Below are positions 1 through 54,808 of a stretch of 54,808 bases of DNA, piece after piece (the stretch's first letter is position 1; each line of letters begins with the position of its first letter). This DNA is from Planctomyces sp. (lineage in GTDB: Bacteria; Planctomycetota; Planctomycetia; Planctomycetales; Planctomycetaceae), in assembly GCA_005798445.1 (NCBI GenBank), contig SYJG01000233.1, positions 1 through 54,808 on the forward strand, given 5' to 3'. Position numbers and translations under genes: made by a program. Under the pieces are notes generated by a model, which worked only from the letters and a program-made list of their open reading frames with translations, did no database searches and had not been told where the DNA came from.

Positions 1-1
1 C

Positions 2-643
2 GAAGAGTTCCTGCGTGGCTGCGGCGTGCCGGAGGATTTCATCGCCGACCTGCCGTCGCTCATCGGGACGATGCAGCCGATTCAATACCAATCGTGCTTC
101 ATCAGCGATAGCAGCCAGGACGAGGAGTTCGCTCGGCGGCTGCACGAGAAGCTGCGGGGCGAAAAGCTGCGGGTCTGGTTCGCTCCGGAAGACATGCAGG
201 GGGGCCAGAAACTCATCGAGCAGATCGACCGGGCCATCCAGGTCAACGACCGCCTGCTGCTGGTGCTCTCGGAGCACAGCATGAACAGCGAATGGGTGAA
301 GACCGAGATTCGCAAAGCTCGCCAGGCCGAACTCGCGCTCGGCGTGGGTCTCCCGACCCCGCCGCTTGGACCGACCGCAGGTCTCCTCGATTCGTTGGAG
401 ACCTGCGGTCGTCGAAGTGCGGGGTCGGGAGACCCGCGCACAGCGCGCCAGAAACTGTTCCCCATCCGGCTGGTGAGTATCGACCGCATTCGCGCATGGA
501 GCTGTTTCGACGCCGATACCGGCAAAGACCTGGCCGTCGAACTCCGCGAATACCACATCCCCGACTTCTCGAACTGGAAAACCCACGACCACTTCGAGTC
601 CGCCTTTGCCGACCTGCTCCGCGATCTGCGAGCGCAGGCCTGA
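2..643 (+). CDS. TIR-domain protein, 5' end cut by the window
   Basis: The frame is open to the left edge, so the N-terminus is missing; the first visible GTG at 26 is probably internal. The visible part is a TIR domain: SCFISDSSQDEEFARRLHE (beta-A and BB-loop region), then VWFAPEDMQGGQ, then SEHSMNSEWVKTEI with the W-x3-E pattern that carries the catalytic Glu in NAD-cleaving TIR domains. The core resumes at KLFPIRLVSID and ends near FSNWKTHDHFE. From family knowledge, this TIR type is often the C-terminal part of a larger protein, such as a pentapeptide-repeat protein; that part would lie off the window. About 37 residues (L-A-L-G-V to P-R-T-A-R) are encoded by an inverted-repeat element inserted in frame straight after the W-x3-E helix. 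Whether the domain still folds is unknown. Signalling or defence roles are inference. Confidence 0.8.
   Translation, partial: EEFLRGCGVPEDFIADLPSLIGTMQPIQYQSCFISDSSQDEEFARRLHEKLRGEKLRVWFAPEDMQGGQKLIEQIDRAIQVNDRLLLVLSEHSMNSEWVKTEIRKARQAELALGVGLPTPPLGPTAGLLDSLETCGRRSAGSGDPRTARQKLFPIRLVSIDRIRAWSCFDADTGKDLAVELREYHIPDFSNWKTHDHFESAFADLLRDLRAQA
335..446. repeat. Long inverted repeat inside the TIR coding region
   Basis: Two arms of about 50 nt (roughly 335-386 and 397-446) pair with about 85% identity around a loop of about 10 nt. Shared arm cores are GGGTCTCCCGACCCCGC and GACCGCAGGTCTCC. The element has no stop in the coding frame and keeps the frame on both sides. The residues it encodes are low in hydrophobic core pattern and sit between two pieces of an otherwise normal TIR domain. 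Confidence 0.9.
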
Positions 644-690
644 CCTCGTAGGGTGCGGTCGAGTCATCGAGACCCACCGGAGTCATTTCC

Positions 691-2100
691 CTACTGGTTC
701 TTCTTCTTAGCCTTGGCTTTCTGTTTGACCTTAGCCTCTGCCTCGCTCTTCTTGCCGGGCGGAACATTTTCGGTCGGCAGCAACTTCGCCAAGTCTGATT
801 TGACGGACGCGAGCTTCGCATCGCTGGCGAGGTTCGTCCATTCGTGCGGGTCGGCGTCGTGGTCGTAGAGTTCCTCGTCACCGTTGGCATAGCGGATGAA
901 CCGCCAGCGTTCGGTGCGGACGGCGTGGTTCTTGAACTCGTGAGTCGTAATTGCCGGCTGCGACCATTCGGCCTTCGGGTCGCGCAGCAACGAGCGGATG
1001 CTACGGCCTTGAAGATGCTTTGGCGTCGGCAGTCCGCAGAGGTCGCACAGCGTCGGGTAGATGTGCAGGAAGTCCACCGGCCGCTCGCAGGTCGAGCTGG
1101 TCGGCGTGAGTTTCGGCACCGACCAGATCAGCGGGGCGCGAGTCGCCTCCTCCCACAGCGCGAACTTCCGCCAGTGCTCTTTCTCGCCGAGATGCCAGCC
1201 GTGATCGCTCCAGAGCACGATGATTGTGTTGTCCCGATGCGGGCTACGGTCGAAGTTGTCGAGCAGCCGACCGAGCATCGTGTCCATGAACGAGATTGTC
1301 GCGAGGTATGCCTGCACGGCTTCTTTCCAGCGGCCGGATTTCACGATTGCCGCGTGATCTCCGTCGGCCTTCGCCATCTTGAGACCTGCAGGCGGGATGT
1401 CCTTCAGGTCGTCCACTTTGACGTCCGGCAGCTTGATGCTGTCGAGCGGGAACTGGTCGAAGTATTTCTTCGGCACGCTGAATGGCATGTGCGGCTTCTT
1501 GAATCCGCACGCTAGGAAGAATGGCTTGTCTTGTTTCTTCGCGAGATGCTCGGAGATGTACTTCACCGACTTCGCATCCGGCATGTCGTCGTCATCCGCG
1601 TCGATGGCACCGAAGCGGATGCCGTCCACTCCGCCGACATCGTCTTTCACGCCGCCTCCTTTTTGATTGAGGTAGTCATCCCAATCGGACAATCGTTTGA
1701 ACGAGTCGTGCGAAATCTTTCCGGCTGCGGCGACGAAGTAGCCGTTCTGCTTGAAGTGCTGCGGCAGCGTGACGACATCCGGCACGGCCTCGCGCCAGTC
1801 GATGTTGTTGTTGTAAACGCCGGTCGAACCGGGACGCATTCCGGTCAACAACGCCGTACGGCTGGGATTGCACACCGGAGCCGCGCAGTAACTGCGAGTG
1901 AACTTCATGCCGCGAGTGGCCAAGCGGTCGAGGTTCGGCGTCTTCGTTTGTGTGTCACCAAGGAACCCGACCCAGTCCCGCAGATCGTCGATCGCGATGA
2001 ACAGCACGTTTGGCCGAGAGTCGGCCGCGCGAGCTTGGCTCGTTGGAATCAAAGTCACCAACAACAGAACGAAGCCAAGACACTTCAATGAGCGGATCAT
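691..2100 (-). CDS. Exported sulfatase (iduronate-2-sulfatase-like)
   Basis: A 469-residue sulfatase, family S1, expected to hydrolyse sulfate esters on polysaccharides in the periplasm. A signal peptide (about residues 1-26, ending SQARAA) is followed by PNVLFIAIDDLRDWVG with the metal-binding Asp pair. The sulfatase signature is CNPSRTALLTG, with Cys77 as the residue converted to formylglycine. Other conserved stretches are GKISHDSFK, KPFFLACGFKKPHMPF, and SDHGWHLGEKEHWRK with metal and active-site residues. This pattern is closest to iduronate-2-sulfatase-like planctomycete enzymes; the actual substrate is unknown. The C-terminus is a Lys-rich tail (KAKAKKKNQ). The ATG at 2100 has AGGA six bases upstream and lies 8 nt after the stop of the retropepsin-like gene, suggesting one operon. 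The FGE-like gene at 51.7 kb is probably not its activating enzyme because it lacks one catalytic Cys. Confidence 0.92.
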   Translation of the reverse strand: MIRSLKCLGFVLLLVTLIPTSQARAADSRPNVLFIAIDDLRDWVGFLGDTQTKTPNLDRLATRGMKFTRSYCAAPVCNPSRTALLTGMRPGSTGVYNNNIDWREAVPDVVTLPQHFKQNGYFVAAAGKISHDSFKRLSDWDDYLNQKGGGVKDDVGGVDGIRFGAIDADDDDMPDAKSVKYISEHLAKKQDKPFFLACGFKKPHMPFSVPKKYFDQFPLDSIKLPDVKVDDLKDIPPAGLKMAKADGDHAAIVKSGRWKEAVQAYLATISFMDTMLGRLLDNFDRSPHRDNTIIVLWSDHGWHLGEKEHWRKFALWEEATRAPLIWSVPKLTPTSSTCERPVDFLHIYPTLCDLCGLPTPKHLQGRSIRSLLRDPKAEWSQPAITTHEFKNHAVRTERWRFIRYANGDEELYDHDADPHEWTNLASDAKLASVKSDLAKLLPTENVPPGKKSEAEAKVKQKAKAKKKNQ

Positions 2101-2108
2101 GGAGGTTC

Positions 2109-2519
2109 CTATTTGGGGCGGACTTCAAAAACTCCGCGAGATCGAAAGAGGCAGACGTCAAACTCCAAGAAAAAATTGATCTGGCCCAAGATCACCGGCA
2201 CGGAATCGAGTTTCGTCCAGGCAAATGCCAGCTTGACGGGAGCGAACTCGCCGACGCGAGCAGTGACAATCAACACGCGTGCTTCTGCGCTGGCCAGATT
2301 GCCTGTCAAACGCACAGGAATCGTCTGCTGCTCCCAGACCGCGCCGAGCTGGATTCCCAAGTCAAACGGCAAGACGTTGATGGTCGAACCGGAATCCACC
2401 AACCCAGAGACGGAGATCGATGTCGCTCCGAATGAGAGTTCGAGCGGGAGCATCGGCAACCGAGCGGCATCACCTAGTCCGTGATCGACAAACGGGAATT
2501 GAGCAGGGCGGGAATTCAT
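2109..2519 (-). CDS. Retropepsin-like aspartic protease domain protein
   Basis: A 136-residue cytoplasmic protein with a single retropepsin-like fold: SVSGLVDSGSTINVLPFDLG carries the D-S-G motif that supplies the catalytic Asp, and VPVILGQINFFLEFDV matches the C-terminal I-L-G strand of this family. Such domains work as homodimers, each giving one Asp. The start at 2519 overlaps the stop of the upstream small gene as ATGA, so translational coupling is likely; a longer reading frame to 2591 overlaps that gene and is not needed. Pairs of a small protein followed by a retropepsin-like protein are frequent in planctomycetes and cyanobacteria (family knowledge). The substrate is unknown. Confidence 0.8.
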   Translation of the reverse strand: MNSRPAQFPFVDHGLGDAARLPMLPLELSFGATSISVSGLVDSGSTINVLPFDLGIQLGAVWEQQTIPVRLTGNLASAEARVLIVTARVGEFAPVKLAFAWTKLDSVPVILGQINFFLEFDVCLFRSRGVFEVRPK

Positions 2520-2731
2520 TCGGAGATCTGTTCGGCTTGCAGGGCGTTCAACAAAGTTTGAGCGGCGTCGGAGGCTTGCAACGGCGTCCAAACGGGAAAT
2601 GTGTCGCGCTCTGCGATGAGCGGAACGTCGGCAGCCTCGCGTGCCAGTTCATTGACGAGGAATTGGACCAATTGAAACTTTTCAGATCGCGGCAATGTTC
2701 GCACGACAGGCTCTAGCTCGCTCAAGGACAT
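2516..2731 (-). CDS. Small acidic protein paired with retropepsin-like gene
   Basis: A 71-residue protein starting MSLSELEPVVRTLPRSEKFQ. The ATG at 2731 was chosen because GGAGGT sits five bases upstream; the frame stays open to 2872 but has no better start. The N-terminal half (LPRSEKFQLVQFLVNELARE) resembles small antitoxin-like or DUF2281-type helices. The C-terminal half (PVWTPLQASDAAQTLLNAL) is the conserved-looking tail. Its stop overlaps the start of the retropepsin-like gene by four bases, so the two are probably made together. Function is unknown; an accessory or substrate role for the protease partner is inference. Confidence 0.7.
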   Translation of the reverse strand: MSLSELEPVVRTLPRSEKFQLVQFLVNELAREAADVPLIAERDTFPVWTPLQASDAAQTLLNALQAEQISE

Positions 2732-2876
2732 GAGACACCTCCGAGGGACTTCTGCGGTGATTGAAACGGAGTCGGTCTGTCGTGGAAAGTCGTTGTTCAC
2801 TTTGCTAGCTGCCGGGGCGGCAAACTCTGCCGGTGAGTCTGCCGTGAATCTTTGCGCAACAGGCAAAGTCATTATG

Positions 2877-2897
2877 TCGGGAGCCGTCGGCTCCCGA
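2877..2897. repeat. Short perfect hairpin upstream of the TolC-like gene
   Basis: TCGGGAGCC and GGCTCCCGA form a 9-bp stem with a 3-nt loop, 14 nt before the proposed ATG at 2912 and inside the divergent promoter region. Its core matches the GGGAGCC motif that recurs in the planctomycete-style inverted repeats elsewhere in the window. Confidence 0.7.
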
Positions 2898-2911
2898 TAG
2901 TAGCTGACGTC

Positions 2912-5581
2912 ATGTCAGCATTCAGCGATCGGTCAGCCGTGGGGTGGACTCGGTCTCGGCGAAGCGCGCCGCTGGGGATTTCGTGCGCGGCGGCGATTCT
3001 GGTGTTGGGGCTGACGTGCGGCGGCTGTCATCGTGCTCATTACCGTGAGCAGGCGGATGCCGAGGCTGCGGCGGTTGTGACTCAGGCGACGGCGGACCCT
3101 CGGTTTCAGCTCGCCGAGTTCGACATTGCCATTGATCCGAGGTCGCGGCTGTTTGATCCCTTCGATCCCGATTGTCCGCCGATGCCGCCGGATGACCCTG
3201 ACTCGCATCGGTTGATGCAGTGTGTCGATGGGCACGACGGCTGGTCGCACTGGGAGGACAACGGCGTGTTGCCGGATGTCGAGACGAACCAGTTCCGCGA
3301 GTGGTTGCCGAAGGACAGCGACGGCCGAGTTCGAGTGGATCTCGCCGGCGCGATCGGTTTGGCTCGGCTGCATTTGCGAGAGTATCAGTCTCAGTTGGAG
3401 ACGTTGTATTTGTCGGCACTCGACGTCACAGCCGAGCGGTTTCGCTTTGAAACGCAATTCTTTGGCGGTAACGGGACGCAGTTCACGAGCCTCGGCCGCA
3501 TTCGCAACGGCGGCTCGGACGCGAATTTGCTCACCAATGACGCGGACTTTTCGCTGCGACGATTCACAACGACGGGTGGAACATTCGCGGCCGGGTTGGC
3601 GAACTCGATCGTCTGGCAGTTCTCCGGCAACGACACTTCGACGAACACGTCTCTGCTGAACTTCGCGATCTCGCAGCCGTTGTTGCAGTTCGCGGGTAAG
3701 GCGCGAGTGATGGAGTTGCTCACACGATCGGAGCGGAGCCTGCTCGCCAACGTGCGGCAGTACGACCGTTTTCGACAGGGTTTTTATCTCAGCGTCGCGA
3801 CGGGAAATGGCGGTGGCGGCAACTTGCAGCGCGCGGGTGGTTTCTTCGGCGGGTCGGGGCTGACGGGATTCTTCGGTGTGGGAGCAGATGGCTTCGGCCG
3901 CGTCGGTGCGGGCATTTCTTCGAGCGGCGGCTTTGCCGGAGGGGGCGGCGTTGGTGCTCAGAACGCGGGCGGGTTCCTGGGGTTCTTGCAGCAGCAACAG
4001 TTCATTCGCAACCAGCGTGCGCGGATCGCGAGCCTGCGCGATTCGTGGTTGCAGCTCGAAGCGGCGTTTGAGGCGAAGCGTTTGGAGAATCGCTTTCAAG
4101 TCGATTTCGCGCGACAAGCATACTCCGGACACAGCGAGCTGCTGAATCTCATCGCGGGGTACGAGAGTGCTTTGGACATCTACAAGATTCGGCTGGGTTT
4201 GCCGCCGGACATTCCGTTGGAGCTGAATGATCCGTTCTTCGAGCAGTTCAATCTGATCGACTCCGGTCTGACGCAGTTGCAGAACGAAGTGGCCGAGCGA
4301 TTCGAAGCTCTGTCGGCGATCGGACAAGGTGGCCTCGCTCCGCCCGACGTTGCCAATCTGTCGGATCGGTTGCGTCGTTTTCAGGAGGTGTTGGAGCAGG
4401 ATCTCAAAGCTGTTGAGGCGAACTTGCCGGCTCGGCGGCTCGCACTGGAAGAGTTGTCGCAGCGACCAGAGTTGAAGGACGACAACTTCGACAGCCGCGC
4501 GATTTCGACGGCCACACTCGATGAGCGAGTCAGGTTGCTCCGCTCCGAGAGAGCTCGACTGGCAAACGATCTCGCCGAGCTGGCGAATGTCGTGCAAAAG
4601 TTCGCCGACGATGATGAACTGGAACCGGTCGCACAGACTCGAGCCGAGCGAGCGATTCTGGCTCGTGTTTCCGCGACGCTGTTGGAGGTCTCGCTGTGGC
4701 AGGCTCGAACACGCTTGCACGGCGTCAGCTTGGTTCCGGTGCGAGTGCGTCCCGAAACGGTGGTTCAAGTCGCGTTGGCGCGGCGTCCCGATTGGATGAA
4801 CGCGAAAGCATCTCTGGTCGATAGCTGGCGACTGATCGAGTTCAACGCGAACGCACTGAAGTCGAATCTCTCGGTGAACCTCTCCGGAGACCTGGGGACG
4901 ACGGGAGACAACCCGGTCAAGTTTCGCGACGACAACGGAGTGCTCCGCGCCGGCTTGCAGATCGACGCGCCTCTCACGCGGCTCCTCGAACGAAATCAAT
5001 ACCGGCAATCGCTGATCGACTACCAACACGCTCGACGGTCACTGATGGCGCAGCGTGACGAGATTCATCGCAGTCTCCGCTCGATCTTGCGACAGATTCA
5101 CCTCGACCAATTCAATCTTGAACTGCGACGAATTGCCGTCGATGTGGCGATCACGCAAACGGACATCGCACGGCTGAAACTCTCAGAGCCGGAGAAGCCG
5201 GTGATCGACCCCAAAGTCGGAACACCGACCACTTCGCCGACCGTCGCGCGGGACCTGGTCGATGCGCTGCTGAACCTGCAGCAGACACAAGCGGCGTTCA
5301 TTCAGGTTTGGGGAAGCTACGAAATTCAGCGGCGACTGCTCGACTTCGATCTCGGCACGATGGCGCTGGACGAGCGGGGCCTGTGGCTCGATCCGGGTTC
5401 GTTAACCGAAGAGTCGCTGGTCGCACGCTTCTACGAGTCGCAACTGAATCCGCTCGCGAACGGAATTTGTCCTCCCGGAACGCTACCACCCGGTGGAGAG
5501 CTTCCGCCCGAAGCCGCGACCTACGACGTTCTGGTTCCCGTGCCACCGTCACCGTCCGAACAACCGGCACGCGCTGAGTGA
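2912..5581 (+). CDS. TolC-family outer membrane efflux protein, large
   Basis: An 889-residue outer membrane factor, expected to form the outer channel of a tripartite efflux or secretion system. The ATG at 2912 puts a signal with a Cys-containing end at the N-terminus (ILVLGLTCGGC), compatible with a lipoprotein, although the lipobox is not canonical (C36 or C39). The frame extends to 2852 but that stretch carries the hairpin at 2877-2897. Two OEP-type repeats are suggested by long amphipathic helices, including SLRDSWLQLEAAFEAKRLEN and the QYRQSLIDYQHARRSLMAQRD region. A Gly-rich stretch of about 65 residues (roughly 295-360) and an extended middle coil make it almost twice the usual TolC length (about 450-500). 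It precedes an HlyD-type adaptor and MacB-type permease on the same strand. Confidence 0.82.
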   Translation: MSAFSDRSAVGWTRSRRSAPLGISCAAAILVLGLTCGGCHRAHYREQADAEAAAVVTQATADPRFQLAEFDIAIDPRSRLFDPFDPDCPPMPPDDPDSHRLMQCVDGHDGWSHWEDNGVLPDVETNQFREWLPKDSDGRVRVDLAGAIGLARLHLREYQSQLETLYLSALDVTAERFRFETQFFGGNGTQFTSLGRIRNGGSDANLLTNDADFSLRRFTTTGGTFAAGLANSIVWQFSGNDTSTNTSLLNFAISQPLLQFAGKARVMELLTRSERSLLANVRQYDRFRQGFYLSVATGNGGGGNLQRAGGFFGGSGLTGFFGVGADGFGRVGAGISSSGGFAGGGGVGAQNAGGFLGFLQQQQFIRNQRARIASLRDSWLQLEAAFEAKRLENRFQVDFARQAYSGHSELLNLIAGYESALDIYKIRLGLPPDIPLELNDPFFEQFNLIDSGLTQLQNEVAERFEALSAIGQGGLAPPDVANLSDRLRRFQEVLEQDLKAVEANLPARRLALEELSQRPELKDDNFDSRAISTATLDERVRLLRSERARLANDLAELANVVQKFADDDELEPVAQTRAERAILARVSATLLEVSLWQARTRLHGVSLVPVRVRPETVVQVALARRPDWMNAKASLVDSWRLIEFNANALKSNLSVNLSGDLGTTGDNPVKFRDDNGVLRAGLQIDAPLTRLLERNQYRQSLIDYQHARRSLMAQRDEIHRSLRSILRQIHLDQFNLELRRIAVDVAITQTDIARLKLSEPEKPVIDPKVGTPTTSPTVARDLVDALLNLQQTQAAFIQVWGSYEIQRRLLDFDLGTMALDERGLWLDPGSLTEESLVARFYESQLNPLANGICPPGTLPPGGELPPEAATYDVLVPVPPSPSEQPARAE

Positions 5582-5749
5582 TCACGGTGGCTCGTGGCGA
5601 ACGACAAAGGACCGACCGGCTCAGGAATGACGAAAGTCGGGGTTGGAAGTCCAACAGCAGCGTCCGGGACAACTCCCTCGCTGCCAGATGGCACGGTACA
5701 CTCATCCGCCGTGGTACTCGGTTGATCGCTGGTTGCAGAGGCGCGGATC

Positions 5750-5974
5750 ATGAAATTCGACTCAATGAATGACCCCGGCGAAATCCCTCCAGAGATCGAG
5801 GAACGCTACGAAGGGGAATGGATTGCCTGGGACACCGTCGCCCATCAACTGGTGGGACACGGCTCGACGATGAAGGAAGCCATGCAGGCGTCGGATGCCG
5901 CGATCGCGACGGGGCATTTGATTTACTACCACCATGTGTTGCCGCGTGATGCGGTCCTGGTGGGAGGACTATGA
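5750..5974 (+). CDS. Small DUF5678-like protein
   Basis: A 74-residue acidic protein with the pattern ERYEGEWIAWDTVAHQLVGHGSTMKEAMQ followed by AIATGHLIYYHHVLPRDAVLVGGL (given here in two parts of one chain). This matches small proteins that in planctomycetes and cyanobacteria usually sit directly upstream of a retropepsin-like protease. Here the stop overlaps an ATG (ATGAG at 5971), but the frame that follows ends after 11 codons, so no protease partner is present. Start ATG 5750 follows AGAGG at a distance of about 10 bases. It lies between the TolC-like and HlyD-like genes and is probably unrelated to efflux. Confidence 0.65.
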   Translation: MKFDSMNDPGEIPPEIEERYEGEWIAWDTVAHQLVGHGSTMKEAMQASDAAIATGHLIYYHHVLPRDAVLVGGL

Positions 5975-6060
5975 GCCGTGCAATTGGGGACAAAGGGCTT
6001 TTTTGAGTTCTTCGATCTGAGCTACTCCGCTCGCAATCACTCGTTCGAGATTGCCAAGCC

Positions 6061-7527
6061 ATGACGAAGCATCCTCTGCTTTTCTCCGTTCGACGCTCCG
6101 GCAAAGCTCGGCGCGGAGTGTTGTTTGTGCTGGCGTTCCTGATCGTCGTCGGATCGGCGGGCGGGTTTGCGATTTACTCGCTGCGTGGCGAGGCGATCGT
6201 GGATGTTACGACGCAGCGGCCGGTCGTTGGTGAGTTTGCTCACGACATCGTCGAGCGGGGCGAGCTGGAGAGTTCGTCGAACGTCGAACTGCGCTGCGAA
6301 ATTGCGTCGGCCGAAGGGGTTCGCATTTTGGAGATCGTGGCGGAAGGCTCGCCCGTGAAAGAGGGGGACGTGCTGGTCGAGCTGGATGACTCGACCCTGC
6401 GCAAGGATTTGGCCGCTCAGAAAATTCTGGTCAACAACGCGGAGGCGGCGCTCAGCAAGGCGACCAACGATCACGCGGCCGCCTCGATCGCGCGGCGCGA
6501 ATACGACCTCGGCACCTTCGTGCAGGAAGAGCAGAAGCTCGAAAGCGAGCTGTTCGTCGCCGAGGAGAACTCGCGACGGGCGGTGAACTTTCTGAAATAC
6601 AGCCAAGTCCTTGCGTCGCGCGGTTACATCACCGACGTGCAACTCGAAAGCGATCAGTTCTCCGTCGAGAAATTCGCCAAGGATTTGCAGGCGGCGAAGA
6701 CGAAGCTCAACGTCATCCGCGAGTACACGAAGCCGAAGACGCTGAAGAAACACGACGCCGACATCAAGACCGCCGAGGCCAACGTCAACGCCGAACAGGC
6801 CAAGCTGGAGATCGAGCAGGAGAAGCTCAAGAACCTCGAAAAGCAGTTGGAGAAATGCGTCATCAAAGCTCCGTCCGCGGGGCAGGTCGTCTTCGCCAAC
6901 CAGAACCGCTGGCGCGGCGATGAGTTTCTGGTTCGCAAAGGGAACCGCGTCCGTGAAAAGCAGGTCATCATCATGCTGCCTGATTCCAGCATGATGCAGG
7001 TCAAAACGAAGATCGGCGAAGCTCGCGTCGATCGGGTCAAGCCAGGCCTGTCCGTCAACGTCGAGATCGAGGCGCTGCGCGGAGCGGAACTCAAGGGGAC
7101 AGTCAAAACCGTCAACGCATACGCCTCGGACGAAAACTGGTTCAACCCGAACGTCAAAGAGTTCGACGCGATCATCACACTCGACAGTCCGCCAGCGACG
7201 CTCAAGCCGGGCATGTCCACCAAAGTTGCGATCCGCGTCGAAACGCAGACCGATGTCCTGCAGGTGCCTATACAAGCGGTTGTCGAGCGAGGTGACAAAC
7301 ATTACTCCGTCATTCGCGATGCGGCAGGAAAGCTCGTCCTGCGTGAGCTGCTGATCGGGTCGACCAACGACAAGTTCATCATCGTCAAAGACGGACTCAG
7401 CCCGACCGACGACGTCGTGATGAACCCGCGAGTCCACCTCCCAGCACTCGGCCTGAAGGACGAGATCGTCCCGAAGAAAGAGTCACCGACCTCCAACGAA
7501 CCAACAGCCAAGTCCTCCGTCCAATAA
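6061..7527 (+). CDS. HlyD/MacA-type periplasmic adaptor
   Basis: A 488-residue membrane fusion protein linking an inner-membrane transporter to an outer-membrane channel. It has one N-terminal membrane anchor (about residues 19-40). A biotinyl-lipoyl half follows (VELRCEIASAEGVRILEIV, GSPVKEGDVLVELDD). Next comes a long alpha-helical hairpin (about residues 115-265, rich in Lys, Glu and Ala), the second lipoyl half (KCVIKAPSAGQVVFAN), and beta-barrel and membrane-proximal parts (LKPGMSTKVAIRVETQTDVLQVPIQAV). The C-terminus is a short polar tail. It sits between the TolC-like gene and the MacB-type permease, so the three probably form one system. The ATP-binding subunit expected for a MacAB-type pump is absent. 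Confidence 0.9.
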   Translation: MTKHPLLFSVRRSGKARRGVLFVLAFLIVVGSAGGFAIYSLRGEAIVDVTTQRPVVGEFAHDIVERGELESSSNVELRCEIASAEGVRILEIVAEGSPVKEGDVLVELDDSTLRKDLAAQKILVNNAEAALSKATNDHAAASIARREYDLGTFVQEEQKLESELFVAEENSRRAVNFLKYSQVLASRGYITDVQLESDQFSVEKFAKDLQAAKTKLNVIREYTKPKTLKKHDADIKTAEANVNAEQAKLEIEQEKLKNLEKQLEKCVIKAPSAGQVVFANQNRWRGDEFLVRKGNRVREKQVIIMLPDSSMMQVKTKIGEARVDRVKPGLSVNVEIEALRGAELKGTVKTVNAYASDENWFNPNVKEFDAIITLDSPPATLKPGMSTKVAIRVETQTDVLQVPIQAVVERGDKHYSVIRDAAGKLVLRELLIGSTNDKFIIVKDGLSPTDDVVMNPRVHLPALGLKDEIVPKKESPTSNEPTAKSSVQ

Positions 7528-7545
7528 CGCACACAAGCTGAGCAG

Positions 7546-7686
7546 TTTTCAACGCAAAGCCGCAAAGTCGCAAAGAAACGAACGGAATTGTTGTCACTCT
7601 TCCGAGCGGTTTGATTCGTTGAAACGTGCTGTTTTCAATTTTCATTCACAATCAACCTTTGCGTCTTCGCGCCTTTGCGTTGAAAA
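7546..7686. repeat. Inverted repeat with CAACGCAAAG arms, adaptor-permease gap
   Basis: Arms of 30 nt at 7546-7575 and 7657-7686 match at about 27 of 30 positions (core TTTTCAACGCAAAG) around a spacer of about 81 nt. It fills most of the 207-nt gap between the adaptor and permease genes. Inside each arm the short word CGCAAAG recurs. No gene is visible in the spacer. Confidence 0.85.
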
Positions 7687-7734
7687 GTTTTCTTGGAAAC
7701 CGCTCCGTCTCAGTAACTCATCGTGAGGACTCGC

Positions 7735-9069
7735 GTGAACCCATTGCGTTGGCTGACCGGAGGATTCGGACGCGGCGCACTCAACGCCCTGTTTCTGCAT
7801 CCGCTGCGATCCCTGCTGACGATTTTGGGGGTCGCGATCGGCGTCGCCAGCGTCATCTGGCTACTGGCGATTGGCGAGGGAATCGGCCGAGCGGTTCAGA
7901 AGCAAATCGAAGGACTCGGTGCGGACAACATCATCGTCCGTTCGATTAAGCCTCCCGCCGAGGCGACTGCCGGACAGCGCGGCATCTTCCCCTACGGGAT
8001 CACGCGCAGCGACCTGTCGCGGATCGTCGAGACGATGCCGTCCATCAAACGAGCGATTCCAATTCGCGAGGTTCGCCGCGAGTTTCGTTTCGCCGATCGG
8101 CTCGTCGATGGCCGCATGGTCGGCTGCACGCCGGAGTACGCGGACCTCACGAAGCTCGAAGTCGATCGGGGGCGATTCCTCTCGCCGACGGACAGCTCTG
8201 AACGAGCGACCGTCTGTGTTCTCGCTGCCGAAACGGCCGAGCGGCTCTTTCCGTTTGAAGACCCGCTGAAGCACGCGGTCAAGATTGAGCGTGACTACTA
8301 CCAAGTCGTCGGCGTGCTGAAGTCGCGAGCACCGTCGGCGGGGATCGGCGGCTCGCTTGAAGCCCAAGACTACTCGCGCGACGTGTACGTCCCGATCGAA
8401 ACGCTCTGGCTGCGTGTCGGCGATTTGGTCCTCACTCGCCGCAGCGGATCGTTCTCCGGCGAGCGTGTTGAATTGAGCCAAATCACGCTGCAAGCCGCCG
8501 ACGTGGCGCACGTCGTCGAAACCTCCGAGATCATCAAAGCCACGCTCGCCCCGCATCACCCGGCGGCGGATTACGGCATCACGGTGCCGTTTGAATTGCT
8601 CGAACGCGCACGAGCGACCCGGCTGATGTTCATGCTCTTCCTGGGGATCATCGCGGTCATCTCGCTGCTGGTCGGCGGCATCGGCATCATGAACATCATG
8701 CTGGCGACCGTGACCGAACGGACCAAAGAGATCGGCATTCGCCGAGCACTCGGCGCGCGGCAGTCGGACATCACACGACAGTTCCTGCGCGAGACCGTGA
8801 CGTTGTCGATGCTCGGAGGCACGACGGGCATTCTCGCCGGACTGGCCTGTCGCCCCGCCATCAACGCCTGTCGCTGGGGCATCGAGAAATTGTTGCCCGA
8901 AGCGGTCGCCACGTTGCCCGACATCATCCGCACGATGGAACCAGCCGTCGTCACCTGGTCCGTACCGCTCGCGTTCGGTATCTCAGTCCTCGTCGGCGTC
9001 ACCTTCGGCCTGTACCCCGCCATGCAAGCCGCGAGACTCGACCCGATCGAAGCACTGCGGAACGACTGA
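7735..9069 (+). CDS. MacB/FtsX-type ABC transporter permease
   Basis: A 444-residue permease with the MacB layout. There is an N-terminal membrane helix (PLRSLLTILGVAIGVASVIW), a large periplasmic MacB core domain (about residues 50-275), and three C-terminal helices (LMFMLFLGIIAVISLLVGGI; the region around GGTTGILAGLAC; VPLAFGISVLVGVTFGLYPA). The cytoplasmic signature TERTKEIGIRRALGARQSDI contacts the ATPase in this family. The GTG at 7735 is preferred because GAGG lies six bases upstream; a second GTG at 7723 in frame is possible. No LolD/MacB-type ATPase is adjacent, so the energising subunit must be encoded elsewhere. Confidence 0.9.
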   Translation: MNPLRWLTGGFGRGALNALFLHPLRSLLTILGVAIGVASVIWLLAIGEGIGRAVQKQIEGLGADNIIVRSIKPPAEATAGQRGIFPYGITRSDLSRIVETMPSIKRAIPIREVRREFRFADRLVDGRMVGCTPEYADLTKLEVDRGRFLSPTDSSERATVCVLAAETAERLFPFEDPLKHAVKIERDYYQVVGVLKSRAPSAGIGGSLEAQDYSRDVYVPIETLWLRVGDLVLTRRSGSFSGERVELSQITLQAADVAHVVETSEIIKATLAPHHPAADYGITVPFELLERARATRLMFMLFLGIIAVISLLVGGIGIMNIMLATVTERTKEIGIRRALGARQSDITRQFLRETVTLSMLGGTTGILAGLACRPAINACRWGIEKLLPEAVATLPDIIRTMEPAVVTWSVPLAFGISVLVGVTFGLYPAMQAARLDPIEALRND

Positions 9070-9071
9070 GA

Positions 9072-9150
9072 CGTAGGATGGCCGCCCTCGGCCGTCCCGG
9101 ATCGACAACGACACACGAACCGCAGGACGGCCGAGGGCGGCCATCCTACG
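9072..9150. repeat. Perfect inverted repeat at a convergent junction
   Basis: Arms 9072-9097 and 9125-9150 are perfect 26-nt inverted copies (core GGATGGCCGCCCTCGGCCGT) with a 27-nt spacer. The element fills the gap between the stop of the permease (9069) and the stop of the convergent DUF1501 gene (9152). It could act as a two-way terminator, but there is no T tract on either side. Confidence 0.9.
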
Positions 9151-9151
9151 C

Positions 9152-10597
9152 TCACGACATGATCTCGCGGATCGGTTCGGCTCCTTCGACGCCGACCAGC
9201 TTCTGATCGAGGCCGCCGTAGAAATACGTCAGGCGATCGGGGTCGAGGCCGAGTTGGTGCAGCATCGTGGCGTGCAGATGTTTGACGTGGAATGGCTTCT
9301 CGACCGCCGCACTGCCGAGTTCATCCGTTGTGCCGACGGAGATTCCCCCTTTGACGCCTCCGCCAGCCGCCCACATTGTGAAGCCGTAGGCGTTGTGATC
9401 GCGGCCGGTTCCCTTTTCGTATTCGGCGGTCGGTTGGCGACCGAACTCGCCCCCCCAGACGATCAGCGTCGAATCGAGCAGCCCACGCGATTTGAGATCG
9501 GTCAGCAGCGCGGCGATCGGTTGATCGATCTCGCCGGCGTGCAGGTCGTGGTTGTGCTTGAGATCGCCGTGAGCGTCCCAGTTGTCGTCGTTATGTGCTC
9601 CGCCGGAGTAAATCTGCACAAAGCGAACGCCCCGTTCGACGAGCCGCCGCGCGAGCAAACACTGCCGAGCGACCGTGCCGCAGCGTCTGTCGTTGAGGCC
9701 GTACATCTCCTGGATGTGCTGCGGTTCCTGCGAGAAATCGACCGCCTCCGGCGCGGACGACTGCATCTTGAAGGCGAGTTCGTAGCTGGCAACGCGCGCC
9801 GCCAATTTGGAATCGTTGCCAAGCCGTGCGGCGTGGTCGTCGTTGAACTCGCGCAGCGTGTCGAGCAATCGCCTCTGGCCTGCTTCGCTCAGCTCGGCCG
9901 GGCGGGCGAGGTCGAGAATCGGCGTTCCCTGCGAGCGGAAGATCGTTCCCTCGTACTGCGCCGGCATATAGCCGCTGTTCCAATTCTTGGCTCCGCTGAT
10001 CGGTCCGCCGCGCGGGTCGAGCATCACGACGAAGCCGGGGAGATTTTCGTTCTCGCTGCCGAGGCCGTAGTTCACCCACGAGCCGATGCACGGCGAACCG
10101 CTCTGCACCTTGCCTGTGTTCATCTGCAACATCGCCGAGCCGTGAATCGGCGAGTCCGCCGTCATCGAGTGCAGGAACGCGATGTCATCGACATGCTTGG
10201 CGAGATTCGGAAACAACTCGCTGACCCAATGTCCGCACTGACCGTACTGCTGGAACTTCCAACGTGGCTCGACGATTCGCCCCTGATTCTTCTTGCCGCC
10301 GCGACCGAACGTTTTGACGGCGATCGTCTGGTTGTCGCGGCCGATCATCGACGGCTTGTAATCAAACGTGTCGATGTGGCTCGGCCCGCCGTACATGTAG
10401 AGGAAGATGACGCTCTTCGCTTTGGCGTCGAGGTGCGGCTTCTTCGGTGCGAGCGGATTCGCAAAGGCCGGCTTGCCGTCCGCCGCCTGAGCAAAGAACG
10501 GCTGGTCGAGCATCCCGGCCAGCGCGACACCGGTGAAACCGGCCCCGGTCTGCCAGAGGAACTCCCGGCGAGTGCGTCCACAAAAGTTTTGATTCAT
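9152..10597 (-). CDS. DUF1501 protein with Tat signal
   Basis: A 481-residue exported protein of the DUF1501 family, related in fold to the alkaline phosphatase/sulfatase superfamily. The N-terminus has a twin-arginine motif (RTRREFLWQTG) and a hydrophobic stretch ending near FFAQAA, so Tat export is likely. Family stretches are SVIFLYMYGGPSHIDTFDYK, IAFLHSMTADSPIHGSAMLQ, RRLVERGVRFVQIYSGGAHN, WDAHGDLKHNHDLHAGEIDQ and GGEFGRQPTAEY-x-GRDHN (metal-site-like His and Asp residues). DUF1501 genes in planctomycetes are usually coupled to a DUF1549/DUF1553 gene, as here. Biochemical function is not established. Start ATG 10597. Confidence 0.92.
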   Translation of the reverse strand: MNQNFCGRTRREFLWQTGAGFTGVALAGMLDQPFFAQAADGKPAFANPLAPKKPHLDAKAKSVIFLYMYGGPSHIDTFDYKPSMIGRDNQTIAVKTFGRGGKKNQGRIVEPRWKFQQYGQCGHWVSELFPNLAKHVDDIAFLHSMTADSPIHGSAMLQMNTGKVQSGSPCIGSWVNYGLGSENENLPGFVVMLDPRGGPISGAKNWNSGYMPAQYEGTIFRSQGTPILDLARPAELSEAGQRRLLDTLREFNDDHAARLGNDSKLAARVASYELAFKMQSSAPEAVDFSQEPQHIQEMYGLNDRRCGTVARQCLLARRLVERGVRFVQIYSGGAHNDDNWDAHGDLKHNHDLHAGEIDQPIAALLTDLKSRGLLDSTLIVWGGEFGRQPTAEYEKGTGRDHNAYGFTMWAAGGGVKGGISVGTTDELGSAAVEKPFHVKHLHATMLHQLGLDPDRLTYFYGGLDQKLVGVEGAEPIREIMS

Positions 10598-10611
10598 TTC
10601 TCTTCTCCGAC

Positions 10612-10674
10612 TCTGTGCCCTCTGTGTCTCTGTGGTGAAGTCTTTTTACCACAGAGACACAGAGGGCACAGAGA
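10612..10674. repeat. Perfect inverted repeat, CACAGAGACACAGAG type
   Basis: Arms 10612-10637 and 10649-10674 are perfect 26-nt inverted copies (core ACCACAGAGACACAGAGG) with an 11-nt loop containing TTTTT. It lies between the DUF1549/DUF1553 gene and the downstream DUF1501 gene and ends 3 nt before the upstream stop. Read on the minus strand, a strong hairpin here could attenuate expression of the second gene. The same word class is known as a dispersed repeat in several bacterial phyla (general knowledge). Confidence 0.9.
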
Positions 10675-10677
10675 GAT

Positions 10678-13176
10678 TCAATCGAGGTACACAAACTCGT
10701 TCAGGTTGAGGGTCAGCAGGCAGAAGCGTCGCAGGGCTTCATCGGCGGTGACTTTCTCCCGCTGGATGTTGTCTTCGAGGAACTTCACTCCGCGAGCGAT
10801 CTCGCGTTCGGTGGGGGAGCGTTGCAGGACGCGCGTCAGAGCGGCTTGCACGCAGACGGCGGAATCGTTGCCGGCCGAGCGTCGCAAGCTGGCGGCGAAG
10901 ATCGCGGCTTGCTCGTTCGCGAACGTGCTGTTGATGAGAGCGAGCGCTTGCGCCGGTTGAGTCGTCGTGAACCGCACCGGGCACGGAGAGTCGGGATCGG
11001 CCGAGTCGAACGCGGTCAGCAACGGCACGGCCAGCGATCGTTTGATGTGGACGAACACGCTCCGCGACGCGGCCTCTTCGGGAGTGGATTTCTCCCAGCC
11101 TCGACCCGGCACGGACTGGCCCGCCAGCACCTCGCGCGGGATGACGGGATAGACGCTTGGACCTTCGGACTTCTCGAAGTTCAGGTTTCCGCTGACCGCG
11201 AGGATCGAGTCGCGAACTTCCTCGGCCGTCAGGCGGCGGAGATCGAAGTGCGACAGCCAATCATTTTCGGGATCGCGTTGGCTGAGAGCTGAGGGCTGAG
11301 AGGCCAGGGCCGACGCCATCCGAAACGCCTTTGACGTCACGATCAGCCGATGCAGCGGCTTGAGTTTCCAGCCGTTGCGGACCAGTTCGCTGGCGAGCCA
11401 GTCGAGCAGTTCGGGATGTGTCGGCGGCGTTCCCATGTAGCCGAAGTTGCTCGACGAGCGGACGAGGCCGCGGCCAAAGTGGTACTGCCAGACGCGATTG
11501 ACCATGACGCGTGCGGTGAGCGGATTCGTCGGCGACGCGATCCAGTCGGCGAGCACTCGACGGCGGCCGGAGGTCTCGGCCCCCTCGCGTCGCGGCGATA
11601 GTTCGGGAGGCTTCGCGTTGGCGGGCAACAACACGGACGGAAACGCCGGATCAACGCGGTCGCCGTGCGCCTGCGGATTGCCTCGCTGCAACACGAACGT
11701 CTCGCGTGGCTGGCCTTCCTCCTTGATGGCGAGCGCCTGCTCGCGCGACTTCGGACGGTCACGTTCGAGTTCGATGCGTTGCCGATGCAGCGACTCGTAT
11801 TTCTCGTGCTCCTCGGCCGAGATCAGTTTTCCTTTCTGACGTCGCAGAATGTCTCGTCGTCGGCCGGGGAACTTGAAGTCGTCGATCTCTCCGCCGGGAA
11901 GTTTTTCTTTGATCGGTTCTTCGATGGCGGCGATCTGACTCTTCACGACGGCAAGTTTGGCCTCCCAATCGGCGGTCGCTGCGGAGAGTTTCTCGCGAGC
12001 GACATCGTCGCCGATGAATCGCAGGATCTCGTTGTCGCCGCCGTAGGGCTTGATGCCGTGAAAGAACGACAGCAGCGAGTAGTAGTCGCGCTGCGTGAAC
12101 GGGTCGATTTTGTGATCGTGGCAGCGAGCGCAATTCGCCGTCAGGCCGAGCATCGTTTGCGAAACGGTCCCCACGATGTCGTCCAGCCCGTCGTAAAACG
12201 CCAGCGGCCGATCGGCCGGTTCGTCGTCCCACAGCCCCAGCCGGTAGAAGCCCGTAGCGATGATGCCGTCCGGCGTGACCTGATCCAGTTCGTCGCCCGC
12301 CAGTTGCTCGCGGAGGAACTGGTCGTACGGCTTGTCGTCGTTGAACGAGCGGATGACGTAGTCGCGGTATCGCCAGACGAACGGCTTCGGGTTGTCCCGC
12401 TCGAAGCTGTTCGACTCGGCGTAGCGGACGAGGTCCAGCCAGTGCCGTCCCCAGTGCTCGCCGTACTGCCGCGAGCCGAGCAGCCGATCGACCACCTTCT
12501 CATAGGCATCGGCGGACGTGTCGCCGAGAAACTCCTCGACATCCTTCGGTGACGGAGGGAGTCCGGTCAGCGTGTAGTGCAGACGCCGCAGCAACGTTTG
12601 CTTCGACGCGGCCGGAGCCGGTTCGGCCCCGTTGGCTTCGAGCTTCGCGAGCACGAACGCGTCGATCGGATTTTCGATTTTTGATTTTTGATTTTTGATT
12701 TCCGGGGCCGCGTGTCGCACGACCGGCTTGAACGCCCACCAGTTGCGAGCTTCGTCATCGACGACGGGTGCTCCGTGTGCCTTCACGGCGGCCGTCGCGG
12801 CTTTGTCCGACCAAGCCAGCCCGCGCGTGACCCACTTCGTCAGCGTGTCGATCTGCGCCTTCGGCAGCTTTCCCTTCGGGGGCATCATGATGCCGTCGTA
12901 GTTGATCGCTTGCAGGATCAAGCTCTCGTCCGGCTTCTTCAGATTGACCGCCGGTCCGCTCTCGCCCCCCTTGAGGATGTCCTCGCGGCTGGTCAGCTTC
13001 AGCCCACCTTGCAGCTTCTTCTCGGAGCCGTGGCAGGCGAAGCAATTGGCTTTGAGGATCGGCAGCACCTCCTTCTCGAAGGTGGCGATGTCGGCGTCGG
13101 TCGGAGACTGAGCAAGCAGATCACTGGCGATCAGGCAGATCGCAACAGAGCAAAGTCGAAGCATCGAGGCGGGCAT
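10678..13176 (-). CDS. DUF1549/DUF1553 protein with cytochrome c motif
   Basis: An 832-residue exported protein from ATG 13176 (a TTG five codons upstream lacks a ribosome site). A signal peptide (about 1-22) precedes a planctomycete-type cytochrome domain with CFACH (C45, C48, H49) and the distal IMMPPKGKLPKAQID. A DUF1549 domain follows (PIDAFVLAKLEANG to a second CxxCH, TANCARCHDHKIDPFTQRDY). The C-terminal DUF1553 domain contains NPLTARVMVNRVWQYHFGRG and NWLSHFDLRRLTAEEVRDS-like sequence. Such proteins are expected in the periplasm and are thought to be redox or polysaccharide-related, but no reaction is proven. The linker before DUF1549 is encoded by a heptanucleotide tandem repeat. The DUF1501 gene follows on the same strand. 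Confidence 0.92.
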   Translation of the reverse strand: MPASMLRLCSVAICLIASDLLAQSPTDADIATFEKEVLPILKANCFACHGSEKKLQGGLKLTSREDILKGGESGPAVNLKKPDESLILQAINYDGIMMPPKGKLPKAQIDTLTKWVTRGLAWSDKAATAAVKAHGAPVVDDEARNWWAFKPVVRHAAPEIKNQKSKIENPIDAFVLAKLEANGAEPAPAASKQTLLRRLHYTLTGLPPSPKDVEEFLGDTSADAYEKVVDRLLGSRQYGEHWGRHWLDLVRYAESNSFERDNPKPFVWRYRDYVIRSFNDDKPYDQFLREQLAGDELDQVTPDGIIATGFYRLGLWDDEPADRPLAFYDGLDDIVGTVSQTMLGLTANCARCHDHKIDPFTQRDYYSLLSFFHGIKPYGGDNEILRFIGDDVAREKLSAATADWEAKLAVVKSQIAAIEEPIKEKLPGGEIDDFKFPGRRRDILRRQKGKLISAEEHEKYESLHRQRIELERDRPKSREQALAIKEEGQPRETFVLQRGNPQAHGDRVDPAFPSVLLPANAKPPELSPRREGAETSGRRRVLADWIASPTNPLTARVMVNRVWQYHFGRGLVRSSSNFGYMGTPPTHPELLDWLASELVRNGWKLKPLHRLIVTSKAFRMASALASQPSALSQRDPENDWLSHFDLRRLTAEEVRDSILAVSGNLNFEKSEGPSVYPVIPREVLAGQSVPGRGWEKSTPEEAASRSVFVHIKRSLAVPLLTAFDSADPDSPCPVRFTTTQPAQALALINSTFANEQAAIFAASLRRSAGNDSAVCVQAALTRVLQRSPTEREIARGVKFLEDNIQREKVTADEALRRFCLLTLNLNEFVYLD
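12669..12703. repeat. Heptanucleotide tandem repeat (GATTTTT) in coding DNA
   Basis: Five consecutive 7-nt units: GATTTTC, three copies of GATTTTT, and GATTTCC. On the coding (minus) strand they give the Lys/Asn/Ser/Ile linker NQKSKIEN of the DUF1549/DUF1553 protein. Because 7 is not a multiple of 3, gain or loss of one unit would shift the frame. Confidence 0.9.
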
Positions 13177-13286
13177 TCGGAGGTCTCGCAAGTTTCAGAT
13201 TCGTCGGCCGGGAATTTATCGCCCGCGCCCGTTTCAGGCATGTCCAAACGAGTGGAATCTGTGGTTGAGAGCAACTTGTGAATCGC

Positions 13287-13388
13287 TTTTTGAAACGCAG
13301 AGGACGCGGAGGGAAGACACGCAGAGATCGCAGAGACAGGCCTTCGCGATCTCTGCGAGACCTCTTGTCCCCCTCTGCGTTTCAAAAA
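13287..13388. repeat. Inverted repeat with GAAACGCAGAGG arms, divergent region
   Basis: The outer arms TTTTTGAAACGCAGAGG are perfect 17-nt inverted copies, and an inner pair around CGCAGAGATCGC also matches. It occupies the 326-nt divergent region 13177-13502 between the DUF1549/DUF1553 gene and the nuclease gene. The nuclease reading frame continues through it, but the start at 13503 excludes it from the protein. Nothing else is recognisable in this gap. Confidence 0.85.
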
Positions 13389-13502
13389 ACTGCGCGAAGA
13401 CGACTTGGATTGGAGAAAAGCGTTGCTTCCCTTTCCACTTGCTCATTGAAGCCGTGTGCCGACGGTGGCAATCGTGGAGCGGTGGCTCCAGAATCGGACG
13501 GC

Positions 13503-16424
13503 ATGACGACGTCGATCACACGCGAGTTCTTGGGTTGGGAGCGGCCGCCGTTGGAGTCGGTGGAGAAGTGGCTCACGCGGAAGTTTGTGACGTGCGGTCA
13601 GCTTGATCTCGGCCGAGTGATCGCCGTTGTACCGGGACGCAGGGCAGGGCGGCGGCTGCTGGAGTTGCTGGTGTTGCGAGCGGAACAAGAAGGCGTCCGC
13701 CTCACGCCGCCGCAGATTGAGACGATCGGTGCGTTGCCGGAGCGGCTGTATCCGTTGCAGCGACCGCTGGCGAGCGACCTCGTGCAGCAACTCACATGGG
13801 CGAAGGTGCTTCGCGAATCGAAGCGAAGCGTGTTGTCGAAGATCATTCCGCGACCGCCGACGGACGACGATGCTCTGGCGTGGTGGTCGCTGGGAACGAT
13901 GCTCTGGAAGCAGCACCGCGAGCTGGCGGCGGACGGCCACGACTTCGCGAAGGTGGTCGAGCTTGGCCAGAAGAAACGAGACGGGTTCGAGACCGCTCGC
14001 TGGGAAGCGATGCGGCAGGTCCAAGAAAAATATCACCGGACGCTTGACGGCCTGGGCTTGTGGGACGCGCAGACCGCGCGGCTCGTCGCGATCGAGAAAC
14101 ACGAGCCGCACACCGACCGCGACCTCGTGCTCGTCGGGACGGTGGACATGAATCAGGCGACTCGGCAAATGCTCGAACAAGTGGCCGAGCGAGTCACCGC
14201 GCTCGTCGCCGCACCGCCGGAGCGGGCCGATTGGTTCGACGAGCACGGCTGCCTGATGCCGAACAAATGGTGCGAGACTCCGATCGACGTGCCGATGTAT
14301 CGCATCCGCGTCTGCGAAGGTCCGGCCGAACAGGCCGAGCAGGTCGCTCGCGAGCTGTCCGCCCTCGGCGAACGTTTCCGAGCGGACGAAGTTGTGATCG
14401 GCTTGACCGATGATCGGCTCGGCCCGTTCGTCGAGCGGGAGCTGGCAACGCGCGGTGTCCCGACCCGCTGGATCGAAGGGACGACGCTGGCAGATTCCGC
14501 TCCGAGCCGCTTGCTGCTCGCCGTGGCCGAGTCGTTGGAGCGTGATCGCTTCGAGGGCTTCGCGTCGCTCGTGCGGCATCCCGATCTCGATGAGTGTCTG
14601 ACGGGACGGCTCAATCTGGCCGCGCTCGACGCCTCGTTCTCCGAACACTTGCCGCTGGGACCGGAGACGCTGCAAGCGATCCTCGAACAGCCGAAGCCCG
14701 CGAGGTTGCGACCTCGACGAAAACTCGTGGGGCAGGTTTCCAACCTGCCAGACGACGATGGTTCGGAAGCGGGTGGTCTGCCTCACCGGTTGCTCCGCGA
14801 AGTGCGCGACTTGCTCGCCCCGTTGCGTGGCAAGCCGCGTCCGCTGAGCGATTGGTCCGAGCCGCTGCGAGCCTGGATCGAGTCGGTCTACGGCAACCGC
14901 GAAGCGGACGAATCGACGCTGTCCGGTCGAGTCGTCGTGAAAGTGTTGCAGCAGTTGGGGACCGCCTTGGAGGAACTGCACGCGATCCCGTTGTCGATCG
15001 CGCCGAGCGTCTCGGCCGCCGATGCGATTCGCTGCGTCGTCCGACGAGTCTCCGAAGGGACGGACAACACGGTCCCTCCCGAAGCGAACGACCACGCCGT
15101 CGAGCTGCTCGGCTGGTTGGAGCTGCCGCTCGACGACACGCCCGCCGCGATCGTAACGTCGTTCAACGAGGGCTTCGTCCCGACCAGCTTGAACTCCGAC
15201 TTGTTCCTGCCGAACGAGCTACGACATCGGCTCGGCCTGAACGACAATTTGCGGCGGTTTGCTCGCGACGCCTACGCCGTGACGCTGCTGCAACAGGCTC
15301 GCCGCGAAGTCGTCTGGCTGATCGGCCGCCGTGACGCCGACGGCAATCCGCTCATCCCCAGCCGCCTGCTGTTCGCTGCCGCTGCGGATGAGCTGCCGGA
15401 ACGCGTGTTGCGGCTGATGAATCGGGAGGGCGAGGCTCCCGCCGAGCCGGTGGTGATTGTTGGAGCCGATGCCCCATCGACGGCTCGGCGGGAGCCTCGC
15501 CCTCCCGGTGAATTTGATCTCGACATCCCTCATCCGCAACAGGTCGCCACACAACTCGGCCAGCCGGAATTGCTGCAACCGAAGCACGAGCTGACGCTGA
15601 GCGTCACGGCATTCAAGTCGTATCTGGCTTGTCCGTATCGCTACTTCTTACGTCACGAATTGGGGCTGGGAACGCTGAGCGATGACGCGGTCGAGCTGGA
15701 CGGTCTGGCGTTCGGCAACGTGTTGCACGATGTGCTGCGGCTCTTCGGCGAATCGGACACGCGAGACTCGGACGACGAGAACCACATCCGGCGTTGTCTG
15801 CTGGAACTGCTCAACGAGATCGCGCACGATCGCTTCGGCCCGCGTCGGCGAGCGGCGGTCAACGTGCAGCTCAAGCAGATGGAATCGCGGTTGGAATTCT
15901 TCGCGACTTGGCAGGCGAAGTGGCGGCGCGATGGTTGGAAGATCGAATACGTCGAACGCTCGATCCGTCCGGAACCGCACGACTCCGCCGCGTCGTTTCC
16001 AGTGGACGATGTCTCTGTTTGGTTGCACGGCCGGCTGGATCGGGTCGACCGCAACGAGTCGACCGGAGTCTGCGCGATCTTCGACTACAAGTCGGGTGAC
16101 CGAGGGGATTCTCCGGAAGAGAGTCATCGAAAGAAAGGAGCCTGGATTGACCTGCAACTGCCGTTGTATCGGCATTTGGCTCGGAGTCTCACGTTGTCGG
16201 ACGAGCCGCTCTTGGGCTACATCAACCTGCCGAAGGATTTGACGGGAGTCGGTCACTCGTTGGCCGAATGGTCGCCGAACGATTTGGCGGATGCGGATGA
16301 GCAGGCCAAGCAAGTCGTGCAGCGGATCGCACGTCGCGAGTTCTGGCCGCCGACGTCGCCCGCGCCGAGTCTGTTCCGCGACTTCGACGACATCTGCCAA
16401 GTGGGCGTTTTTGGTGCCGAATAA
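13503..16424 (+). CDS. AddB-like PD-(D/E)XK nuclease
   Basis: A 973-residue protein resembling the helicase-like/nuclease subunit AddB of double-strand-break repair complexes. The N-terminal part has degenerate UvrD-like motifs (IAVVPGRRAGRRLLELLV at about 38-55; PAAIVTSFNEGFVP). The C-terminal nuclease has LSVTAFKSYLACPYRYFLRH, a His in AFGNVLHDVLR, the catalytic Asp in GRLDRVDR, the D-Y-K of IFDYKSGD, and the QxxxY-like LQLPLY. The Fe-S cysteines of classical AddB are not visible: only one Cys precedes the nuclease core. The ATG at 13503 was chosen because the frame upstream runs through an inverted repeat. Two inverted-repeat elements lie in frame inside the gene, near residues 407-430 and 640-669. 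No AddA-type helicase gene is in the window. Confidence 0.85.
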   Translation: MTTSITREFLGWERPPLESVEKWLTRKFVTCGQLDLGRVIAVVPGRRAGRRLLELLVLRAEQEGVRLTPPQIETIGALPERLYPLQRPLASDLVQQLTWAKVLRESKRSVLSKIIPRPPTDDDALAWWSLGTMLWKQHRELAADGHDFAKVVELGQKKRDGFETARWEAMRQVQEKYHRTLDGLGLWDAQTARLVAIEKHEPHTDRDLVLVGTVDMNQATRQMLEQVAERVTALVAAPPERADWFDEHGCLMPNKWCETPIDVPMYRIRVCEGPAEQAEQVARELSALGERFRADEVVIGLTDDRLGPFVERELATRGVPTRWIEGTTLADSAPSRLLLAVAESLERDRFEGFASLVRHPDLDECLTGRLNLAALDASFSEHLPLGPETLQAILEQPKPARLRPRRKLVGQVSNLPDDDGSEAGGLPHRLLREVRDLLAPLRGKPRPLSDWSEPLRAWIESVYGNREADESTLSGRVVVKVLQQLGTALEELHAIPLSIAPSVSAADAIRCVVRRVSEGTDNTVPPEANDHAVELLGWLELPLDDTPAAIVTSFNEGFVPTSLNSDLFLPNELRHRLGLNDNLRRFARDAYAVTLLQQARREVVWLIGRRDADGNPLIPSRLLFAAAADELPERVLRLMNREGEAPAEPVVIVGADAPSTARREPRPPGEFDLDIPHPQQVATQLGQPELLQPKHELTLSVTAFKSYLACPYRYFLRHELGLGTLSDDAVELDGLAFGNVLHDVLRLFGESDTRDSDDENHIRRCLLELLNEIAHDRFGPRRRAAVNVQLKQMESRLEFFATWQAKWRRDGWKIEYVERSIRPEPHDSAASFPVDDVSVWLHGRLDRVDRNESTGVCAIFDYKSGDRGDSPEESHRKKGAWIDLQLPLYRHLARSLTLSDEPLLGYINLPKDLTGVGHSLAEWSPNDLADADEQAKQVVQRIARREFWPPTSPAPSLFRDFDDICQVGVFGAE
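14727..14786. repeat. Palindromic element inside the nuclease gene (GGCAGGTT type)
   Basis: A hairpin GGCAGGTT-TCC-AACCTGCC (14731-14749) is followed about 23 nt later by a weaker inverted match (GTCTGCCTCAC). It encodes LVGQVSNLPDDDGSEAGGLP, a low-information segment between two well-formed helices, and keeps the frame. Confidence 0.7.
15423..15507. repeat. Perfect inverted repeat inside the nuclease gene
   Basis: Arms 15423-15449 and 15481-15507 are perfect 27-nt inverted copies (core GGCGAGGCTCCCGCCGAGCC) with a 31-nt spacer. It encodes about 29 residues from REGEAPAEPVV to REPRPPG, placed between the helicase-like region and the nuclease domain, and keeps the reading frame. Confidence 0.92.
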
Positions 16425-16440
16425 AATGGAGTGACTCCGA

Positions 16441-17928
16441 ATGCACAGGCTCGCGAAGTGGCTGCTGATTGGCAGCTTGCTGTCGTTTCTGTTCTCGCGC
16501 ACGGCGGGCGCCGTCATCGATCTCGACTTGTGGCACGAACTGGCTCTGGCTCTGGAAGTCGTGGAGACCGGAAGCGTTCCGTGGCAGGATCATTTCGCGT
16601 ACACGCCGAAATTAGACATTGTTGTGCATCACGAGTGGGGCGCGGGAATGATTGGTTATGGACTGATGCGAGCGTTTGGTTCCGCTGGAATTCTCGGTGC
16701 GAAGTACGCGTTGATTTTTGGACTCGCGAGTATTTGCTGGTGCGTGGCGAGACAGCGAGGAGCCGGTGTCTTGGCCACCGGCATCGTCGCCTTTGCAGCG
16801 ATTATTCTGGGAGATCACAGTTTTTCGACGATTCGAGCGCAGATGTACTCGTACCTGCTGACCGGGTTGCTGCTGTGGGGATTTGACCGAGACCGCACCG
16901 GGGATCGACGTTGGTTAGCCGGGCTTCTGATTCTCTTCCCGCTCTGGGTGAACTTGCATGGCGGCTGCTTGGTTGGAGTGGGATTGCTCGGTGCCCACTG
17001 GTTTGAGCAATTCCTTCGCCGACAGCCGCATCGACATCTGTTAGCGGCAGGCGTGTCGCTGATTCCACTCGCGCTGCTGAATCCCTGGGGCTGGCATTAT
17101 CACGCTTATTTGGCACGTGCGATCACAATGAAGCGGCCGCAAATCGCCGAGTGGTCACCGCTGTGGGTCGAGGGAGGACTTCATCACCTGCTGGCATTTG
17201 GCGGATCGGTCTTGTTCGCGTGGCTGGTGCTACACGACGGCCGTTGGCGAAAATGTTCCGGAATTCTGTTGTTCGCCGTGACTGCCTTGGCCGGTGTGAA
17301 AAGCCAACGATTTCTCGTCTTCTACGCGATCGTCTATGCCTGTTATTTGCCGGGTATGGTCCGCCAAACAGAAATCGGTCATGAGCTCATGCGTTTTTGG
17401 TGGAAATGGAAAAAGGCACTTGTAGCGGCGTTCGCCGCAGCGAGCGTGATCTTGGTCGGGCAAGGAGTCAGGCTCGAACCGTGGCGGCTACGAATTCCGA
17501 GTCACCAAGTTCCACAGCTTGGTCCACATGTCATTTTCCCAGTTGGTGCTGTGAATTATCTCTCGGAGAATCACTTCCACGGCAACGTCTTCGTCCCATT
17601 TGGCTGGGGATCCTATGTCATGTGGAAACTGGGCCCCGAAGTGCAGATCTCATTCGACAGCCGGTACGAAGTCGCTTATCCAGACTGGCGTATGGAGGAG
17701 GATGAAGACTTTTATGATGCTCGTGGTGACTGGATGCAGGTCTTGTCGAAATACCCGACCGATCTTGTGTTGGCACCCAACAAAACGAAAGTTGCTCTCG
17801 TCATCGACTCGGTGAAAGGTTGGCGGCGAGTTTATCGCGACACACAATGCTCGATGTTTGCTCGCGACGGTGTCGATTTGCCGATCGTTGAGACTGACGC
17901 CGTACTCCCTGACGGCGTTTTTCCGTGA
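16441..17928 (+). CDS. Multi-pass membrane protein, possible GT-C fold
   Basis: A 495-residue integral membrane protein with roughly nine to ten hydrophobic helices in its first 345 residues and a soluble C-terminal domain of about 130 residues (from YLSENHFHGNVFVPFGWGSY). The N-terminal segment VIDLDLWHELALALEV places acidic and His residues in the first outer loop, as in GT-C type membrane glycosyltransferases, but I cannot identify a donor-binding signature. It starts 16 nt after the nuclease stop and may be co-transcribed with it. Role is unknown; a lipid-linked sugar transferase is one possibility. Confidence 0.6.
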   Translation: MHRLAKWLLIGSLLSFLFSRTAGAVIDLDLWHELALALEVVETGSVPWQDHFAYTPKLDIVVHHEWGAGMIGYGLMRAFGSAGILGAKYALIFGLASICWCVARQRGAGVLATGIVAFAAIILGDHSFSTIRAQMYSYLLTGLLLWGFDRDRTGDRRWLAGLLILFPLWVNLHGGCLVGVGLLGAHWFEQFLRRQPHRHLLAAGVSLIPLALLNPWGWHYHAYLARAITMKRPQIAEWSPLWVEGGLHHLLAFGGSVLFAWLVLHDGRWRKCSGILLFAVTALAGVKSQRFLVFYAIVYACYLPGMVRQTEIGHELMRFWWKWKKALVAAFAAASVILVGQGVRLEPWRLRIPSHQVPQLGPHVIFPVGAVNYLSENHFHGNVFVPFGWGSYVMWKLGPEVQISFDSRYEVAYPDWRMEEDEDFYDARGDWMQVLSKYPTDLVLAPNKTKVALVIDSVKGWRRVYRDTQCSMFARDGVDLPIVETDAVLPDGVFP

Positions 17929-17991
17929 GCGGCCGTGCTTGCTCGGACCCTGCCGTGGCGGTGACAATCACGCCGCAGACCGGAGGCGATC

Positions 17992-18489
17992 ATGAGTGAG
18001 GCCCAATTTCGTGTGCGAGTGACCAAAGATCATCTGGTCTTCAGCGCCGCGCACTTCATCACGTTCAACGGCAACATCTGCGAGCGGCTGCACGGCCACA
18101 ACTGGCGCACCGCCGTCGAACTGTCCGGGCCGCTGGATGAGAATCGCTACGTCTTCGACTTCATCGCCCTCCGCGATGCGATGCAGAAGATCGTCAACGA
18201 ATTGGACCATCACGTCCTGCTGCCAACGAAGCATCGACTAGTCCGACTCCAATCCGATGAGCGTGAAGTCACCGCCACCTTCGAGCAACGCCGCTGGGTC
18301 TTCCCACGCGAGGACTGTGTGCTGCTCCCCGTCGAGAACACGACCGCCGAAGAAATCGCCGCCTGGATCGCGATTCGACTGCGCAGCGTGGTCGCGGCGC
18401 AACCCGGCGCGAACATCAGCACGATCCAAGTTGAGGTCGAAGAGAACTTCGGCCAATGGGCCATCTGCGAACTTCCGGCCGAAGGCTGA
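17992..18489 (+). CDS. 6-pyruvoyl-tetrahydropterin synthase/QueD family enzyme
   Basis: A 165-residue member of the PTPS/6-carboxytetrahydropterin synthase family, which acts on dihydroneopterin triphosphate. The zinc ligands are visible as FSAAHF and the HGH of ICERLHGHNW, and the catalytic Cys precedes it as in the family (NIC-x3-HGH). DFIALRDAMQKIVNELDHHVLL carries the conserved Asp-His pair and VENTTAEEIAAWIA the Glu-Asn-Thr stretch. It is longer than typical QueD (about 120) because of an insert of about 30 residues before VLLPVENTT. It could serve queuosine synthesis or, given the H4MPT genes 2 kb away, pterin synthesis for methanopterin; the choice is inference. Its stop lies at the edge of a repeat element. 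Confidence 0.82.
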   Translation: MSEAQFRVRVTKDHLVFSAAHFITFNGNICERLHGHNWRTAVELSGPLDENRYVFDFIALRDAMQKIVNELDHHVLLPTKHRLVRLQSDEREVTATFEQRRWVFPREDCVLLPVENTTAEEIAAWIAIRLRSVVAAQPGANISTIQVEVEENFGQWAICELPAEG

Positions 18490-18490
18490 T

Positions 18491-18530
18491 CGCCGATCGC
18501 CGATGGCCGAAAGCCGTAATACCGTTTTTA
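18491..18530. repeat. Half copy of the GCCGATGGCC...ACCGTTTTT element
   Basis: The words CGATGGCCGAAAGCCG and ATACCGTTTTTA match, with small changes, one arm of the inverted repeat at 40651-40706. Only one arm is present here. It begins right after the stop of the PTPS-family gene and ends 22 nt before the DUF1598 start. Confidence 0.65.
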
Positions 18531-18552
18531 CCATGTCCATTTGGAATTCATC

Positions 18553-19977
18553 ATGTCACGTCGCCTCGCTCCCCTGACGCTCGTGATGTTGTTTGGATCG
18601 TTGTTGATCTCGCCGTCGCACGCCCAGTTCGGTGGAGGCGGCGGAGCCGGCGGTGGTGGCTTTGGTGGAGGCCAGGGTGGTGGTCAAGGAGGAAATCAGG
18701 GGGGCGGATTCCAGGCAGCCGGCGGCATCACAATTGACGGCGACGGCGTTCTCTCGGCTCCGAAGGCCAAGACGATATCGGAGAGCGTCGCCAAAAAACG
18801 GATGCAGGAACTCGCCAAGCAGTACCTTCCCGAAGACCTCAGCCGCAGCAGTTCGTTGCGCAAGGTGTCGCTCGTCCGGTTGGAGCGAGCGATCGCCGAG
18901 TTGAAGGAGCAAGACAAACCGATCCCGGAAGCGATGCAGTACCTCGCCGGTTTGCAGCGGATCGACTTCGTGTTCGTGTTTCCCGAAACGAAAGACCTCG
19001 TCATCGCCGGGCCCGCCGAGGCGTTCGCTCCCGACGCGAGCGGCCGAGTGATCGGCGTCAGCGGCGGCCGACCGGTCCTGCGGCTCGACGATTTGCTCGT
19101 CGCACTTCGCACTGCCGAGCGGACATCGCAGTTCGGCTGCTCGATTGATCCGGTCGATGAGCGGCTCGCAGAGCTGCAACGTTTCGTGAAAGCGAATTCC
19201 GGCGCTTCGTCTGCGAACGTCGCTCAGCAGCGATTCCAGCAGATGCAGAAAATCCTCGGCGATCAGGAGGTGAAAGTCTTCGGCGTCCCCGACGACACGC
19301 ATTTCGCTCACGCCCTGGTCGAAGCCGACTACCACATGAAGCTGATCGCCATCGGTCTGGAGAACCCGAACGTGCCGGGCATCAAGAGTCATCTGGCCCT
19401 CGTGAGGCCGGGATCGAACACGCTACAACGTTGGTGGTTCCTGCCGCTGTACGACTCGTTCAAAACCAGCGGCGACGGGTTGGCCTTCGAGTTCTCCGGC
19501 CCGCGCTGCCAACTGATGTCGCAAGAGGAACAAGCCGACGCCTTCGGCAAACGCTCGGACGCCTCGTTCACTCGGCAAAGCACTCAGGTCTTCGCCAAAG
19601 GCTTCACCGAGAAGTTTCCCGAACTGGCCAAACGCATGCCGATCTTCGCCGAGCTGCAAAACCTGTTCGACATCTCCGTGCTCGTCGCCCTGATGAAACG
19701 CGAGCAGCTTCCTCAGAAGGTCAACTGGCAACTCAGCCTGCTGCTCGACGACGCGAAGGTGCCGGTCCTGCGCGGCCCCGTCCCCAAGCACACGAAGTCG
19801 CTGCTCAGCATGAAGACCACCGGCGGCGTCGCCATTGGCCTGCTCAGCGGCGGAGTCATCATCGACAGCCATCACGTCGTGTCACAAGAGCGCAAAACGT
19901 CCGACGAAGTCATCGCCCGACGAAAATCCGAGACGCCCCCCAGCGATCTCGACACCAAACGCTGGTGGTGGGATTGA
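18553..19977 (+). CDS. DUF1598 domain protein, exported
   Basis: A 474-residue protein starting at ATG 18553 with GGAA 7-10 nt upstream; an in-frame TTG at 18541 is unlikely. A signal peptide ends near SPSHAQ and is followed by a Gly/Gln-rich segment of about 35 residues. The rest matches the planctomycete DUF1598 family: LQRIDFVFVFPETKDLVIAG, VLRLDDLLVALRTAE, SIDPVDERLAELQRFVK, HFAHALVEADYHMKLIAIGL, and a C-terminal NLFDISVLVALMKRE. The acidic-aromatic C-terminus ends in RWWWD. Location is periplasmic or surface by its signal; function unknown. Confidence 0.85.
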   Translation: MSRRLAPLTLVMLFGSLLISPSHAQFGGGGGAGGGGFGGGQGGGQGGNQGGGFQAAGGITIDGDGVLSAPKAKTISESVAKKRMQELAKQYLPEDLSRSSSLRKVSLVRLERAIAELKEQDKPIPEAMQYLAGLQRIDFVFVFPETKDLVIAGPAEAFAPDASGRVIGVSGGRPVLRLDDLLVALRTAERTSQFGCSIDPVDERLAELQRFVKANSGASSANVAQQRFQQMQKILGDQEVKVFGVPDDTHFAHALVEADYHMKLIAIGLENPNVPGIKSHLALVRPGSNTLQRWWFLPLYDSFKTSGDGLAFEFSGPRCQLMSQEEQADAFGKRSDASFTRQSTQVFAKGFTEKFPELAKRMPIFAELQNLFDISVLVALMKREQLPQKVNWQLSLLLDDAKVPVLRGPVPKHTKSLLSMKTTGGVAIGLLSGGVIIDSHHVVSQERKTSDEVIARRKSETPPSDLDTKRWWWD

Positions 19978-19982
19978 TCGTA

Positions 19983-20068
19983 GGCGAGCGGTAGGGCGTC
20001 AGCCCTCCGAGTCAGACCCGCTTAAAACTCTCCGTAAACCTCGGAGGGCTGACGCCCTACCGCTCGCC
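19983..20068. repeat. Perfect inverted repeat, family A, convergent junction
   Basis: Arms 19983-20010 and 20041-20068 are perfect 28-nt inverted copies (core GCGGTAGGGCGTCAGCCCTC) with a 30-nt spacer. It fills the gap between the converging DUF1598 and ATP-grasp genes. The arm sequence is nearly identical to that at 41852-41927 and to the single arm at 45598-45627. Confidence 0.93.
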
Positions 20069-20072
20069 GAAT

Positions 20073-21011
20073 TCACGTCACTGCCTCGATCACAATTCGC
20101 GCGACATCCATCCCCGTCACTTTCTCGAGAGCTCGCCAGCCCGGGACCGCGTTGACTTCGATCACGAAGCCTTGACCGTCGTGATCGTACAAGATGTCGA
20201 TGCCTGTGAACCTCGCCCCGGTCGCCGAGGCCGCTCGCAAGGCCCATTCCGCTTCGAGGTCCGTGACGACGTGAGCCTCGCCCCGCCCGTCACGCGACAC
20301 GTTCGTCCGAAAGTCACCATCCGACACCCGTCGCATCCCGCCGAGCACTCGTCCATCCAGCACCAGCACCCGAATATCGAACCCGCGATGTGCCACGAAC
20401 CGCTGCAAGTACAGCACGGCATCAAGACGCCCCAACGTCCGGAACGTCCGCAGCGCGAGGTCCGGATCGCTGACTCGCAAAATACCGCGACCCTCCGACC
20501 CAAAGATCGGCTTCACGACGACGTCACCACCCAGCCGCTCAAACGCCACGAGCGCGTCGTCGGAGTTCTCGCACACGACCGTCGCTGGCACCGGCAGTCC
20601 CGCTTCTTCGAGCTTCGCCGTCGTCAAATACTTGTCGACCGCACACTCAACCGACTTCGGCGAATTGAGCACCGTCACCCCTCGCGCCTCCAACCGTGCG
20701 AGGACGTCCATCCGATAAACCACCTGCTCCAACGACCCCGGCGGCATCGTCCGAATGATGACCGCATCAAACGTCGCGAGGTCCATTTCTTGAACGAGGC
20801 TCGTTTCCGGTCCCCTCTCCCCCTGAGAGAGGGCTAGGGTGAGGGAACCATCCGTCGTTCGACTCTCGCCCTCGCCACTCAGCCGCATTCCGCAGCCCGC
20901 GACGATCCGAGGAAACTCCAGCCGCAGAACCTCGTGCCCCAGCTCGCCCCCGGCCCGCTGCAACTCGCGCACATACCAACTGTCCGAATTGCCGAGCACA
21001 CCGATCAGCAT
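20073..21011 (-). CDS. RimK-like ATP-grasp ligase, H4MPT-cluster type
   Basis: A 312-residue ATP-grasp enzyme of the RimK/MptN/CofF type, which adds glutamate to an acceptor carboxylate. The N-terminal domain is IGVLGNSDSWYVRELQRAGG. The ATP-grasp core includes DKYLTTAKLEEAGLPVPAT, GGDVVVKPIFGSEGRGI (ATP-binding Lys and Gly loop), YLQRFVAHRGFDIRVLVLDG, and the metal-binding GFVIEVNAVPGWRALE (E-x-N). It is followed upstream, 22 nt away on the same strand, by the Mch gene; such a pairing is known from methylotroph and planctomycete H4MPT clusters, so a role in making the methanopterin-like cofactor is likely. About 25 residues after ECGM-like IVAGCGMRL (GEGESRTTDGSLTLALSQGE) come from an in-frame repeat. 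Confidence 0.85.
   Translation of the reverse strand: MLIGVLGNSDSWYVRELQRAGGELGHEVLRLEFPRIVAGCGMRLSGEGESRTTDGSLTLALSQGERGPETSLVQEMDLATFDAVIIRTMPPGSLEQVVYRMDVLARLEARGVTVLNSPKSVECAVDKYLTTAKLEEAGLPVPATVVCENSDDALVAFERLGGDVVVKPIFGSEGRGILRVSDPDLALRTFRTLGRLDAVLYLQRFVAHRGFDIRVLVLDGRVLGGMRRVSDGDFRTNVSRDGRGEAHVVTDLEAEWALRAASATGARFTGIDILYDHDGQGFVIEVNAVPGWRALEKVTGMDVARIVIEAVT
20812..20846. repeat. CCCTCTCCCCCTGAGAGAGGG repeat in the ATP-grasp gene
   Basis: CCCTCTC and GAGAGGG form a short hairpin followed by CTAGGGTGAGGGA. On the coding strand it encodes SLTLALSQGERG, a peptide typical of a dispersed repeat seen in many bacteria. It sits in frame between the first two subdomains of the ATP-grasp protein. 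Confidence 0.75.
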
Positions 21012-21032
21012 CTTGCCGCCTGCCTCTCCAGC

Positions 21033-21983
21033 TCAGATGTCGAACGAACGACGCAACACATCCGGCGCGACCTGCCCGAAGCAATGCACTCGCCCTGTGT
21101 CGAGATTCTGAAACACGATCTCCGCCGGGCTGAAGAGATGCGGGTCGATCTTGTAGAAGTCCCGTCCCGCGTCTTCAAAGATTTCGGCGAACGGTTTGCC
21201 ATGCGCGGCCGAACCGCTCGACGGTACTTTCGGCCCGATCGCCGCGATCGACTCGTCGTCGCCGCGCACCATCAACGTCACTCGACCGCCGTACAAGATC
21301 GCGTCGTTCGTCCGTCCGATCCCCGCGAAGTCGTCCTTCGCCACTGGAGGCAGCGGCGCGATGCCAACCGCCGAGCGGACTCGCCAGACGTCGAAGCCCA
21401 ACTCGAACAGCTTGTGCAACGACGTCTCGACCGAGCGGGCCACCACCTGAAAGTTGCCAGCGATGCTCGCCGTGCGCGCCGCCAGCAGCACAGTCATGTC
21501 CGCCGACACTCCGGTTTTCTCCGCGATCAAATCGAAGACCTCGGCCGTCGGCAGCTTGCCGGTTTCGAGCACACCGACCGCGTGAGATGGTGACTCGCGG
21601 TAATCCAATATGTGAAACAACTCTTCCCGAGCCGACGCCGCACGCATCGCTCCGGACCCCATCGCGAAGAACTTGCCGACGCTGATCTGCCACCCCGCGT
21701 ACTGGCTCAACAGACACGCTTCGACCGGCCAGTCGGTGACGACTTGCACCTGAGGCCATGCGACCTCGCCGATCGCTCCGGGGACGATCCGCACGTCGCC
21801 CAGTCCCGACAGACACACCTCGGCGAGGAAGCGGCCCGCTTCGAGACTCCCTTCGGCCTTCACGCCGAGATCGACGATTTGCCCGCCGTTTTCCAGTTCC
21901 AACAACGTCCCGCGCAGATCGCCGACCAGCGGCAGCTTCGGCTGCACCAATTCATTCGCTCGCTTGTTGAGCATCACCGACAT
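21033..21983 (-). CDS. mch: Methenyl-tetrahydromethanopterin cyclohydrolase
   Basis: A 316-residue enzyme that hydrolyses methenyl-H4MPT to formyl-H4MPT in tetrahydromethanopterin-linked C1 transfer. Recognised by family stretches GGQIVDLGVKAEGSLEAGR, YAGWQISVGKFFAMGSGAMR, AARTASIAGNFQVVARSVET, LPPVAKDDFAGIGRTNDAIL, YGGRVTLMVRGDD and YKIDPHLFSPAEIVFQNLDT. Length matches the family (about 315-325). ATG 21983 is chosen over an in-frame GTG at 22016; AAAGG lies 6-10 nt upstream. The ATP-grasp gene follows 21 nt downstream, so an operon is likely. Other H4MPT enzymes (Fae, MtdB, Fhc) are not in the window. Confidence 0.94.
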   Translation of the reverse strand: MSVMLNKRANELVQPKLPLVGDLRGTLLELENGGQIVDLGVKAEGSLEAGRFLAEVCLSGLGDVRIVPGAIGEVAWPQVQVVTDWPVEACLLSQYAGWQISVGKFFAMGSGAMRAASAREELFHILDYRESPSHAVGVLETGKLPTAEVFDLIAEKTGVSADMTVLLAARTASIAGNFQVVARSVETSLHKLFELGFDVWRVRSAVGIAPLPPVAKDDFAGIGRTNDAILYGGRVTLMVRGDDESIAAIGPKVPSSGSAAHGKPFAEIFEDAGRDFYKIDPHLFSPAEIVFQNLDTGRVHCFGQVAPDVLRRSFDI

Positions 21984-22016
21984 GGCTGGCCTTTGGACTG
22001 CGGTGACCAACGTCAC

Positions 22017-22101
22017 CGCTTTTCAAAACGGATCATTTCAATATCGACACGCGCCGGGTTACGTTCATCGTGTTTTGAAAAGCGACGACTCAGGTCGTCG
22101 C
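22017..22101. repeat. Inverted repeat plus nested hairpin upstream of mch
   Basis: Arms CGCTTTTCAAAAC (22017-22029) and GTTTTGAAAAGCG (22072-22084) are perfect 13-nt inverted copies with a 42-nt spacer. A second perfect hairpin, GCGACGAC-TCAG-GTCGTCGC (22082-22101), overlaps the right arm. The whole fills the gap between the upstream exported-protein gene and the mch start. Confidence 0.85.
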
Positions 22102-22110
22102 ACTCCAAAG

Positions 22111-22653
22111 TTATCGCTTTTTCTTCGCGAACTCCGGCAGCCCCTGCGGCTGCAATCGCAGGCGAATCTTTTCCTGGCAACAGTCGCACGGCTTAATCTC
22201 GTACATCGCGATCGAGCAGATGTCGCACCAGTAATCCATGTACTGCCGAGTCCCCTTCTCGTCGAACACGAACACCATCTGCACCTGCAAGTACGGAGTA
22301 GCCTTCTGCCGCGAACCGACCAGATCGACTCGCCGATCCCGCAATCGCTCGTCCTGGTAAAACGCCCGGCCGCGCCAGTCGGGAACGATTGGGACCAACT
22401 CCCCTTCGTCCGTTTCCAAGACGACTTGAGCCTTGAACTCGTCCGCCGCCTTCACGCCGCGACGCTTCAAAGCCTCTTGCAGAAACACAACTTTGCCGCT
22501 GAGGAGTTCTTTCGGAGCATCATCCTTGTCTTTCGTGACGCTCGTTTTCGATGCCGTCTTGTCCGCGATTGGCGAAGATGCCGGCTCTTGCGCGAGGCAC
22601 CACGCCAGTGCGAGCAGCGCGACCGACAGACCGACAATCCAACGACTCCACAT
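22111..22653 (-). CDS. Exported Cys-rich-tail protein of unknown function
   Basis: A 180-residue protein with a signal peptide (about 1-21, SVALLALAWCLAQ) and then a Lys/Asp-rich linker. The central part (LSGKVVFLQEALKRRGVKAA, VVLETDEGELVPIVPDWRGR) resembles a small beta domain. The C-terminal part has CDIC and CDCC pairs within about 16 residues (YWCDICSIAMYEIKPCDCCQ), suggesting a metal site or disulfides. Not recognised as a named family. It starts 2 nt after the stop of the next upstream gene, so the pair is likely one transcript and may act together. Confidence 0.75.
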   Translation of the reverse strand: MWSRWIVGLSVALLALAWCLAQEPASSPIADKTASKTSVTKDKDDAPKELLSGKVVFLQEALKRRGVKAADEFKAQVVLETDEGELVPIVPDWRGRAFYQDERLRDRRVDLVGSRQKATPYLQVQMVFVFDEKGTRQYMDYWCDICSIAMYEIKPCDCCQEKIRLRLQPQGLPEFAKKKR

Positions 22654-22655
22654 GG

Positions 22656-23324
22656 CTACTCGCCTGACTTGCCGATGACGACCATCCGCAGTGCGACCTT
22701 CGTTCCACCTTTGGCCGCGATCGTCGTGCTCAGCATCGTGTGTTCTTTCGCGGAATTGTGAGTCAGCGTCGGTTTCTCGACCGGCTTCTCAGAGGGTAGC
22801 AGCGAGAAGATCGCCGGGTGTGTCGAGCCGGCCGTCTTCGCACTCCGTTCTGACAACGCCTTGAACGCACCGATCGGACTCGGATCGGTGTCGACCGCCG
22901 CCGGGATCGCCAGCAAGAAATCGGCCAGATCGCTGGTGCCGACGTGATTGCCGTCCTCTGGTTGTTGGCCGTAACGCAGCGTGTAGACGCCCGCTTTGAT
23001 CTCCTGGCCGCGGAAGTCGGTGTACTTCGACTTCGCCTGCACCTGCAAGACGCCGAGCAGCTCGCCGGGGGCGAACGGGTACTTGACGCTCAATGTCGGT
23101 TTGAAGTTGGCTTTCGTCGGCACCTCTTTGACCAGCCACACCGAACAGACCGCGCCGTTCTTGTCGGAGACTCGCTGTCCCTTCGCATCGACGACGGCGG
23201 CGATTTCTTTCGAGAGACCGTCCGGAAAACCGGCGGCCTCTTCCAGTTTGCTCTCAGCTCGAACGAAGCCGGCCGATGACCAGAGCACGGCAAAGACAAG
23301 AACCCCAAATGTTGGCAATCGCAT
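22656..23324 (-). CDS. Exported protein of unknown function
   Basis: A 222-residue protein from ATG 23324 with GAGGAG upstream; another ATG at 23333 overlaps that site. Signal peptide MRLPTFGVLVFAVLWSSAGFVRAE (cleavage near A-x-A is likely, within FVRAE). The mature part contains WLVKEVPTKANFKPTLSVKY, FAPGELLGVLQVQAKSKYTD, FRGQEIKAGVYTLRYGQQPE and DLADFLLAIPAAVDTDP, consistent with a beta-rich periplasmic domain of the kind annotated as DUF2911-like or unnamed planctomycete protein. I cannot assign a function. It overlaps operonically with the Cys-rich-tail gene downstream. Confidence 0.75.
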   Translation of the reverse strand: MRLPTFGVLVFAVLWSSAGFVRAESKLEEAAGFPDGLSKEIAAVVDAKGQRVSDKNGAVCSVWLVKEVPTKANFKPTLSVKYPFAPGELLGVLQVQAKSKYTDFRGQEIKAGVYTLRYGQQPEDGNHVGTSDLADFLLAIPAAVDTDPSPIGAFKALSERSAKTAGSTHPAIFSLLPSEKPVEKPTLTHNSAKEHTMLSTTIAAKGGTKVALRMVVIGKSGE

Positions 23325-23435
23325 GAAAAGCATCTCCTCGGTGAACCGGTCCAACGGCGGATGGGCCGCGATGTTGGCGAACGAAACGTTGGACAGCATG
23401 GTACTCGCGCCGGCGGACGAATTCATCAAACACAA

Positions 23436-23472
23436 CAGCCCGGCTGTTCGGGAACAGCCGGGCTGGTTTTTT
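23436..23472 (+). terminator. Strong intrinsic terminator-like hairpin
   Basis: CAGCCCGGCTGTTC (23436-23449) pairs perfectly with GAACAGCCGGGCTG (23452-23465), followed by GTTTTTT on the plus strand. On the minus strand the tail is weaker (TTGTGTTTG). Flanking genes are on the minus strand (DUF1326 gene upstream, exported protein downstream), so the better T tract faces the wrong way. It may act in both directions or end an unseen plus-strand transcript. Confidence 0.75.
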
Positions 23473-23503
23473 GAAAGACTCGCGAATGAGCGAGCGATGC
23501 GGA

Positions 23504-24184
23504 CTACGACTTGACGCGGAACGTCGCCAGGAACGCACTGCGAGTGTTGTTGCTCGTCCATTTACCGTTGAGGCTTCCGCCTTGGTACGACTGCCGCAGC
23601 GTGTAGGCGGGCGAGAAATTCTCGACCTTCGTCAGCGGCTGGTAGTAGATCAGCTCGTTGGTGCAGATGCAGTCATTCTTCTTCATCTTTCGAGTCTCGA
23701 TCGACGCCAGCTTGCCGGCGGAGAAGACCCCTTTGCCTTCCAGGTGATCGTTCTCCAGCTTGATCGGAGCCGCGACGACGTTGAGCACGTTCTTGGTCAG
23801 TTCTTTGGCGGAGTTCTTCACGAAGGCGACCAGCGCGTCTCGTTGTTCGGCCGAGGCGGTCTCATCGACGATAATCACGGCAGCGGTCTTGCCCGGCTTC
23901 ATCGGGAAGACGCCGTCAGTGCCGAGCGTCCCTTCGGCCCTCACGATCAATGCCACTCCGAGGCCATCGATCGTCACGTCCTGCCAAGTTCCCTTTTCGA
24001 TCTTCCAAGCCATCACCGCTTCTTTGCCGGCGAGGGCCATCTCGGCATTCGCGAAACAGGGGCCGGTGTAGACGTCGCAGGTCCGAGCTTCGAGGTACTC
24101 GCCGGTAATCGTTCCGGCAGACGCGGTCCCGGCCGAGGCCAGCAGCAGTACGGTTGTTAGAATCAGAGAAAACGCTTTCATCAT
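23504..24184 (-). CDS. DUF1326 domain protein, exported
   Basis: A 226-residue protein with signal peptide (MMKAFSLILTTVLLLASAGT, cleavage near ASAG). The mature N-terminus GTITGEYLEARTCDVYTGPC is the hallmark of DUF1326, continuing with FANAEMALAGKEAVMAWKIE and WQDVTIDGLGVALIVRAEGT. Conserved Cys residues occur in ARTCDVYTGPCF and DCICTNELIYY. Function of the family is unknown. The protein ends in a soluble beta-rich tail (SNNTRSAFLATFRVKS). Start ATG 24184; the next codon is also Met. The hairpin terminator lies 31 nt beyond its stop. Confidence 0.85.
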   Translation of the reverse strand: MMKAFSLILTTVLLLASAGTASAGTITGEYLEARTCDVYTGPCFANAEMALAGKEAVMAWKIEKGTWQDVTIDGLGVALIVRAEGTLGTDGVFPMKPGKTAAVIIVDETASAEQRDALVAFVKNSAKELTKNVLNVVAAPIKLENDHLEGKGVFSAGKLASIETRKMKKNDCICTNELIYYQPLTKVENFSPAYTLRQSYQGGSLNGKWTSNNTRSAFLATFRVKS

Positions 24185-24302
24185 TCAGGCTCCTTGTCCC
24201 AGTGGACGAGTCCATTAAGTAGATCAAAAACCGACAGGGATTTTCGCCGCGACCGGCTCAAAGTGGCAAGGGAAAAATCAGAATCTGGCGTCTTCGCCCA
24301 AC

Positions 24303-24354
24303 GTAGCCGAGTCACTCCGTGACTCGAATTCCGGTCACGGAGTGACCGGGCTAC
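24303..24354. repeat. Inverted repeat, GAGTCACTCCGTGAC type, at a gene end
   Basis: Arms 24303-24323 and 24334-24354 match at 19 of 21 positions (GTAGCC-GAGTCACTCCGTGAC against its complement) with a 10-nt loop. The stop codon of the cytochrome-WD40 gene (24351-24353) lies inside the right arm, and the hairpin follows it directly on the minus strand, where it could act in termination. Its core is shared with the element at 51660-51696. Confidence 0.88.
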
Positions 24355-27221
24355 TTTGCCGCCGCCTGAGCGTTCGCTTCTGGCGGCTTGGGGGGATCGA
24401 ACTGGCGAATCAACTGGGCGTTCGTGCCGTTCCAGACGCGGAGAACCCCGTCTTCACCGGCCGCGACGACGACCTGTTCGTCGCGGCTCGCGGCGGCACA
24501 GTACATGAAGTCGGTCCCACCGGCGAAGGCTCGCGGCTGTGAGCCATTGGCGGCGTTATGGTAACGGACGGTCTTGTCGCCGCCGGAGCTGATCACGTTT
24601 TCGGTGACACCCAGGAAGCGGATCGACGTGACTTGTTTCGTGTAGCCGGGGATCGTGCGAGCCTGTTCGCCAGTCTCGACATTCCAGATCTTGATGGCGT
24701 TGTCCGCCCCAGCACTGGCGAGCAGGCTGTTGTCGGCCTTGATCGACACCCCCAAAACGTGATGCGTGTGTCCTTCAAACGACTTGACCAGCTTGCCGGA
24801 GCCGATGTCCCACAGCTTGACGAACTTGTCGGCGGCTCCGGTGACGAGGTACTTGCCGTCGCGGCCGAATTCGATGCTCATCACCGTATCGCTATGAGCG
24901 TCCTTAAACTCTTTGGACAGCGTTTGAGCGGCGACGTCCCAAATGAAGAGTTCGCCGCTGCGCGACGCTTCGCCACCGCCTGTCGCGAGCCATTTTCCAT
25001 CGCGGCTGAACGCGAGGCTCAGCACGCGTGCGGCGAACGGCGAACCAGCAAAATCGAGTGGAGTCTCCTTCTTCGGGCCGAGCTGCCCGATCAGCGACCA
25101 TGCGGGATTCGTCGTCCAAACCGCGGCCGTTTGATCGGCTGACCCGCTGACCACGAGACCGTTCGGCCCGGTCGCGAGTGCTCCAATCGGAGCCTTGTGG
25201 CCGGCGAAGGTTTCGATCGCCTTGCCAGTGGTGCTGTCCCAAACGTGAATCAGATTGTCGTCGGCCGCCGTCAACAGCCGCTTGCCATCAATGGAGAACG
25301 CGACGCTCTTCACCGGCTTCAATCCGGCGGCGTCCGCATCGGTTGCGGTCTTCAGATCGGCATCGGCCTTCGTGACTCCCGCGGTCATCGCATCTTGTGA
25401 AGTCTTTGCCGCAGCGACTTGCTCAACGGCCGATTTCGCGGCGGTTTCGGCCAGCGTGATCGCTCGCACGGCCGACGCGACGGTGTCCTGTCGCTTCTTC
25501 AATTCGTCCTGTTGTTTGGTGACTTCCGCAGCCGCATCGGTTGAGGCTTTCGCGAGTGCCGCATCGTCCTTCTTTTCGTCAGCCGCTTTCTTGGCGGCTT
25601 CCGCCTTCGTTACTGCTTCTTTGACTTTCGGGTCTTGCTCGGCCACCGCCTTGTCGGCGTTGGTCTTGGCTTCGTTCGCTTTCTTGACCGCTTCGTCCCG
25701 TTCCTTTTGGTTGGTTTCGGCCGCTTTGAACGCGGCTTCGGCGAGAGCCTTGAACTGCTGCGCGACTTTTTGGTCGTCCGTCCGCTCGACGACCGCGCGG
25801 TTGAGCGTCACGTCACCCTTGAGTTCCGCGACCTGTGCTCCGGTCTGATTGTTCCACAGCTTGGCGATGTTGTTGGGGCTGCCGGTCGCGGCGAACAAGC
25901 CGTCGGCTCGAATCGCGACCGAGTTGACCGGGCCGCCGTGAGCGAACTGTCGGATTTGCGTACCCGCTGCGAGATCCCAAACGCGCGCCGTTTGGTCGTC
26001 GCTGCCGGAAAGAACCTGCGTGCCGGCGGGGAGAACGAGAGCGAGCGCTGTGATCGGCCCGGTGTGCCCTTTGATTTCCTTCTCTGGTGTGAACGGAGCC
26101 ACTGCCGCAATTGGCCAGATGCGAATGATGTTGTCCGCTTGCCCGGCGATGACTTTGGCTCCATCGGCGGTGAACACGACCGCTTTCGCCGGGGCAGGGG
26201 ATTCGATCTTGTTGGCTTCTTTGCCCTCGGCGAGGTTCCAAATTCGGACGGTCTTGTCCTCGGAGGCGGACGCCAACTTCGCACCATCCGCGCTGAACGC
26301 GAGGCTGTGAATCGCTCCCGCATGACCCGCGAGCACTTTGCCGGCGGCTCCGTCGGCGAGGTTCCACAATTTGATGGCGTTATCGGCACCAGCCGTCGCG
26401 AGCGTCTGACCATTCGGGCTGACGGCCACCGCAGTCACAACCGCTCCGACGGCGATTTCGCGAGACCGATTCGTTGCCGGTCGCTGCCACAACTTGACCG
26501 TGCGATATCCCCCTGACGCGATCGTGCGTCCGTCCGGGCTGAAGGCGAGCGAGTGGACGAAGTCGCGGTGCGCGGCTCCGTTCGGATACATCGGCTTGCC
26601 GTTGTGCTGGATCGCGTTCAGATTCGGATCGATCAGCCGGCCGATTTCATCACCGGTTTCGACATCGAGCAGCAACACCTGATTGGCTCGGCCTGCCGCG
26701 ACATAGCGGCCCCACGGAGCAATCGCCACCGAGTAAATCGCCTTCGCGGTTGCCGGCACCGGCTGCCAATTGACTTGATCCTTCATGCCACCCATGCCAC
26801 CTGAGGCACCTTCGAGAATCCACTGCTTCAAGATTCCCAGTTCCTTCGGCGTGAGGGCCTTGGCATCCACCTTGTTCGGCAGCGGCGGCATCGCTGGGCC
26901 TTTGGCGCGCGCGGCGACTTGGAACAACAAACTCTTTTCCGGATCCTTCGGGACGATCGCCGCGCCGCGCTTACCCCCCTTGATGATCGCGTCGATCTTT
27001 TCGAGGTTCAGCTTGCTCTCCTGCTGGCCGAGGTTGTGGCAAGCGATGCAGTTGTTTTCGAGGATCGGCACGATGTCCTTGTCGAAATCGACCGGCCGGC
27101 CGAGATTGATCGCTTCGGGAGTGATCGCACCGGCGAGCGGTTTGGTGGCATCTTGAGCCAGCAACGATGAGGAGCCGAAGATCGTCAAACCACAAAACAA
27201 CGCAAGTGAGGTGGGACGCAT
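24351..27221 (-). CDS. Cytochrome c/WD40 protein with coiled-coil insert
   Basis: A 956-residue exported protein. Signal peptide about 1-22 (ending LLAQDA). A planctomycete cytochrome domain (about 45-140) carries CIACH (C58, C61, H62) and PAMPPLPNKVDAKALTPKEL. WD40 repeats fill about 155-470 (GGYRTVKLWQ, AGADNAIKLWNLADG, SEDKTVRIWNLAEGK, GSDDQTARVWDLAAG). Residues about 475-635 form an Ala/Lys/Glu/Asp-rich coiled coil (KALAEAAFKAAETNQKERDE). More WD40 repeats follow (ADDNLIHVWDSTTGK, GAADKFVKLWDIGSG, AGADNAIKIWNVETG) to about 935. The propeller blades are therefore split by a helical rod. A scaffold role in the periplasm next to the PPC-domain and DUF1549 proteins is inference. Start ATG 27221. 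Confidence 0.92.
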   Translation of the reverse strand: MRPTSLALFCGLTIFGSSSLLAQDATKPLAGAITPEAINLGRPVDFDKDIVPILENNCIACHNLGQQESKLNLEKIDAIIKGGKRGAAIVPKDPEKSLLFQVAARAKGPAMPPLPNKVDAKALTPKELGILKQWILEGASGGMGGMKDQVNWQPVPATAKAIYSVAIAPWGRYVAAGRANQVLLLDVETGDEIGRLIDPNLNAIQHNGKPMYPNGAAHRDFVHSLAFSPDGRTIASGGYRTVKLWQRPATNRSREIAVGAVVTAVAVSPNGQTLATAGADNAIKLWNLADGAAGKVLAGHAGAIHSLAFSADGAKLASASEDKTVRIWNLAEGKEANKIESPAPAKAVVFTADGAKVIAGQADNIIRIWPIAAVAPFTPEKEIKGHTGPITALALVLPAGTQVLSGSDDQTARVWDLAAGTQIRQFAHGGPVNSVAIRADGLFAATGSPNNIAKLWNNQTGAQVAELKGDVTLNRAVVERTDDQKVAQQFKALAEAAFKAAETNQKERDEAVKKANEAKTNADKAVAEQDPKVKEAVTKAEAAKKAADEKKDDAALAKASTDAAAEVTKQQDELKKRQDTVASAVRAITLAETAAKSAVEQVAAAKTSQDAMTAGVTKADADLKTATDADAAGLKPVKSVAFSIDGKRLLTAADDNLIHVWDSTTGKAIETFAGHKAPIGALATGPNGLVVSGSADQTAAVWTTNPAWSLIGQLGPKKETPLDFAGSPFAARVLSLAFSRDGKWLATGGGEASRSGELFIWDVAAQTLSKEFKDAHSDTVMSIEFGRDGKYLVTGAADKFVKLWDIGSGKLVKSFEGHTHHVLGVSIKADNSLLASAGADNAIKIWNVETGEQARTIPGYTKQVTSIRFLGVTENVISSGGDKTVRYHNAANGSQPRAFAGGTDFMYCAAASRDEQVVVAAGEDGVLRVWNGTNAQLIRQFDPPKPPEANAQAAAK

Positions 27222-27265
27222 GACAGGTCTCTTTCAAATGGATGGAAACGATTCGTGAGGCGGGA

Positions 27266-27904
27266 TTACTTGGCAAATATCTTGGAGACGGCGATTTCAA
27301 ATCCAGAAACCGCATCCGAGCGCACCAGGTCTTCGATTCCGAACGTGCCGAACTCGACGTACTCAGAGCCTTGCAAGCGGAGCACGCTGACGGACTGTGG
27401 ATCGGGATCGACGATCCAATACTCGGCGATGCCTGCTGCGGCGTAGTCGGCTCGTTTGTCGGTCAGATCGCGTTTTCGATTGGCCGCTCCCTCGCTGATG
27501 ATCTCGATGACCAGTTCCGCGCTGTCGAGAAACTTGTCGGAGTCGGATTCCTGCGGTGCGGTGGACTGGGTGACGAACACATCCGGCTCGCGGTACTTCA
27601 ACGGAGCGACTTGCAATGGCATTGGCGAGCACAACACCGTGCCAAGTTCATGAACTTGCACGAAGACTCGCAAGGGAACCGCGATGTTCAGTTGGATGTT
27701 CTGATGTCGGATGCTCGGCACAGGGAGAACCTCAATGCGTCCGTTGTCAAACTCGACCAAGTGATTGGTGGGGAGATCGAGGTAGTCGTATTTGCTCCAG
27801 TTGCCCTGATACGGAAAGAGCTGTGCGATCTCCCACGCCGGCTGACATTCGAGGGTCGCGGGAGCATGTTGCGTTGCGAGTTCGGGAAGTGTGGCAGTAC
27901 TCAT
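27266..27904 (-). CDS. Uma2 family endonuclease-fold protein
   Basis: A 212-residue Uma2 (DUF820) protein, a PD-(D/E)XK-like fold that is greatly expanded in planctomycetes and cyanobacteria. Visible family parts: GRIEVLPVPSIRHQNIQLNI, PLKYREPDVFVTQ with the catalytic Asp, AELVIEIISEGAANRKRDLT with the Glu, and KRADYAAAGIAEYWIVDPD. It is transcribed in the same direction as, and within, the PPC and WD40 genes. Biological role of the family is not settled. Start ATG 27904. Confidence 0.92.
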   Translation of the reverse strand: MSTATLPELATQHAPATLECQPAWEIAQLFPYQGNWSKYDYLDLPTNHLVEFDNGRIEVLPVPSIRHQNIQLNIAVPLRVFVQVHELGTVLCSPMPLQVAPLKYREPDVFVTQSTAPQESDSDKFLDSAELVIEIISEGAANRKRDLTDKRADYAAAGIAEYWIVDPDPQSVSVLRLQGSEYVEFGTFGIEDLVRSDAVSGFEIAVSKIFAK

Positions 27905-27948
27905 TCGATGTCTCCTGTGATCCGCGCTGTTGATCGTGGACTCACAGA

Positions 27949-30900
27949 CTATTTTGCAACGTTGATGGCGACCGCTCCATCGGAGGCCGCGACGGCTCCG
28001 TCGAAGTCGGCGGAGGCTCGGATGACGGCATTGGCGATCGCCCCTTCCGTGGCATCTGCGGCGGCGGTGACGATGATCGCCGCTTCGGCTTTGTCGGCGG
28101 GGATCGTGACTTTCTCGGCGGCGAGTCCAACGACGCCTGGGGGCGGAACGAGTTCGAGCGTCACTGGTCCCGTGAAGCCGTTGACTCGTTGAATCGTGAC
28201 TTTGACTTCGACCTTGTCGCCTCGCTTGATGGCTCCGGCGTTGGCCGGAGCGGTCGTGACGTTGACGGCGTTGGGCTTCACGGTGATGACGATCGGCGTG
28301 GACGGAGTGAAGACGTTGATCGGGTTCGCCTTGGTGGCGGTGTTGGCGTCGTTGAAGGCCTTTTCCTTCGCGGCCTTGTCGGCGATCACGGCCTTGTTCT
28401 TTTCGTCGGCCGCTTTCGCGTCCGCTTCGGCTTTCGTCTTGGCGGCGATGGCGGCTTTGTTGGCAGCATCGGAATCGGCGAGGGCTTTGTCGGCAACGGC
28501 CAGCGCGTCGGTCGCTTTCTTGGCCTCTTCTTGAGCGGCGGTCAAAGCCTTGGCTGTCGCTTCTTTGTCGGCGTCGGTCGTGGCTTTGTCTTTGGCTTCG
28601 GTCGCTTTCTTCACCGCTTCGGCGGTCTCGGTGACTTTCTTGGTCGCGGCCTCTTTTTCCGTGGTCGCCTTCTTGAATGCGGCGTCCGTCTCGGTCGCCT
28701 TCTTGACCGCGGCGTCTTTGTCGGCGTTGGCTTTGGTCAGTGCTTCCGCGGCGGGAGCCAACGCGGCGACCGCTTGATCGAGTACGACTTTGGCCTTGTC
28801 AGCCAACTCCGGACGGCGGCGGTACTGCACGGCGGCGGTGGCCTTCATGTAGAGCGTGTAGGTTCCGACCGGCACGTTGTTCGGCAGGAAGATACGATAG
28901 ACCCCGTCGGCCGCTCCTTTGTTGATTGGCTTGTTCTCGACCTGAGCGTTCTGCGGCGTGCCGACGAATGTCAGAGTGACGTTCTCGTCGAAGCCGTTGC
29001 GTTTGAGCAGCTTGACCGGAACGAGGATCTGCCGGTTGTGATTGGCTTCCACTCGGAAGACATCGGTCGTGGCTTGGAAAGGATAAGCCTCTGGAGTAAT
29101 CGCCAGGCACAGATCACGCGAGAGACGCGAGATCGGCCCGGCCACCGCCAAATTGCCGTCCCAAACGGTCGTCGCTGCTCGGCCGACGTGGGCCACGTCG
29201 CGAGCGGCCGCTTTCTGAGCCGCGATCGCGGCGGTCACGGCGGCATTGGCGTCGGCGATCTTCTTCTCAGCGGCGGCTTGAGCGTCAGTCGCCGCTTTGA
29301 GCTTCGCGACGGCTTGATCGTGTTCAGTGACGGCTTTGGTCTTGGCTTGTTCGGTGGTCTTCAGAACGTTGGCGGTATCGGTGGCCGCTTTGTCGGCGAC
29401 GGTCTTTTCTTGAGCGGCGGCTTTCGCGGCGGCGTCGGCATCGGCGACCACTTTTTCGGCGGCGGCGACGGCGTTCTTGAGGTCTTGGTTGTCCTTGTTC
29501 TTGTCGAGTTCGACTTTGGCGGCTGCGAGCTTGTCGGTGGCGGTCTTGTGGGTGGCAGCGGTATCGACCACCTTTTTGTCGGAGACGACCTTCGCGTCGG
29601 CGGCCTTCTTGGCGACATCGGCATCGGCGGTGAACTTCGTTTCGGCGGCTTGCCGAGTCGCCAGAAACTTCTTTTCATCTTCAGCCGCCTTCGCGGCATC
29701 TTGCTGCGTTTTCGGCAACGCATCGACGGCCGGCTTCACGGCCGCCTTCGCATCCGCGACGGCTTTGACCTTCGCATTGTCTTCGATGCGTGCTTTCGCC
29801 ACGACCTTCGCGAAACCGAACGCGCCGTCGGCAGCGTCCTCGGCTGCAGAAAACACAATCGTCGAGTTCGTCTGGCCGGGACCGATGCTCGTTCCTTTGG
29901 AGGTAATCCCAGCCGGCAGATTCTCAACCGTGACGTCGATCGTGCCGTTGAAGCCGTCGCGACGAAACGCGATGACTCGGCAGGAAAAATTCTCACCCTT
30001 GCGGAGATTGGCCGGATAGGTTTGAGCAGTCGTGTTGTTGTCGGCCAGCGGAGCTTCCGGTAGCAGGACGACTTTGAAGTCGGGAGCCTCTTTCCGAATT
30101 GCCAATCGATATACCATGCGAGCGTCACCGTGCGATTCGTAGTACCGGTCACGGATCGTCAGACGATAGGTGCCGTCGGCCGGAACGACGAACTGAAACG
30201 CGGGGTCGTCGTTGAGAGTCTCAAAGACGTTGGGGATCAAGTTCATGCCGGTGTCGTCTTGAGCGGTGATGCGTTGTACGGTTTCGACTCCTTTGTCGTC
30301 CTTGGTGACACGGTCGAGCGTGATGTACGGGTCGGCGAGCGAGCCCTGTCGATCACCGAACGCTTCGATCGTGTAATTCTCCTGAGCCTTCGCGTCAAAC
30401 GTGAAGAAATCGACGTCACCGCGGGTTTGGAATTGTCCGGAGACCTCCGTCGGAACCATGAGCTTGTTCGCTTGAGCGGGCGTGTCGTTGGGTTCCTGCT
30501 CCAATCCGACCGGCGAGGACGCCACGAACAGAGTCAACGGATTGGCGTTGCCAGCCGGTGTGTTCCAGACGTAACTGAAAGCATCGATGCCTCCCTGGAT
30601 GGCTCCGAGGTTGTCCGCTGCCTGTGTGTTTTCGATGTCACCCGGCACCGTCACGGAGACAGCGACTTTTTCGAGCGGCCGGCCATCAACATTCACTCCC
30701 GCCGGTTGTCCGCCTGGCAGATTGCGACCAAAGAGAGTGATCTGAGTGTTGGATCCGGCGACTCCAGCAGGAGGCAGAGCGAATTCGACGTAGGGGCCGG
30801 TCGTGATCGTCAGCCGATAGAAGTGATCGACGCTGCCAACATTAACATTGTCACTGACTCGCACGAAGTAATCGCCGTCGGCAGGCAGCGACACATCGAG

Positions 30901-31587
30901 CAGCGCGTCACGCTTGGCCGTGCTGCGAGTAAATCCCAAGCGGCGACCCAATTGGGCAGCCTGCGGAGCGGGCGGTGCTGCGGCACCGGCCGCGACGGGA
31001 GGAATGACTCCTGACGCATCGTAAAGTTCGATTTGAGACTTGAGTTTCGAGTCGATCTTGCCCGCTTGGCACAGACACAAAATTCGCTGCCCCGCTTTGC
31101 CAGTGAATTTGAAATAGTCGTACGCGCTGGCGTCGGCGCGACCATTGACCGTCGAATTCAGTTCGACCGGAGTGGCTTGTTCTCGCGTGTTGTTGGGTTC
31201 GACTTCGTTGATTTCTTTGCGCGAGCCGACGACAAAGCTGCGAGGATTACTGACGCCGAAGCGGCCACCGAAACGCACCTCGTAGATGCCGTCCGGTACA
31301 CCCGCCGCCACGTTGACGACAAACGTGTTGACGACAGGAGTCTTCACGCCGGCGGCCTCGGTGACTTTCTGCGCGGCCGTGATCCCCGGATGGTTGAAGA
31401 TCAGACGGCTGGCCTCGTCCATTTCGACGCCGTTGGTGATGGCGACTTCCGTGGCAACTCCGACTGATGCTCCCGGCGGAAAGACCGAAAACAACTTCGC
31501 CTGCGGAAGTTGAGCGAGGGCGGTGGTCGATCCGATTAAAGCCGCGGCGGCAACGAGCGCGAGTGTGCGAGTCATGGCTACTCTCAT
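27949..31587 (-). CDS. PPC-domain protein with two long Ala/Lys coiled coils
   Basis: A 1212-residue exported protein (signal about 1-26; ATG 31587, with ATG 31575 also possible). Two bacterial pre-peptidase C-terminal (PPC) domains are visible, one beginning INEVEPNNTREQATPVELNS (about 125-265), the other LEQEPNDTPAQANKLMVPTE (about 360-500). Further beta-sandwich segments follow (about 510-600, 805-920, 1090-1205). Between them are two Ala/Lys/Asp-rich helical rods, about 605-800 and 925-1085, reminiscent of TolA-like periplasmic coils. The order beta-rod-beta-rod-beta suggests an extended surface or periplasmic fibre. In planctomycetes PPC proteins of this type co-occur with DUF1549, DUF1501 and cytochrome-WD40 genes, as here. 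Function unknown. Confidence 0.88.
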   Translation of the reverse strand: MRVAMTRTLALVAAAALIGSTTALAQLPQAKLFSVFPPGASVGVATEVAITNGVEMDEASRLIFNHPGITAAQKVTEAAGVKTPVVNTFVVNVAAGVPDGIYEVRFGGRFGVSNPRSFVVGSRKEINEVEPNNTREQATPVELNSTVNGRADASAYDYFKFTGKAGQRILCLCQAGKIDSKLKSQIELYDASGVIPPVAAGAAAPPAPQAAQLGRRLGFTRSTAKRDALLDVSLPADGDYFVRVSDNVNVGSVDHFYRLTITTGPYVEFALPPAGVAGSNTQITLFGRNLPGGQPAGVNVDGRPLEKVAVSVTVPGDIENTQAADNLGAIQGGIDAFSYVWNTPAGNANPLTLFVASSPVGLEQEPNDTPAQANKLMVPTEVSGQFQTRGDVDFFTFDAKAQENYTIEAFGDRQGSLADPYITLDRVTKDDKGVETVQRITAQDDTGMNLIPNVFETLNDDPAFQFVVPADGTYRLTIRDRYYESHGDARMVYRLAIRKEAPDFKVVLLPEAPLADNNTTAQTYPANLRKGENFSCRVIAFRRDGFNGTIDVTVENLPAGITSKGTSIGPGQTNSTIVFSAAEDAADGAFGFAKVVAKARIEDNAKVKAVADAKAAVKPAVDALPKTQQDAAKAAEDEKKFLATRQAAETKFTADADVAKKAADAKVVSDKKVVDTAATHKTATDKLAAAKVELDKNKDNQDLKNAVAAAEKVVADADAAAKAAAQEKTVADKAATDTANVLKTTEQAKTKAVTEHDQAVAKLKAATDAQAAAEKKIADANAAVTAAIAAQKAAARDVAHVGRAATTVWDGNLAVAGPISRLSRDLCLAITPEAYPFQATTDVFRVEANHNRQILVPVKLLKRNGFDENVTLTFVGTPQNAQVENKPINKGAADGVYRIFLPNNVPVGTYTLYMKATAAVQYRRRPELADKAKVVLDQAVAALAPAAEALTKANADKDAAVKKATETDAAFKKATTEKEAATKKVTETAEAVKKATEAKDKATTDADKEATAKALTAAQEEAKKATDALAVADKALADSDAANKAAIAAKTKAEADAKAADEKNKAVIADKAAKEKAFNDANTATKANPINVFTPSTPIVITVKPNAVNVTTAPANAGAIKRGDKVEVKVTIQRVNGFTGPVTLELVPPPGVVGLAAEKVTIPADKAEAAIIVTAAADATEGAIANAVIRASADFDGAVAASDGAVAINVAK

Positions 31588-31617
31588 CGAGGAGGGACGG
31601 AATTCAGGAAGACGAAG

Positions 31618-31872
31618 TCAACGGCGAATCAACGTGATGAGTTCGGTGACTGGAGAAATGATTTGCCCGAACCAACGGGCCAACGATGGAATGAACCGAT
31701 GCACAAAAACCAAGACTGGCAATAGCACGATCAAGAGCACAAACATGGCAGGAACGACCCACCAAAAACAGACAGCCAGTGCGATGGATTGCGCAAAAAC
31801 CATTGATTCCAACCACGACACTCGTGATTCAAGCTTCTCAATTTGTCCAGCACGACTTTCATCAATCGACAT
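31618..31872 (-). CDS. Small membrane protein with N-terminal coiled coil
   Basis: An 84-residue protein from ATG 31872 (an upstream in-frame start at 31896 is possible). Residues 1-25 form a short polar helix with heptad spacing (IEKLESRVSWLESMVFAQ), followed by a long hydrophobic region of about 38 residues (ALAVCFWWVVPAMFVLLIVL) that can cross the membrane once or twice. The tail is amphipathic (FGQIISPVTELITLIRR). Not recognised. It lies between the PPC-domain gene and the second DUF1549/DUF1553 gene on the same strand. Confidence 0.6.
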   Translation of the reverse strand: MSIDESRAGQIEKLESRVSWLESMVFAQSIALAVCFWWVVPAMFVLLIVLLPVLVFVHRFIPSLARWFGQIISPVTELITLIRR

Positions 31873-32018
31873 CTTGCGTCTCACTTGAACCAGCAAAAAT
31901 CAGAGGAACGGAAGCCAGGGAATGAGTTCGATCAGAGTCGATTCATTCCTTTGCCTCCATTCCTCTGATGATGGTCTGTTGGTCGTCATCTCCGATGACG
32001 CTCAATGGGCGAACTGGA

Positions 32019-34526
32019 TTAGTGGTTGAACAAGAACTCCTTCGTGTTGATCAGAGCCCAGAGAATATCCTCGTAGGCGATCTTCGGAGCGGCTTCGTGC
32101 TTGGCAAGATGAGCCAGCGCGATCTTCAACTCGTCGGCGTTTGGTTCGCGGGAATAGACCCAGCGGTACAACTCCTGAACCTTGACGTCGTGAGTGCGGG
32201 CCTTGTCGTTGGCCATCGTGGTCGCTCGGCCATTGCCGTTGGCGATCTTGTCCTGCACCTCGCTGCTGTTAAGCAGGTGCAGGCTTTGAGCGAGGTTCGC
32301 CTCTTGCGAGCGTTCGCATTCGCAGGCGGTGTCACCTTGCGGCTGCCCAAAAACCTTCAAAAAATACGGGCCGATGCTGGCGTCCGGCAGTTGCACAGCC
32401 TTCGTGCCGGGGGGCAACGAGCCGAAATTCTGGGTCGTGTTCGTGACACGGTGGAAGCCGTCGTAGAGGACTTCCGCGGTGAGACGCTTTGGGTAGTAGC
32501 GGGAGAAGTTTTGCTTGTCTTTCAAGTTGTAGTCATTTGGCAGCGAACTGAGCTGGTAGGTGCTCGATGAAGTGATTGTCTTGACCAGCCACTTCAGGTT
32601 GAAGCCGCTTTGAATGAATCCGGCGGCGAGATTGTTGAGCAGCTCCGGGTTCGATGGCGGATTCGTCTCACGCATGTCGTCTTCGGGTTCGACGATGCCT
32701 CGGTCGAAGAAATGCTTCCAGTACCGATTGACGACCGACTTGGCGAAGAACGGGTTGTTCTTGTCGGCCATCCAATCGACGAGGTAGTGCCGCGGGTCAC
32801 GTTCGGCTGGGATCTCCAACGCGGGCGAACCGAGTCCGGTCGGTTTGAGCGACTGTCCGTTACGCGGGTTTGTCGCGGCGGCCACGCCGTCGTTGTGGAA
32901 GACACGCTTGTCGCGAGAAGCTTTGGACATCCCCGGATCGAAGATGTTCTTCTTGCCGACGCGCGTGAAAAACGCGCTGAAGCCGTAGTAGTCGTTCTGG
33001 CTCCACTTCTCAAATGGATGGTGGTGACAGCGAGCACATTGAATTCGCAGGCCGAGGAATAACTGAGCGGTGTCTTCGACTTGCTCGTTGTTTTCATCGA
33101 CTTCGCGATACCAGACGACGGCCGGGTTCGTGGTCGAGTCCCCCGACGCGGTCAGCACTTCGCGGACGATTTGATCGTATGGCTTATTCTCGTACAGGTT
33201 CGACCAAATCCATTGATAGAAACCGTAGGTCGCGGCCGAATCGTCCGGGGCACGGTTCTTGTTTCGCAAGACGAGGTTCCACTTGTTGGCGAAGTAGTCG
33301 GCGTAGTCCGGCGAGTCAAGCAAGCGGTCGATGAATTTGTCACGCTTGGCTGGATCGGTGTCGGCAAGAAACGCTCGGACTTGCTCTTCGGTTGGCAGAG
33401 TACCGGTGACGTCGATTGAAACACGACGAAGGAACGTCGCGTCATCGGCAACTGGCGACGGCGGAATGCCGAGCACCTTCAATTTGCCGAAAACGGCCTC
33501 GTCGATGAAGCCTTTGCTGGCCGGAACGGCCGCGATGTCAGCACCCAGCGGAATCGTCGCGCGAAATGTCGAGACCTGACCTTGATACCGAGCCATAATT
33601 GCCACTTCGCCGGCAAGGTCAAGCGTCTTGATCATGCCGGTGTTGGTGGCCTCGGCCATTTCGGTGTCGTTGGCTTCGAACAACGCCATGCGCGTCACGT
33701 CTTCGGACGTGCCGTCGCTGTAGGTCGCGATGACCGTGATCTGTTGATCGGCTCCCCGATCCATGACGCGACCCTCCGGCAGGCACTTGATGCCGGCGAC
33801 GTAGGCGTCTTTGTCCGAACCGTAGGGCATCCCTTGCTCGACCCAGCGCGAGATCAGGCGGAACTCGTAGCTATCGACATCCATCCGCTTACCACCGCCG
33901 TGAGGCGAGCGGCCGGTGGCCTTCAGAAGCAACAGACTGTCGGACGGAGATGAGGGGAACAGACGTCGTCCGCGGTTCTCTTTGACGAGGAACTCGTGGT
34001 CTTCATCAGGGTAAAAACCAAGTAGCGAAAGCTTGAAACCGTTCTGCCCCGATGCCTTGCCGTGGCAACCGCCACTGTTGCAGCCGAGCTTCGTGAAGAT
34101 CGGGACGATTTGGTTCTTGAAATTGATCGGGATTTGGTTCGCGACCCCTTCGACGTGGATCGGAGTGGAGACATTCAACCCATTGCCGGTGACTTTGAGC
34201 GTCGCATCGCCGTCTTTGATTGGCGTGACCAAGCCCGTGGCATCCACGTTGACGATGCCAGCCGGTTCGGCGGAGTACTGCACCTTGCGGGTGTGGTCTC
34301 GAAACTGGCCGCTGGAATAACTCCCCGTGACATAGACCTGCTGGCGAGCGTCTCGGCTTCGCAGCACGATCGGCTTGCCTTCGGCGGTCGGCTCAATTTT
34401 GAGGGCCGACAGTTGGCCGGGGTCACCCAATCCCTTGGGCTTGGCTGGTTCCGCAAACACGGAGTGGAAGGTCGCGAAAGCACTCGCGACGGTCACGGAA
34501 TACAGCAAACGATTCGTCATCCTCAT
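32019..34526 (-). CDS. DUF1549/DUF1553 protein with Ig-like and cytochrome parts
   Basis: An 835-residue exported protein from ATG 34526, supported by GAGGAG eight bases upstream. A signal peptide ends near HSVFAEP. An Ig-like (Big_2-type) domain follows (QVYVTGSYSSGQFRDHTRKV to IHVEG). A haem-like motif with unusual spacing, GCNSGGCHGKASGQNGFKLS, is typical of this protein group. A second Ig-like domain precedes DUF1549 (FIDEAVFGKLKVLGI, PDYADYFANKWNLVLRNKNR), which includes QCARCHHHPFEKWSQNDYYG. The C-terminal DUF1553 has NNPFFAKSVVNRYWKHFFDR and YYPKRLTAEVLYDGFHRVT. It is the first gene of the minus-strand series running to the WD40 gene. Unlike the pair at 9-13 kb it has no DUF1501 partner nearby. 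Confidence 0.93.
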   Translation of the reverse strand: MRMTNRLLYSVTVASAFATFHSVFAEPAKPKGLGDPGQLSALKIEPTAEGKPIVLRSRDARQQVYVTGSYSSGQFRDHTRKVQYSAEPAGIVNVDATGLVTPIKDGDATLKVTGNGLNVSTPIHVEGVANQIPINFKNQIVPIFTKLGCNSGGCHGKASGQNGFKLSLLGFYPDEDHEFLVKENRGRRLFPSSPSDSLLLLKATGRSPHGGGKRMDVDSYEFRLISRWVEQGMPYGSDKDAYVAGIKCLPEGRVMDRGADQQITVIATYSDGTSEDVTRMALFEANDTEMAEATNTGMIKTLDLAGEVAIMARYQGQVSTFRATIPLGADIAAVPASKGFIDEAVFGKLKVLGIPPSPVADDATFLRRVSIDVTGTLPTEEQVRAFLADTDPAKRDKFIDRLLDSPDYADYFANKWNLVLRNKNRAPDDSAATYGFYQWIWSNLYENKPYDQIVREVLTASGDSTTNPAVVWYREVDENNEQVEDTAQLFLGLRIQCARCHHHPFEKWSQNDYYGFSAFFTRVGKKNIFDPGMSKASRDKRVFHNDGVAAATNPRNGQSLKPTGLGSPALEIPAERDPRHYLVDWMADKNNPFFAKSVVNRYWKHFFDRGIVEPEDDMRETNPPSNPELLNNLAAGFIQSGFNLKWLVKTITSSSTYQLSSLPNDYNLKDKQNFSRYYPKRLTAEVLYDGFHRVTNTTQNFGSLPPGTKAVQLPDASIGPYFLKVFGQPQGDTACECERSQEANLAQSLHLLNSSEVQDKIANGNGRATTMANDKARTHDVKVQELYRWVYSREPNADELKIALAHLAKHEAAPKIAYEDILWALINTKEFLFNH

Positions 34527-35134
34527 GGACTGCTCCTCTTTATGACGGAGTGGCATCGGGAGGTCATCCCGCGTGAGACCGAAACAATCGTTAAAGCCTC
34601 GAACCGTGAATTGATACGGTTACAAGGCAGATGTCAGTTTGGAGTCATGCTGTGACGTCAACGAGCATCGTCAACAGCGGGTGAGTCGTAATGTCAGACT
34701 TTGGCAGGCTAGGATTTGGCAGGAGATTCAAACTGGGGAAAGCTTAGGGTTTGGAATCAGCGGAGACAACATATCAACGTCCACTTGGTTGTCAATCGGC
34801 GTTCTGCGTTCCGGTCGATTTGGATTTCTGTCTTGGTTGTGGACAAACTGAACGCATCAGCCAGGACGATCGATTCGTATCGCGTTCTCAAAGGCCATCC
34901 GAAAAGCCCGTAGCCCGACCCCTTGTGGGTCGGAGGATTTTGAATGAGCGTCAATATCCTCAGGAAAATCAAATCCTCCGACCCACAAGGGGTCGGGCTA
35001 CAGAAGAAAGAACCACTTTTCGGATAGCCACTCAGATCACGCCAGCGCTTTCGCCGCAACGTTTCCTGCCGATACAGTATCCCGCGTGTGAGCAGTAGAC
35101 TTGAAGTCTCCAAGCTGTCGTAAAGGTTTTACTG
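34527..35134. other. Divergent intergenic region of 608 nt
   Basis: Between the divergent DUF1549/DUF1553 and kinase-like genes. It must hold promoters for both. Apart from the composite inverted repeat at 34893-35030 no gene, RNA or second repeat is visible; short reading frames on both strands have no ribosome site or family signal. Confidence 0.7.
34893..35030. repeat. Composite nested inverted repeat
   Basis: Inner arms 34911-34940 and 34971-35000 are perfect 30-nt inverted copies (core CCCGACCCCTTGTGGGTCGG) around a 30-nt loop. Outside them a second pair matches, GGCCATCCGAAAAG (34893-34906) against CTTTTCGGATAGCC (35017-35030), with one mismatch. One palindrome thus lies inside another, as if one element had inserted into the loop of a second. 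Confidence 0.9.
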
Positions 35135-36340
35135 ATGCACTGCGATCAGGTTCGTCAGAATGTCGTCAATGGCCGGTTAGTTCCCGTCGGAGCGTTTGAA
35201 ACGGCTTTGTCGGCCTGGTTGGCGACCAGCCATGCGTTGAGCGACGGTGAAGGGTTAATCCGGTTGTTGGTCAAGCAGCAGGTGTTGACTGAGTTTCAGG
35301 GGAAAGGACTGTTGGCCGGAATTCCCGGACCTTATCGATTGGGACCGTATGAAGTCTTCGATCGAGTGGCTGCGGGGCGATTGGGAATCGTGTTTCGCGC
35401 GCGACATCCGGAATTTGACCAACCAGTCGCTCTGAAGATATTTCCGATTGATGTGTGCAGCGACCGCGAGCAAGCCGCTCAATTGACTCGCGAACTTCGC
35501 ATTGCTGTGCAAACGGATCATCCCAACGTCGTTCGTACTTTTCAGATTGGCCGAGCTGGCGAGGCGGTCTACTCCGCGATTGAAGACTTGCAAGGTGAGA
35601 CGCTCTCGAATCGCCTGAAGCGAGAATCTTTGACCGCGACCCCATCACTACCGTTAGGGGAAGCTTGTCGGTTGATTCGAGAAGCCGCCTTGGGGATGTC
35701 GTATCTGCACGGTCTGGGGGTCGTGCTCCGAGACGTGCAACCTGCCAATTTGTGGCTGACACCTGCTCGGCAATTGAAAATCATGGAATTTGGGGCCGCG
35801 CACGATTCGCTCGAATTCCTCGACGACGCCGACTCAGTACCGACTGAGCACGCGGACGAACTTCGCTGGAATTTCGATTACGTTTCGCCCGAACAAGGAG
35901 ATGACCAAGATTCTGTCGATGTTCGAAGCGACATCTATTCGTTGGGCTGCGTGGCGTTTCATTGTTTGACGGGCCGCGTTGTCTTCACGGACAAGAACCC
36001 GCTGCGAAAGATGATTCGCCACGCTCGTGACCCAGCGCCGTCGGCTCGAGACTTCAATTCGTCGTTGCCCAGCGAAGTGGTTGATCTGCTCGTCAAAATG
36101 TTGTCGAAGAAGCCCTCCGATCGCCCCGTCGATGCGTCGCTCGTTGCGGCGGCTCTGGAGCCGTTCTGCGAGGTGGCGGACGTCGATGAAGAAATCAACG
36201 CGTGGGCGAGCGTTGAAGTGCGTCCTAGTTTTTTCGACTGGGTTTCGTCGGGTGGTACGTTCGAGCAGATCGAAAAGATCCCACAGGCGGAAACTGACCC
36301 AGCCATGGTCGAGTTCTTGAAATCCATGACCAGCGAGTAA
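35135..36340 (+). CDS. Ser/Thr kinase-like protein, probable pseudokinase
   Basis: A 401-residue soluble protein with the bacterial Hanks-type kinase fold. Retained: VALKIF (Lys101), TRELRI (Glu120), catalytic-loop Asp200 and Asn205 in LRDVQPANLWL, YVSPEQ, and RSDIYSLGCVAFHCLTG. Changed: the Gly loop is AAGRLGIVF; His-Arg-Asp is Leu-Arg-Asp; the catalytic-loop Lys is Gln202; and the metal-binding DFG is EFG (Glu218). These changes together suggest weak or no phosphotransfer. The first 65 residues (KQQVLTEFQGKGLLAGI) form an N-terminal helical segment common in planctomycete kinases of this type. The C-terminus is acidic without a membrane helix. A signalling scaffold is inference. Confidence 0.88.
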   Translation: MHCDQVRQNVVNGRLVPVGAFETALSAWLATSHALSDGEGLIRLLVKQQVLTEFQGKGLLAGIPGPYRLGPYEVFDRVAAGRLGIVFRARHPEFDQPVALKIFPIDVCSDREQAAQLTRELRIAVQTDHPNVVRTFQIGRAGEAVYSAIEDLQGETLSNRLKRESLTATPSLPLGEACRLIREAALGMSYLHGLGVVLRDVQPANLWLTPARQLKIMEFGAAHDSLEFLDDADSVPTEHADELRWNFDYVSPEQGDDQDSVDVRSDIYSLGCVAFHCLTGRVVFTDKNPLRKMIRHARDPAPSARDFNSSLPSEVVDLLVKMLSKKPSDRPVDASLVAAALEPFCEVADVDEEINAWASVEVRPSFFDWVSSGGTFEQIEKIPQAETDPAMVEFLKSMTSE

Positions 36341-36394
36341 CTCCCTTCGTGATCGGTGAGGAGCAACGTCCGACGGTGCTGACTCAAAAATGCA

Positions 36395-37621
36395 ATGACG
36401 ACAACACCGCCCAATTCGATTGACGACGCGCTGGCGGCTCTGCGAGCGGGACGGCTGGTGATTGTGATCGATGCGTCGGATCGCGAGAACGAGGGGGACT
36501 TCGTCGGCGCGGCCGAATCGATCACGGCCGAGCAAGTCGACTTCATGCTGACTCGCGGTCGCGGCGTGATGTGTGCTCCATTGACGCGCGACGTGGCCGA
36601 TCGACTGCGGTTGTCGCCGCTGGTCGCGGCCGAATCGAATTCATCGCCGAATCACACGCCGTTTTTGACGCCAGTCGATCATCGCGACTCCGGCACGGGC
36701 GTCAGTGCGGACAGCCGTGCGAAAACGTTGCGGGCCTTGGTCGATGGGAATTCGACCGCCAGCGATTTCGTCCGGCCGGGACATCTCAATCCACTGCTGG
36801 CCAAAGAGGGGGGCGTGCTTCGCCGAGCGGGGCACACCGAGGCGACCGTCGATTTGCTTCGCATCGCGGGGCTTCAGCCGGTTGGCGTGCTGATCGAGAT
36901 TCTCAGCCAAAAACACGCCGGCATGGCTGACCGCGCTGAGTTGGATGAGATCGCTGCTCAGAGCAACATCCCGATCATCACCATCGAAGATTTGATTCGT
37001 CATCGCCGCTTGCGCGAACGCCTTGTCACACGCGAGGTCGAGGTCTCGATGCCGCTGCGCGAGTACGGCCAGGTCACTGTCATTGCCTACAAGGTTGAGC
37101 ACGAAGATCAAGCACCACTCGCGCTGGTCTGGGGCGACCTGAAATCGGTCAAGGCTCCGCTGGTACGAATGCACTCCAGTTGCTTCACAGGCGACGTGCT
37201 CGACAGCTTGCGTTGCGATTGCGGCGATCAACTCCGTCTTGCGATGGACATGATCTCGCGAGACGGAATTGGAGCCGTCGTCTACTTGCCGCAAGAGGGA
37301 CGCGGCATCGGTTTAGTCGCGAAGCTCAAGGCGTATCAGCTTCAGGACCAAGGCATGGACACCGTCGAGGCGAATCACAAGCTCGGCTTCAAGGCTGATC
37401 AGCGCGATTACATGATCGGCCTGCAAATCCTGAAAGACCTCGGCCTGAGCCAGATTCGCATCTTGACCAACAACCCGAAGAAGCTCGAATCGTTCGAGCA
37501 CACCTGGGATCTGCACGTCGTCGAACAAGTCCCGATCATCGCGCCGCCTCACGAGCACCGGCAGAAATACATGGAGACGAAACGCGACAAGATGGGCCAC
37601 AAGCTGCCGCCGACAGACTGA
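36395..37621 (+). CDS. ribBA: Bifunctional DHBP synthase/GTP cyclohydrolase II
   Basis: A 408-residue riboflavin-pathway enzyme. The N-terminal half (about 1-200) makes 3,4-dihydroxy-2-butanone 4-phosphate from ribulose 5-phosphate: DASDRENEGDFVGAAE binds metal and substrate, and RAGHTEATVDLLRIAGL carries the His. The C-terminal half (about 205-400) opens GTP: VRMHSSCFTGDVLDSLRCDC with three zinc-ligand cysteines, YLPQEGRGIGLVAKLKAYQL, and TNNPKKLESFE. In the first half the usual T-P-F-T-V-S-V-D loop is TPFLTPVDHRDSGTGVSADS, a mild variation. Its stop (TGA) lies in the left end of an inverted repeat shared with the next, convergent gene. Confidence 0.95.
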   Translation: MTTTPPNSIDDALAALRAGRLVIVIDASDRENEGDFVGAAESITAEQVDFMLTRGRGVMCAPLTRDVADRLRLSPLVAAESNSSPNHTPFLTPVDHRDSGTGVSADSRAKTLRALVDGNSTASDFVRPGHLNPLLAKEGGVLRRAGHTEATVDLLRIAGLQPVGVLIEILSQKHAGMADRAELDEIAAQSNIPIITIEDLIRHRRLRERLVTREVEVSMPLREYGQVTVIAYKVEHEDQAPLALVWGDLKSVKAPLVRMHSSCFTGDVLDSLRCDCGDQLRLAMDMISRDGIGAVVYLPQEGRGIGLVAKLKAYQLQDQGMDTVEANHKLGFKADQRDYMIGLQILKDLGLSQIRILTNNPKKLESFEHTWDLHVVEQVPIIAPPHEHRQKYMETKRDKMGHKLPPTD

Positions 37622-37680
37622 GCGGCACGGCGTTAGCCGCCGGTGTATTCTGACGACCGGCGGCTAGCGCCGTACCGCTC
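37620..37680. repeat. Inverted repeat joining two convergent stop codons
   Basis: Arms 37620-37644 and 37656-37680 match at 23 of 25 positions (core CGTTAGCCGCCGGT and its complement) with an 11-nt loop. The left end overlaps the ribBA stop, the right end overlaps the stop of the convergent glycosyltransferase gene. It can serve as a terminator for both. Confidence 0.9.
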
Positions 37681-39493
37681 AGCGTCGGATCGCCATTCTC
37701 CAGCGACGCACATCTTCATCAGTCAGGTGATACACGTCGATTGACGCTCCGATGCGGTGTTTCGGCTCAAAGAACCAGAAGTACGAGAAGTCCTCGCCCG
37801 GATAAACTGAGCGAATGCCGCCGTGTCCGTCACGAGTCCAATGCGGCCGTCCCATCACGAAGTTCGCGCTCACCGCGTGCCAACCCGGGCGGGGAATGTT
37901 CGTCGGTGGTCTCTCGTAGCGCAGGCCGAGCGACTCCGGTGGCAGCGTGCCGAAATACGCAAGGCTTAGTGGTTCGACTTCGGAATGCTCGGCGAGGAAC
38001 CGCTTCAGCTCATGCAGGTCTTGGCCCCAATCGAGGTTTGAATCGAGCAGGTGAAAACGGCCCCCCTTAGTTCCGCCAGCCAACTCGTTGAAATACGCCA
38101 AGTATTCAGGATGCGATCGCCACGGATCGAAAAGCAACAGAAAGGCACCCGCCACGAGTGGTTGCCAACGAGTCTGCGGCCACGACCACTTCGCCGTGAT
38201 CTCGCTGGCGAATAGCAGCAGCAACGGAATCGCCGGCAGCACATAGCGAATGCCCAATTGCATTGGCGAGGAACTCGCAACGTAGAGCATCAGGAGAGCA
38301 GGAACGACGCTCCACATCCGCCGCCTCCAACAGCCGGCCGGCCGCGTTCGCACCGTCCCGACCACGGCCCACAGCATCAACATGTGGATCGAATGCGGCC
38401 ACTTGTAAAGCAGCGTCATCAAGTAGTAATTCCAGAATCCGTGGGTATCGACCAGTTCGCCATCCAGAAAGACCGGATGCTTCGAATCCATGATGGAAAC
38501 TTGCCAGTCGAATCCTTGGACGTAATCGCGCGGCAACGGGAGCGGCAGCGCGGCCAGCGAACCGAGGTTGGCTTGCCAGTCTATTGCCTGCCGGCTCGCA
38601 AACTGGAAATCCCGAATGGCTGTGCCCGTTCCGCGAAACAAGTACGCCGCGTTGAGACACAGCCACGCGGCGAGCAGCAGCGTTCCCCAACGTCGCAACA
38701 ACCTCTGCCACGTCTGCGATTCAACCGCCGCGTTGCGCCAGCGTTCAACAAACCACAAGCCGACGACCAGCGGCATGAGCAACACGTTCGTGAACTTCGC
38801 TGCTTGAGCCAGCCCCAAGAGCACTCCCGCAAGGACAGAATTCCAAGTGGTCGGTCGCTGAGCGAATCGCCAAGTCGCAAAGAGTGTCGCGATCCAAAAT
38901 GCAGCACCACCAGCATCCGTGGTCACGAGTGATCCGTGCGCAAGTACCGTTGGCTCGCGCGACCACAGCCACGCCACAAGACACGCGGCCCACGGTCCAT
39001 GCCATTCCCACGCCCAGCGAGCGAGCAACGCTCCCGCCGCGACCGTCAGCAACACGATCGGCAGCCGAGCGATCACGACGAATCGGTCGATGTTCGAGTG
39101 ATTCGCTGCCAGGAATTCGTCACCGATGCGAGTCAGGTCGCTCGTCGGTTCCGTGCGCGGTGATTCGGCCGACGTGAAGAGTAGCGGCCATGTCGCCCAC
39201 ATTCGCAACAGCGGTGGGTTGAGCGGCTCGACGTCGAAGCGGCCGGTTTTCCAATTCAGCAGGCCAACCGGGATGTGCCAGTATTCATCATGCGTGATCG
39301 TCAGCCGAACGGCCGTTAGCGTCATCACGACCGTTTGTCCGGCGAGCATCACAGCGATCGCGATGAATGCCCAAAGATTCGCGCGAGGCCGCCCAATACT
39401 AGCCCGACGCGCCAGCGAGGGATCGTCGGACACACGACCCTTCGACCCCTCGCTGGCGCTTCGGGCTAGTGTTTCGGGAGGACGGCCAGACAT
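37679..39493 (-). CDS. Glycosyltransferase family 39-like membrane protein
   Basis: A 604-residue integral membrane protein of the GT-C/PMT type, expected to move a sugar from a lipid carrier to an acceptor outside the membrane. After the first helix (LWAFIAIAVMLAGQTVVMTL) the outer loop carries THDEYWHIPVGLLNWKTGRF and PLNPPLLRMWATWPLLF, the pattern of this fold's acidic active site. About nine to ten helices follow, and a soluble C-terminal part includes SNLDWGQDLHELKRFLAEHS and LAYFGTLPPESLGLRYE. The first 40 residues (ETLARSASEGSKGRVSDDPS) are coded by an inverted repeat, so the N-terminus before the first helix is element-derived; an internal start after it is possible but no ATG with a good site is evident. 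Confidence 0.82.
   Translation of the reverse strand: MSGRPPETLARSASEGSKGRVSDDPSLARRASIGRPRANLWAFIAIAVMLAGQTVVMTLTAVRLTITHDEYWHIPVGLLNWKTGRFDVEPLNPPLLRMWATWPLLFTSAESPRTEPTSDLTRIGDEFLAANHSNIDRFVVIARLPIVLLTVAAGALLARWAWEWHGPWAACLVAWLWSREPTVLAHGSLVTTDAGGAAFWIATLFATWRFAQRPTTWNSVLAGVLLGLAQAAKFTNVLLMPLVVGLWFVERWRNAAVESQTWQRLLRRWGTLLLAAWLCLNAAYLFRGTGTAIRDFQFASRQAIDWQANLGSLAALPLPLPRDYVQGFDWQVSIMDSKHPVFLDGELVDTHGFWNYYLMTLLYKWPHSIHMLMLWAVVGTVRTRPAGCWRRRMWSVVPALLMLYVASSSPMQLGIRYVLPAIPLLLLFASEITAKWSWPQTRWQPLVAGAFLLLFDPWRSHPEYLAYFNELAGGTKGGRFHLLDSNLDWGQDLHELKRFLAEHSEVEPLSLAYFGTLPPESLGLRYERPPTNIPRPGWHAVSANFVMGRPHWTRDGHGGIRSVYPGEDFSYFWFFEPKHRIGASIDVYHLTDEDVRRWRMAIRR
39398..39470. repeat. Inverted repeat in the glycosyltransferase N-terminus, family C
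   Basis: Arms 39398-39421 and about 39447-39470 match at 23 of 24 positions (core CCCGACGCGCCAGCGAGGG) with a 25-nt spacer. It encodes LARSASEGSKGRVSDDPSLA, in frame, directly before the first membrane helix. The arm resembles the weaker copy at 42064-42146. Confidence 0.9.
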
Positions 39494-39514
39494 CGAACTA
39501 CCTTCTTCTCGCGT

Positions 39515-40573
39515 TCACAGCGAGTACGTCACGAACGGATTCTCACACGGATTGCCAAGGGTGACATGCAATCGACGCTGTTCCGGTTCGGCGATGATCG
39601 CAGAGACCGTCTTGCCGGATGGTCCGAGCATTGGTCCCTCCGGACCTGCGTGCGAATGGCGGCAGATGCTGACCGGATGCCCGTCGTGATCGGCGAGGAA
39701 CCGCTGCACGTCCGACAGTTCAATCGAGCCAAAACGGTTGTCGATCAACGCCCGCATCCGGTCGAGCCTCGGAAATGTGTCCTTCAAGCTGTGTTGAAAG
39801 TTCGCCTCGCAAGCGTGCTCAGAACAGAGGAAGTGGTTCGAGTGAACCAGAAACCGCTCTTGCAACTCCGGGACGAACGGCCCATCGCTGGTGAGTTCCA
39901 CATCGAGGATCGCTCCGCTGCCATCCGCCAGCATGTAGTTGCCATTCGAGCAAACCGAAAACTCGCGCATCAATTGCAACACGCCCCGCAACGAATGTTG
40001 TTCGAGGATCAATCGCTTGAGCGGATAGTGCGAGAGCGCAAACTTCCAGCTCGGCCCGCCGCCGAGTGCGTTCGCGAAGTGAGAGACACCATGCTCGTTG
40101 ATTCCGTGGTAGCCGAGCATTCCGCCAAAGGTCCACATCAGCATGGCCGGCTTATTGGTGGGCCGGAGTTTCAGCATGTAGCCGAAGTGTTCGAGTTCTG
40201 GAGGATTGTCGCTCGTCTGGCCGACAAAGGTTGTTTGAGTCGCCGTCCCGTGTGCGCCGATCGCAAATGTTGTACAAGCTCCGTCGGTGACCTGAGCCAG
40301 TTCGCCACGCATCTGAGCGACCAGTGCGTCGGCCAAAGTCAGCTTCGCTCCTTCCGCCAGTCCGCTCGCTTCCTCCAGTAGTGAGGGACAGGATTTCTCG
40401 AACAGCGATTGGAACCGCAACGCTCGTTGCCGAAGTTGCTCGCGTGTAAGTCGCAGCGACTGGGCGAGGAAATCCAAGTAGCCGCGAATCTGTTCCGCCG
40501 CCTGCTCGCCATGTTGGCGGCCGAGTTCGCGTGGCTCGCCGTGAGCTTCAAAGAATGGGTATTGCTGAGTCAT
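39515..40573 (-). CDS. C45 family autoproteolytic acyltransferase/hydrolase
   Basis: A 352-residue protein of the acyl-CoA:6-aminopenicillanate acyltransferase-like (peptidase C45) family of Ntn hydrolases. The likely self-cleavage and nucleophile site is TDGACTTFAIG, with Cys100. Family stretches: EPRELGRQHGEQAAEQIRGY at the N-terminus, FVGQTSDNPPELEHFGYML, GGMLGYHGINEHGVSHFANA, and DGHPVSICRHS near the C-terminus. No signal peptide is visible. Substrate is unknown; amide hydrolysis or acyl transfer is expected from the family. The start ATG 40573 lies 21 nt after, and on the same strand as, the glycosyltransferase gene downstream. Confidence 0.88.
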   Translation of the reverse strand: MTQQYPFFEAHGEPRELGRQHGEQAAEQIRGYLDFLAQSLRLTREQLRQRALRFQSLFEKSCPSLLEEASGLAEGAKLTLADALVAQMRGELAQVTDGACTTFAIGAHGTATQTTFVGQTSDNPPELEHFGYMLKLRPTNKPAMLMWTFGGMLGYHGINEHGVSHFANALGGGPSWKFALSHYPLKRLILEQHSLRGVLQLMREFSVCSNGNYMLADGSGAILDVELTSDGPFVPELQERFLVHSNHFLCSEHACEANFQHSLKDTFPRLDRMRALIDNRFGSIELSDVQRFLADHDGHPVSICRHSHAGPEGPMLGPSGKTVSAIIAEPEQRRLHVTLGNPCENPFVTYSL

Positions 40574-40650
40574 TTTAGTTCCTGAGTGAAGCGGCGGAGT
40601 ATAGAGTCCGCCGAGGATGTTTTCTTCGGCCGATGGCCGTCCGCCGAAAG

Positions 40651-40706
40651 CCGATGGCCGTGTTACCGTTTTCTCTTCGGTCTAAAAACGGTATCAAGGC
40701 CATCCG
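40651..40706. repeat. Inverted repeat, GCCGATGGCC...ACCGTTTT type
   Basis: Arms 40651-40673 and 40684-40706 match at about 19 of 23 positions, with a 10-nt loop. An extra GCCGATGGCCGT copy precedes it at 40629. It lies in the divergent gap between the C45 gene and the S1/P1 nuclease. A single-arm copy occurs at 18491-18530. Confidence 0.8.
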
Positions 40707-40752
40707 CGATAGGCGATCAGCAGTCGGCCGGACGATTTTCAAGGACTTTTCG

Positions 40753-41799
40753 ATGTTTGGTTTTTTGCAGGGACGCAGCGTATTTCTGTCGGCTACGGCC
40801 GCTTTGCTGATCGTCATGAGCGAACCCGTGCGAGCCTGGAACGACGCTGGACACATGCTGGTTGCCCGGATTGCGTGGCTGCGGATGACTCCCGAACAGC
40901 GAACTCAAGTCAGCGAGGTGCTGAAGCATCATCCGCATTACGAGTCGTATCTGACCGACAAGTGTCCGCCGGATGTGGCTCGCGAGGAGTGGGCCTTCCT
41001 GCGAGCCGCCACCTGGTCGGACTACATTCGTCCGCCAAAAACGCTTGACGCGGACAAAGTCGCGACGCACGAGCGGCACAAGTTTCATCGCGGTCCGTGG
41101 CACTACGTCAATTTTCCGTATCGAGTCGGGCAGGCCGAGAGCGCGTTGCCAGCCGAAGCGTTGCCGAACGAAACGAACATCCTCAGGGAGATCGAGACCA
41201 GCCAAAAGGTTGTTCAAAAACTTCTGAAGTTCGATCTGGGAGCCGTCTCCGGCATCTCGCACGAATCCAACAGAGCCGTCCGAATTTGCTGGCTTTTCCA
41301 CCTGATTGGCGACTTGCATCAACCAATGCACGCGGTCGCGCTGGTCGATGAAAAGTTGTTTCCTGACGGAGATCACGGCGATCAAGGAGGCAATCTGCTG
41401 GCGATCCGGGCAGACGCGAAAGCCAAGCCGCAGCGTCTACATGCCTATTGGGATGGCATCTTGGGATACGACTCGCGATTCAGTTCGGTGTGCGACCTCG
41501 CCGACCTGCTGTCGCGCGATCCGACGCTTGCTCCGGACAAGCTGGCGGAACTCGCGACTCACAAACGACCGCGTGACTGGGCGGCCGAGAGCTACGCGGC
41601 CGCCAAGACTCATGCGTATCTCGACGGCAAGATTCCTCTCGTTCTGTATTCGGAGATTGAAGGCAAAAAAGGGGGCGAGGATCAAGTTCCCGCTGTCTCA
41701 ACGATCGAAGGGGCCACAAGCCGTACGCTGGCTCGTCGCCGCATGGCCCTGGCCGGAAACCGACTGGCAGAGACGCTGAAGGCGGCGCTCGAGCACTGA
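40753..41799 (+). CDS. Exported S1/P1 nuclease
   Basis: A 349-residue zinc-dependent phosphodiesterase of the S1/P1 family, cleaving single-stranded nucleic acids and 3'-phosphates. ATG 40753 has AAGGA seven bases upstream; the upstream open frame runs through a repeat and is excluded. The signal peptide ends at PVRA, leaving Trp29 as mature N-terminus (WNDAGHMLVARIAW), as required since this Trp binds zinc. Other ligands: ATWSDYI, FHRGPWHYVNFP, FHLIGDLHQPMHAVAL and GDHGDQGGNLL. All zinc-binding positions seem intact. It should act in the periplasm or outside, perhaps for phosphate or nucleotide scavenging. Confidence 0.93.
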   Translation: MFGFLQGRSVFLSATAALLIVMSEPVRAWNDAGHMLVARIAWLRMTPEQRTQVSEVLKHHPHYESYLTDKCPPDVAREEWAFLRAATWSDYIRPPKTLDADKVATHERHKFHRGPWHYVNFPYRVGQAESALPAEALPNETNILREIETSQKVVQKLLKFDLGAVSGISHESNRAVRICWLFHLIGDLHQPMHAVALVDEKLFPDGDHGDQGGNLLAIRADAKAKPQRLHAYWDGILGYDSRFSSVCDLADLLSRDPTLAPDKLAELATHKRPRDWAAESYAAAKTHAYLDGKIPLVLYSEIEGKKGGEDQVPAVSTIEGATSRTLARRRMALAGNRLAETLKAALEH

Positions 41800-41851
41800 G
41801 TTCGCTTGCACGTCGAGCGATACCCCACGCGGCCTTGAATGAGATGTTTTT

Positions 41852-41927
41852 GGCGAGCGGTAGGGCGTCAGCCCTCCGAGTGATTCCATCTGCTTCGCCT
41901 CGGAGGGCTGACGCCCTGCCGCTCGCC
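41852..41927. repeat. Inverted repeat, family A, complete copy
   Basis: Arms 41852-41880 and 41899-41927 match at 28 of 29 positions (core GGTAGGGCGTCAGCCCTC) with an 18-nt loop. Arms are nearly the same as those at 19983-20068. The loop and right side (CCGAGTGATTCCATCTGCTT to CATGACTCCCCGCGCGA) are repeated at 45573-45649. It lies 53 nt after the S1/P1 nuclease stop. In the 428-nt gap 41800-42227 the only other structure seen is the repeat at 42064-42146. Confidence 0.93.
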
Positions 41928-42063
41928 GAATTTCTCATGACTCCCCGCGCGAAGTATCGTTGCCCCCCACGAATCATGTGGGCTAGCGCGTTTCGGTGGA
42001 TTTGCTGAACCAGAAATTCAAGGTATGACACAGCACTAGTTTTTGAAGCTGTGCAACTTGTCC

Positions 42064-42146
42064 CCCGATACGTCAGCGAGGGCGAACGCACCTTCGACAC
42101 CCAATTCCTCGCGTTTTGGAGTGATCCCCCTCGCTGGCGCGTCGGG
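42064..42146. repeat. Degenerate inverted repeat, family C
   Basis: CCCGATACGTCAGCGAGGG pairs with CCCTCGCTGGCGCGTCGGG at 16 of 19 positions across a spacer of about 45 nt. The right arm closely matches the element in the glycosyltransferase gene at 39398-39470, so this is an older or diverged copy, upstream of the GldG-like gene. Confidence 0.75.
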
Positions 42147-42227
42147 TGACAAACCGCCCGACTTCACAAATTGGCTTACTCTGGTGAATCCGAGACTCCG
42201 CGCTCACGATTCGTGGAGCGGTTGCGT

Positions 42228-44645
42228 ATGATCCGCCGCCCTCGCGAGATTTTGCGGAATCGGATCGGTATCGCGAGCAGACAACAGCTTCAAACCAGCG
42301 GTGCGGTGGACTACGTGAGCGGCGGCGAATTGACAAACTTTTGGGGTCTGCGACGAGTTGGCCGAGTGCTGTTGCTCTTGTGCGTGGCCACGTTGATGCT
42401 GGTCGCTTGGTCGGATTTGGTGATGGCCGGTGATCCTTTGTCGGTGCGCATCGGATTCGATCAGAGCTTCAAAGTTGGTCAGTGGACTCCGATCGTCGTC
42501 GAAAACGTTTCGGCGAATGCGCAGGCCTGTGAGGCAATCGTCATCGATCCGGATGGCGTGGGTGTCTCGTATCCACTGACGCAACAGGTCGCTGACGGCG
42601 GAACTCGTTGGACCGGAGTTGTTCGCAGCGGTCGATTGGACGGCGGACTTGAGGTGCGCGTCCGAAGCGACGGTCCAAGCCCGCTTCAGTCGCAAAAAGT
42701 ATTGGCATCGCGAGTTCCGAAAGGCACCGCGGATGACTCCACTGACGGCGCCCCGAACATTTGTTTTCCGTTGCGGCAGTCTGAGCCCGTTTGGTTGGAG
42801 ATTGGTACAGCGATCGAATTATTGAATCCGGTTGGTTCATTGCATGCGATTCGATCGGAGACATTTCCAAACATCGTCGAGATTCCTTCGGCCTTGGATG
42901 GCGTCGATGGAATTTGGGTGCCCAGCCGCACGACGTTGAATGAAGCGGCGCGGGTGGAATTGGAAAGGTGGCTGCGTCGCGGCGGTCATTTGGTCGTCAC
43001 GATTGCGACGGACGTCGATGAATTTCAACGAACGCCGTGGGCGGGATTGCTCTCCAGCGTTGTCGAGCCGCGTGCGCGGATTCGAACGACGGATCTCAGC
43101 GGCATCGAAAGCTTCACGGTACATGGTCGAAAAGTTCTCGGCGCGAATCGCGTTCCCGTGCCAGTTACGACGCTGTCGCTGAGCGAAGGCCAAATTTTAG
43201 CCTCTTGCCTGGAAGGTCCGCTTCTGACGCGAGCCAGTTTTGGATTTGGACTGATCACTGCGTTCGGGATTGATCCGGCTGTCGCACCAATGTCGCGTTG
43301 GGATGGCCGCCATAGTTTTCTGAAGCGTTTGTTGCTCTCAAGGACAGACACAGAATCCGCGAAGTCACCCGTCCGATCATCGTTGTCGCAAAGCGGCATC
43401 ACCGATTTAGCATCGCAGTGGCGAGCGGCGGCAATTCACATTCCGGAAATCGCTCGTCCCACCTTGTGGGGGGCTTTGGGTTTGCTGTTGGTGTACGCAG
43501 CCGTGATCGGCCCGCTCGATTACTTGCTGGTTCACAAACTGCTGAAACGTCCGCATTGGACTTGGGTCTCTCTGCCGTTGTTGGTGGCCGTGACCAGCCT
43601 TGGGACGGTCTGGTTGGCCCGCGCGACAAATGGTAATGTGGAAAAGCTGACGCAGTTGGACGTCGTGGATATCGACTCTGTCGGGCAAGAGGTGGTCGCT
43701 CGATCCTGGGCGACAGCCTATGCGACGGAGAACACGCAGTGGCATGTCGAGGCCAGACCAACTCGGGTGCCCGCGAATCACCCGCAGAGGGTTCTCAGTT
43801 GGCTGGGCTTCCCGGAAAACGCCTCGGGCGGGATGTACCGCGACAGCGGATTTGACATCGGACACGCGGTCGCACGATCGGCGGCGGATCGCTCGTCGCT
43901 CGATGGCGTTCCGGTTGCGCAGTGGTCGTCGAAGTCGTTGACCTCGGAGGCAACCTGGACCACAGAGAGGCCGCTGGTTGAGTCGCAGCTCACCAGCACC
44001 GTTGCAGGTGAATTGGATGGCCGCGTCGTGCATCACCTCCCGTTTGATCTGCTCGATTGGATCGTCGTGATTGACAAGTGGATCTATCGCCCACATCCGC
44101 GGTTTGGTGAGGCGGCCACAATTTGGCGTGCCGATCAGCCGTGGACTCCCAAAGACGAACGGAACTACGGTCGAGAACTGCGCGGTTTCCTGCAACGCGC
44201 CACCGTGACGAAAGTGGAGGGCAAAAAAGGCTCCGTTAAGGAGGACGCGCTGCTCAAGAAAGAACGCTACAACCCGCTCGTTCTCGATCCGGCGGATATT
44301 CTGCAAATGATGACTTTGCATGAATCGGCTGGCGGCAAAGCGTACACGGGACTGGATCATCACAGTTTGAGTGCCTTCGACGTGACGCCGCTGCTGGCAC
44401 TGGATCGAGCGGTCGTGATCGCTCGCGTCGCTGAGCCGACCACCGAGTGGCAGTTTAACGGCGAAGCTCGCCGCCCGACGAGACACCACGGTTTCGTCCG
44501 GTTCGTGTTGCCGGTACGACGAATCGGCGATGCGTCCGGATTTCGATTTCTGCCAAAGCTGGAACCCCAAGCGCCGACTCCTCAGGAGGCGGAACAAAAG
44601 CCGAATGACAAGATCTCCGCCCCCAACGAAACCAAGACGCCGTGA
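42228..44645 (+). CDS. GldG-like membrane protein next to ABC ATPase
   Basis: An 805-residue protein from ATG 42228 (a TTG at 42171 is less likely). One N-terminal helix (VGRVLLLLCVATLMLVAWSD), a large extracytoplasmic region (about 70-400) with IWVPSRTTLNEAARVELERW and LRRGGHLVVTIATDVDEFQR, which resembles the DUF4350/GldG-type glutamine-amidotransferase-like fold, then two helices (about 410-470: GALGLLLVYAAVIGPLDYLL and SLPLLVAVTSLGTVWLA), then another soluble domain. Its stop overlaps the GTG start of the ABC ATPase (GTGA), so the two are translationally coupled. An ABC-2 permease, usual in such sets, is missing. The role is probably envelope export or gliding-like machinery (inference). 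Confidence 0.72.
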   Translation: MIRRPREILRNRIGIASRQQLQTSGAVDYVSGGELTNFWGLRRVGRVLLLLCVATLMLVAWSDLVMAGDPLSVRIGFDQSFKVGQWTPIVVENVSANAQACEAIVIDPDGVGVSYPLTQQVADGGTRWTGVVRSGRLDGGLEVRVRSDGPSPLQSQKVLASRVPKGTADDSTDGAPNICFPLRQSEPVWLEIGTAIELLNPVGSLHAIRSETFPNIVEIPSALDGVDGIWVPSRTTLNEAARVELERWLRRGGHLVVTIATDVDEFQRTPWAGLLSSVVEPRARIRTTDLSGIESFTVHGRKVLGANRVPVPVTTLSLSEGQILASCLEGPLLTRASFGFGLITAFGIDPAVAPMSRWDGRHSFLKRLLLSRTDTESAKSPVRSSLSQSGITDLASQWRAAAIHIPEIARPTLWGALGLLLVYAAVIGPLDYLLVHKLLKRPHWTWVSLPLLVAVTSLGTVWLARATNGNVEKLTQLDVVDIDSVGQEVVARSWATAYATENTQWHVEARPTRVPANHPQRVLSWLGFPENASGGMYRDSGFDIGHAVARSAADRSSLDGVPVAQWSSKSLTSEATWTTERPLVESQLTSTVAGELDGRVVHHLPFDLLDWIVVIDKWIYRPHPRFGEAATIWRADQPWTPKDERNYGRELRGFLQRATVTKVEGKKGSVKEDALLKKERYNPLVLDPADILQMMTLHESAGGKAYTGLDHHSLSAFDVTPLLALDRAVVIARVAEPTTEWQFNGEARRPTRHHGFVRFVLPVRRIGDASGFRFLPKLEPQAPTPQEAEQKPNDKISAPNETKTP

Positions 44646-45568
44646 TCGAAACCAACCAACTCACGAAACGCTACGGCGACTTGATCGCTGTCAACAACAT
44701 CAACCTCAAGCTGTCCGAAGGGGATGTCTTCGGCTTCATCGGCCCCAATGGTTCGGGGAAGACAACCACGATGCGCATGCTGGCGACGCTGCTCAGCCCC
44801 GACTACGGCGAGGCCTACGTCTGCGGCAAGTCGATCTACACCAACCCGCAAGAAATTCGCCGGCTCGTCGGCTTCATGCCAGACTTCTTCGGCGTGTACG
44901 ACGACATGACGGTCATCGAGTACCTCGAATTCTTCGCTGCCGCGTACCGCATCAACGGCCCCGCTCGGCGAGCCGTCTGCGAAGAAAAACTGGAATTGGT
45001 GGACATGGCGTTCAAACGTGACGCGATGGTCAATCAACTGTCGCGCGGCCAAACCCAACGCATCGGCCTCGCCCGTGTGCTGCTGCACGAACCGCAAGTG
45101 CTGCTGCTCGATGAGCCCGCCAGCGGACTCGACCCGCGCGCCCGCATCGAAATCCGCAACCTGCTCAAAAAACTCGGCGAGATGAAGAAGACCGTCATCG
45201 TCAGCAGCCACATCCTGCCCGAACTGGCCGACGTTTGCACCCGCGTCGGCATGATCGAAAAAGGAGTCCTCATTGTGGACGGATACGTTGATGAGGTCAT
45301 GCGCAAGGCCCGCCGCAGCATCTTGCTGCTGATCCGAGTGAAAGACCGAATCGACGCTGCCGCCGCGCTGCTCGAACAACATCCTGGTGTTCAGTCGCTC
45401 GACACGAAAAACGGGACGATCTTCGCCACACTCAATTCCGACGTGCTCGACTACAGCGAACTCCCGACGTTGTTATTGGAGAGCGGCTTCAAGCTCACGC
45501 TGTTCCGCGAAGAAGAAGTCAATCTCGAAACCGCCTTCATGGAACTGACCAAAGGCTTGGTGCAATAG
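44642..45568 (+). CDS. ABC transporter ATP-binding protein
   Basis: A 308-residue ATPase of the ABC-2/drug-export (CcmA/GldA-like) class. Walker A GPNGSGKTTT, Q-loop region FMPDFFGVYDDMTVIEYLEF, signature LSRGQTQRIGLARVL, Walker B VLLLDEPASGLD and H-loop VIVSSHILPEL are all intact. The C-terminal about 80 residues (IRVKDRIDAAAALLEQHPGV) form the regulatory domain usual for this class. Start GTG 44642 overlaps the upstream stop. It is not the LolD type that would serve the MacB-like permease at 7.7 kb. Confidence 0.94.
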   Translation: MIETNQLTKRYGDLIAVNNINLKLSEGDVFGFIGPNGSGKTTTMRMLATLLSPDYGEAYVCGKSIYTNPQEIRRLVGFMPDFFGVYDDMTVIEYLEFFAAAYRINGPARRAVCEEKLELVDMAFKRDAMVNQLSRGQTQRIGLARVLLHEPQVLLLDEPASGLDPRARIEIRNLLKKLGEMKKTVIVSSHILPELADVCTRVGMIEKGVLIVDGYVDEVMRKARRSILLLIRVKDRIDAAAALLEQHPGVQSLDTKNGTIFATLNSDVLDYSELPTLLLESGFKLTLFREEEVNLETAFMELTKGLVQ

Positions 45569-45572
45569 CAAG

Positions 45573-45649
45573 CCGAGTGATTCCATCTGCTTTGACTCGG
45601 AGGGCTGACGCCCTGCCGCTCGCCGAATCTCTCATGACTCCCCGCGCGA
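45573..45649. repeat. Family A element, truncated copy at a convergent junction
   Basis: About 77 nt that match 41876-41954 at roughly 95%: the loop (CCGAGTGATTCCATCTGCTT), the right arm (CTCGGAGGGCTGACGCCCTG) and the flank CATGACTCCCCGCGCGA. The left arm is missing. It fills the gap between the ABC ATPase and convergent larE and continues into larE, giving its last residues and stop. Confidence 0.9.
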
Positions 45650-46495
45650 GGTTGACATCGGAGCCGTCAACCGAACATCCAGCGGCACCAGTGCGTTGAG
45701 GTTGCCCGAACGGAAGCCTTCCAGGTCGAGCGTCACGCAGCGGAAGCCGAGCGAACGGAACTCGCGGGAGATGCGTTCAAAGGTCGTCGCGTTCAACAGC
45801 GGTGTGACTTCACCGAGCGCGACCTCGATGCGTGCGAGGTCGTTGGCTTCGCAGCGGACTCGGAATTCACGGAGGTTGAATTCGCGACGCAGGAACGACT
45901 CGGCCGCGTCGATGCGGCGGACTCGTTCGGGGGTGACGGCGACTCCGTAGGCGATGCGGCTCGAAAGGCACGGCATTGCGGGCTTGTCCCAGCAGGGCAA
46001 TGACCACAGCTTGGCGAGGTCGCGCACGTCGGACTTCGTGAGGCCAGCCTCGATGAGCGGGCTGCGGACGGAGTGCTCTTTCGCGGCCGTCATGCCGGGG
46101 CGGTAGTCGCCGACGTCATCCAGATTCGCGCCGTTGCAAATCACGTCCGCTTCCAGTTCGCTCAATCGGGATTCGAGCCGCGAGTACAGCTCGGTCTTGC
46201 AGAAGTAGCAGCGGTTCGCCGGGTTCGCGAGGTAGCTTTCGTTGGCGAATTCCTCGGTCTTGAGCACAACGTGGCGAATCCCGATCAACGCGGCCACTTC
46301 CTGAGCTTGCTCCAACTCGCCGGACGCCAAACTGAGGCTGACTGCCGTGACCGCGACCGCTCTGCCCCCGCAAGCCTCGTGCGCCGCGCGAGCCACGACC
46401 GCACTGTCCACACCGCCGGAAAACGCGACAGCGACTCGACCGTAATCAATCAGCCGAGCCAGCAACTCATCACGTTTAGCCAATAGTTCGGACAT
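45632..46495 (-). CDS. larE: ATP-dependent sacrificial sulfur transferase LarE
   Basis: A 287-residue PP-loop enzyme that transfers sulfur from its own Cys to the pyridinium cofactor precursor of the nickel-pincer nucleotide used by lactate racemase and relatives. The PP-loop is VAFSGGVDSAVVAR (about 23-36). Cys176 in KPAMPCLSSRIAYG is at the position of the sacrificial Cys known in this family, and a Cys pair appears in NRCYFCKTELY. Length is normal (about 270-290). LarB, LarC and LarA are not in the window. The final residues (TSRGES) and stop come from the repeat element at the gene end. ATG 46495; divergent from the gene at 46.6 kb. Confidence 0.95.
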   Translation of the reverse strand: MSELLAKRDELLARLIDYGRVAVAFSGGVDSAVVARAAHEACGGRAVAVTAVSLSLASGELEQAQEVAALIGIRHVVLKTEEFANESYLANPANRCYFCKTELYSRLESRLSELEADVICNGANLDDVGDYRPGMTAAKEHSVRSPLIEAGLTKSDVRDLAKLWSLPCWDKPAMPCLSSRIAYGVAVTPERVRRIDAAESFLRREFNLREFRVRCEANDLARIEVALGEVTPLLNATTFERISREFRSLGFRCVTLDLEGFRSGNLNALVPLDVRLTAPMSTSRGES

Positions 46496-46628
46496 TGGTG
46501 TCGGATTCCCGCAAGCTGAGCCTCGGTAAAGAACGGCAGACGAACCGTTTCATGCTCCTCAAGGTCCACTTATACTCGGACCCACGGCCTACCGGCCATG
46601 ATTTTGGCATTTGGCAAGGAACAGAACG

Positions 46629-48548
46629 ATGAATCGTCTTTTGGCCATCCTGGGAAGTCTGTTGGTTTCCGGCCTGATTCTCACAGCGACCACGGTGCAA
46701 GCCGTGATCACGGCGGAGCATCGCAAAGAGCTGAATCAAGTTCGCGACAGCCTGGGGGACGTCGATAAGTTGATCAAGGACAAGAAGTACGACGAGGCCG
46801 GCAAAGCGCTCGACGAGGCGACCGCCAAGATCGAAAAAATCGTCAAAGACGCGGATGTCAAATCGAATGACAAGACGATTGCTCCCATCCAACTGCTGGT
46901 CGATAAAAAGAGACAGACGTTGCAAAAACTGGCGGGCACCACCAAGGGCAAGAAGGACGCAGCCGATGTCAGCTTCATCAAACAGATCGCGCCGCTGCTC
47001 AACTCCAAGTGTGCAAACTGCCATGACGACGATGCCGCCGGACGACTCCGGCTGGACTCATTCGCCGAGATGAAAAAGGGTGGCAAGAGTGGCCAGTTGT
47101 TGCAGATTGGTAATCCTCAGGGCAGCCTCATCATGGCTCGCGTGACAGCGGCGAATCCCGCTCAACGGATGCCGAAAGATGCGGCGGCACTGAACATCGA
47201 AGAAACCACCCTGCTGGCCAATTGGATCAAGCAAGGGGCGAAGTTCGACGGCGAGGACGAAACGGTCAAGCTGGCCGACTTCGGCAAGCCCGCCACCAAA
47301 GCGCGACCGAACACGCCGATCAAAATTTCGAAGGCCACGGGCAATGAGAAAGTGAAGTTCATCAAAGATCTCGCGCCCGACTTCGTCACGATCTGCCAGC
47401 GCTGTCACAGCGGCAACAATCCGCGGGGCGGGTTCCGCACGGTCACGTTTGAAGACCTCATGCGTGGCGGTGACAGCGGCGCGGTACTCGTCGCCGGCGA
47501 CTTGGAAGGGAGCCGCTTGTGGGAGTTGATCAACGGCGGTCCCCCCAAGATGCCCCCCGGCCAGGCGCTGATCTATCGCAAGTGGTACGACAACCTCAAA
47601 ATCTGGATCGAGGAAGGCTGCAAGTACGACGGCGACGACCCGAAGGTTCCGCTGCAACGGCTCGTCCCCACTGAGGACGAATTGAAGCTCGCGAAACTCG
47701 GCCGCATGACGCCGGACGAATTCATCGCAATGCGGAAAGAGCAAACTCACGAGCAATGGAAAAAAGTGCTCGGCAAAGAAGAGGCGCGCGAATTGGAGAC
47801 TTCGGACTTCTACTTCTACGGCAACGTCGAAGAAGGACGGCTCAAGCAAATCTCTGGCTGGGCTGACGAACACGCGAAAGCCTTGCGCGGTGGTTTCAAG
47901 CTGCCTGATTCCCCAATCTGGAGAGGCAAACTGGCAGTGTTCGTCTTCAAGGACCGCTTCGGCTACAGCGAGTTCAGCCAGACCATCGCAAATCGCGAAG
48001 CCGATCCGGCGGTCGTCGGACATTCCGAAATCACCGTCGGTCAGGAGGAGGCGTACATCGTCATCCAGGATTTGGGAGACACCGCGAACTCGACTCTTCC
48101 AGACACACGACTCAATCTGATCGACCAGATGACCGGAGCGTACTTGAAGCGTGACGGCAAAAAGCTTCCGGAATGGCTGATCCGTGGCACCGGGTTGGCG
48201 ATGGCTACCAAAGCCGTCGGTGGCGACAACGAATACTTGCGAAGCATGCGCGGTGCGGCGGCCGACGCGTTGCGCAGTCTCGAAACGCCGGGCGATCTCT
48301 TCGGCGAAGGAAAGTTCGCACCAACCGACATGGCTCCGATCGGCTACACGCTGGTCGGCTTCATGATCAAAGAGGCGGGACAGCCCAACTTCATGAAGTT
48401 CGTCGCCGCACTGCAATCGGGTAGCAATCTGCGAGACGCAGTCGGCAGCGTTTACAAGCCCGCGACTCCGCAGTCGCTGGCGACAGCGTATCTCGCATCG
48501 ATCGGCCAGTCGGCCGGCCCTGCGGTGAAGAAGAAAGGTAAGAAGTAG
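46629..48548 (+). CDS. Exported di-haem cytochrome protein
   Basis: A 639-residue protein from ATG 46629 with AAGGA nine bases upstream. Signal peptide MNRLLAILGSLLVSGLILTA. A short Lys-rich helical region (HRKELNQVRDSLGDVDKLIK) precedes two planctomycete-type cytochrome domains: LLNSKCANCHDDDAAGRLRL and FVTICQRCHSGNNPRGGFRT, each with distal Met regions (AQRMPKDAAALN; GPPKMPPGQALI). The C-terminal half (about 350-630; FYFYGNVEEGRLKQISGWAD, LAVFVFKDRFGYSEFSQTIA) looks like a peptidase-MA-like or DUF1570-type fold, but the zinc HExxH motif is absent. It ends in a Lys-rich tail (VKKKGKK). Periplasmic electron transfer or envelope role is inference. Confidence 0.82.
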   Translation: MNRLLAILGSLLVSGLILTATTVQAVITAEHRKELNQVRDSLGDVDKLIKDKKYDEAGKALDEATAKIEKIVKDADVKSNDKTIAPIQLLVDKKRQTLQKLAGTTKGKKDAADVSFIKQIAPLLNSKCANCHDDDAAGRLRLDSFAEMKKGGKSGQLLQIGNPQGSLIMARVTAANPAQRMPKDAAALNIEETTLLANWIKQGAKFDGEDETVKLADFGKPATKARPNTPIKISKATGNEKVKFIKDLAPDFVTICQRCHSGNNPRGGFRTVTFEDLMRGGDSGAVLVAGDLEGSRLWELINGGPPKMPPGQALIYRKWYDNLKIWIEEGCKYDGDDPKVPLQRLVPTEDELKLAKLGRMTPDEFIAMRKEQTHEQWKKVLGKEEARELETSDFYFYGNVEEGRLKQISGWADEHAKALRGGFKLPDSPIWRGKLAVFVFKDRFGYSEFSQTIANREADPAVVGHSEITVGQEEAYIVIQDLGDTANSTLPDTRLNLIDQMTGAYLKRDGKKLPEWLIRGTGLAMATKAVGGDNEYLRSMRGAAADALRSLETPGDLFGEGKFAPTDMAPIGYTLVGFMIKEAGQPNFMKFVAALQSGSNLRDAVGSVYKPATPQSLATAYLASIGQSAGPAVKKKGKK

Positions 48549-48561
48549 TGGCGAGCGGTAA

Positions 48562-48601
48562 GGTGCGAGGGGCGAGTGATCGGCCTCGCCCCTCGCACCT
48601 G
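48562..48601. repeat. Perfect inverted repeat AGGTGCGAGGGGCGAG
   Basis: Arms 48562-48577 and 48586-48601 are perfect 16-nt inverted copies with an 8-nt loop. It begins 14 nt after the cytochrome gene stop and ends 19 nt before the ThiO start, and is preceded by GGCGAGCGGTA, the outer end of a family A arm. A terminator or attenuator effect between the two genes is possible. Confidence 0.9.
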
Positions 48602-48619
48602 GTCCCTAACCCCTCTTCC

Positions 48620-49714
48620 ATGCCCGACATCGTGCTCATTGGCGGCGGCGTCATTGGACTATCGATCGCCTACGAATTGGCGAATCGAGGGGCCTCTGTG
48701 CGAGTCCTCGATCAAGGTCCCTTCGGACAAGAATCGTCGTGGGCCGGAGCGGGGATGATCACGCCCGGAAATCCCCTCGTCGCGAAGTCACCAGAGACCC
48801 GGCTGCGTGCTGAGAGTTTCATTCTCTGGCCCGATTGGGCCGCGCGCCTCCGCGAGGAGTCTGGCATCGAAACCGACTTCTCTCGTTGCGGCGGCATTGA
48901 GCTTTCACCCGAACGTTCCGCATCCGACATCGCTGCTGTCGCGGCCAAGTTTCAATCGGAAGGCGTGCGTGCCGAGTTGATCGGCTCACACGAGTTGCGA
49001 GAACTGGAACCGCATCTGAATCCCGAACTCGGCGACGCAGTTTATCTGCCGGATTACTGCCAAGTCCGGAATCCGCGCTTGCTGAAAGCCTTGCTTGCCG
49101 CGTGTGCCGCTCGCGGTGTCGAACTTTCCCCTGGCTTGCCCGTCATCGGTTTTGATCGTGGCGGTCAGCGCGTGACATCGGTTCGTACTCCCACCGAAAC
49201 GATCGCGGCCGGACAGTTCGTTGTGTGCAGTGGAGCCTGGAGCCAATCGGTCCTTGCCCAAGCCGGGTGCTCGATTCGTGTCGAACCGGTGCGAGGTCAA
49301 ATCGTTTTGCTCGAAGTGTTGCCGTTGCCGACTCATCGCATCCTCGAAGTCGGTTCACGCTACTTCGTCCCGCGAGCGGACGGCCGGCTGCTCATCGGCT
49401 CCACTGAAGAGCACGTCGGCTTCGAGAAACGCAACACCGCCGGTGCGGTCGCCGAATTGATCCGCTTCGGAAACGATCTGATCCCGTCGCTCAAAACCGC
49501 TCGTTTCGAGCGCTGCTGGTCCGGGCTGCGTCCCGGTTCTCCGACCGGCCTGCCGTACCTTGGCCGAGTTCCCAACTCCGACAACCTCTTCGTCGCCGCA
49601 GGTCATTTCCGCGCTGGGTTGATGCTCTCGCCGATCACGGCCGTGCTCTTGCGACAGTTGCTGCTCGGAGAGACTCCGGATCTCGCGTTGAGTGGAATGA
49701 TGCTGGCTCAGTGA
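48620..49714 (+). CDS. thiO: FAD-dependent glycine oxidase type protein (ThiO-like)
   Basis: A 364-residue flavoenzyme of the D-amino-acid/glycine oxidase family. ThiO oxidises glycine to iminoglycine for thiamin thiazole synthesis. The dinucleotide fold is IVLIGGGVIGLSIAYELANR, then LDQGPFGQESSWAGAGMI, a second ADP-binding part VCSGAWSQSVLAQAGC, EPVRGQIVLLE, and the C-terminal GLRPGSPTGLPYLGRVPNSD and FVAAGHFRAGLMLSP. ATG 48620 is used; the longer frame runs into the preceding repeat. No thiG, thiS or thiC gene is nearby, so the thiamin link rests on family similarity alone; a different glycine or D-amino acid substrate is possible. Confidence 0.85.
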   Translation: MPDIVLIGGGVIGLSIAYELANRGASVRVLDQGPFGQESSWAGAGMITPGNPLVAKSPETRLRAESFILWPDWAARLREESGIETDFSRCGGIELSPERSASDIAAVAAKFQSEGVRAELIGSHELRELEPHLNPELGDAVYLPDYCQVRNPRLLKALLAACAARGVELSPGLPVIGFDRGGQRVTSVRTPTETIAAGQFVVCSGAWSQSVLAQAGCSIRVEPVRGQIVLLEVLPLPTHRILEVGSRYFVPRADGRLLIGSTEEHVGFEKRNTAGAVAELIRFGNDLIPSLKTARFERCWSGLRPGSPTGLPYLGRVPNSDNLFVAAGHFRAGLMLSPITAVLLRQLLLGETPDLALSGMMLAQ

Positions 49715-49809
49715 CGAGCACTCGGCCAGGACTCGGCTATTCGCCATCGGCTTTCTTTTCCTACTCTCCCCGTGACCAGCAAGTGGATGGAACCTTGGGA
49801 GGACTGGCG

Positions 49810-51666
49810 ATGGATCGCCGAATGCTTGTGGCAATCGCTCTCGCTGTGGGGCTGTGTGCGTGGGGCCAGCAGCGCGGATGGTTCTCGACGGTGGCCACGA
49901 CACCCGACGGAGCGTTGAATGCCGCGAGTCCGTCGATCACGGAGCCGACGGATCGACAACCGCGAGCGACCGTCTACCTGTTTCTTTCGGTGAATTGCCC
50001 GATCAGCAACGGCTCGCTGCCGATGCTGAATCGGTTGTGTGAGCAGTTCACCTCCAAGGGCATTGAGTTCGTCGGCGTCGTCCCCGGAGCCAATGCGACG
50101 GCGGACGAAGTGGACGCTCATCATCAGGAGTATGCAATTCGGTTCCCGGTGGTCTGGGATCGGCAGCACAAACTTTGCGAACGGCTCGGTGCCACGCACA
50201 CGCCACAAGCGGTCGTCGTCGGAGTCAACGACGAAGTCCTCTATTCCGGGCGGCTCGATAACCGGAATGTCGATCTCGGAAAACGCCGAGCGAAAACTCG
50301 CGATGATCTGCGGCGAGCACTCAACGACATCGTCGTTGGGCGAGAAGTGCAAGTCTCTCGAACGCTGCCTGTCGGTTGCGTGATTGAGTCGCCTAATGTT
50401 GCCGACTCGCAGCAGGTGACTTATTGCCGCGATGTCGCACCGATCTTGTTTGAGCAATGCGCGAGCTGCCATCGCCCTGGCGAGGTCGCTCCGTTTTCGC
50501 TGCTGACCTACGAAGATGCTCGCTCGCACGCGAAACAGATTCGGCTGGTCACGCAACGCCGATTGATGCCACCGTGGAAACCGGAGTCTGGCTTCGGTCA
50601 TTTTCAAAATGAACGACGACTGTCTGAGCCGGAGATCGCGACAATCGATGCTTGGGTTGCCGATGGAGCACCGCGTGGCGATCGACGCGAACTGCCGCCG
50701 CGACCGGAATTCGTGTCGGGCTGGCATCTCGGCGAGCCCGATTTAGTGCTCGTCATGCCCGAATCGTTTGAAGTCTCCGCCGATGGGCCGGACGTCTACC
50801 AGCACTTCGTCATCCCGACTGGCCTGACACAAAACCGACTCGTCCGCGCGGTCGAGTTTCGTCCTGGTGCGCCGCAGGTCGTGCATCATGCGCTGGCCTT
50901 CTACGACACCACCGGGCAAGGCCGACAACTGGATGAAGCCGACCCGGCTCCCGGATACAGCAGCATCGGCACGCCGGGTTTCGCGACATCCGGTGGGCTT
51001 GTCGGTTGGGGACCGGGAGGATTGCCGCGCGAACTTCCGCCGGGAATGGGACGGCCAATCGAAAAGAACTCGGACATCATCTTGCAGATCCACTACCACC
51101 CGTGCGGCAAAGTGGTTCGCGATCGGTCGCGACTCGGTTTGTATTTCGCGCCGCCGTCAGCAACGTGGGTCGTGACTGAAGGGATGGTCGCCAACGTCGA
51201 TCTGAAGATTCCCGCCGGAGCCACACGACATCGGCACCGCGCGTCGCTGACGGTCCCCGTCGAGACGATGCTGCTCGATGTCACGCCGCACATGCATGTC
51301 CTCGGAAAAGAGATTCGAGCGACCGCGTACCCACCGGACGACGACCCGATCCCGTTGATCTGGATCAAGGACTGGGATTTCTATTGGCAAGCTCATTACG
51401 TCTACGCCAAACCGATCACGCTGCCGGCCGGGACACGCATCGAACTCGACTGCTGGTTCGACAACTCCGAACAGAATCCGCTGAACCCGAACAGCCCACC
51501 ACAGACGGTTTCTTGGGGCGACTTCTCGACCGACGAGATGGCCATCTGCTACTTCCAAATGACCACGCGAGAGTGGGACGACTTCCTCAAACTGACCAAG
51601 TCGAACCAGACCTACTTCGACGAGCAATGGCAACAAGCTCAGCGACGAAAGCGGAATCAAAAGTAG
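49810..51666 (+). CDS. Thioredoxin-fold/cytochrome/copper monooxygenase fusion
   Basis: A 618-residue protein from ATG 49810, supported by GGGAGGA seven bases upstream. One N-terminal helix or signal (MLVAIALAVGLCAWG). Domain 1 (about 45-185) is a redoxin fold: VYLFLSVNCPISNGSLPMLN with C63 and a Ser at the second redox position. Domain 2 (about 200-300) has a cytochrome site, FEQCASCHRPGEVAPFSLL (C217, C220, H221), and LMPPWKP. Domain 3 (about 305-600) resembles PHM-type ascorbate-dependent copper monooxygenases: VVHHALAF (H359, H360), QIHYHPCG (H428, H430), and PHMHVLGKE (H494, H496). These are candidate copper ligands; the Met ligand cannot be assigned by eye. It is probably periplasmic and membrane-tethered. 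The substrate is unknown. Similar fusions occur in planctomycetes and acidobacteria (recalled knowledge). Confidence 0.85.
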   Translation: MDRRMLVAIALAVGLCAWGQQRGWFSTVATTPDGALNAASPSITEPTDRQPRATVYLFLSVNCPISNGSLPMLNRLCEQFTSKGIEFVGVVPGANATADEVDAHHQEYAIRFPVVWDRQHKLCERLGATHTPQAVVVGVNDEVLYSGRLDNRNVDLGKRRAKTRDDLRRALNDIVVGREVQVSRTLPVGCVIESPNVADSQQVTYCRDVAPILFEQCASCHRPGEVAPFSLLTYEDARSHAKQIRLVTQRRLMPPWKPESGFGHFQNERRLSEPEIATIDAWVADGAPRGDRRELPPRPEFVSGWHLGEPDLVLVMPESFEVSADGPDVYQHFVIPTGLTQNRLVRAVEFRPGAPQVVHHALAFYDTTGQGRQLDEADPAPGYSSIGTPGFATSGGLVGWGPGGLPRELPPGMGRPIEKNSDIILQIHYHPCGKVVRDRSRLGLYFAPPSATWVVTEGMVANVDLKIPAGATRHRHRASLTVPVETMLLDVTPHMHVLGKEIRATAYPPDDDPIPLIWIKDWDFYWQAHYVYAKPITLPAGTRIELDCWFDNSEQNPLNPNSPPQTVSWGDFSTDEMAICYFQMTTREWDDFLKLTKSNQTYFDEQWQQAQRRKRNQK

Positions 51667-51696
51667 ACGAGTCACGGAGTGACTTCGTCTACTTTG
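51660..51696. repeat. Palindrome overlapping two convergent stop codons
   Basis: AAAGTAGACGA-GTCAC and GTGAC-TTCGTCTACTTT form a near-perfect stem with a 3-nt loop. Both the plus-strand stop (TAG, 51664-51666) and the minus-strand stop (51672-51674) lie inside it; the last residues of the minus gene (KVDEVTP) are coded by it. Its core GAGTCACGGAGTGAC is shared with 24303-24354. A-rich and T-rich ends make a bidirectional terminator plausible. Confidence 0.9.
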
Positions 51697-52715
51697 TGCT
51701 CCAGCACAACGCGAAAGCCGTTCGTGGTGCTCGGCGCGGTCGGCAGCCCATCGTGCCGTCCGGCGCTGCGACAGTGAGTCGGCGAGTTGTACCAGCTCCC
51801 ACCTCGCACGACGCGCCAGCGTGTCGAGGTCTCCGGCCCCTGCGGGTCGGCTTCCGGCGATGCGGCGTAGTACGTCGCGTCGAACCAGTCGTGGCACCAC
51901 TCACCGACATTGCCGTGCATGTCGAACAGCCCAAACCGATTCGGCCGAAATGTGCCGACGGGAGCCGTGAACGGAAACTGGTCGCTCCAATTCGCAGTGT
52001 CGGTCGCGGCCGAGAACACGGCACGCAACGAAAGATCGCCGACGTTTCCCAGCCCTGGCTCGAAGATGTCGCCGGACGCAAACGCCGTCGTCGTTCCGGC
52101 TCGGCAGGCGTATTCCCACTCCGCTTCCGTCGGTAGTCGATAGGACCGGTCCTCCAACTGACTGAGCCACACACAGAACTCCTGCGCATCGCTTCGACTC
52201 ACGGCAACGACCGGATGTTGTTCTGATTGGGTGAATCCAGGAGATGACCAAATTCGTTCCGGCCGATGTGCCACCTCACCCGTGAGCAAGTCCAACCCAT
52301 TCACTCCTCGGCCCGATTGTTCCGCTTCGGTGCGATAACCGGTCGCTGCGACAAAGCGACGAAACTGACCGACGGTGATTTCGCATTCGCTCATCCAAAA
52401 CGGTCGAGTCACCCGGACTGCGTGCTGTGGTTGTTCGCAGGTCGCGAACTCGCCGAAGGGGCTGGCATCCTTCGTTCCCATCTTGAACTCGCCCGCTGGA
52501 ATGAGCCGCAATCCCATCCCCAGACGATTGGTCATTCGCTCAGGCGAGATCGGCGAAGAGCCAGCGGATTCGTCGTCGGCCTTCAAAGCCGTTTGCTCCG
52601 GCAGTTTGATTTTCGGAGCGACGATCCCGGAACTGCACCCTGCCAGCGCCCCAGCGAACAGGGCCACACCGACTCGCAGCAAGCATCGTCTTGGTCCACT
52701 TCGAGCCATCACCAA
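51672..52715 (-). CDS. FGE-sulfatase (SUMF1)-fold lipoprotein, likely not an FGE
   Basis: A 347-residue lipoprotein (lipobox LAGC, Cys27) with the formylglycine-generating-enzyme fold: MGLRLIPAGEFKMGTKDASP, RPFWMSECEITVGQFRRFVA, YRLPTEAEWEYACRAGTTTA and FGLFDMHGNVGEWCHDWFD. In true FGE the C-terminal motif has two catalytic cysteines four residues apart. Here GGSWYNSPTHCRSAGRHDG has only the second; the first is Asn. It is therefore probably a C-type-lectin-like or accessory domain protein rather than the sulfatase-activating enzyme. Starts TTG 52715, GTG 52712 and ATG 52709 are all in frame behind AGGAGG; the best spacing fits the first two. Confidence 0.85.
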   Translation of the reverse strand: MVMARSGPRRCLLRVGVALFAGALAGCSSGIVAPKIKLPEQTALKADDESAGSSPISPERMTNRLGMGLRLIPAGEFKMGTKDASPFGEFATCEQPQHAVRVTRPFWMSECEITVGQFRRFVAATGYRTEAEQSGRGVNGLDLLTGEVAHRPERIWSSPGFTQSEQHPVVAVSRSDAQEFCVWLSQLEDRSYRLPTEAEWEYACRAGTTTAFASGDIFEPGLGNVGDLSLRAVFSAATDTANWSDQFPFTAPVGTFRPNRFGLFDMHGNVGEWCHDWFDATYYAASPEADPQGPETSTRWRVVRGGSWYNSPTHCRSAGRHDGLPTAPSTTNGFRVVLEHKVDEVTP

Positions 52716-52957
52716 CTCAGCCTCCTGCTGGACTGTGATCGCGACTCAGCCATCTTCGTCAAGTTCGCCGTCAGGGTCAGGTGGCGAAGATAGCCAAAGG
52801 TTGCGCGACAAGAAATCCCACCTCTCGCAGACCATCTCGATTGCAAAAGTGTGTCGCCGTGAGTTCACTCCTTCATCGTTGGATTCGCCAGGAACTCAGC
52901 AAGAATTCCAGTCGGCGGAAGAGCAATCCATTCCACGACCGAACAGGAGCAACCGCG

Positions 52958-54385
52958 ATGCGACTTCTTCATTGCCTGCTGATCATCACACTGATGGTTC
53001 TTTCCGCCGCAGCCGTGAAAGCGGATGGACTTCAAGCCGGTGCCGCGACGAGCAACATCACGCCGGAAATCGGCGGCGAGATCATCGGCGGCTTCGTGCC
53101 ATATCCGTCCAAGCACATCCACGACGAGTTGCACGCTCGGTGCTTAGTCCTCGATGACGGGAAGACCAAATTGGCGTTGGTCGTGTGCGATTTGCTCGGC
53201 ATCCAGCGAGTGGTCAGCACGGAAGCTCGGCGATTGATTCAGGAGATGATCGCGATTCCGCCCGAGTGCGTGATGATCAGCGCAACCCACACGCACTCGG
53301 CCACCAGCGCACTGGGAAAGGATCGGCTCAAGCCCGAACAGGAATTGGATGACTATCAGCGGTTTGTAGCTCGTCGCATTGCCGACGGCGTGGCGCGAGC
53401 TTTCAACAACCGGCGTCCGGCGCAGATCGCGTTTGGAACGGCTGACGTTCCTGAGCATGTCTTCAACCGCCGCTGGCACATGCGGCCGGGGACCGTGCCG
53501 GTCAATCCGTTCGGCGGCAGCGATCTCGTGAAAATGAACCCTCCCGCCGGCAGCCCGAACCTGACCGAACCGGCCGGGCCAACCGATCCGACTGTCTCGT
53601 TCATTGCCGTGCGCGAACCAAGTGGTCCGATGATCTCCCTCTTCGCAGCGTACTCGCTGCACTACGTCGGTGGCGTGGGGGCAGCGGATATCTCAGCCGA
53701 TTACTACGGCGTCTTCAGCGAGCACCTCAAGCGACTGATCGAAGAGGGCAAGCCGACTGACCCGCCGTTTGTGGCAATGATGGCCAACGGCACGAGCGGC
53801 GACATCAACAACATCAACTTCCGCACTCCGCGACCCGGCAAGAAACAGTACGAGCAAATTCGATTCGTCGCCGAAGACGTCGCGGTGAAAGTTCATGCCG
53901 CGATGGCCAAGCTGGAGTACCGCGACAACCTCTCGCTGGCAGCACGCTACCGAGAACCGAGCATCACTTGGCGAAAGCCGACGGCCGAACAAACGAAGTG
54001 GATGGAAGAGACGCTCGCCGCCAGCCCGAAGAGCAAACAGGATTTGTCGTTTATCTACGCCGAACGCATCTCGCGTTTGGCGAAGTATCCCGAAACAACA
54101 ACGATCCCGCTGCACGTTCTGCGGATCGGCGACGTCTGCATCGGCACGATGCCCTGCGAGGTCTTCGTCGAGATTGGCCTCGACTTCAAACGCCGCTCGC
54201 CGTTGCCGAACTCGTTCATGGTCGAACTGGCTCACGGATACTTCGGCTACCTGCCGACACCGCGACAACACCAACTCGGCGGCTACGAAACCTGGCTCGG
54301 CACGAACCGGTTGGAGATCAATGCGTCGGACAAACTTCTCGACCAGTTGATCGAGATGGCGAACGAAGTCGCGGAAATCAGATAG
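52958..54385 (+). CDS. Neutral/alkaline ceramidase-like exported protein
   Basis: A 475-residue protein from ATG 52958 with AGGAG eight bases upstream; the frame extends to 52781 without a better start. Signal peptide MRLLHCLLIITLMVLSAAAV, then the ceramidase N-terminal domain: GAATSNITPEIGGEIIGGFV, HDELHARCLVLDDGKTKLAL, VMISATHTHSATSALGKD (zinc His pair) and YSLHYVGG. In neutral ceramidases the catalytic Ser lies in a G-D-V-S-P-N motif; here the matching part is NGTSGDINNINFRTP, without that Ser. A different or lost activity is therefore possible, as in many planctomycete family members. The C-terminal GYFGYLPTPRQHQLGGYETW (Tyr and metal-contact region) is retained. Confidence 0.85.
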   Translation: MRLLHCLLIITLMVLSAAAVKADGLQAGAATSNITPEIGGEIIGGFVPYPSKHIHDELHARCLVLDDGKTKLALVVCDLLGIQRVVSTEARRLIQEMIAIPPECVMISATHTHSATSALGKDRLKPEQELDDYQRFVARRIADGVARAFNNRRPAQIAFGTADVPEHVFNRRWHMRPGTVPVNPFGGSDLVKMNPPAGSPNLTEPAGPTDPTVSFIAVREPSGPMISLFAAYSLHYVGGVGAADISADYYGVFSEHLKRLIEEGKPTDPPFVAMMANGTSGDINNINFRTPRPGKKQYEQIRFVAEDVAVKVHAAMAKLEYRDNLSLAARYREPSITWRKPTAEQTKWMEETLAASPKSKQDLSFIYAERISRLAKYPETTTIPLHVLRIGDVCIGTMPCEVFVEIGLDFKRRSPLPNSFMVELAHGYFGYLPTPRQHQLGGYETWLGTNRLEINASDKLLDQLIEMANEVAEIR

Positions 54386-54403
54386 CTCAGCGCAAGCAAC
54401 TCA

Positions 54404-54664
54404 TTAGCTCGGTGGAGAATTCAAATCGCCCGAAGCTGAGACCGATCGTTGGCGAAGTCGAGAGATGATTTGGACCGACTTACCGATGACCAACATGACA
54501 AGTATTTCGGAGAAGAGAACAACGGCGATAATCGCAAAGGCATCTTTGCTCAAGAAGGGCGTGATTCCGTTCACGATCACGGCTAGTCCCCCACCGAAAA
54601 ACGTCACCAGAAAGATCCAAAATAGGGCTGCTACGATCGGATGTGGCTTCTCTTGCTGGTCCAT
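54404..54664 (-). CDS. Small two-helix membrane protein
   Basis: An 86-residue protein with two hydrophobic helices (IVAALFWIFLVTFFGGGLAV and AFAIIAVVLFSEILVMLVIG) and a basic, polar C-terminus. Not recognised. It converges on the ceramidase-like gene with an 18-nt gap and no repeat between them. Start ATG 54664. Confidence 0.6.
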   Translation of the reverse strand: MDQQEKPHPIVAALFWIFLVTFFGGGLAVIVNGITPFLSKDAFAIIAVVLFSEILVMLVIGKSVQIISRLRQRSVSASGDLNSPPS

Positions 54665-54701
54665 TTTCTCAGAGGGCGTGCGGGAAGTTAGAGATTTGGG
54701 G

Positions 54702-54808
54702 TCAGGTTGCGAGTTGTCGGCGAGCGGCTTCGGTGAGTGGGTGACCGGTGAGCCGCTTGAGCATGACTTCGATCATGCCGACGTGGATCAATGCTTCGCT
54801 GGTTTCCG
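54702..54808 (-). mobile_element. C-terminal end of an IS5/IS4-type transposase, cut by window
   Basis: On the minus strand the last 34 codons read ETSEALIHVGMIEVML then KRLTGHPLTEAARRQLAT and a TGA stop at 54702-54704. The pattern E-A-x-I-x-V-x-M-I-x-x-M-L-x-R-L is the usual end of DDE transposases of the IS5/IS4 group. The rest lies outside, so it cannot be told whether the element is intact; no terminal inverted repeat is evident between 54665 and 54701. Confidence 0.65.

Follow-up and report, generated by a model that had tools for sequence, protein, structure and literature searches.

Long inverted repeats at gene ends of a Planctomyces genome as probable REP/REPIN-type mobile elements

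Long palindromes lie at most of the convergent gene junctions in one contig of a Planctomyces sp. draft genome (GCA_005798445.1, SYJG01000233.1). The window, the whole stretch that was analyzed, is 54,808 nucleotides long. This raises the question of what the palindromes are and why they occur where genes converge. Two-way transcription termination and targeted insertion had both been proposed. We consider the palindromes, with a probability of about 0.72, to be miniature mobile elements of the REP/REPIN type, from many families. The account as a whole has the same probability. In it, the GTAG families of these mobile repeats would be moved by RAYT-like Y1 transposases, and the repeats would lie at gene ends mainly because they are tolerated there. 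Both the kind of element and its placement have been described in published work, and the elements are mostly of a known type.

Genome sample and gene calls

The genome is a draft of 553 contigs with 5.34% contamination. The sample used for genome-wide counts contained 1.46 Mb, the first 20 kb of 120 contigs. Elements at contig ends are over-represented in it because it consists of contig starts. Genes were called with our own codon-usage script.

Convergent junctions in the window

Seven convergent junctions had been counted. Six lie between called genes, but the seventh, at 54385/54404, depends on an 86-amino-acid ORF that the gene caller did not call. Repeat-type sequence is present at all six junctions between called genes (6/6). 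The palindromes of the original prediction were all recovered. The repeat at 9072-9150 has 26 of 26 arm positions paired. It is a GTAG-type REPIN, an inverted doublet that fills the convergent gap at 9070-9151, and its pattern has 9 half-sites in the sample plus the window. The repeat at 19983-20068 has 29 of 29 arm positions paired. It is a REPIN of family A1 with the foot GGCGAG and fills the convergent gap at 19978-20072. The element at 37618-37682, previously placed at 37620-37680, has 25 of 27 positions paired. It is a family A4 REPIN that starts TGAGCGG and occupies the convergent gap at 37622-37678, and the TGA stop codon of each flanking gene overlaps one of its arms. A short GTAG-type hairpin at 51660-51695 has a 16-bp stem, interrupted by one bulged base, and a loop of 3 nt. 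Pattern G matches it at 51663-51686, and the gene at 49783-51666 has the TAG of this hairpin (51664-51666) as its stop codon.

The repeat at 45573-45649 had been described as truncated, and it is a truncated copy. The segment at 45573-45652 is 95% identical to 41876-41955 over 80 bp, flanking DNA included, and was either copied from it or has a common origin with it. It contains a spacer, the right half of an A1 element (45596-45624) and flank, and it runs into the 3' end of the gene at 45632-46495. Family A1 accounts for two of the five predicted junction elements, those at 19983 and 45573. The junction at 643/691 was said to carry no element. It contains a single repeat unit at 648-678 on the plus strand, within the convergent gap at 644-690. 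This unit is a REP singlet with a GTAG foot. Its family, GTAGGGTG...GACCCACC, counts 19 half-sites across the sample and the window (reversed-pattern control, 0).

The same kinds of element were found in four tandem gaps, one divergent gap and one gene interior of the window. The tandem gaps contain a family A1 REPIN (41852-41927), a family B REPIN (39398-39470; the same family is there in congener G011), a GTAG-type element (24299-24358; absent from seven congeners) and the CTCTGTGCCC... palindrome (10611-10673; absent from G006). The divergent gap contains a GTAG-type REPIN of family D (34910-35001). A family F palindrome (15423-15507) lies in frame within the gene at 13503-16424. The window contains 12 such inverted repeats, against a mean of 0 in five dinucleotide shuffles of it. 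Rfam at gathering thresholds gave no match within the window.

Repeat families and architecture

The shared property had been taken to lie in shape and position, not in any one sequence. There are indeed many families, yet most members belong to repeated families and are not one-off shapes: 280 of the 341 repeats share a group with at least one other (97 groups in total). Family A1 has 240 half-sites in the genome with as many as 3 mismatches allowed (0 in the reversed control). The 11 congeners have 0 to 24 per genome at 2 mismatches. In the three families tested (A1, B and R), the doublets are inverted in 74 of 74 cases, and one A2 site consists of two inverted doublets in tandem order. Singlets are more diverged than doublets in A1 (P = 0.0001) and B (P = 0.0008), but not significantly so in R (P = 0.14). 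Counts of subfamilies are not independent, since the A2 and A3 patterns overlap, as do B0, B1 and B2.

The unit is an imperfect hairpin behind a fixed foot (GTAG, TAG/TAA-CCCGA, GGCGAG or TGAG). It is mostly deployed as an inverted doublet of about 60 to 100 bp, with tens of families in this genome. GTAG stands at the unit foot of the elements at 648, 9072, 24299, 34910 and 51660. The A1 elements (19983, 41852 and 45573) and the A4 element (37618) are not classed as GTAG REPs because their foot is not GTAG. A GTYA-like loop, read by eye, is common to some families; a fold program draws A4 differently.

Chance palindromes or an assembly artifact have next to no probability as an explanation. 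The assembly is a draft, and of the first 100 listed A-family sites, at least 20 are no more than 80 nt from the start of a contig. However, shuffles gave about 0 repeats, reversed patterns gave 0, and congeners contain the same kinds of element. The shuffle and reversed-pattern controls refute this explanation.

Insertion history across congeners

Insertion as such, part of one earlier proposal, is supported by empty sites in congeners and by gap lengths. A gap minus its element has the length of an element-free gap (medians of 80 versus 83 nt for convergent and 95 versus 96 nt for tandem gaps). The comparison with congeners covered gaps with both neighbors matched: 13 convergent (4 with a repeat), 64 tandem (14) and 7 divergent (1). 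In all five congeners that share its gene pair, the 37618 junction measures 11 to 13 nt and is empty. At 19983, the junction measures 7 nt and is empty in 2 of 7 congeners (G005 and G011), and three have unrelated palindromes there. At the end of the DUF1501 gene, 7 of 10 other genomes carry a palindrome, and about five kinds are represented. The end of the RimK-like gene has three more kinds in distant relatives. Insertion has recurred, because two junctions have empty sites (7 to 13 nt) and unrelated palindromes occupy the same gene ends. Fast turnover of copies would leave one gene end with different families in different species. This set of filled and empty sites within a genus, where one convergent junction can carry unrelated palindromes, is a natural experiment on whether REPINs are tolerated or recruited at gene ends.

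Truncated gene ends were rejected as the source of the short residual gaps; the C termini remain aligned at 19983 and 37618. At the 45573 junction, the left neighbor was not found at any of the 10 congener loci examined.

Occupancy by gap type

Long inverted repeats at most convergent junctions, as originally claimed, were found within the window but not genome-wide. In the sample, they occupy 49 of 150 convergent gaps (33%), 117 of 599 tandem gaps (20%) and 35 of 142 divergent gaps (25%); these counts left out 32 of 327 sample repeats that lay outside gaps and genes, and 28 with loops of 61 to 90 nt. The prediction was to fall if long stems were no commoner at convergent than at other gaps. 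They are commoner there than in tandem gaps (P = 0.0009), but not clearly commoner than in divergent gaps (P = 0.15). By this measure, the prediction stands against tandem gaps and falls against divergent ones. Convergent occupancy is the highest at three caller settings with gaps above 800 nt excluded. Any match to a repeat arm was found in 64 of 150 convergent (43%), 156 of 599 tandem (26%) and 50 of 142 divergent gaps (35%), with three low-complexity clusters excluded and a reversed control of 0. Convergent gaps are genuinely, if modestly, preferred. The 5/6 occupancy of the window is a local peak (binomial P = 0.016 for an expectation of 33%; 5/7 gives P = 0.042) in a window that was chosen for its high occupancy. 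Pooled congener stretches (147 kb) have repeats in 3 of 11 convergent, 14 of 74 tandem and 2 of 8 divergent gaps, too few for a test.

Occupancy in the sample shows no rise with free gap length, so uniform insertion into free DNA is insufficient. Short convergent gaps are fuller (21/41) than long ones, some of which may hide uncalled genes (28/98; P = 0.019), and fuller than short tandem gaps (26/95; P = 0.010). Uniform insertion per free base was rejected: the median free length of convergent gaps with elements would be 445 nt, and 65 nt was observed. An additive model, in which each 3' end has a fixed chance, was worked by hand from the gap counts and fails on divergent gaps.

Y1 transposases

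The genome contains 8 Y1 genes. GTAG doublets were found on both sides of two of them (L005 and L007) and on one side of two others (L004 and L006). The arms at L007 have 26 and 16 matches in the sample plus the window, own copies counted. The 9072 element resembles the L007 family, and we do not claim membership. The best or only strong model for L004 to L007 is NCBIfam NF047646, with 57.5 to 67.9 bits. They are named RAYT-like only, because they score below its cut-off of 80. The GTAG families are probably mobilized by such RAYT-like Y1 transposases of the same genome. Inspection of the Y1 loci of the genome, and of 8 of the 16 Y1 loci of congener G007, revealed no transposase next to copies of family A or B. 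No class 3 TnpA_Y1 gene was recognized among the 8 Y1 genes, as judged without a class 3 profile.

Tolerance, termination and targeting

In the REP/REPIN account, copies would land between genes, most often per gap at convergent pairs. This placement would be mainly a matter of tolerance, because insertion there spares promoters and ribosome-binding sites. Both stop codons would survive, or the element's own TAG or TGA would supply them. An additional effect of the individual junction on placement is probable. Several observations count against the account. Tolerance alone predicts that long gaps are fuller than short ones, and the opposite is seen at convergent pairs. Divergent gaps, which have no 3' ends, are filled nearly as often as convergent ones. 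The A1 foot is not GTAG, no transposase was found next to families A and B at the Y1 loci examined, and the RAYT-like scores are below the cut-off. The higher frequency of perfect arms at convergent gaps and the draft, contaminated genome were also counted against it.

Selection for two-way termination or insulation is possible but somewhat unlikely. Insertions at tight convergent pairs would be kept, and the hairpin would end or shield both transcripts. The excess in short convergent gaps is consistent with it, and so is the finding that unrelated hairpins have refilled the same gene end. TTTT occurs within 8 nt of the stem at 22 of 416 flanks (5.3%), three times the 1.7% of control intergenic DNA, but it is absent from the other 394. 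Most stems do not have the U-tract of an intrinsic terminator. Perfect arms were found in 19 of 52 repeats at convergent gaps versus 33 of 156 at tandem plus divergent gaps (P = 0.04), but the mean arm mismatch is alike across gap types (P = 0.30), and arm pairing is mixed evidence on selection for termination. Empty convergent gaps of at least 60 nt are still structured (z < -2 at 29% of 122 ends versus 15% of 329 tandem ends). However, strong structure was found at only 10% of 80 ends of empty short convergent gaps (tandem, 15%; mid-gene, 6%), and the comparison of all empty convergent with tandem ends gave P = 0.18. The same families also occur in divergent gaps and in genes. Termination of transcription is a possible role of these hairpins. 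Long hairpins at planctomycete gene ends are often mobile repeats, and annotation of terminators by shape alone is unwarranted.

Targeted insertion would mean that the transposase or a single-stranded target prefers gene ends or stop codons, for example through a foot with TAG or TGA. We find it doubtful. Occupancy does go per junction and not per base, and 16 of 54 elements in long tandem gaps lie within 30 nt of a stop (7.5 expected). The figure for long convergent gaps is only 2 of 16 (4.5 expected), and stop-codon targeting as the sole cause was dropped because these gaps do not show it. The filled divergent gaps have no stops at all. TAG makes up 20 of 38 stops within elements versus 223 of 963 of all stops, but the element itself may provide these TAG stops, and they need not have been targeted. 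TGAG or a similar motif is already present at the empty 37618 site in most congeners, and GTAG is reported to have a part in the choice of cleavage site (PMC8266576). We also raise, tentatively and as an improbable reading, that convergent ends are a standing niche filled by whichever palindromic family is active, and that the rate of filling depends on the junction rather than on how long it is. Insertion would be useful there by parting colliding transcripts, or the collision would expose single-stranded DNA to Y1 transposases. If so, the same junction would be refitted with unrelated hairpins, species by species.

Relation to known elements

REPINs with RAYTs have been described as doublets scattered at random over extragenic space (PMC3116915). 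The elements here share with them inverted REP doublets, diverged singlets, many copies and GTAG copies beside Y1 genes. They differ from the REPINs of that description in that families A and B have no GTAG foot and none of the transposases found adjoins them, and in that occupancy ignores gap length. REPs tagged with GTAG or CGTC have Planctomycetes among their hosts and lie mostly between unidirectional and convergent genes, near 3' ends (PMC3733652). Their GTAG termini often provide a TAG stop, and some lie inside genes. The host phylum, the placement at 3' ends, the TAG stop from a GTAG terminus and the copies in genes are the same here, but A1, A2 and A3 (GGCGAG) and A4 (TGAG) have neither tag. 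The present analysis also compares orthologous junctions that are filled, empty or differently filled. Stem-loops in 40 bacteria also cluster in convergent gaps and near 3' ends (PMC1590033). That survey counted any stable stem-loop; the concentration is the same, but the stems here are sorted into families of mobile repeats.

Class 3 TnpA_Y1 genes occur mainly in Planctomycetes, Acidobacteria and Proteobacteria (PMC6006769). Their flanking hairpins can be high-copy and have the foot CnGA, not GTAG. This foot does not fit the GCGA of A1; by eye, it fits the CTGA of A4 at 37618.

Inverted repeats in the window

The window corresponds to contig C191 in a draft assembly of 7.96 Mb and 553 contigs. 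Its encoded proteins include DUF1501, DUF1598, and FGE-sulfatase proteins, planctomycete markers that place the genome in this group. Genes were called on 120 contig stretches of this genome (1,457,440 bases in total; here, the sample). Inverted repeats had arms of at least 16 nt, at least 86% pairing, and a loop of at most 60 nt.

Long inverted repeats had been predicted at five convergent junctions (9072, 19983, 37620, 45573, and 51660). All five are present as described, and shuffled sequence yields approximately none. The 643/691 junction, originally considered empty, contains a single unit at 648-678, from a family with 19 half-sites in the sample and window. The 45573 element is part of a longer copy, which is 95% identical to 41876-41955, flanking DNA included. 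Each copy of this 80-bp segment (45573-45652 and 41876-41955) contains half an A1 element plus flank. The copy at 45573-45652 forms the 3' end of the gene at 45632-46495, whose final residues are alignable in few congeners.

Each element unit is a short hairpin behind a foot. The foot is GTAG in the units at 648, 9072, 24299, 34910, and 51660, GGCGAG in A1 units, and TGAG in A4 units.

Repeat families and Y1 transposase genes

The elements are repeat families. The 341 repeats (327 from the sample and 14 from the window) clustered into 97 groups, of which 61 had a single member. For family A1, the genome yielded 240 half-sites and the control 0, and each of 11 congeners had between 0 and 24 at two mismatches. 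Doublets were inverted in 74 of 74 cases in three families tested, and singlets were more diverged than doublets in two of these. Among the first 100 listed sites of the A families, 20 or more are ≤80 nt from a contig start (e.g., C8, C10, C17, and C34). Because many sites adjoin contig starts, these repeats probably interrupt assembly.

This kind of element is already known. REPINs are described in PMC3116915. PMC3733652 names Planctomycetes among the hosts of tagged REPs and also reports convergent placement. Convergent gaps are likewise favored by the stem-loops of PMC1590033. PMC6006769 describes Planctomycetes Y1 genes whose hairpins carry a different foot. The families themselves are new, as is comparing orthologous junctions that are filled, empty, or filled differently. 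None of the matches listed from the openly licensed literature was a paper devoted to REPINs of this bacterial group.

The genome contains eight Y1 transposase genes. Two RAYT-like genes (L005 and L007) sit between GTAG doublets, and two others (L004 and L006) have a GTAG doublet on one side. All four proteins score better with the REP-associated transposase model than with the IS200 model, yet below the cut-off of the former. No transposase was found beside families A and B in the loci read. Two non-GTAG Y1 genes (L008:1260-2129 and L002:1261-2169) have palindromes on both sides (GGGTGGCACGCCCTGAG; GTGCCCTGAAGGGGCAC), with few or no extra copies in the sample.

Insertion and turnover at matched junctions

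The elements are insertions. Removing them leaves ordinary gap lengths. Median gaps minus the element versus element-free gaps were 80 versus 83 nt (convergent), 95 versus 96 nt (tandem), and 257 versus 304 nt (divergent). The gene pair of the 37618 junction is shared by five congeners, in all of which the gap is 11 to 13 nt and lacks the element. Among seven congeners at the 19983 junction, two have 7 nt and no element, and three have unrelated palindromes. In G007 the gap is 19 nt and contains what looks by eye like a small GTAG hairpin; in G003 it is 92 nt, and the sole repeat there has 11-nt arms. The end of the DUF1501 gene (9072) has a palindrome within the stretch examined in 7 of 10 other genomes, of about five kinds and in one locus (L216) far from the stop; the same convergent neighbor is retained in 1 of the 10.

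The RimK-like gene end was surveyed at 30 of 31 loci. The 24 further loci from distant relatives included A4-like units in L264 and L274 and a GTAG unit in L265. The ends in L264 and L265 are not convergent, because the next gene is on the same strand. The RimK-like protein itself (20073-21011; alignment A1) has a variable stretch whose consensus contains GSLTLALSQGERG. This stretch looks like a further repeat-derived insert in a conserved protein.

Tandem gaps show turnover like that at convergent gaps. The gap at 21984-22110 holds family B in four congeners, a GTAG-type element in G007, and only 17 nt, empty, in G011. Repeats were held by 4/13 convergent, 14/64 tandem, and 1/7 divergent matched congener gaps.

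Placement of the elements

The original prediction tied the elements to convergent gaps. In the sample this preference is clear against tandem gaps (p=0.0009) and unclear against divergent gaps (p=0.15). Inverted repeats occupied 49/150 convergent, 117/599 tandem, and 35/142 divergent gaps, so tandem gaps hold more in absolute count. Densities per kb of gap were 1.87, 1.07, and 0.70, respectively, with 0.07 within called genes. Convergent occupancy was highest at three gene-caller settings (p of 0.002 to 0.026 versus tandem and 0.09 to 0.16 versus divergent). Any repeat-arm match, singlets included, was found in 64/150, 156/599, and 50/142 gaps (reversed control, 0 each). Convergent specificity is thus weaker than the window implies.

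Gene-end hairpins could putatively terminate transcription. Short convergent gaps are over-occupied (21/41), TTTT beside stems is threefold above control intergenic DNA, and perfect arms are more frequent at convergent gaps (19/52 versus 33/156 elsewhere; p=0.04). However, U-tracts are scarce (22/416 stem flanks), and mean arm pairing at convergent gaps is no better than at other gap types. Longer empty convergent gaps are themselves structured (z<-2 at 29% of ends versus 15% for tandem; p=0.18 for all empty convergent versus tandem), but empty short junctions are weakly so (10% of 80 ends). PMC3733652 gives REP roles in termination or mRNA stability as hypotheses.

Tolerance is the simplest component of gene-end placement. 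If insertion were uniform and harmful copies were then lost, occupancy should rise with gap length; no such increase with free gap length was found across convergent, tandem, and divergent gaps of the sample. By residual gap, convergent occupancy was 12/26 at 0 to 15 nt, 9/15 at 15 to 30 nt, and 4/13 at >500 nt; the tandem values were 11/52, 15/43, and 5/37. Divergent occupancy was 0/5 below 60 nt, 4/13 at 60 to 120 nt, and 6/29 at >500 nt. Elements lay ≤30 nt from a stop in 2/16 cases in long convergent gaps (4.5 expected) and 16/54 in long tandem gaps (7.5 expected), so a bias toward the stop is seen in the tandem gaps and not in the convergent ones. TAG made up 20/38 of the stops lying within elements versus 223/963 overall; PMC3733652 already reports that GTAG termini frequently provide a TAG stop. 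The flat length response, stop-distance pattern, and TAG excess therefore indicate a factor acting per junction. Tolerance does not suffice by itself, and the placement also requires either a benefit at the individual junction or preferential insertion.

Within called genes lay 87 of the 327 sample repeats. Coding places accounted for 24/45 of the A2 subfamily pattern and 10/10 of the A3 pattern, and these two patterns overlap. Intragenic REPs are reported elsewhere (PMC3733652). Such palindromes occur in frame within long genes, at 15423-15507 in the window and, for example, at L047:794-880, L085:6404-6506, and L135:1719-1802 in the sample. The 15423-15507 copy encodes REGEAPAEP..., and the matching position has residues in four congeners, with REGEAPAE retained in three and changed in one.
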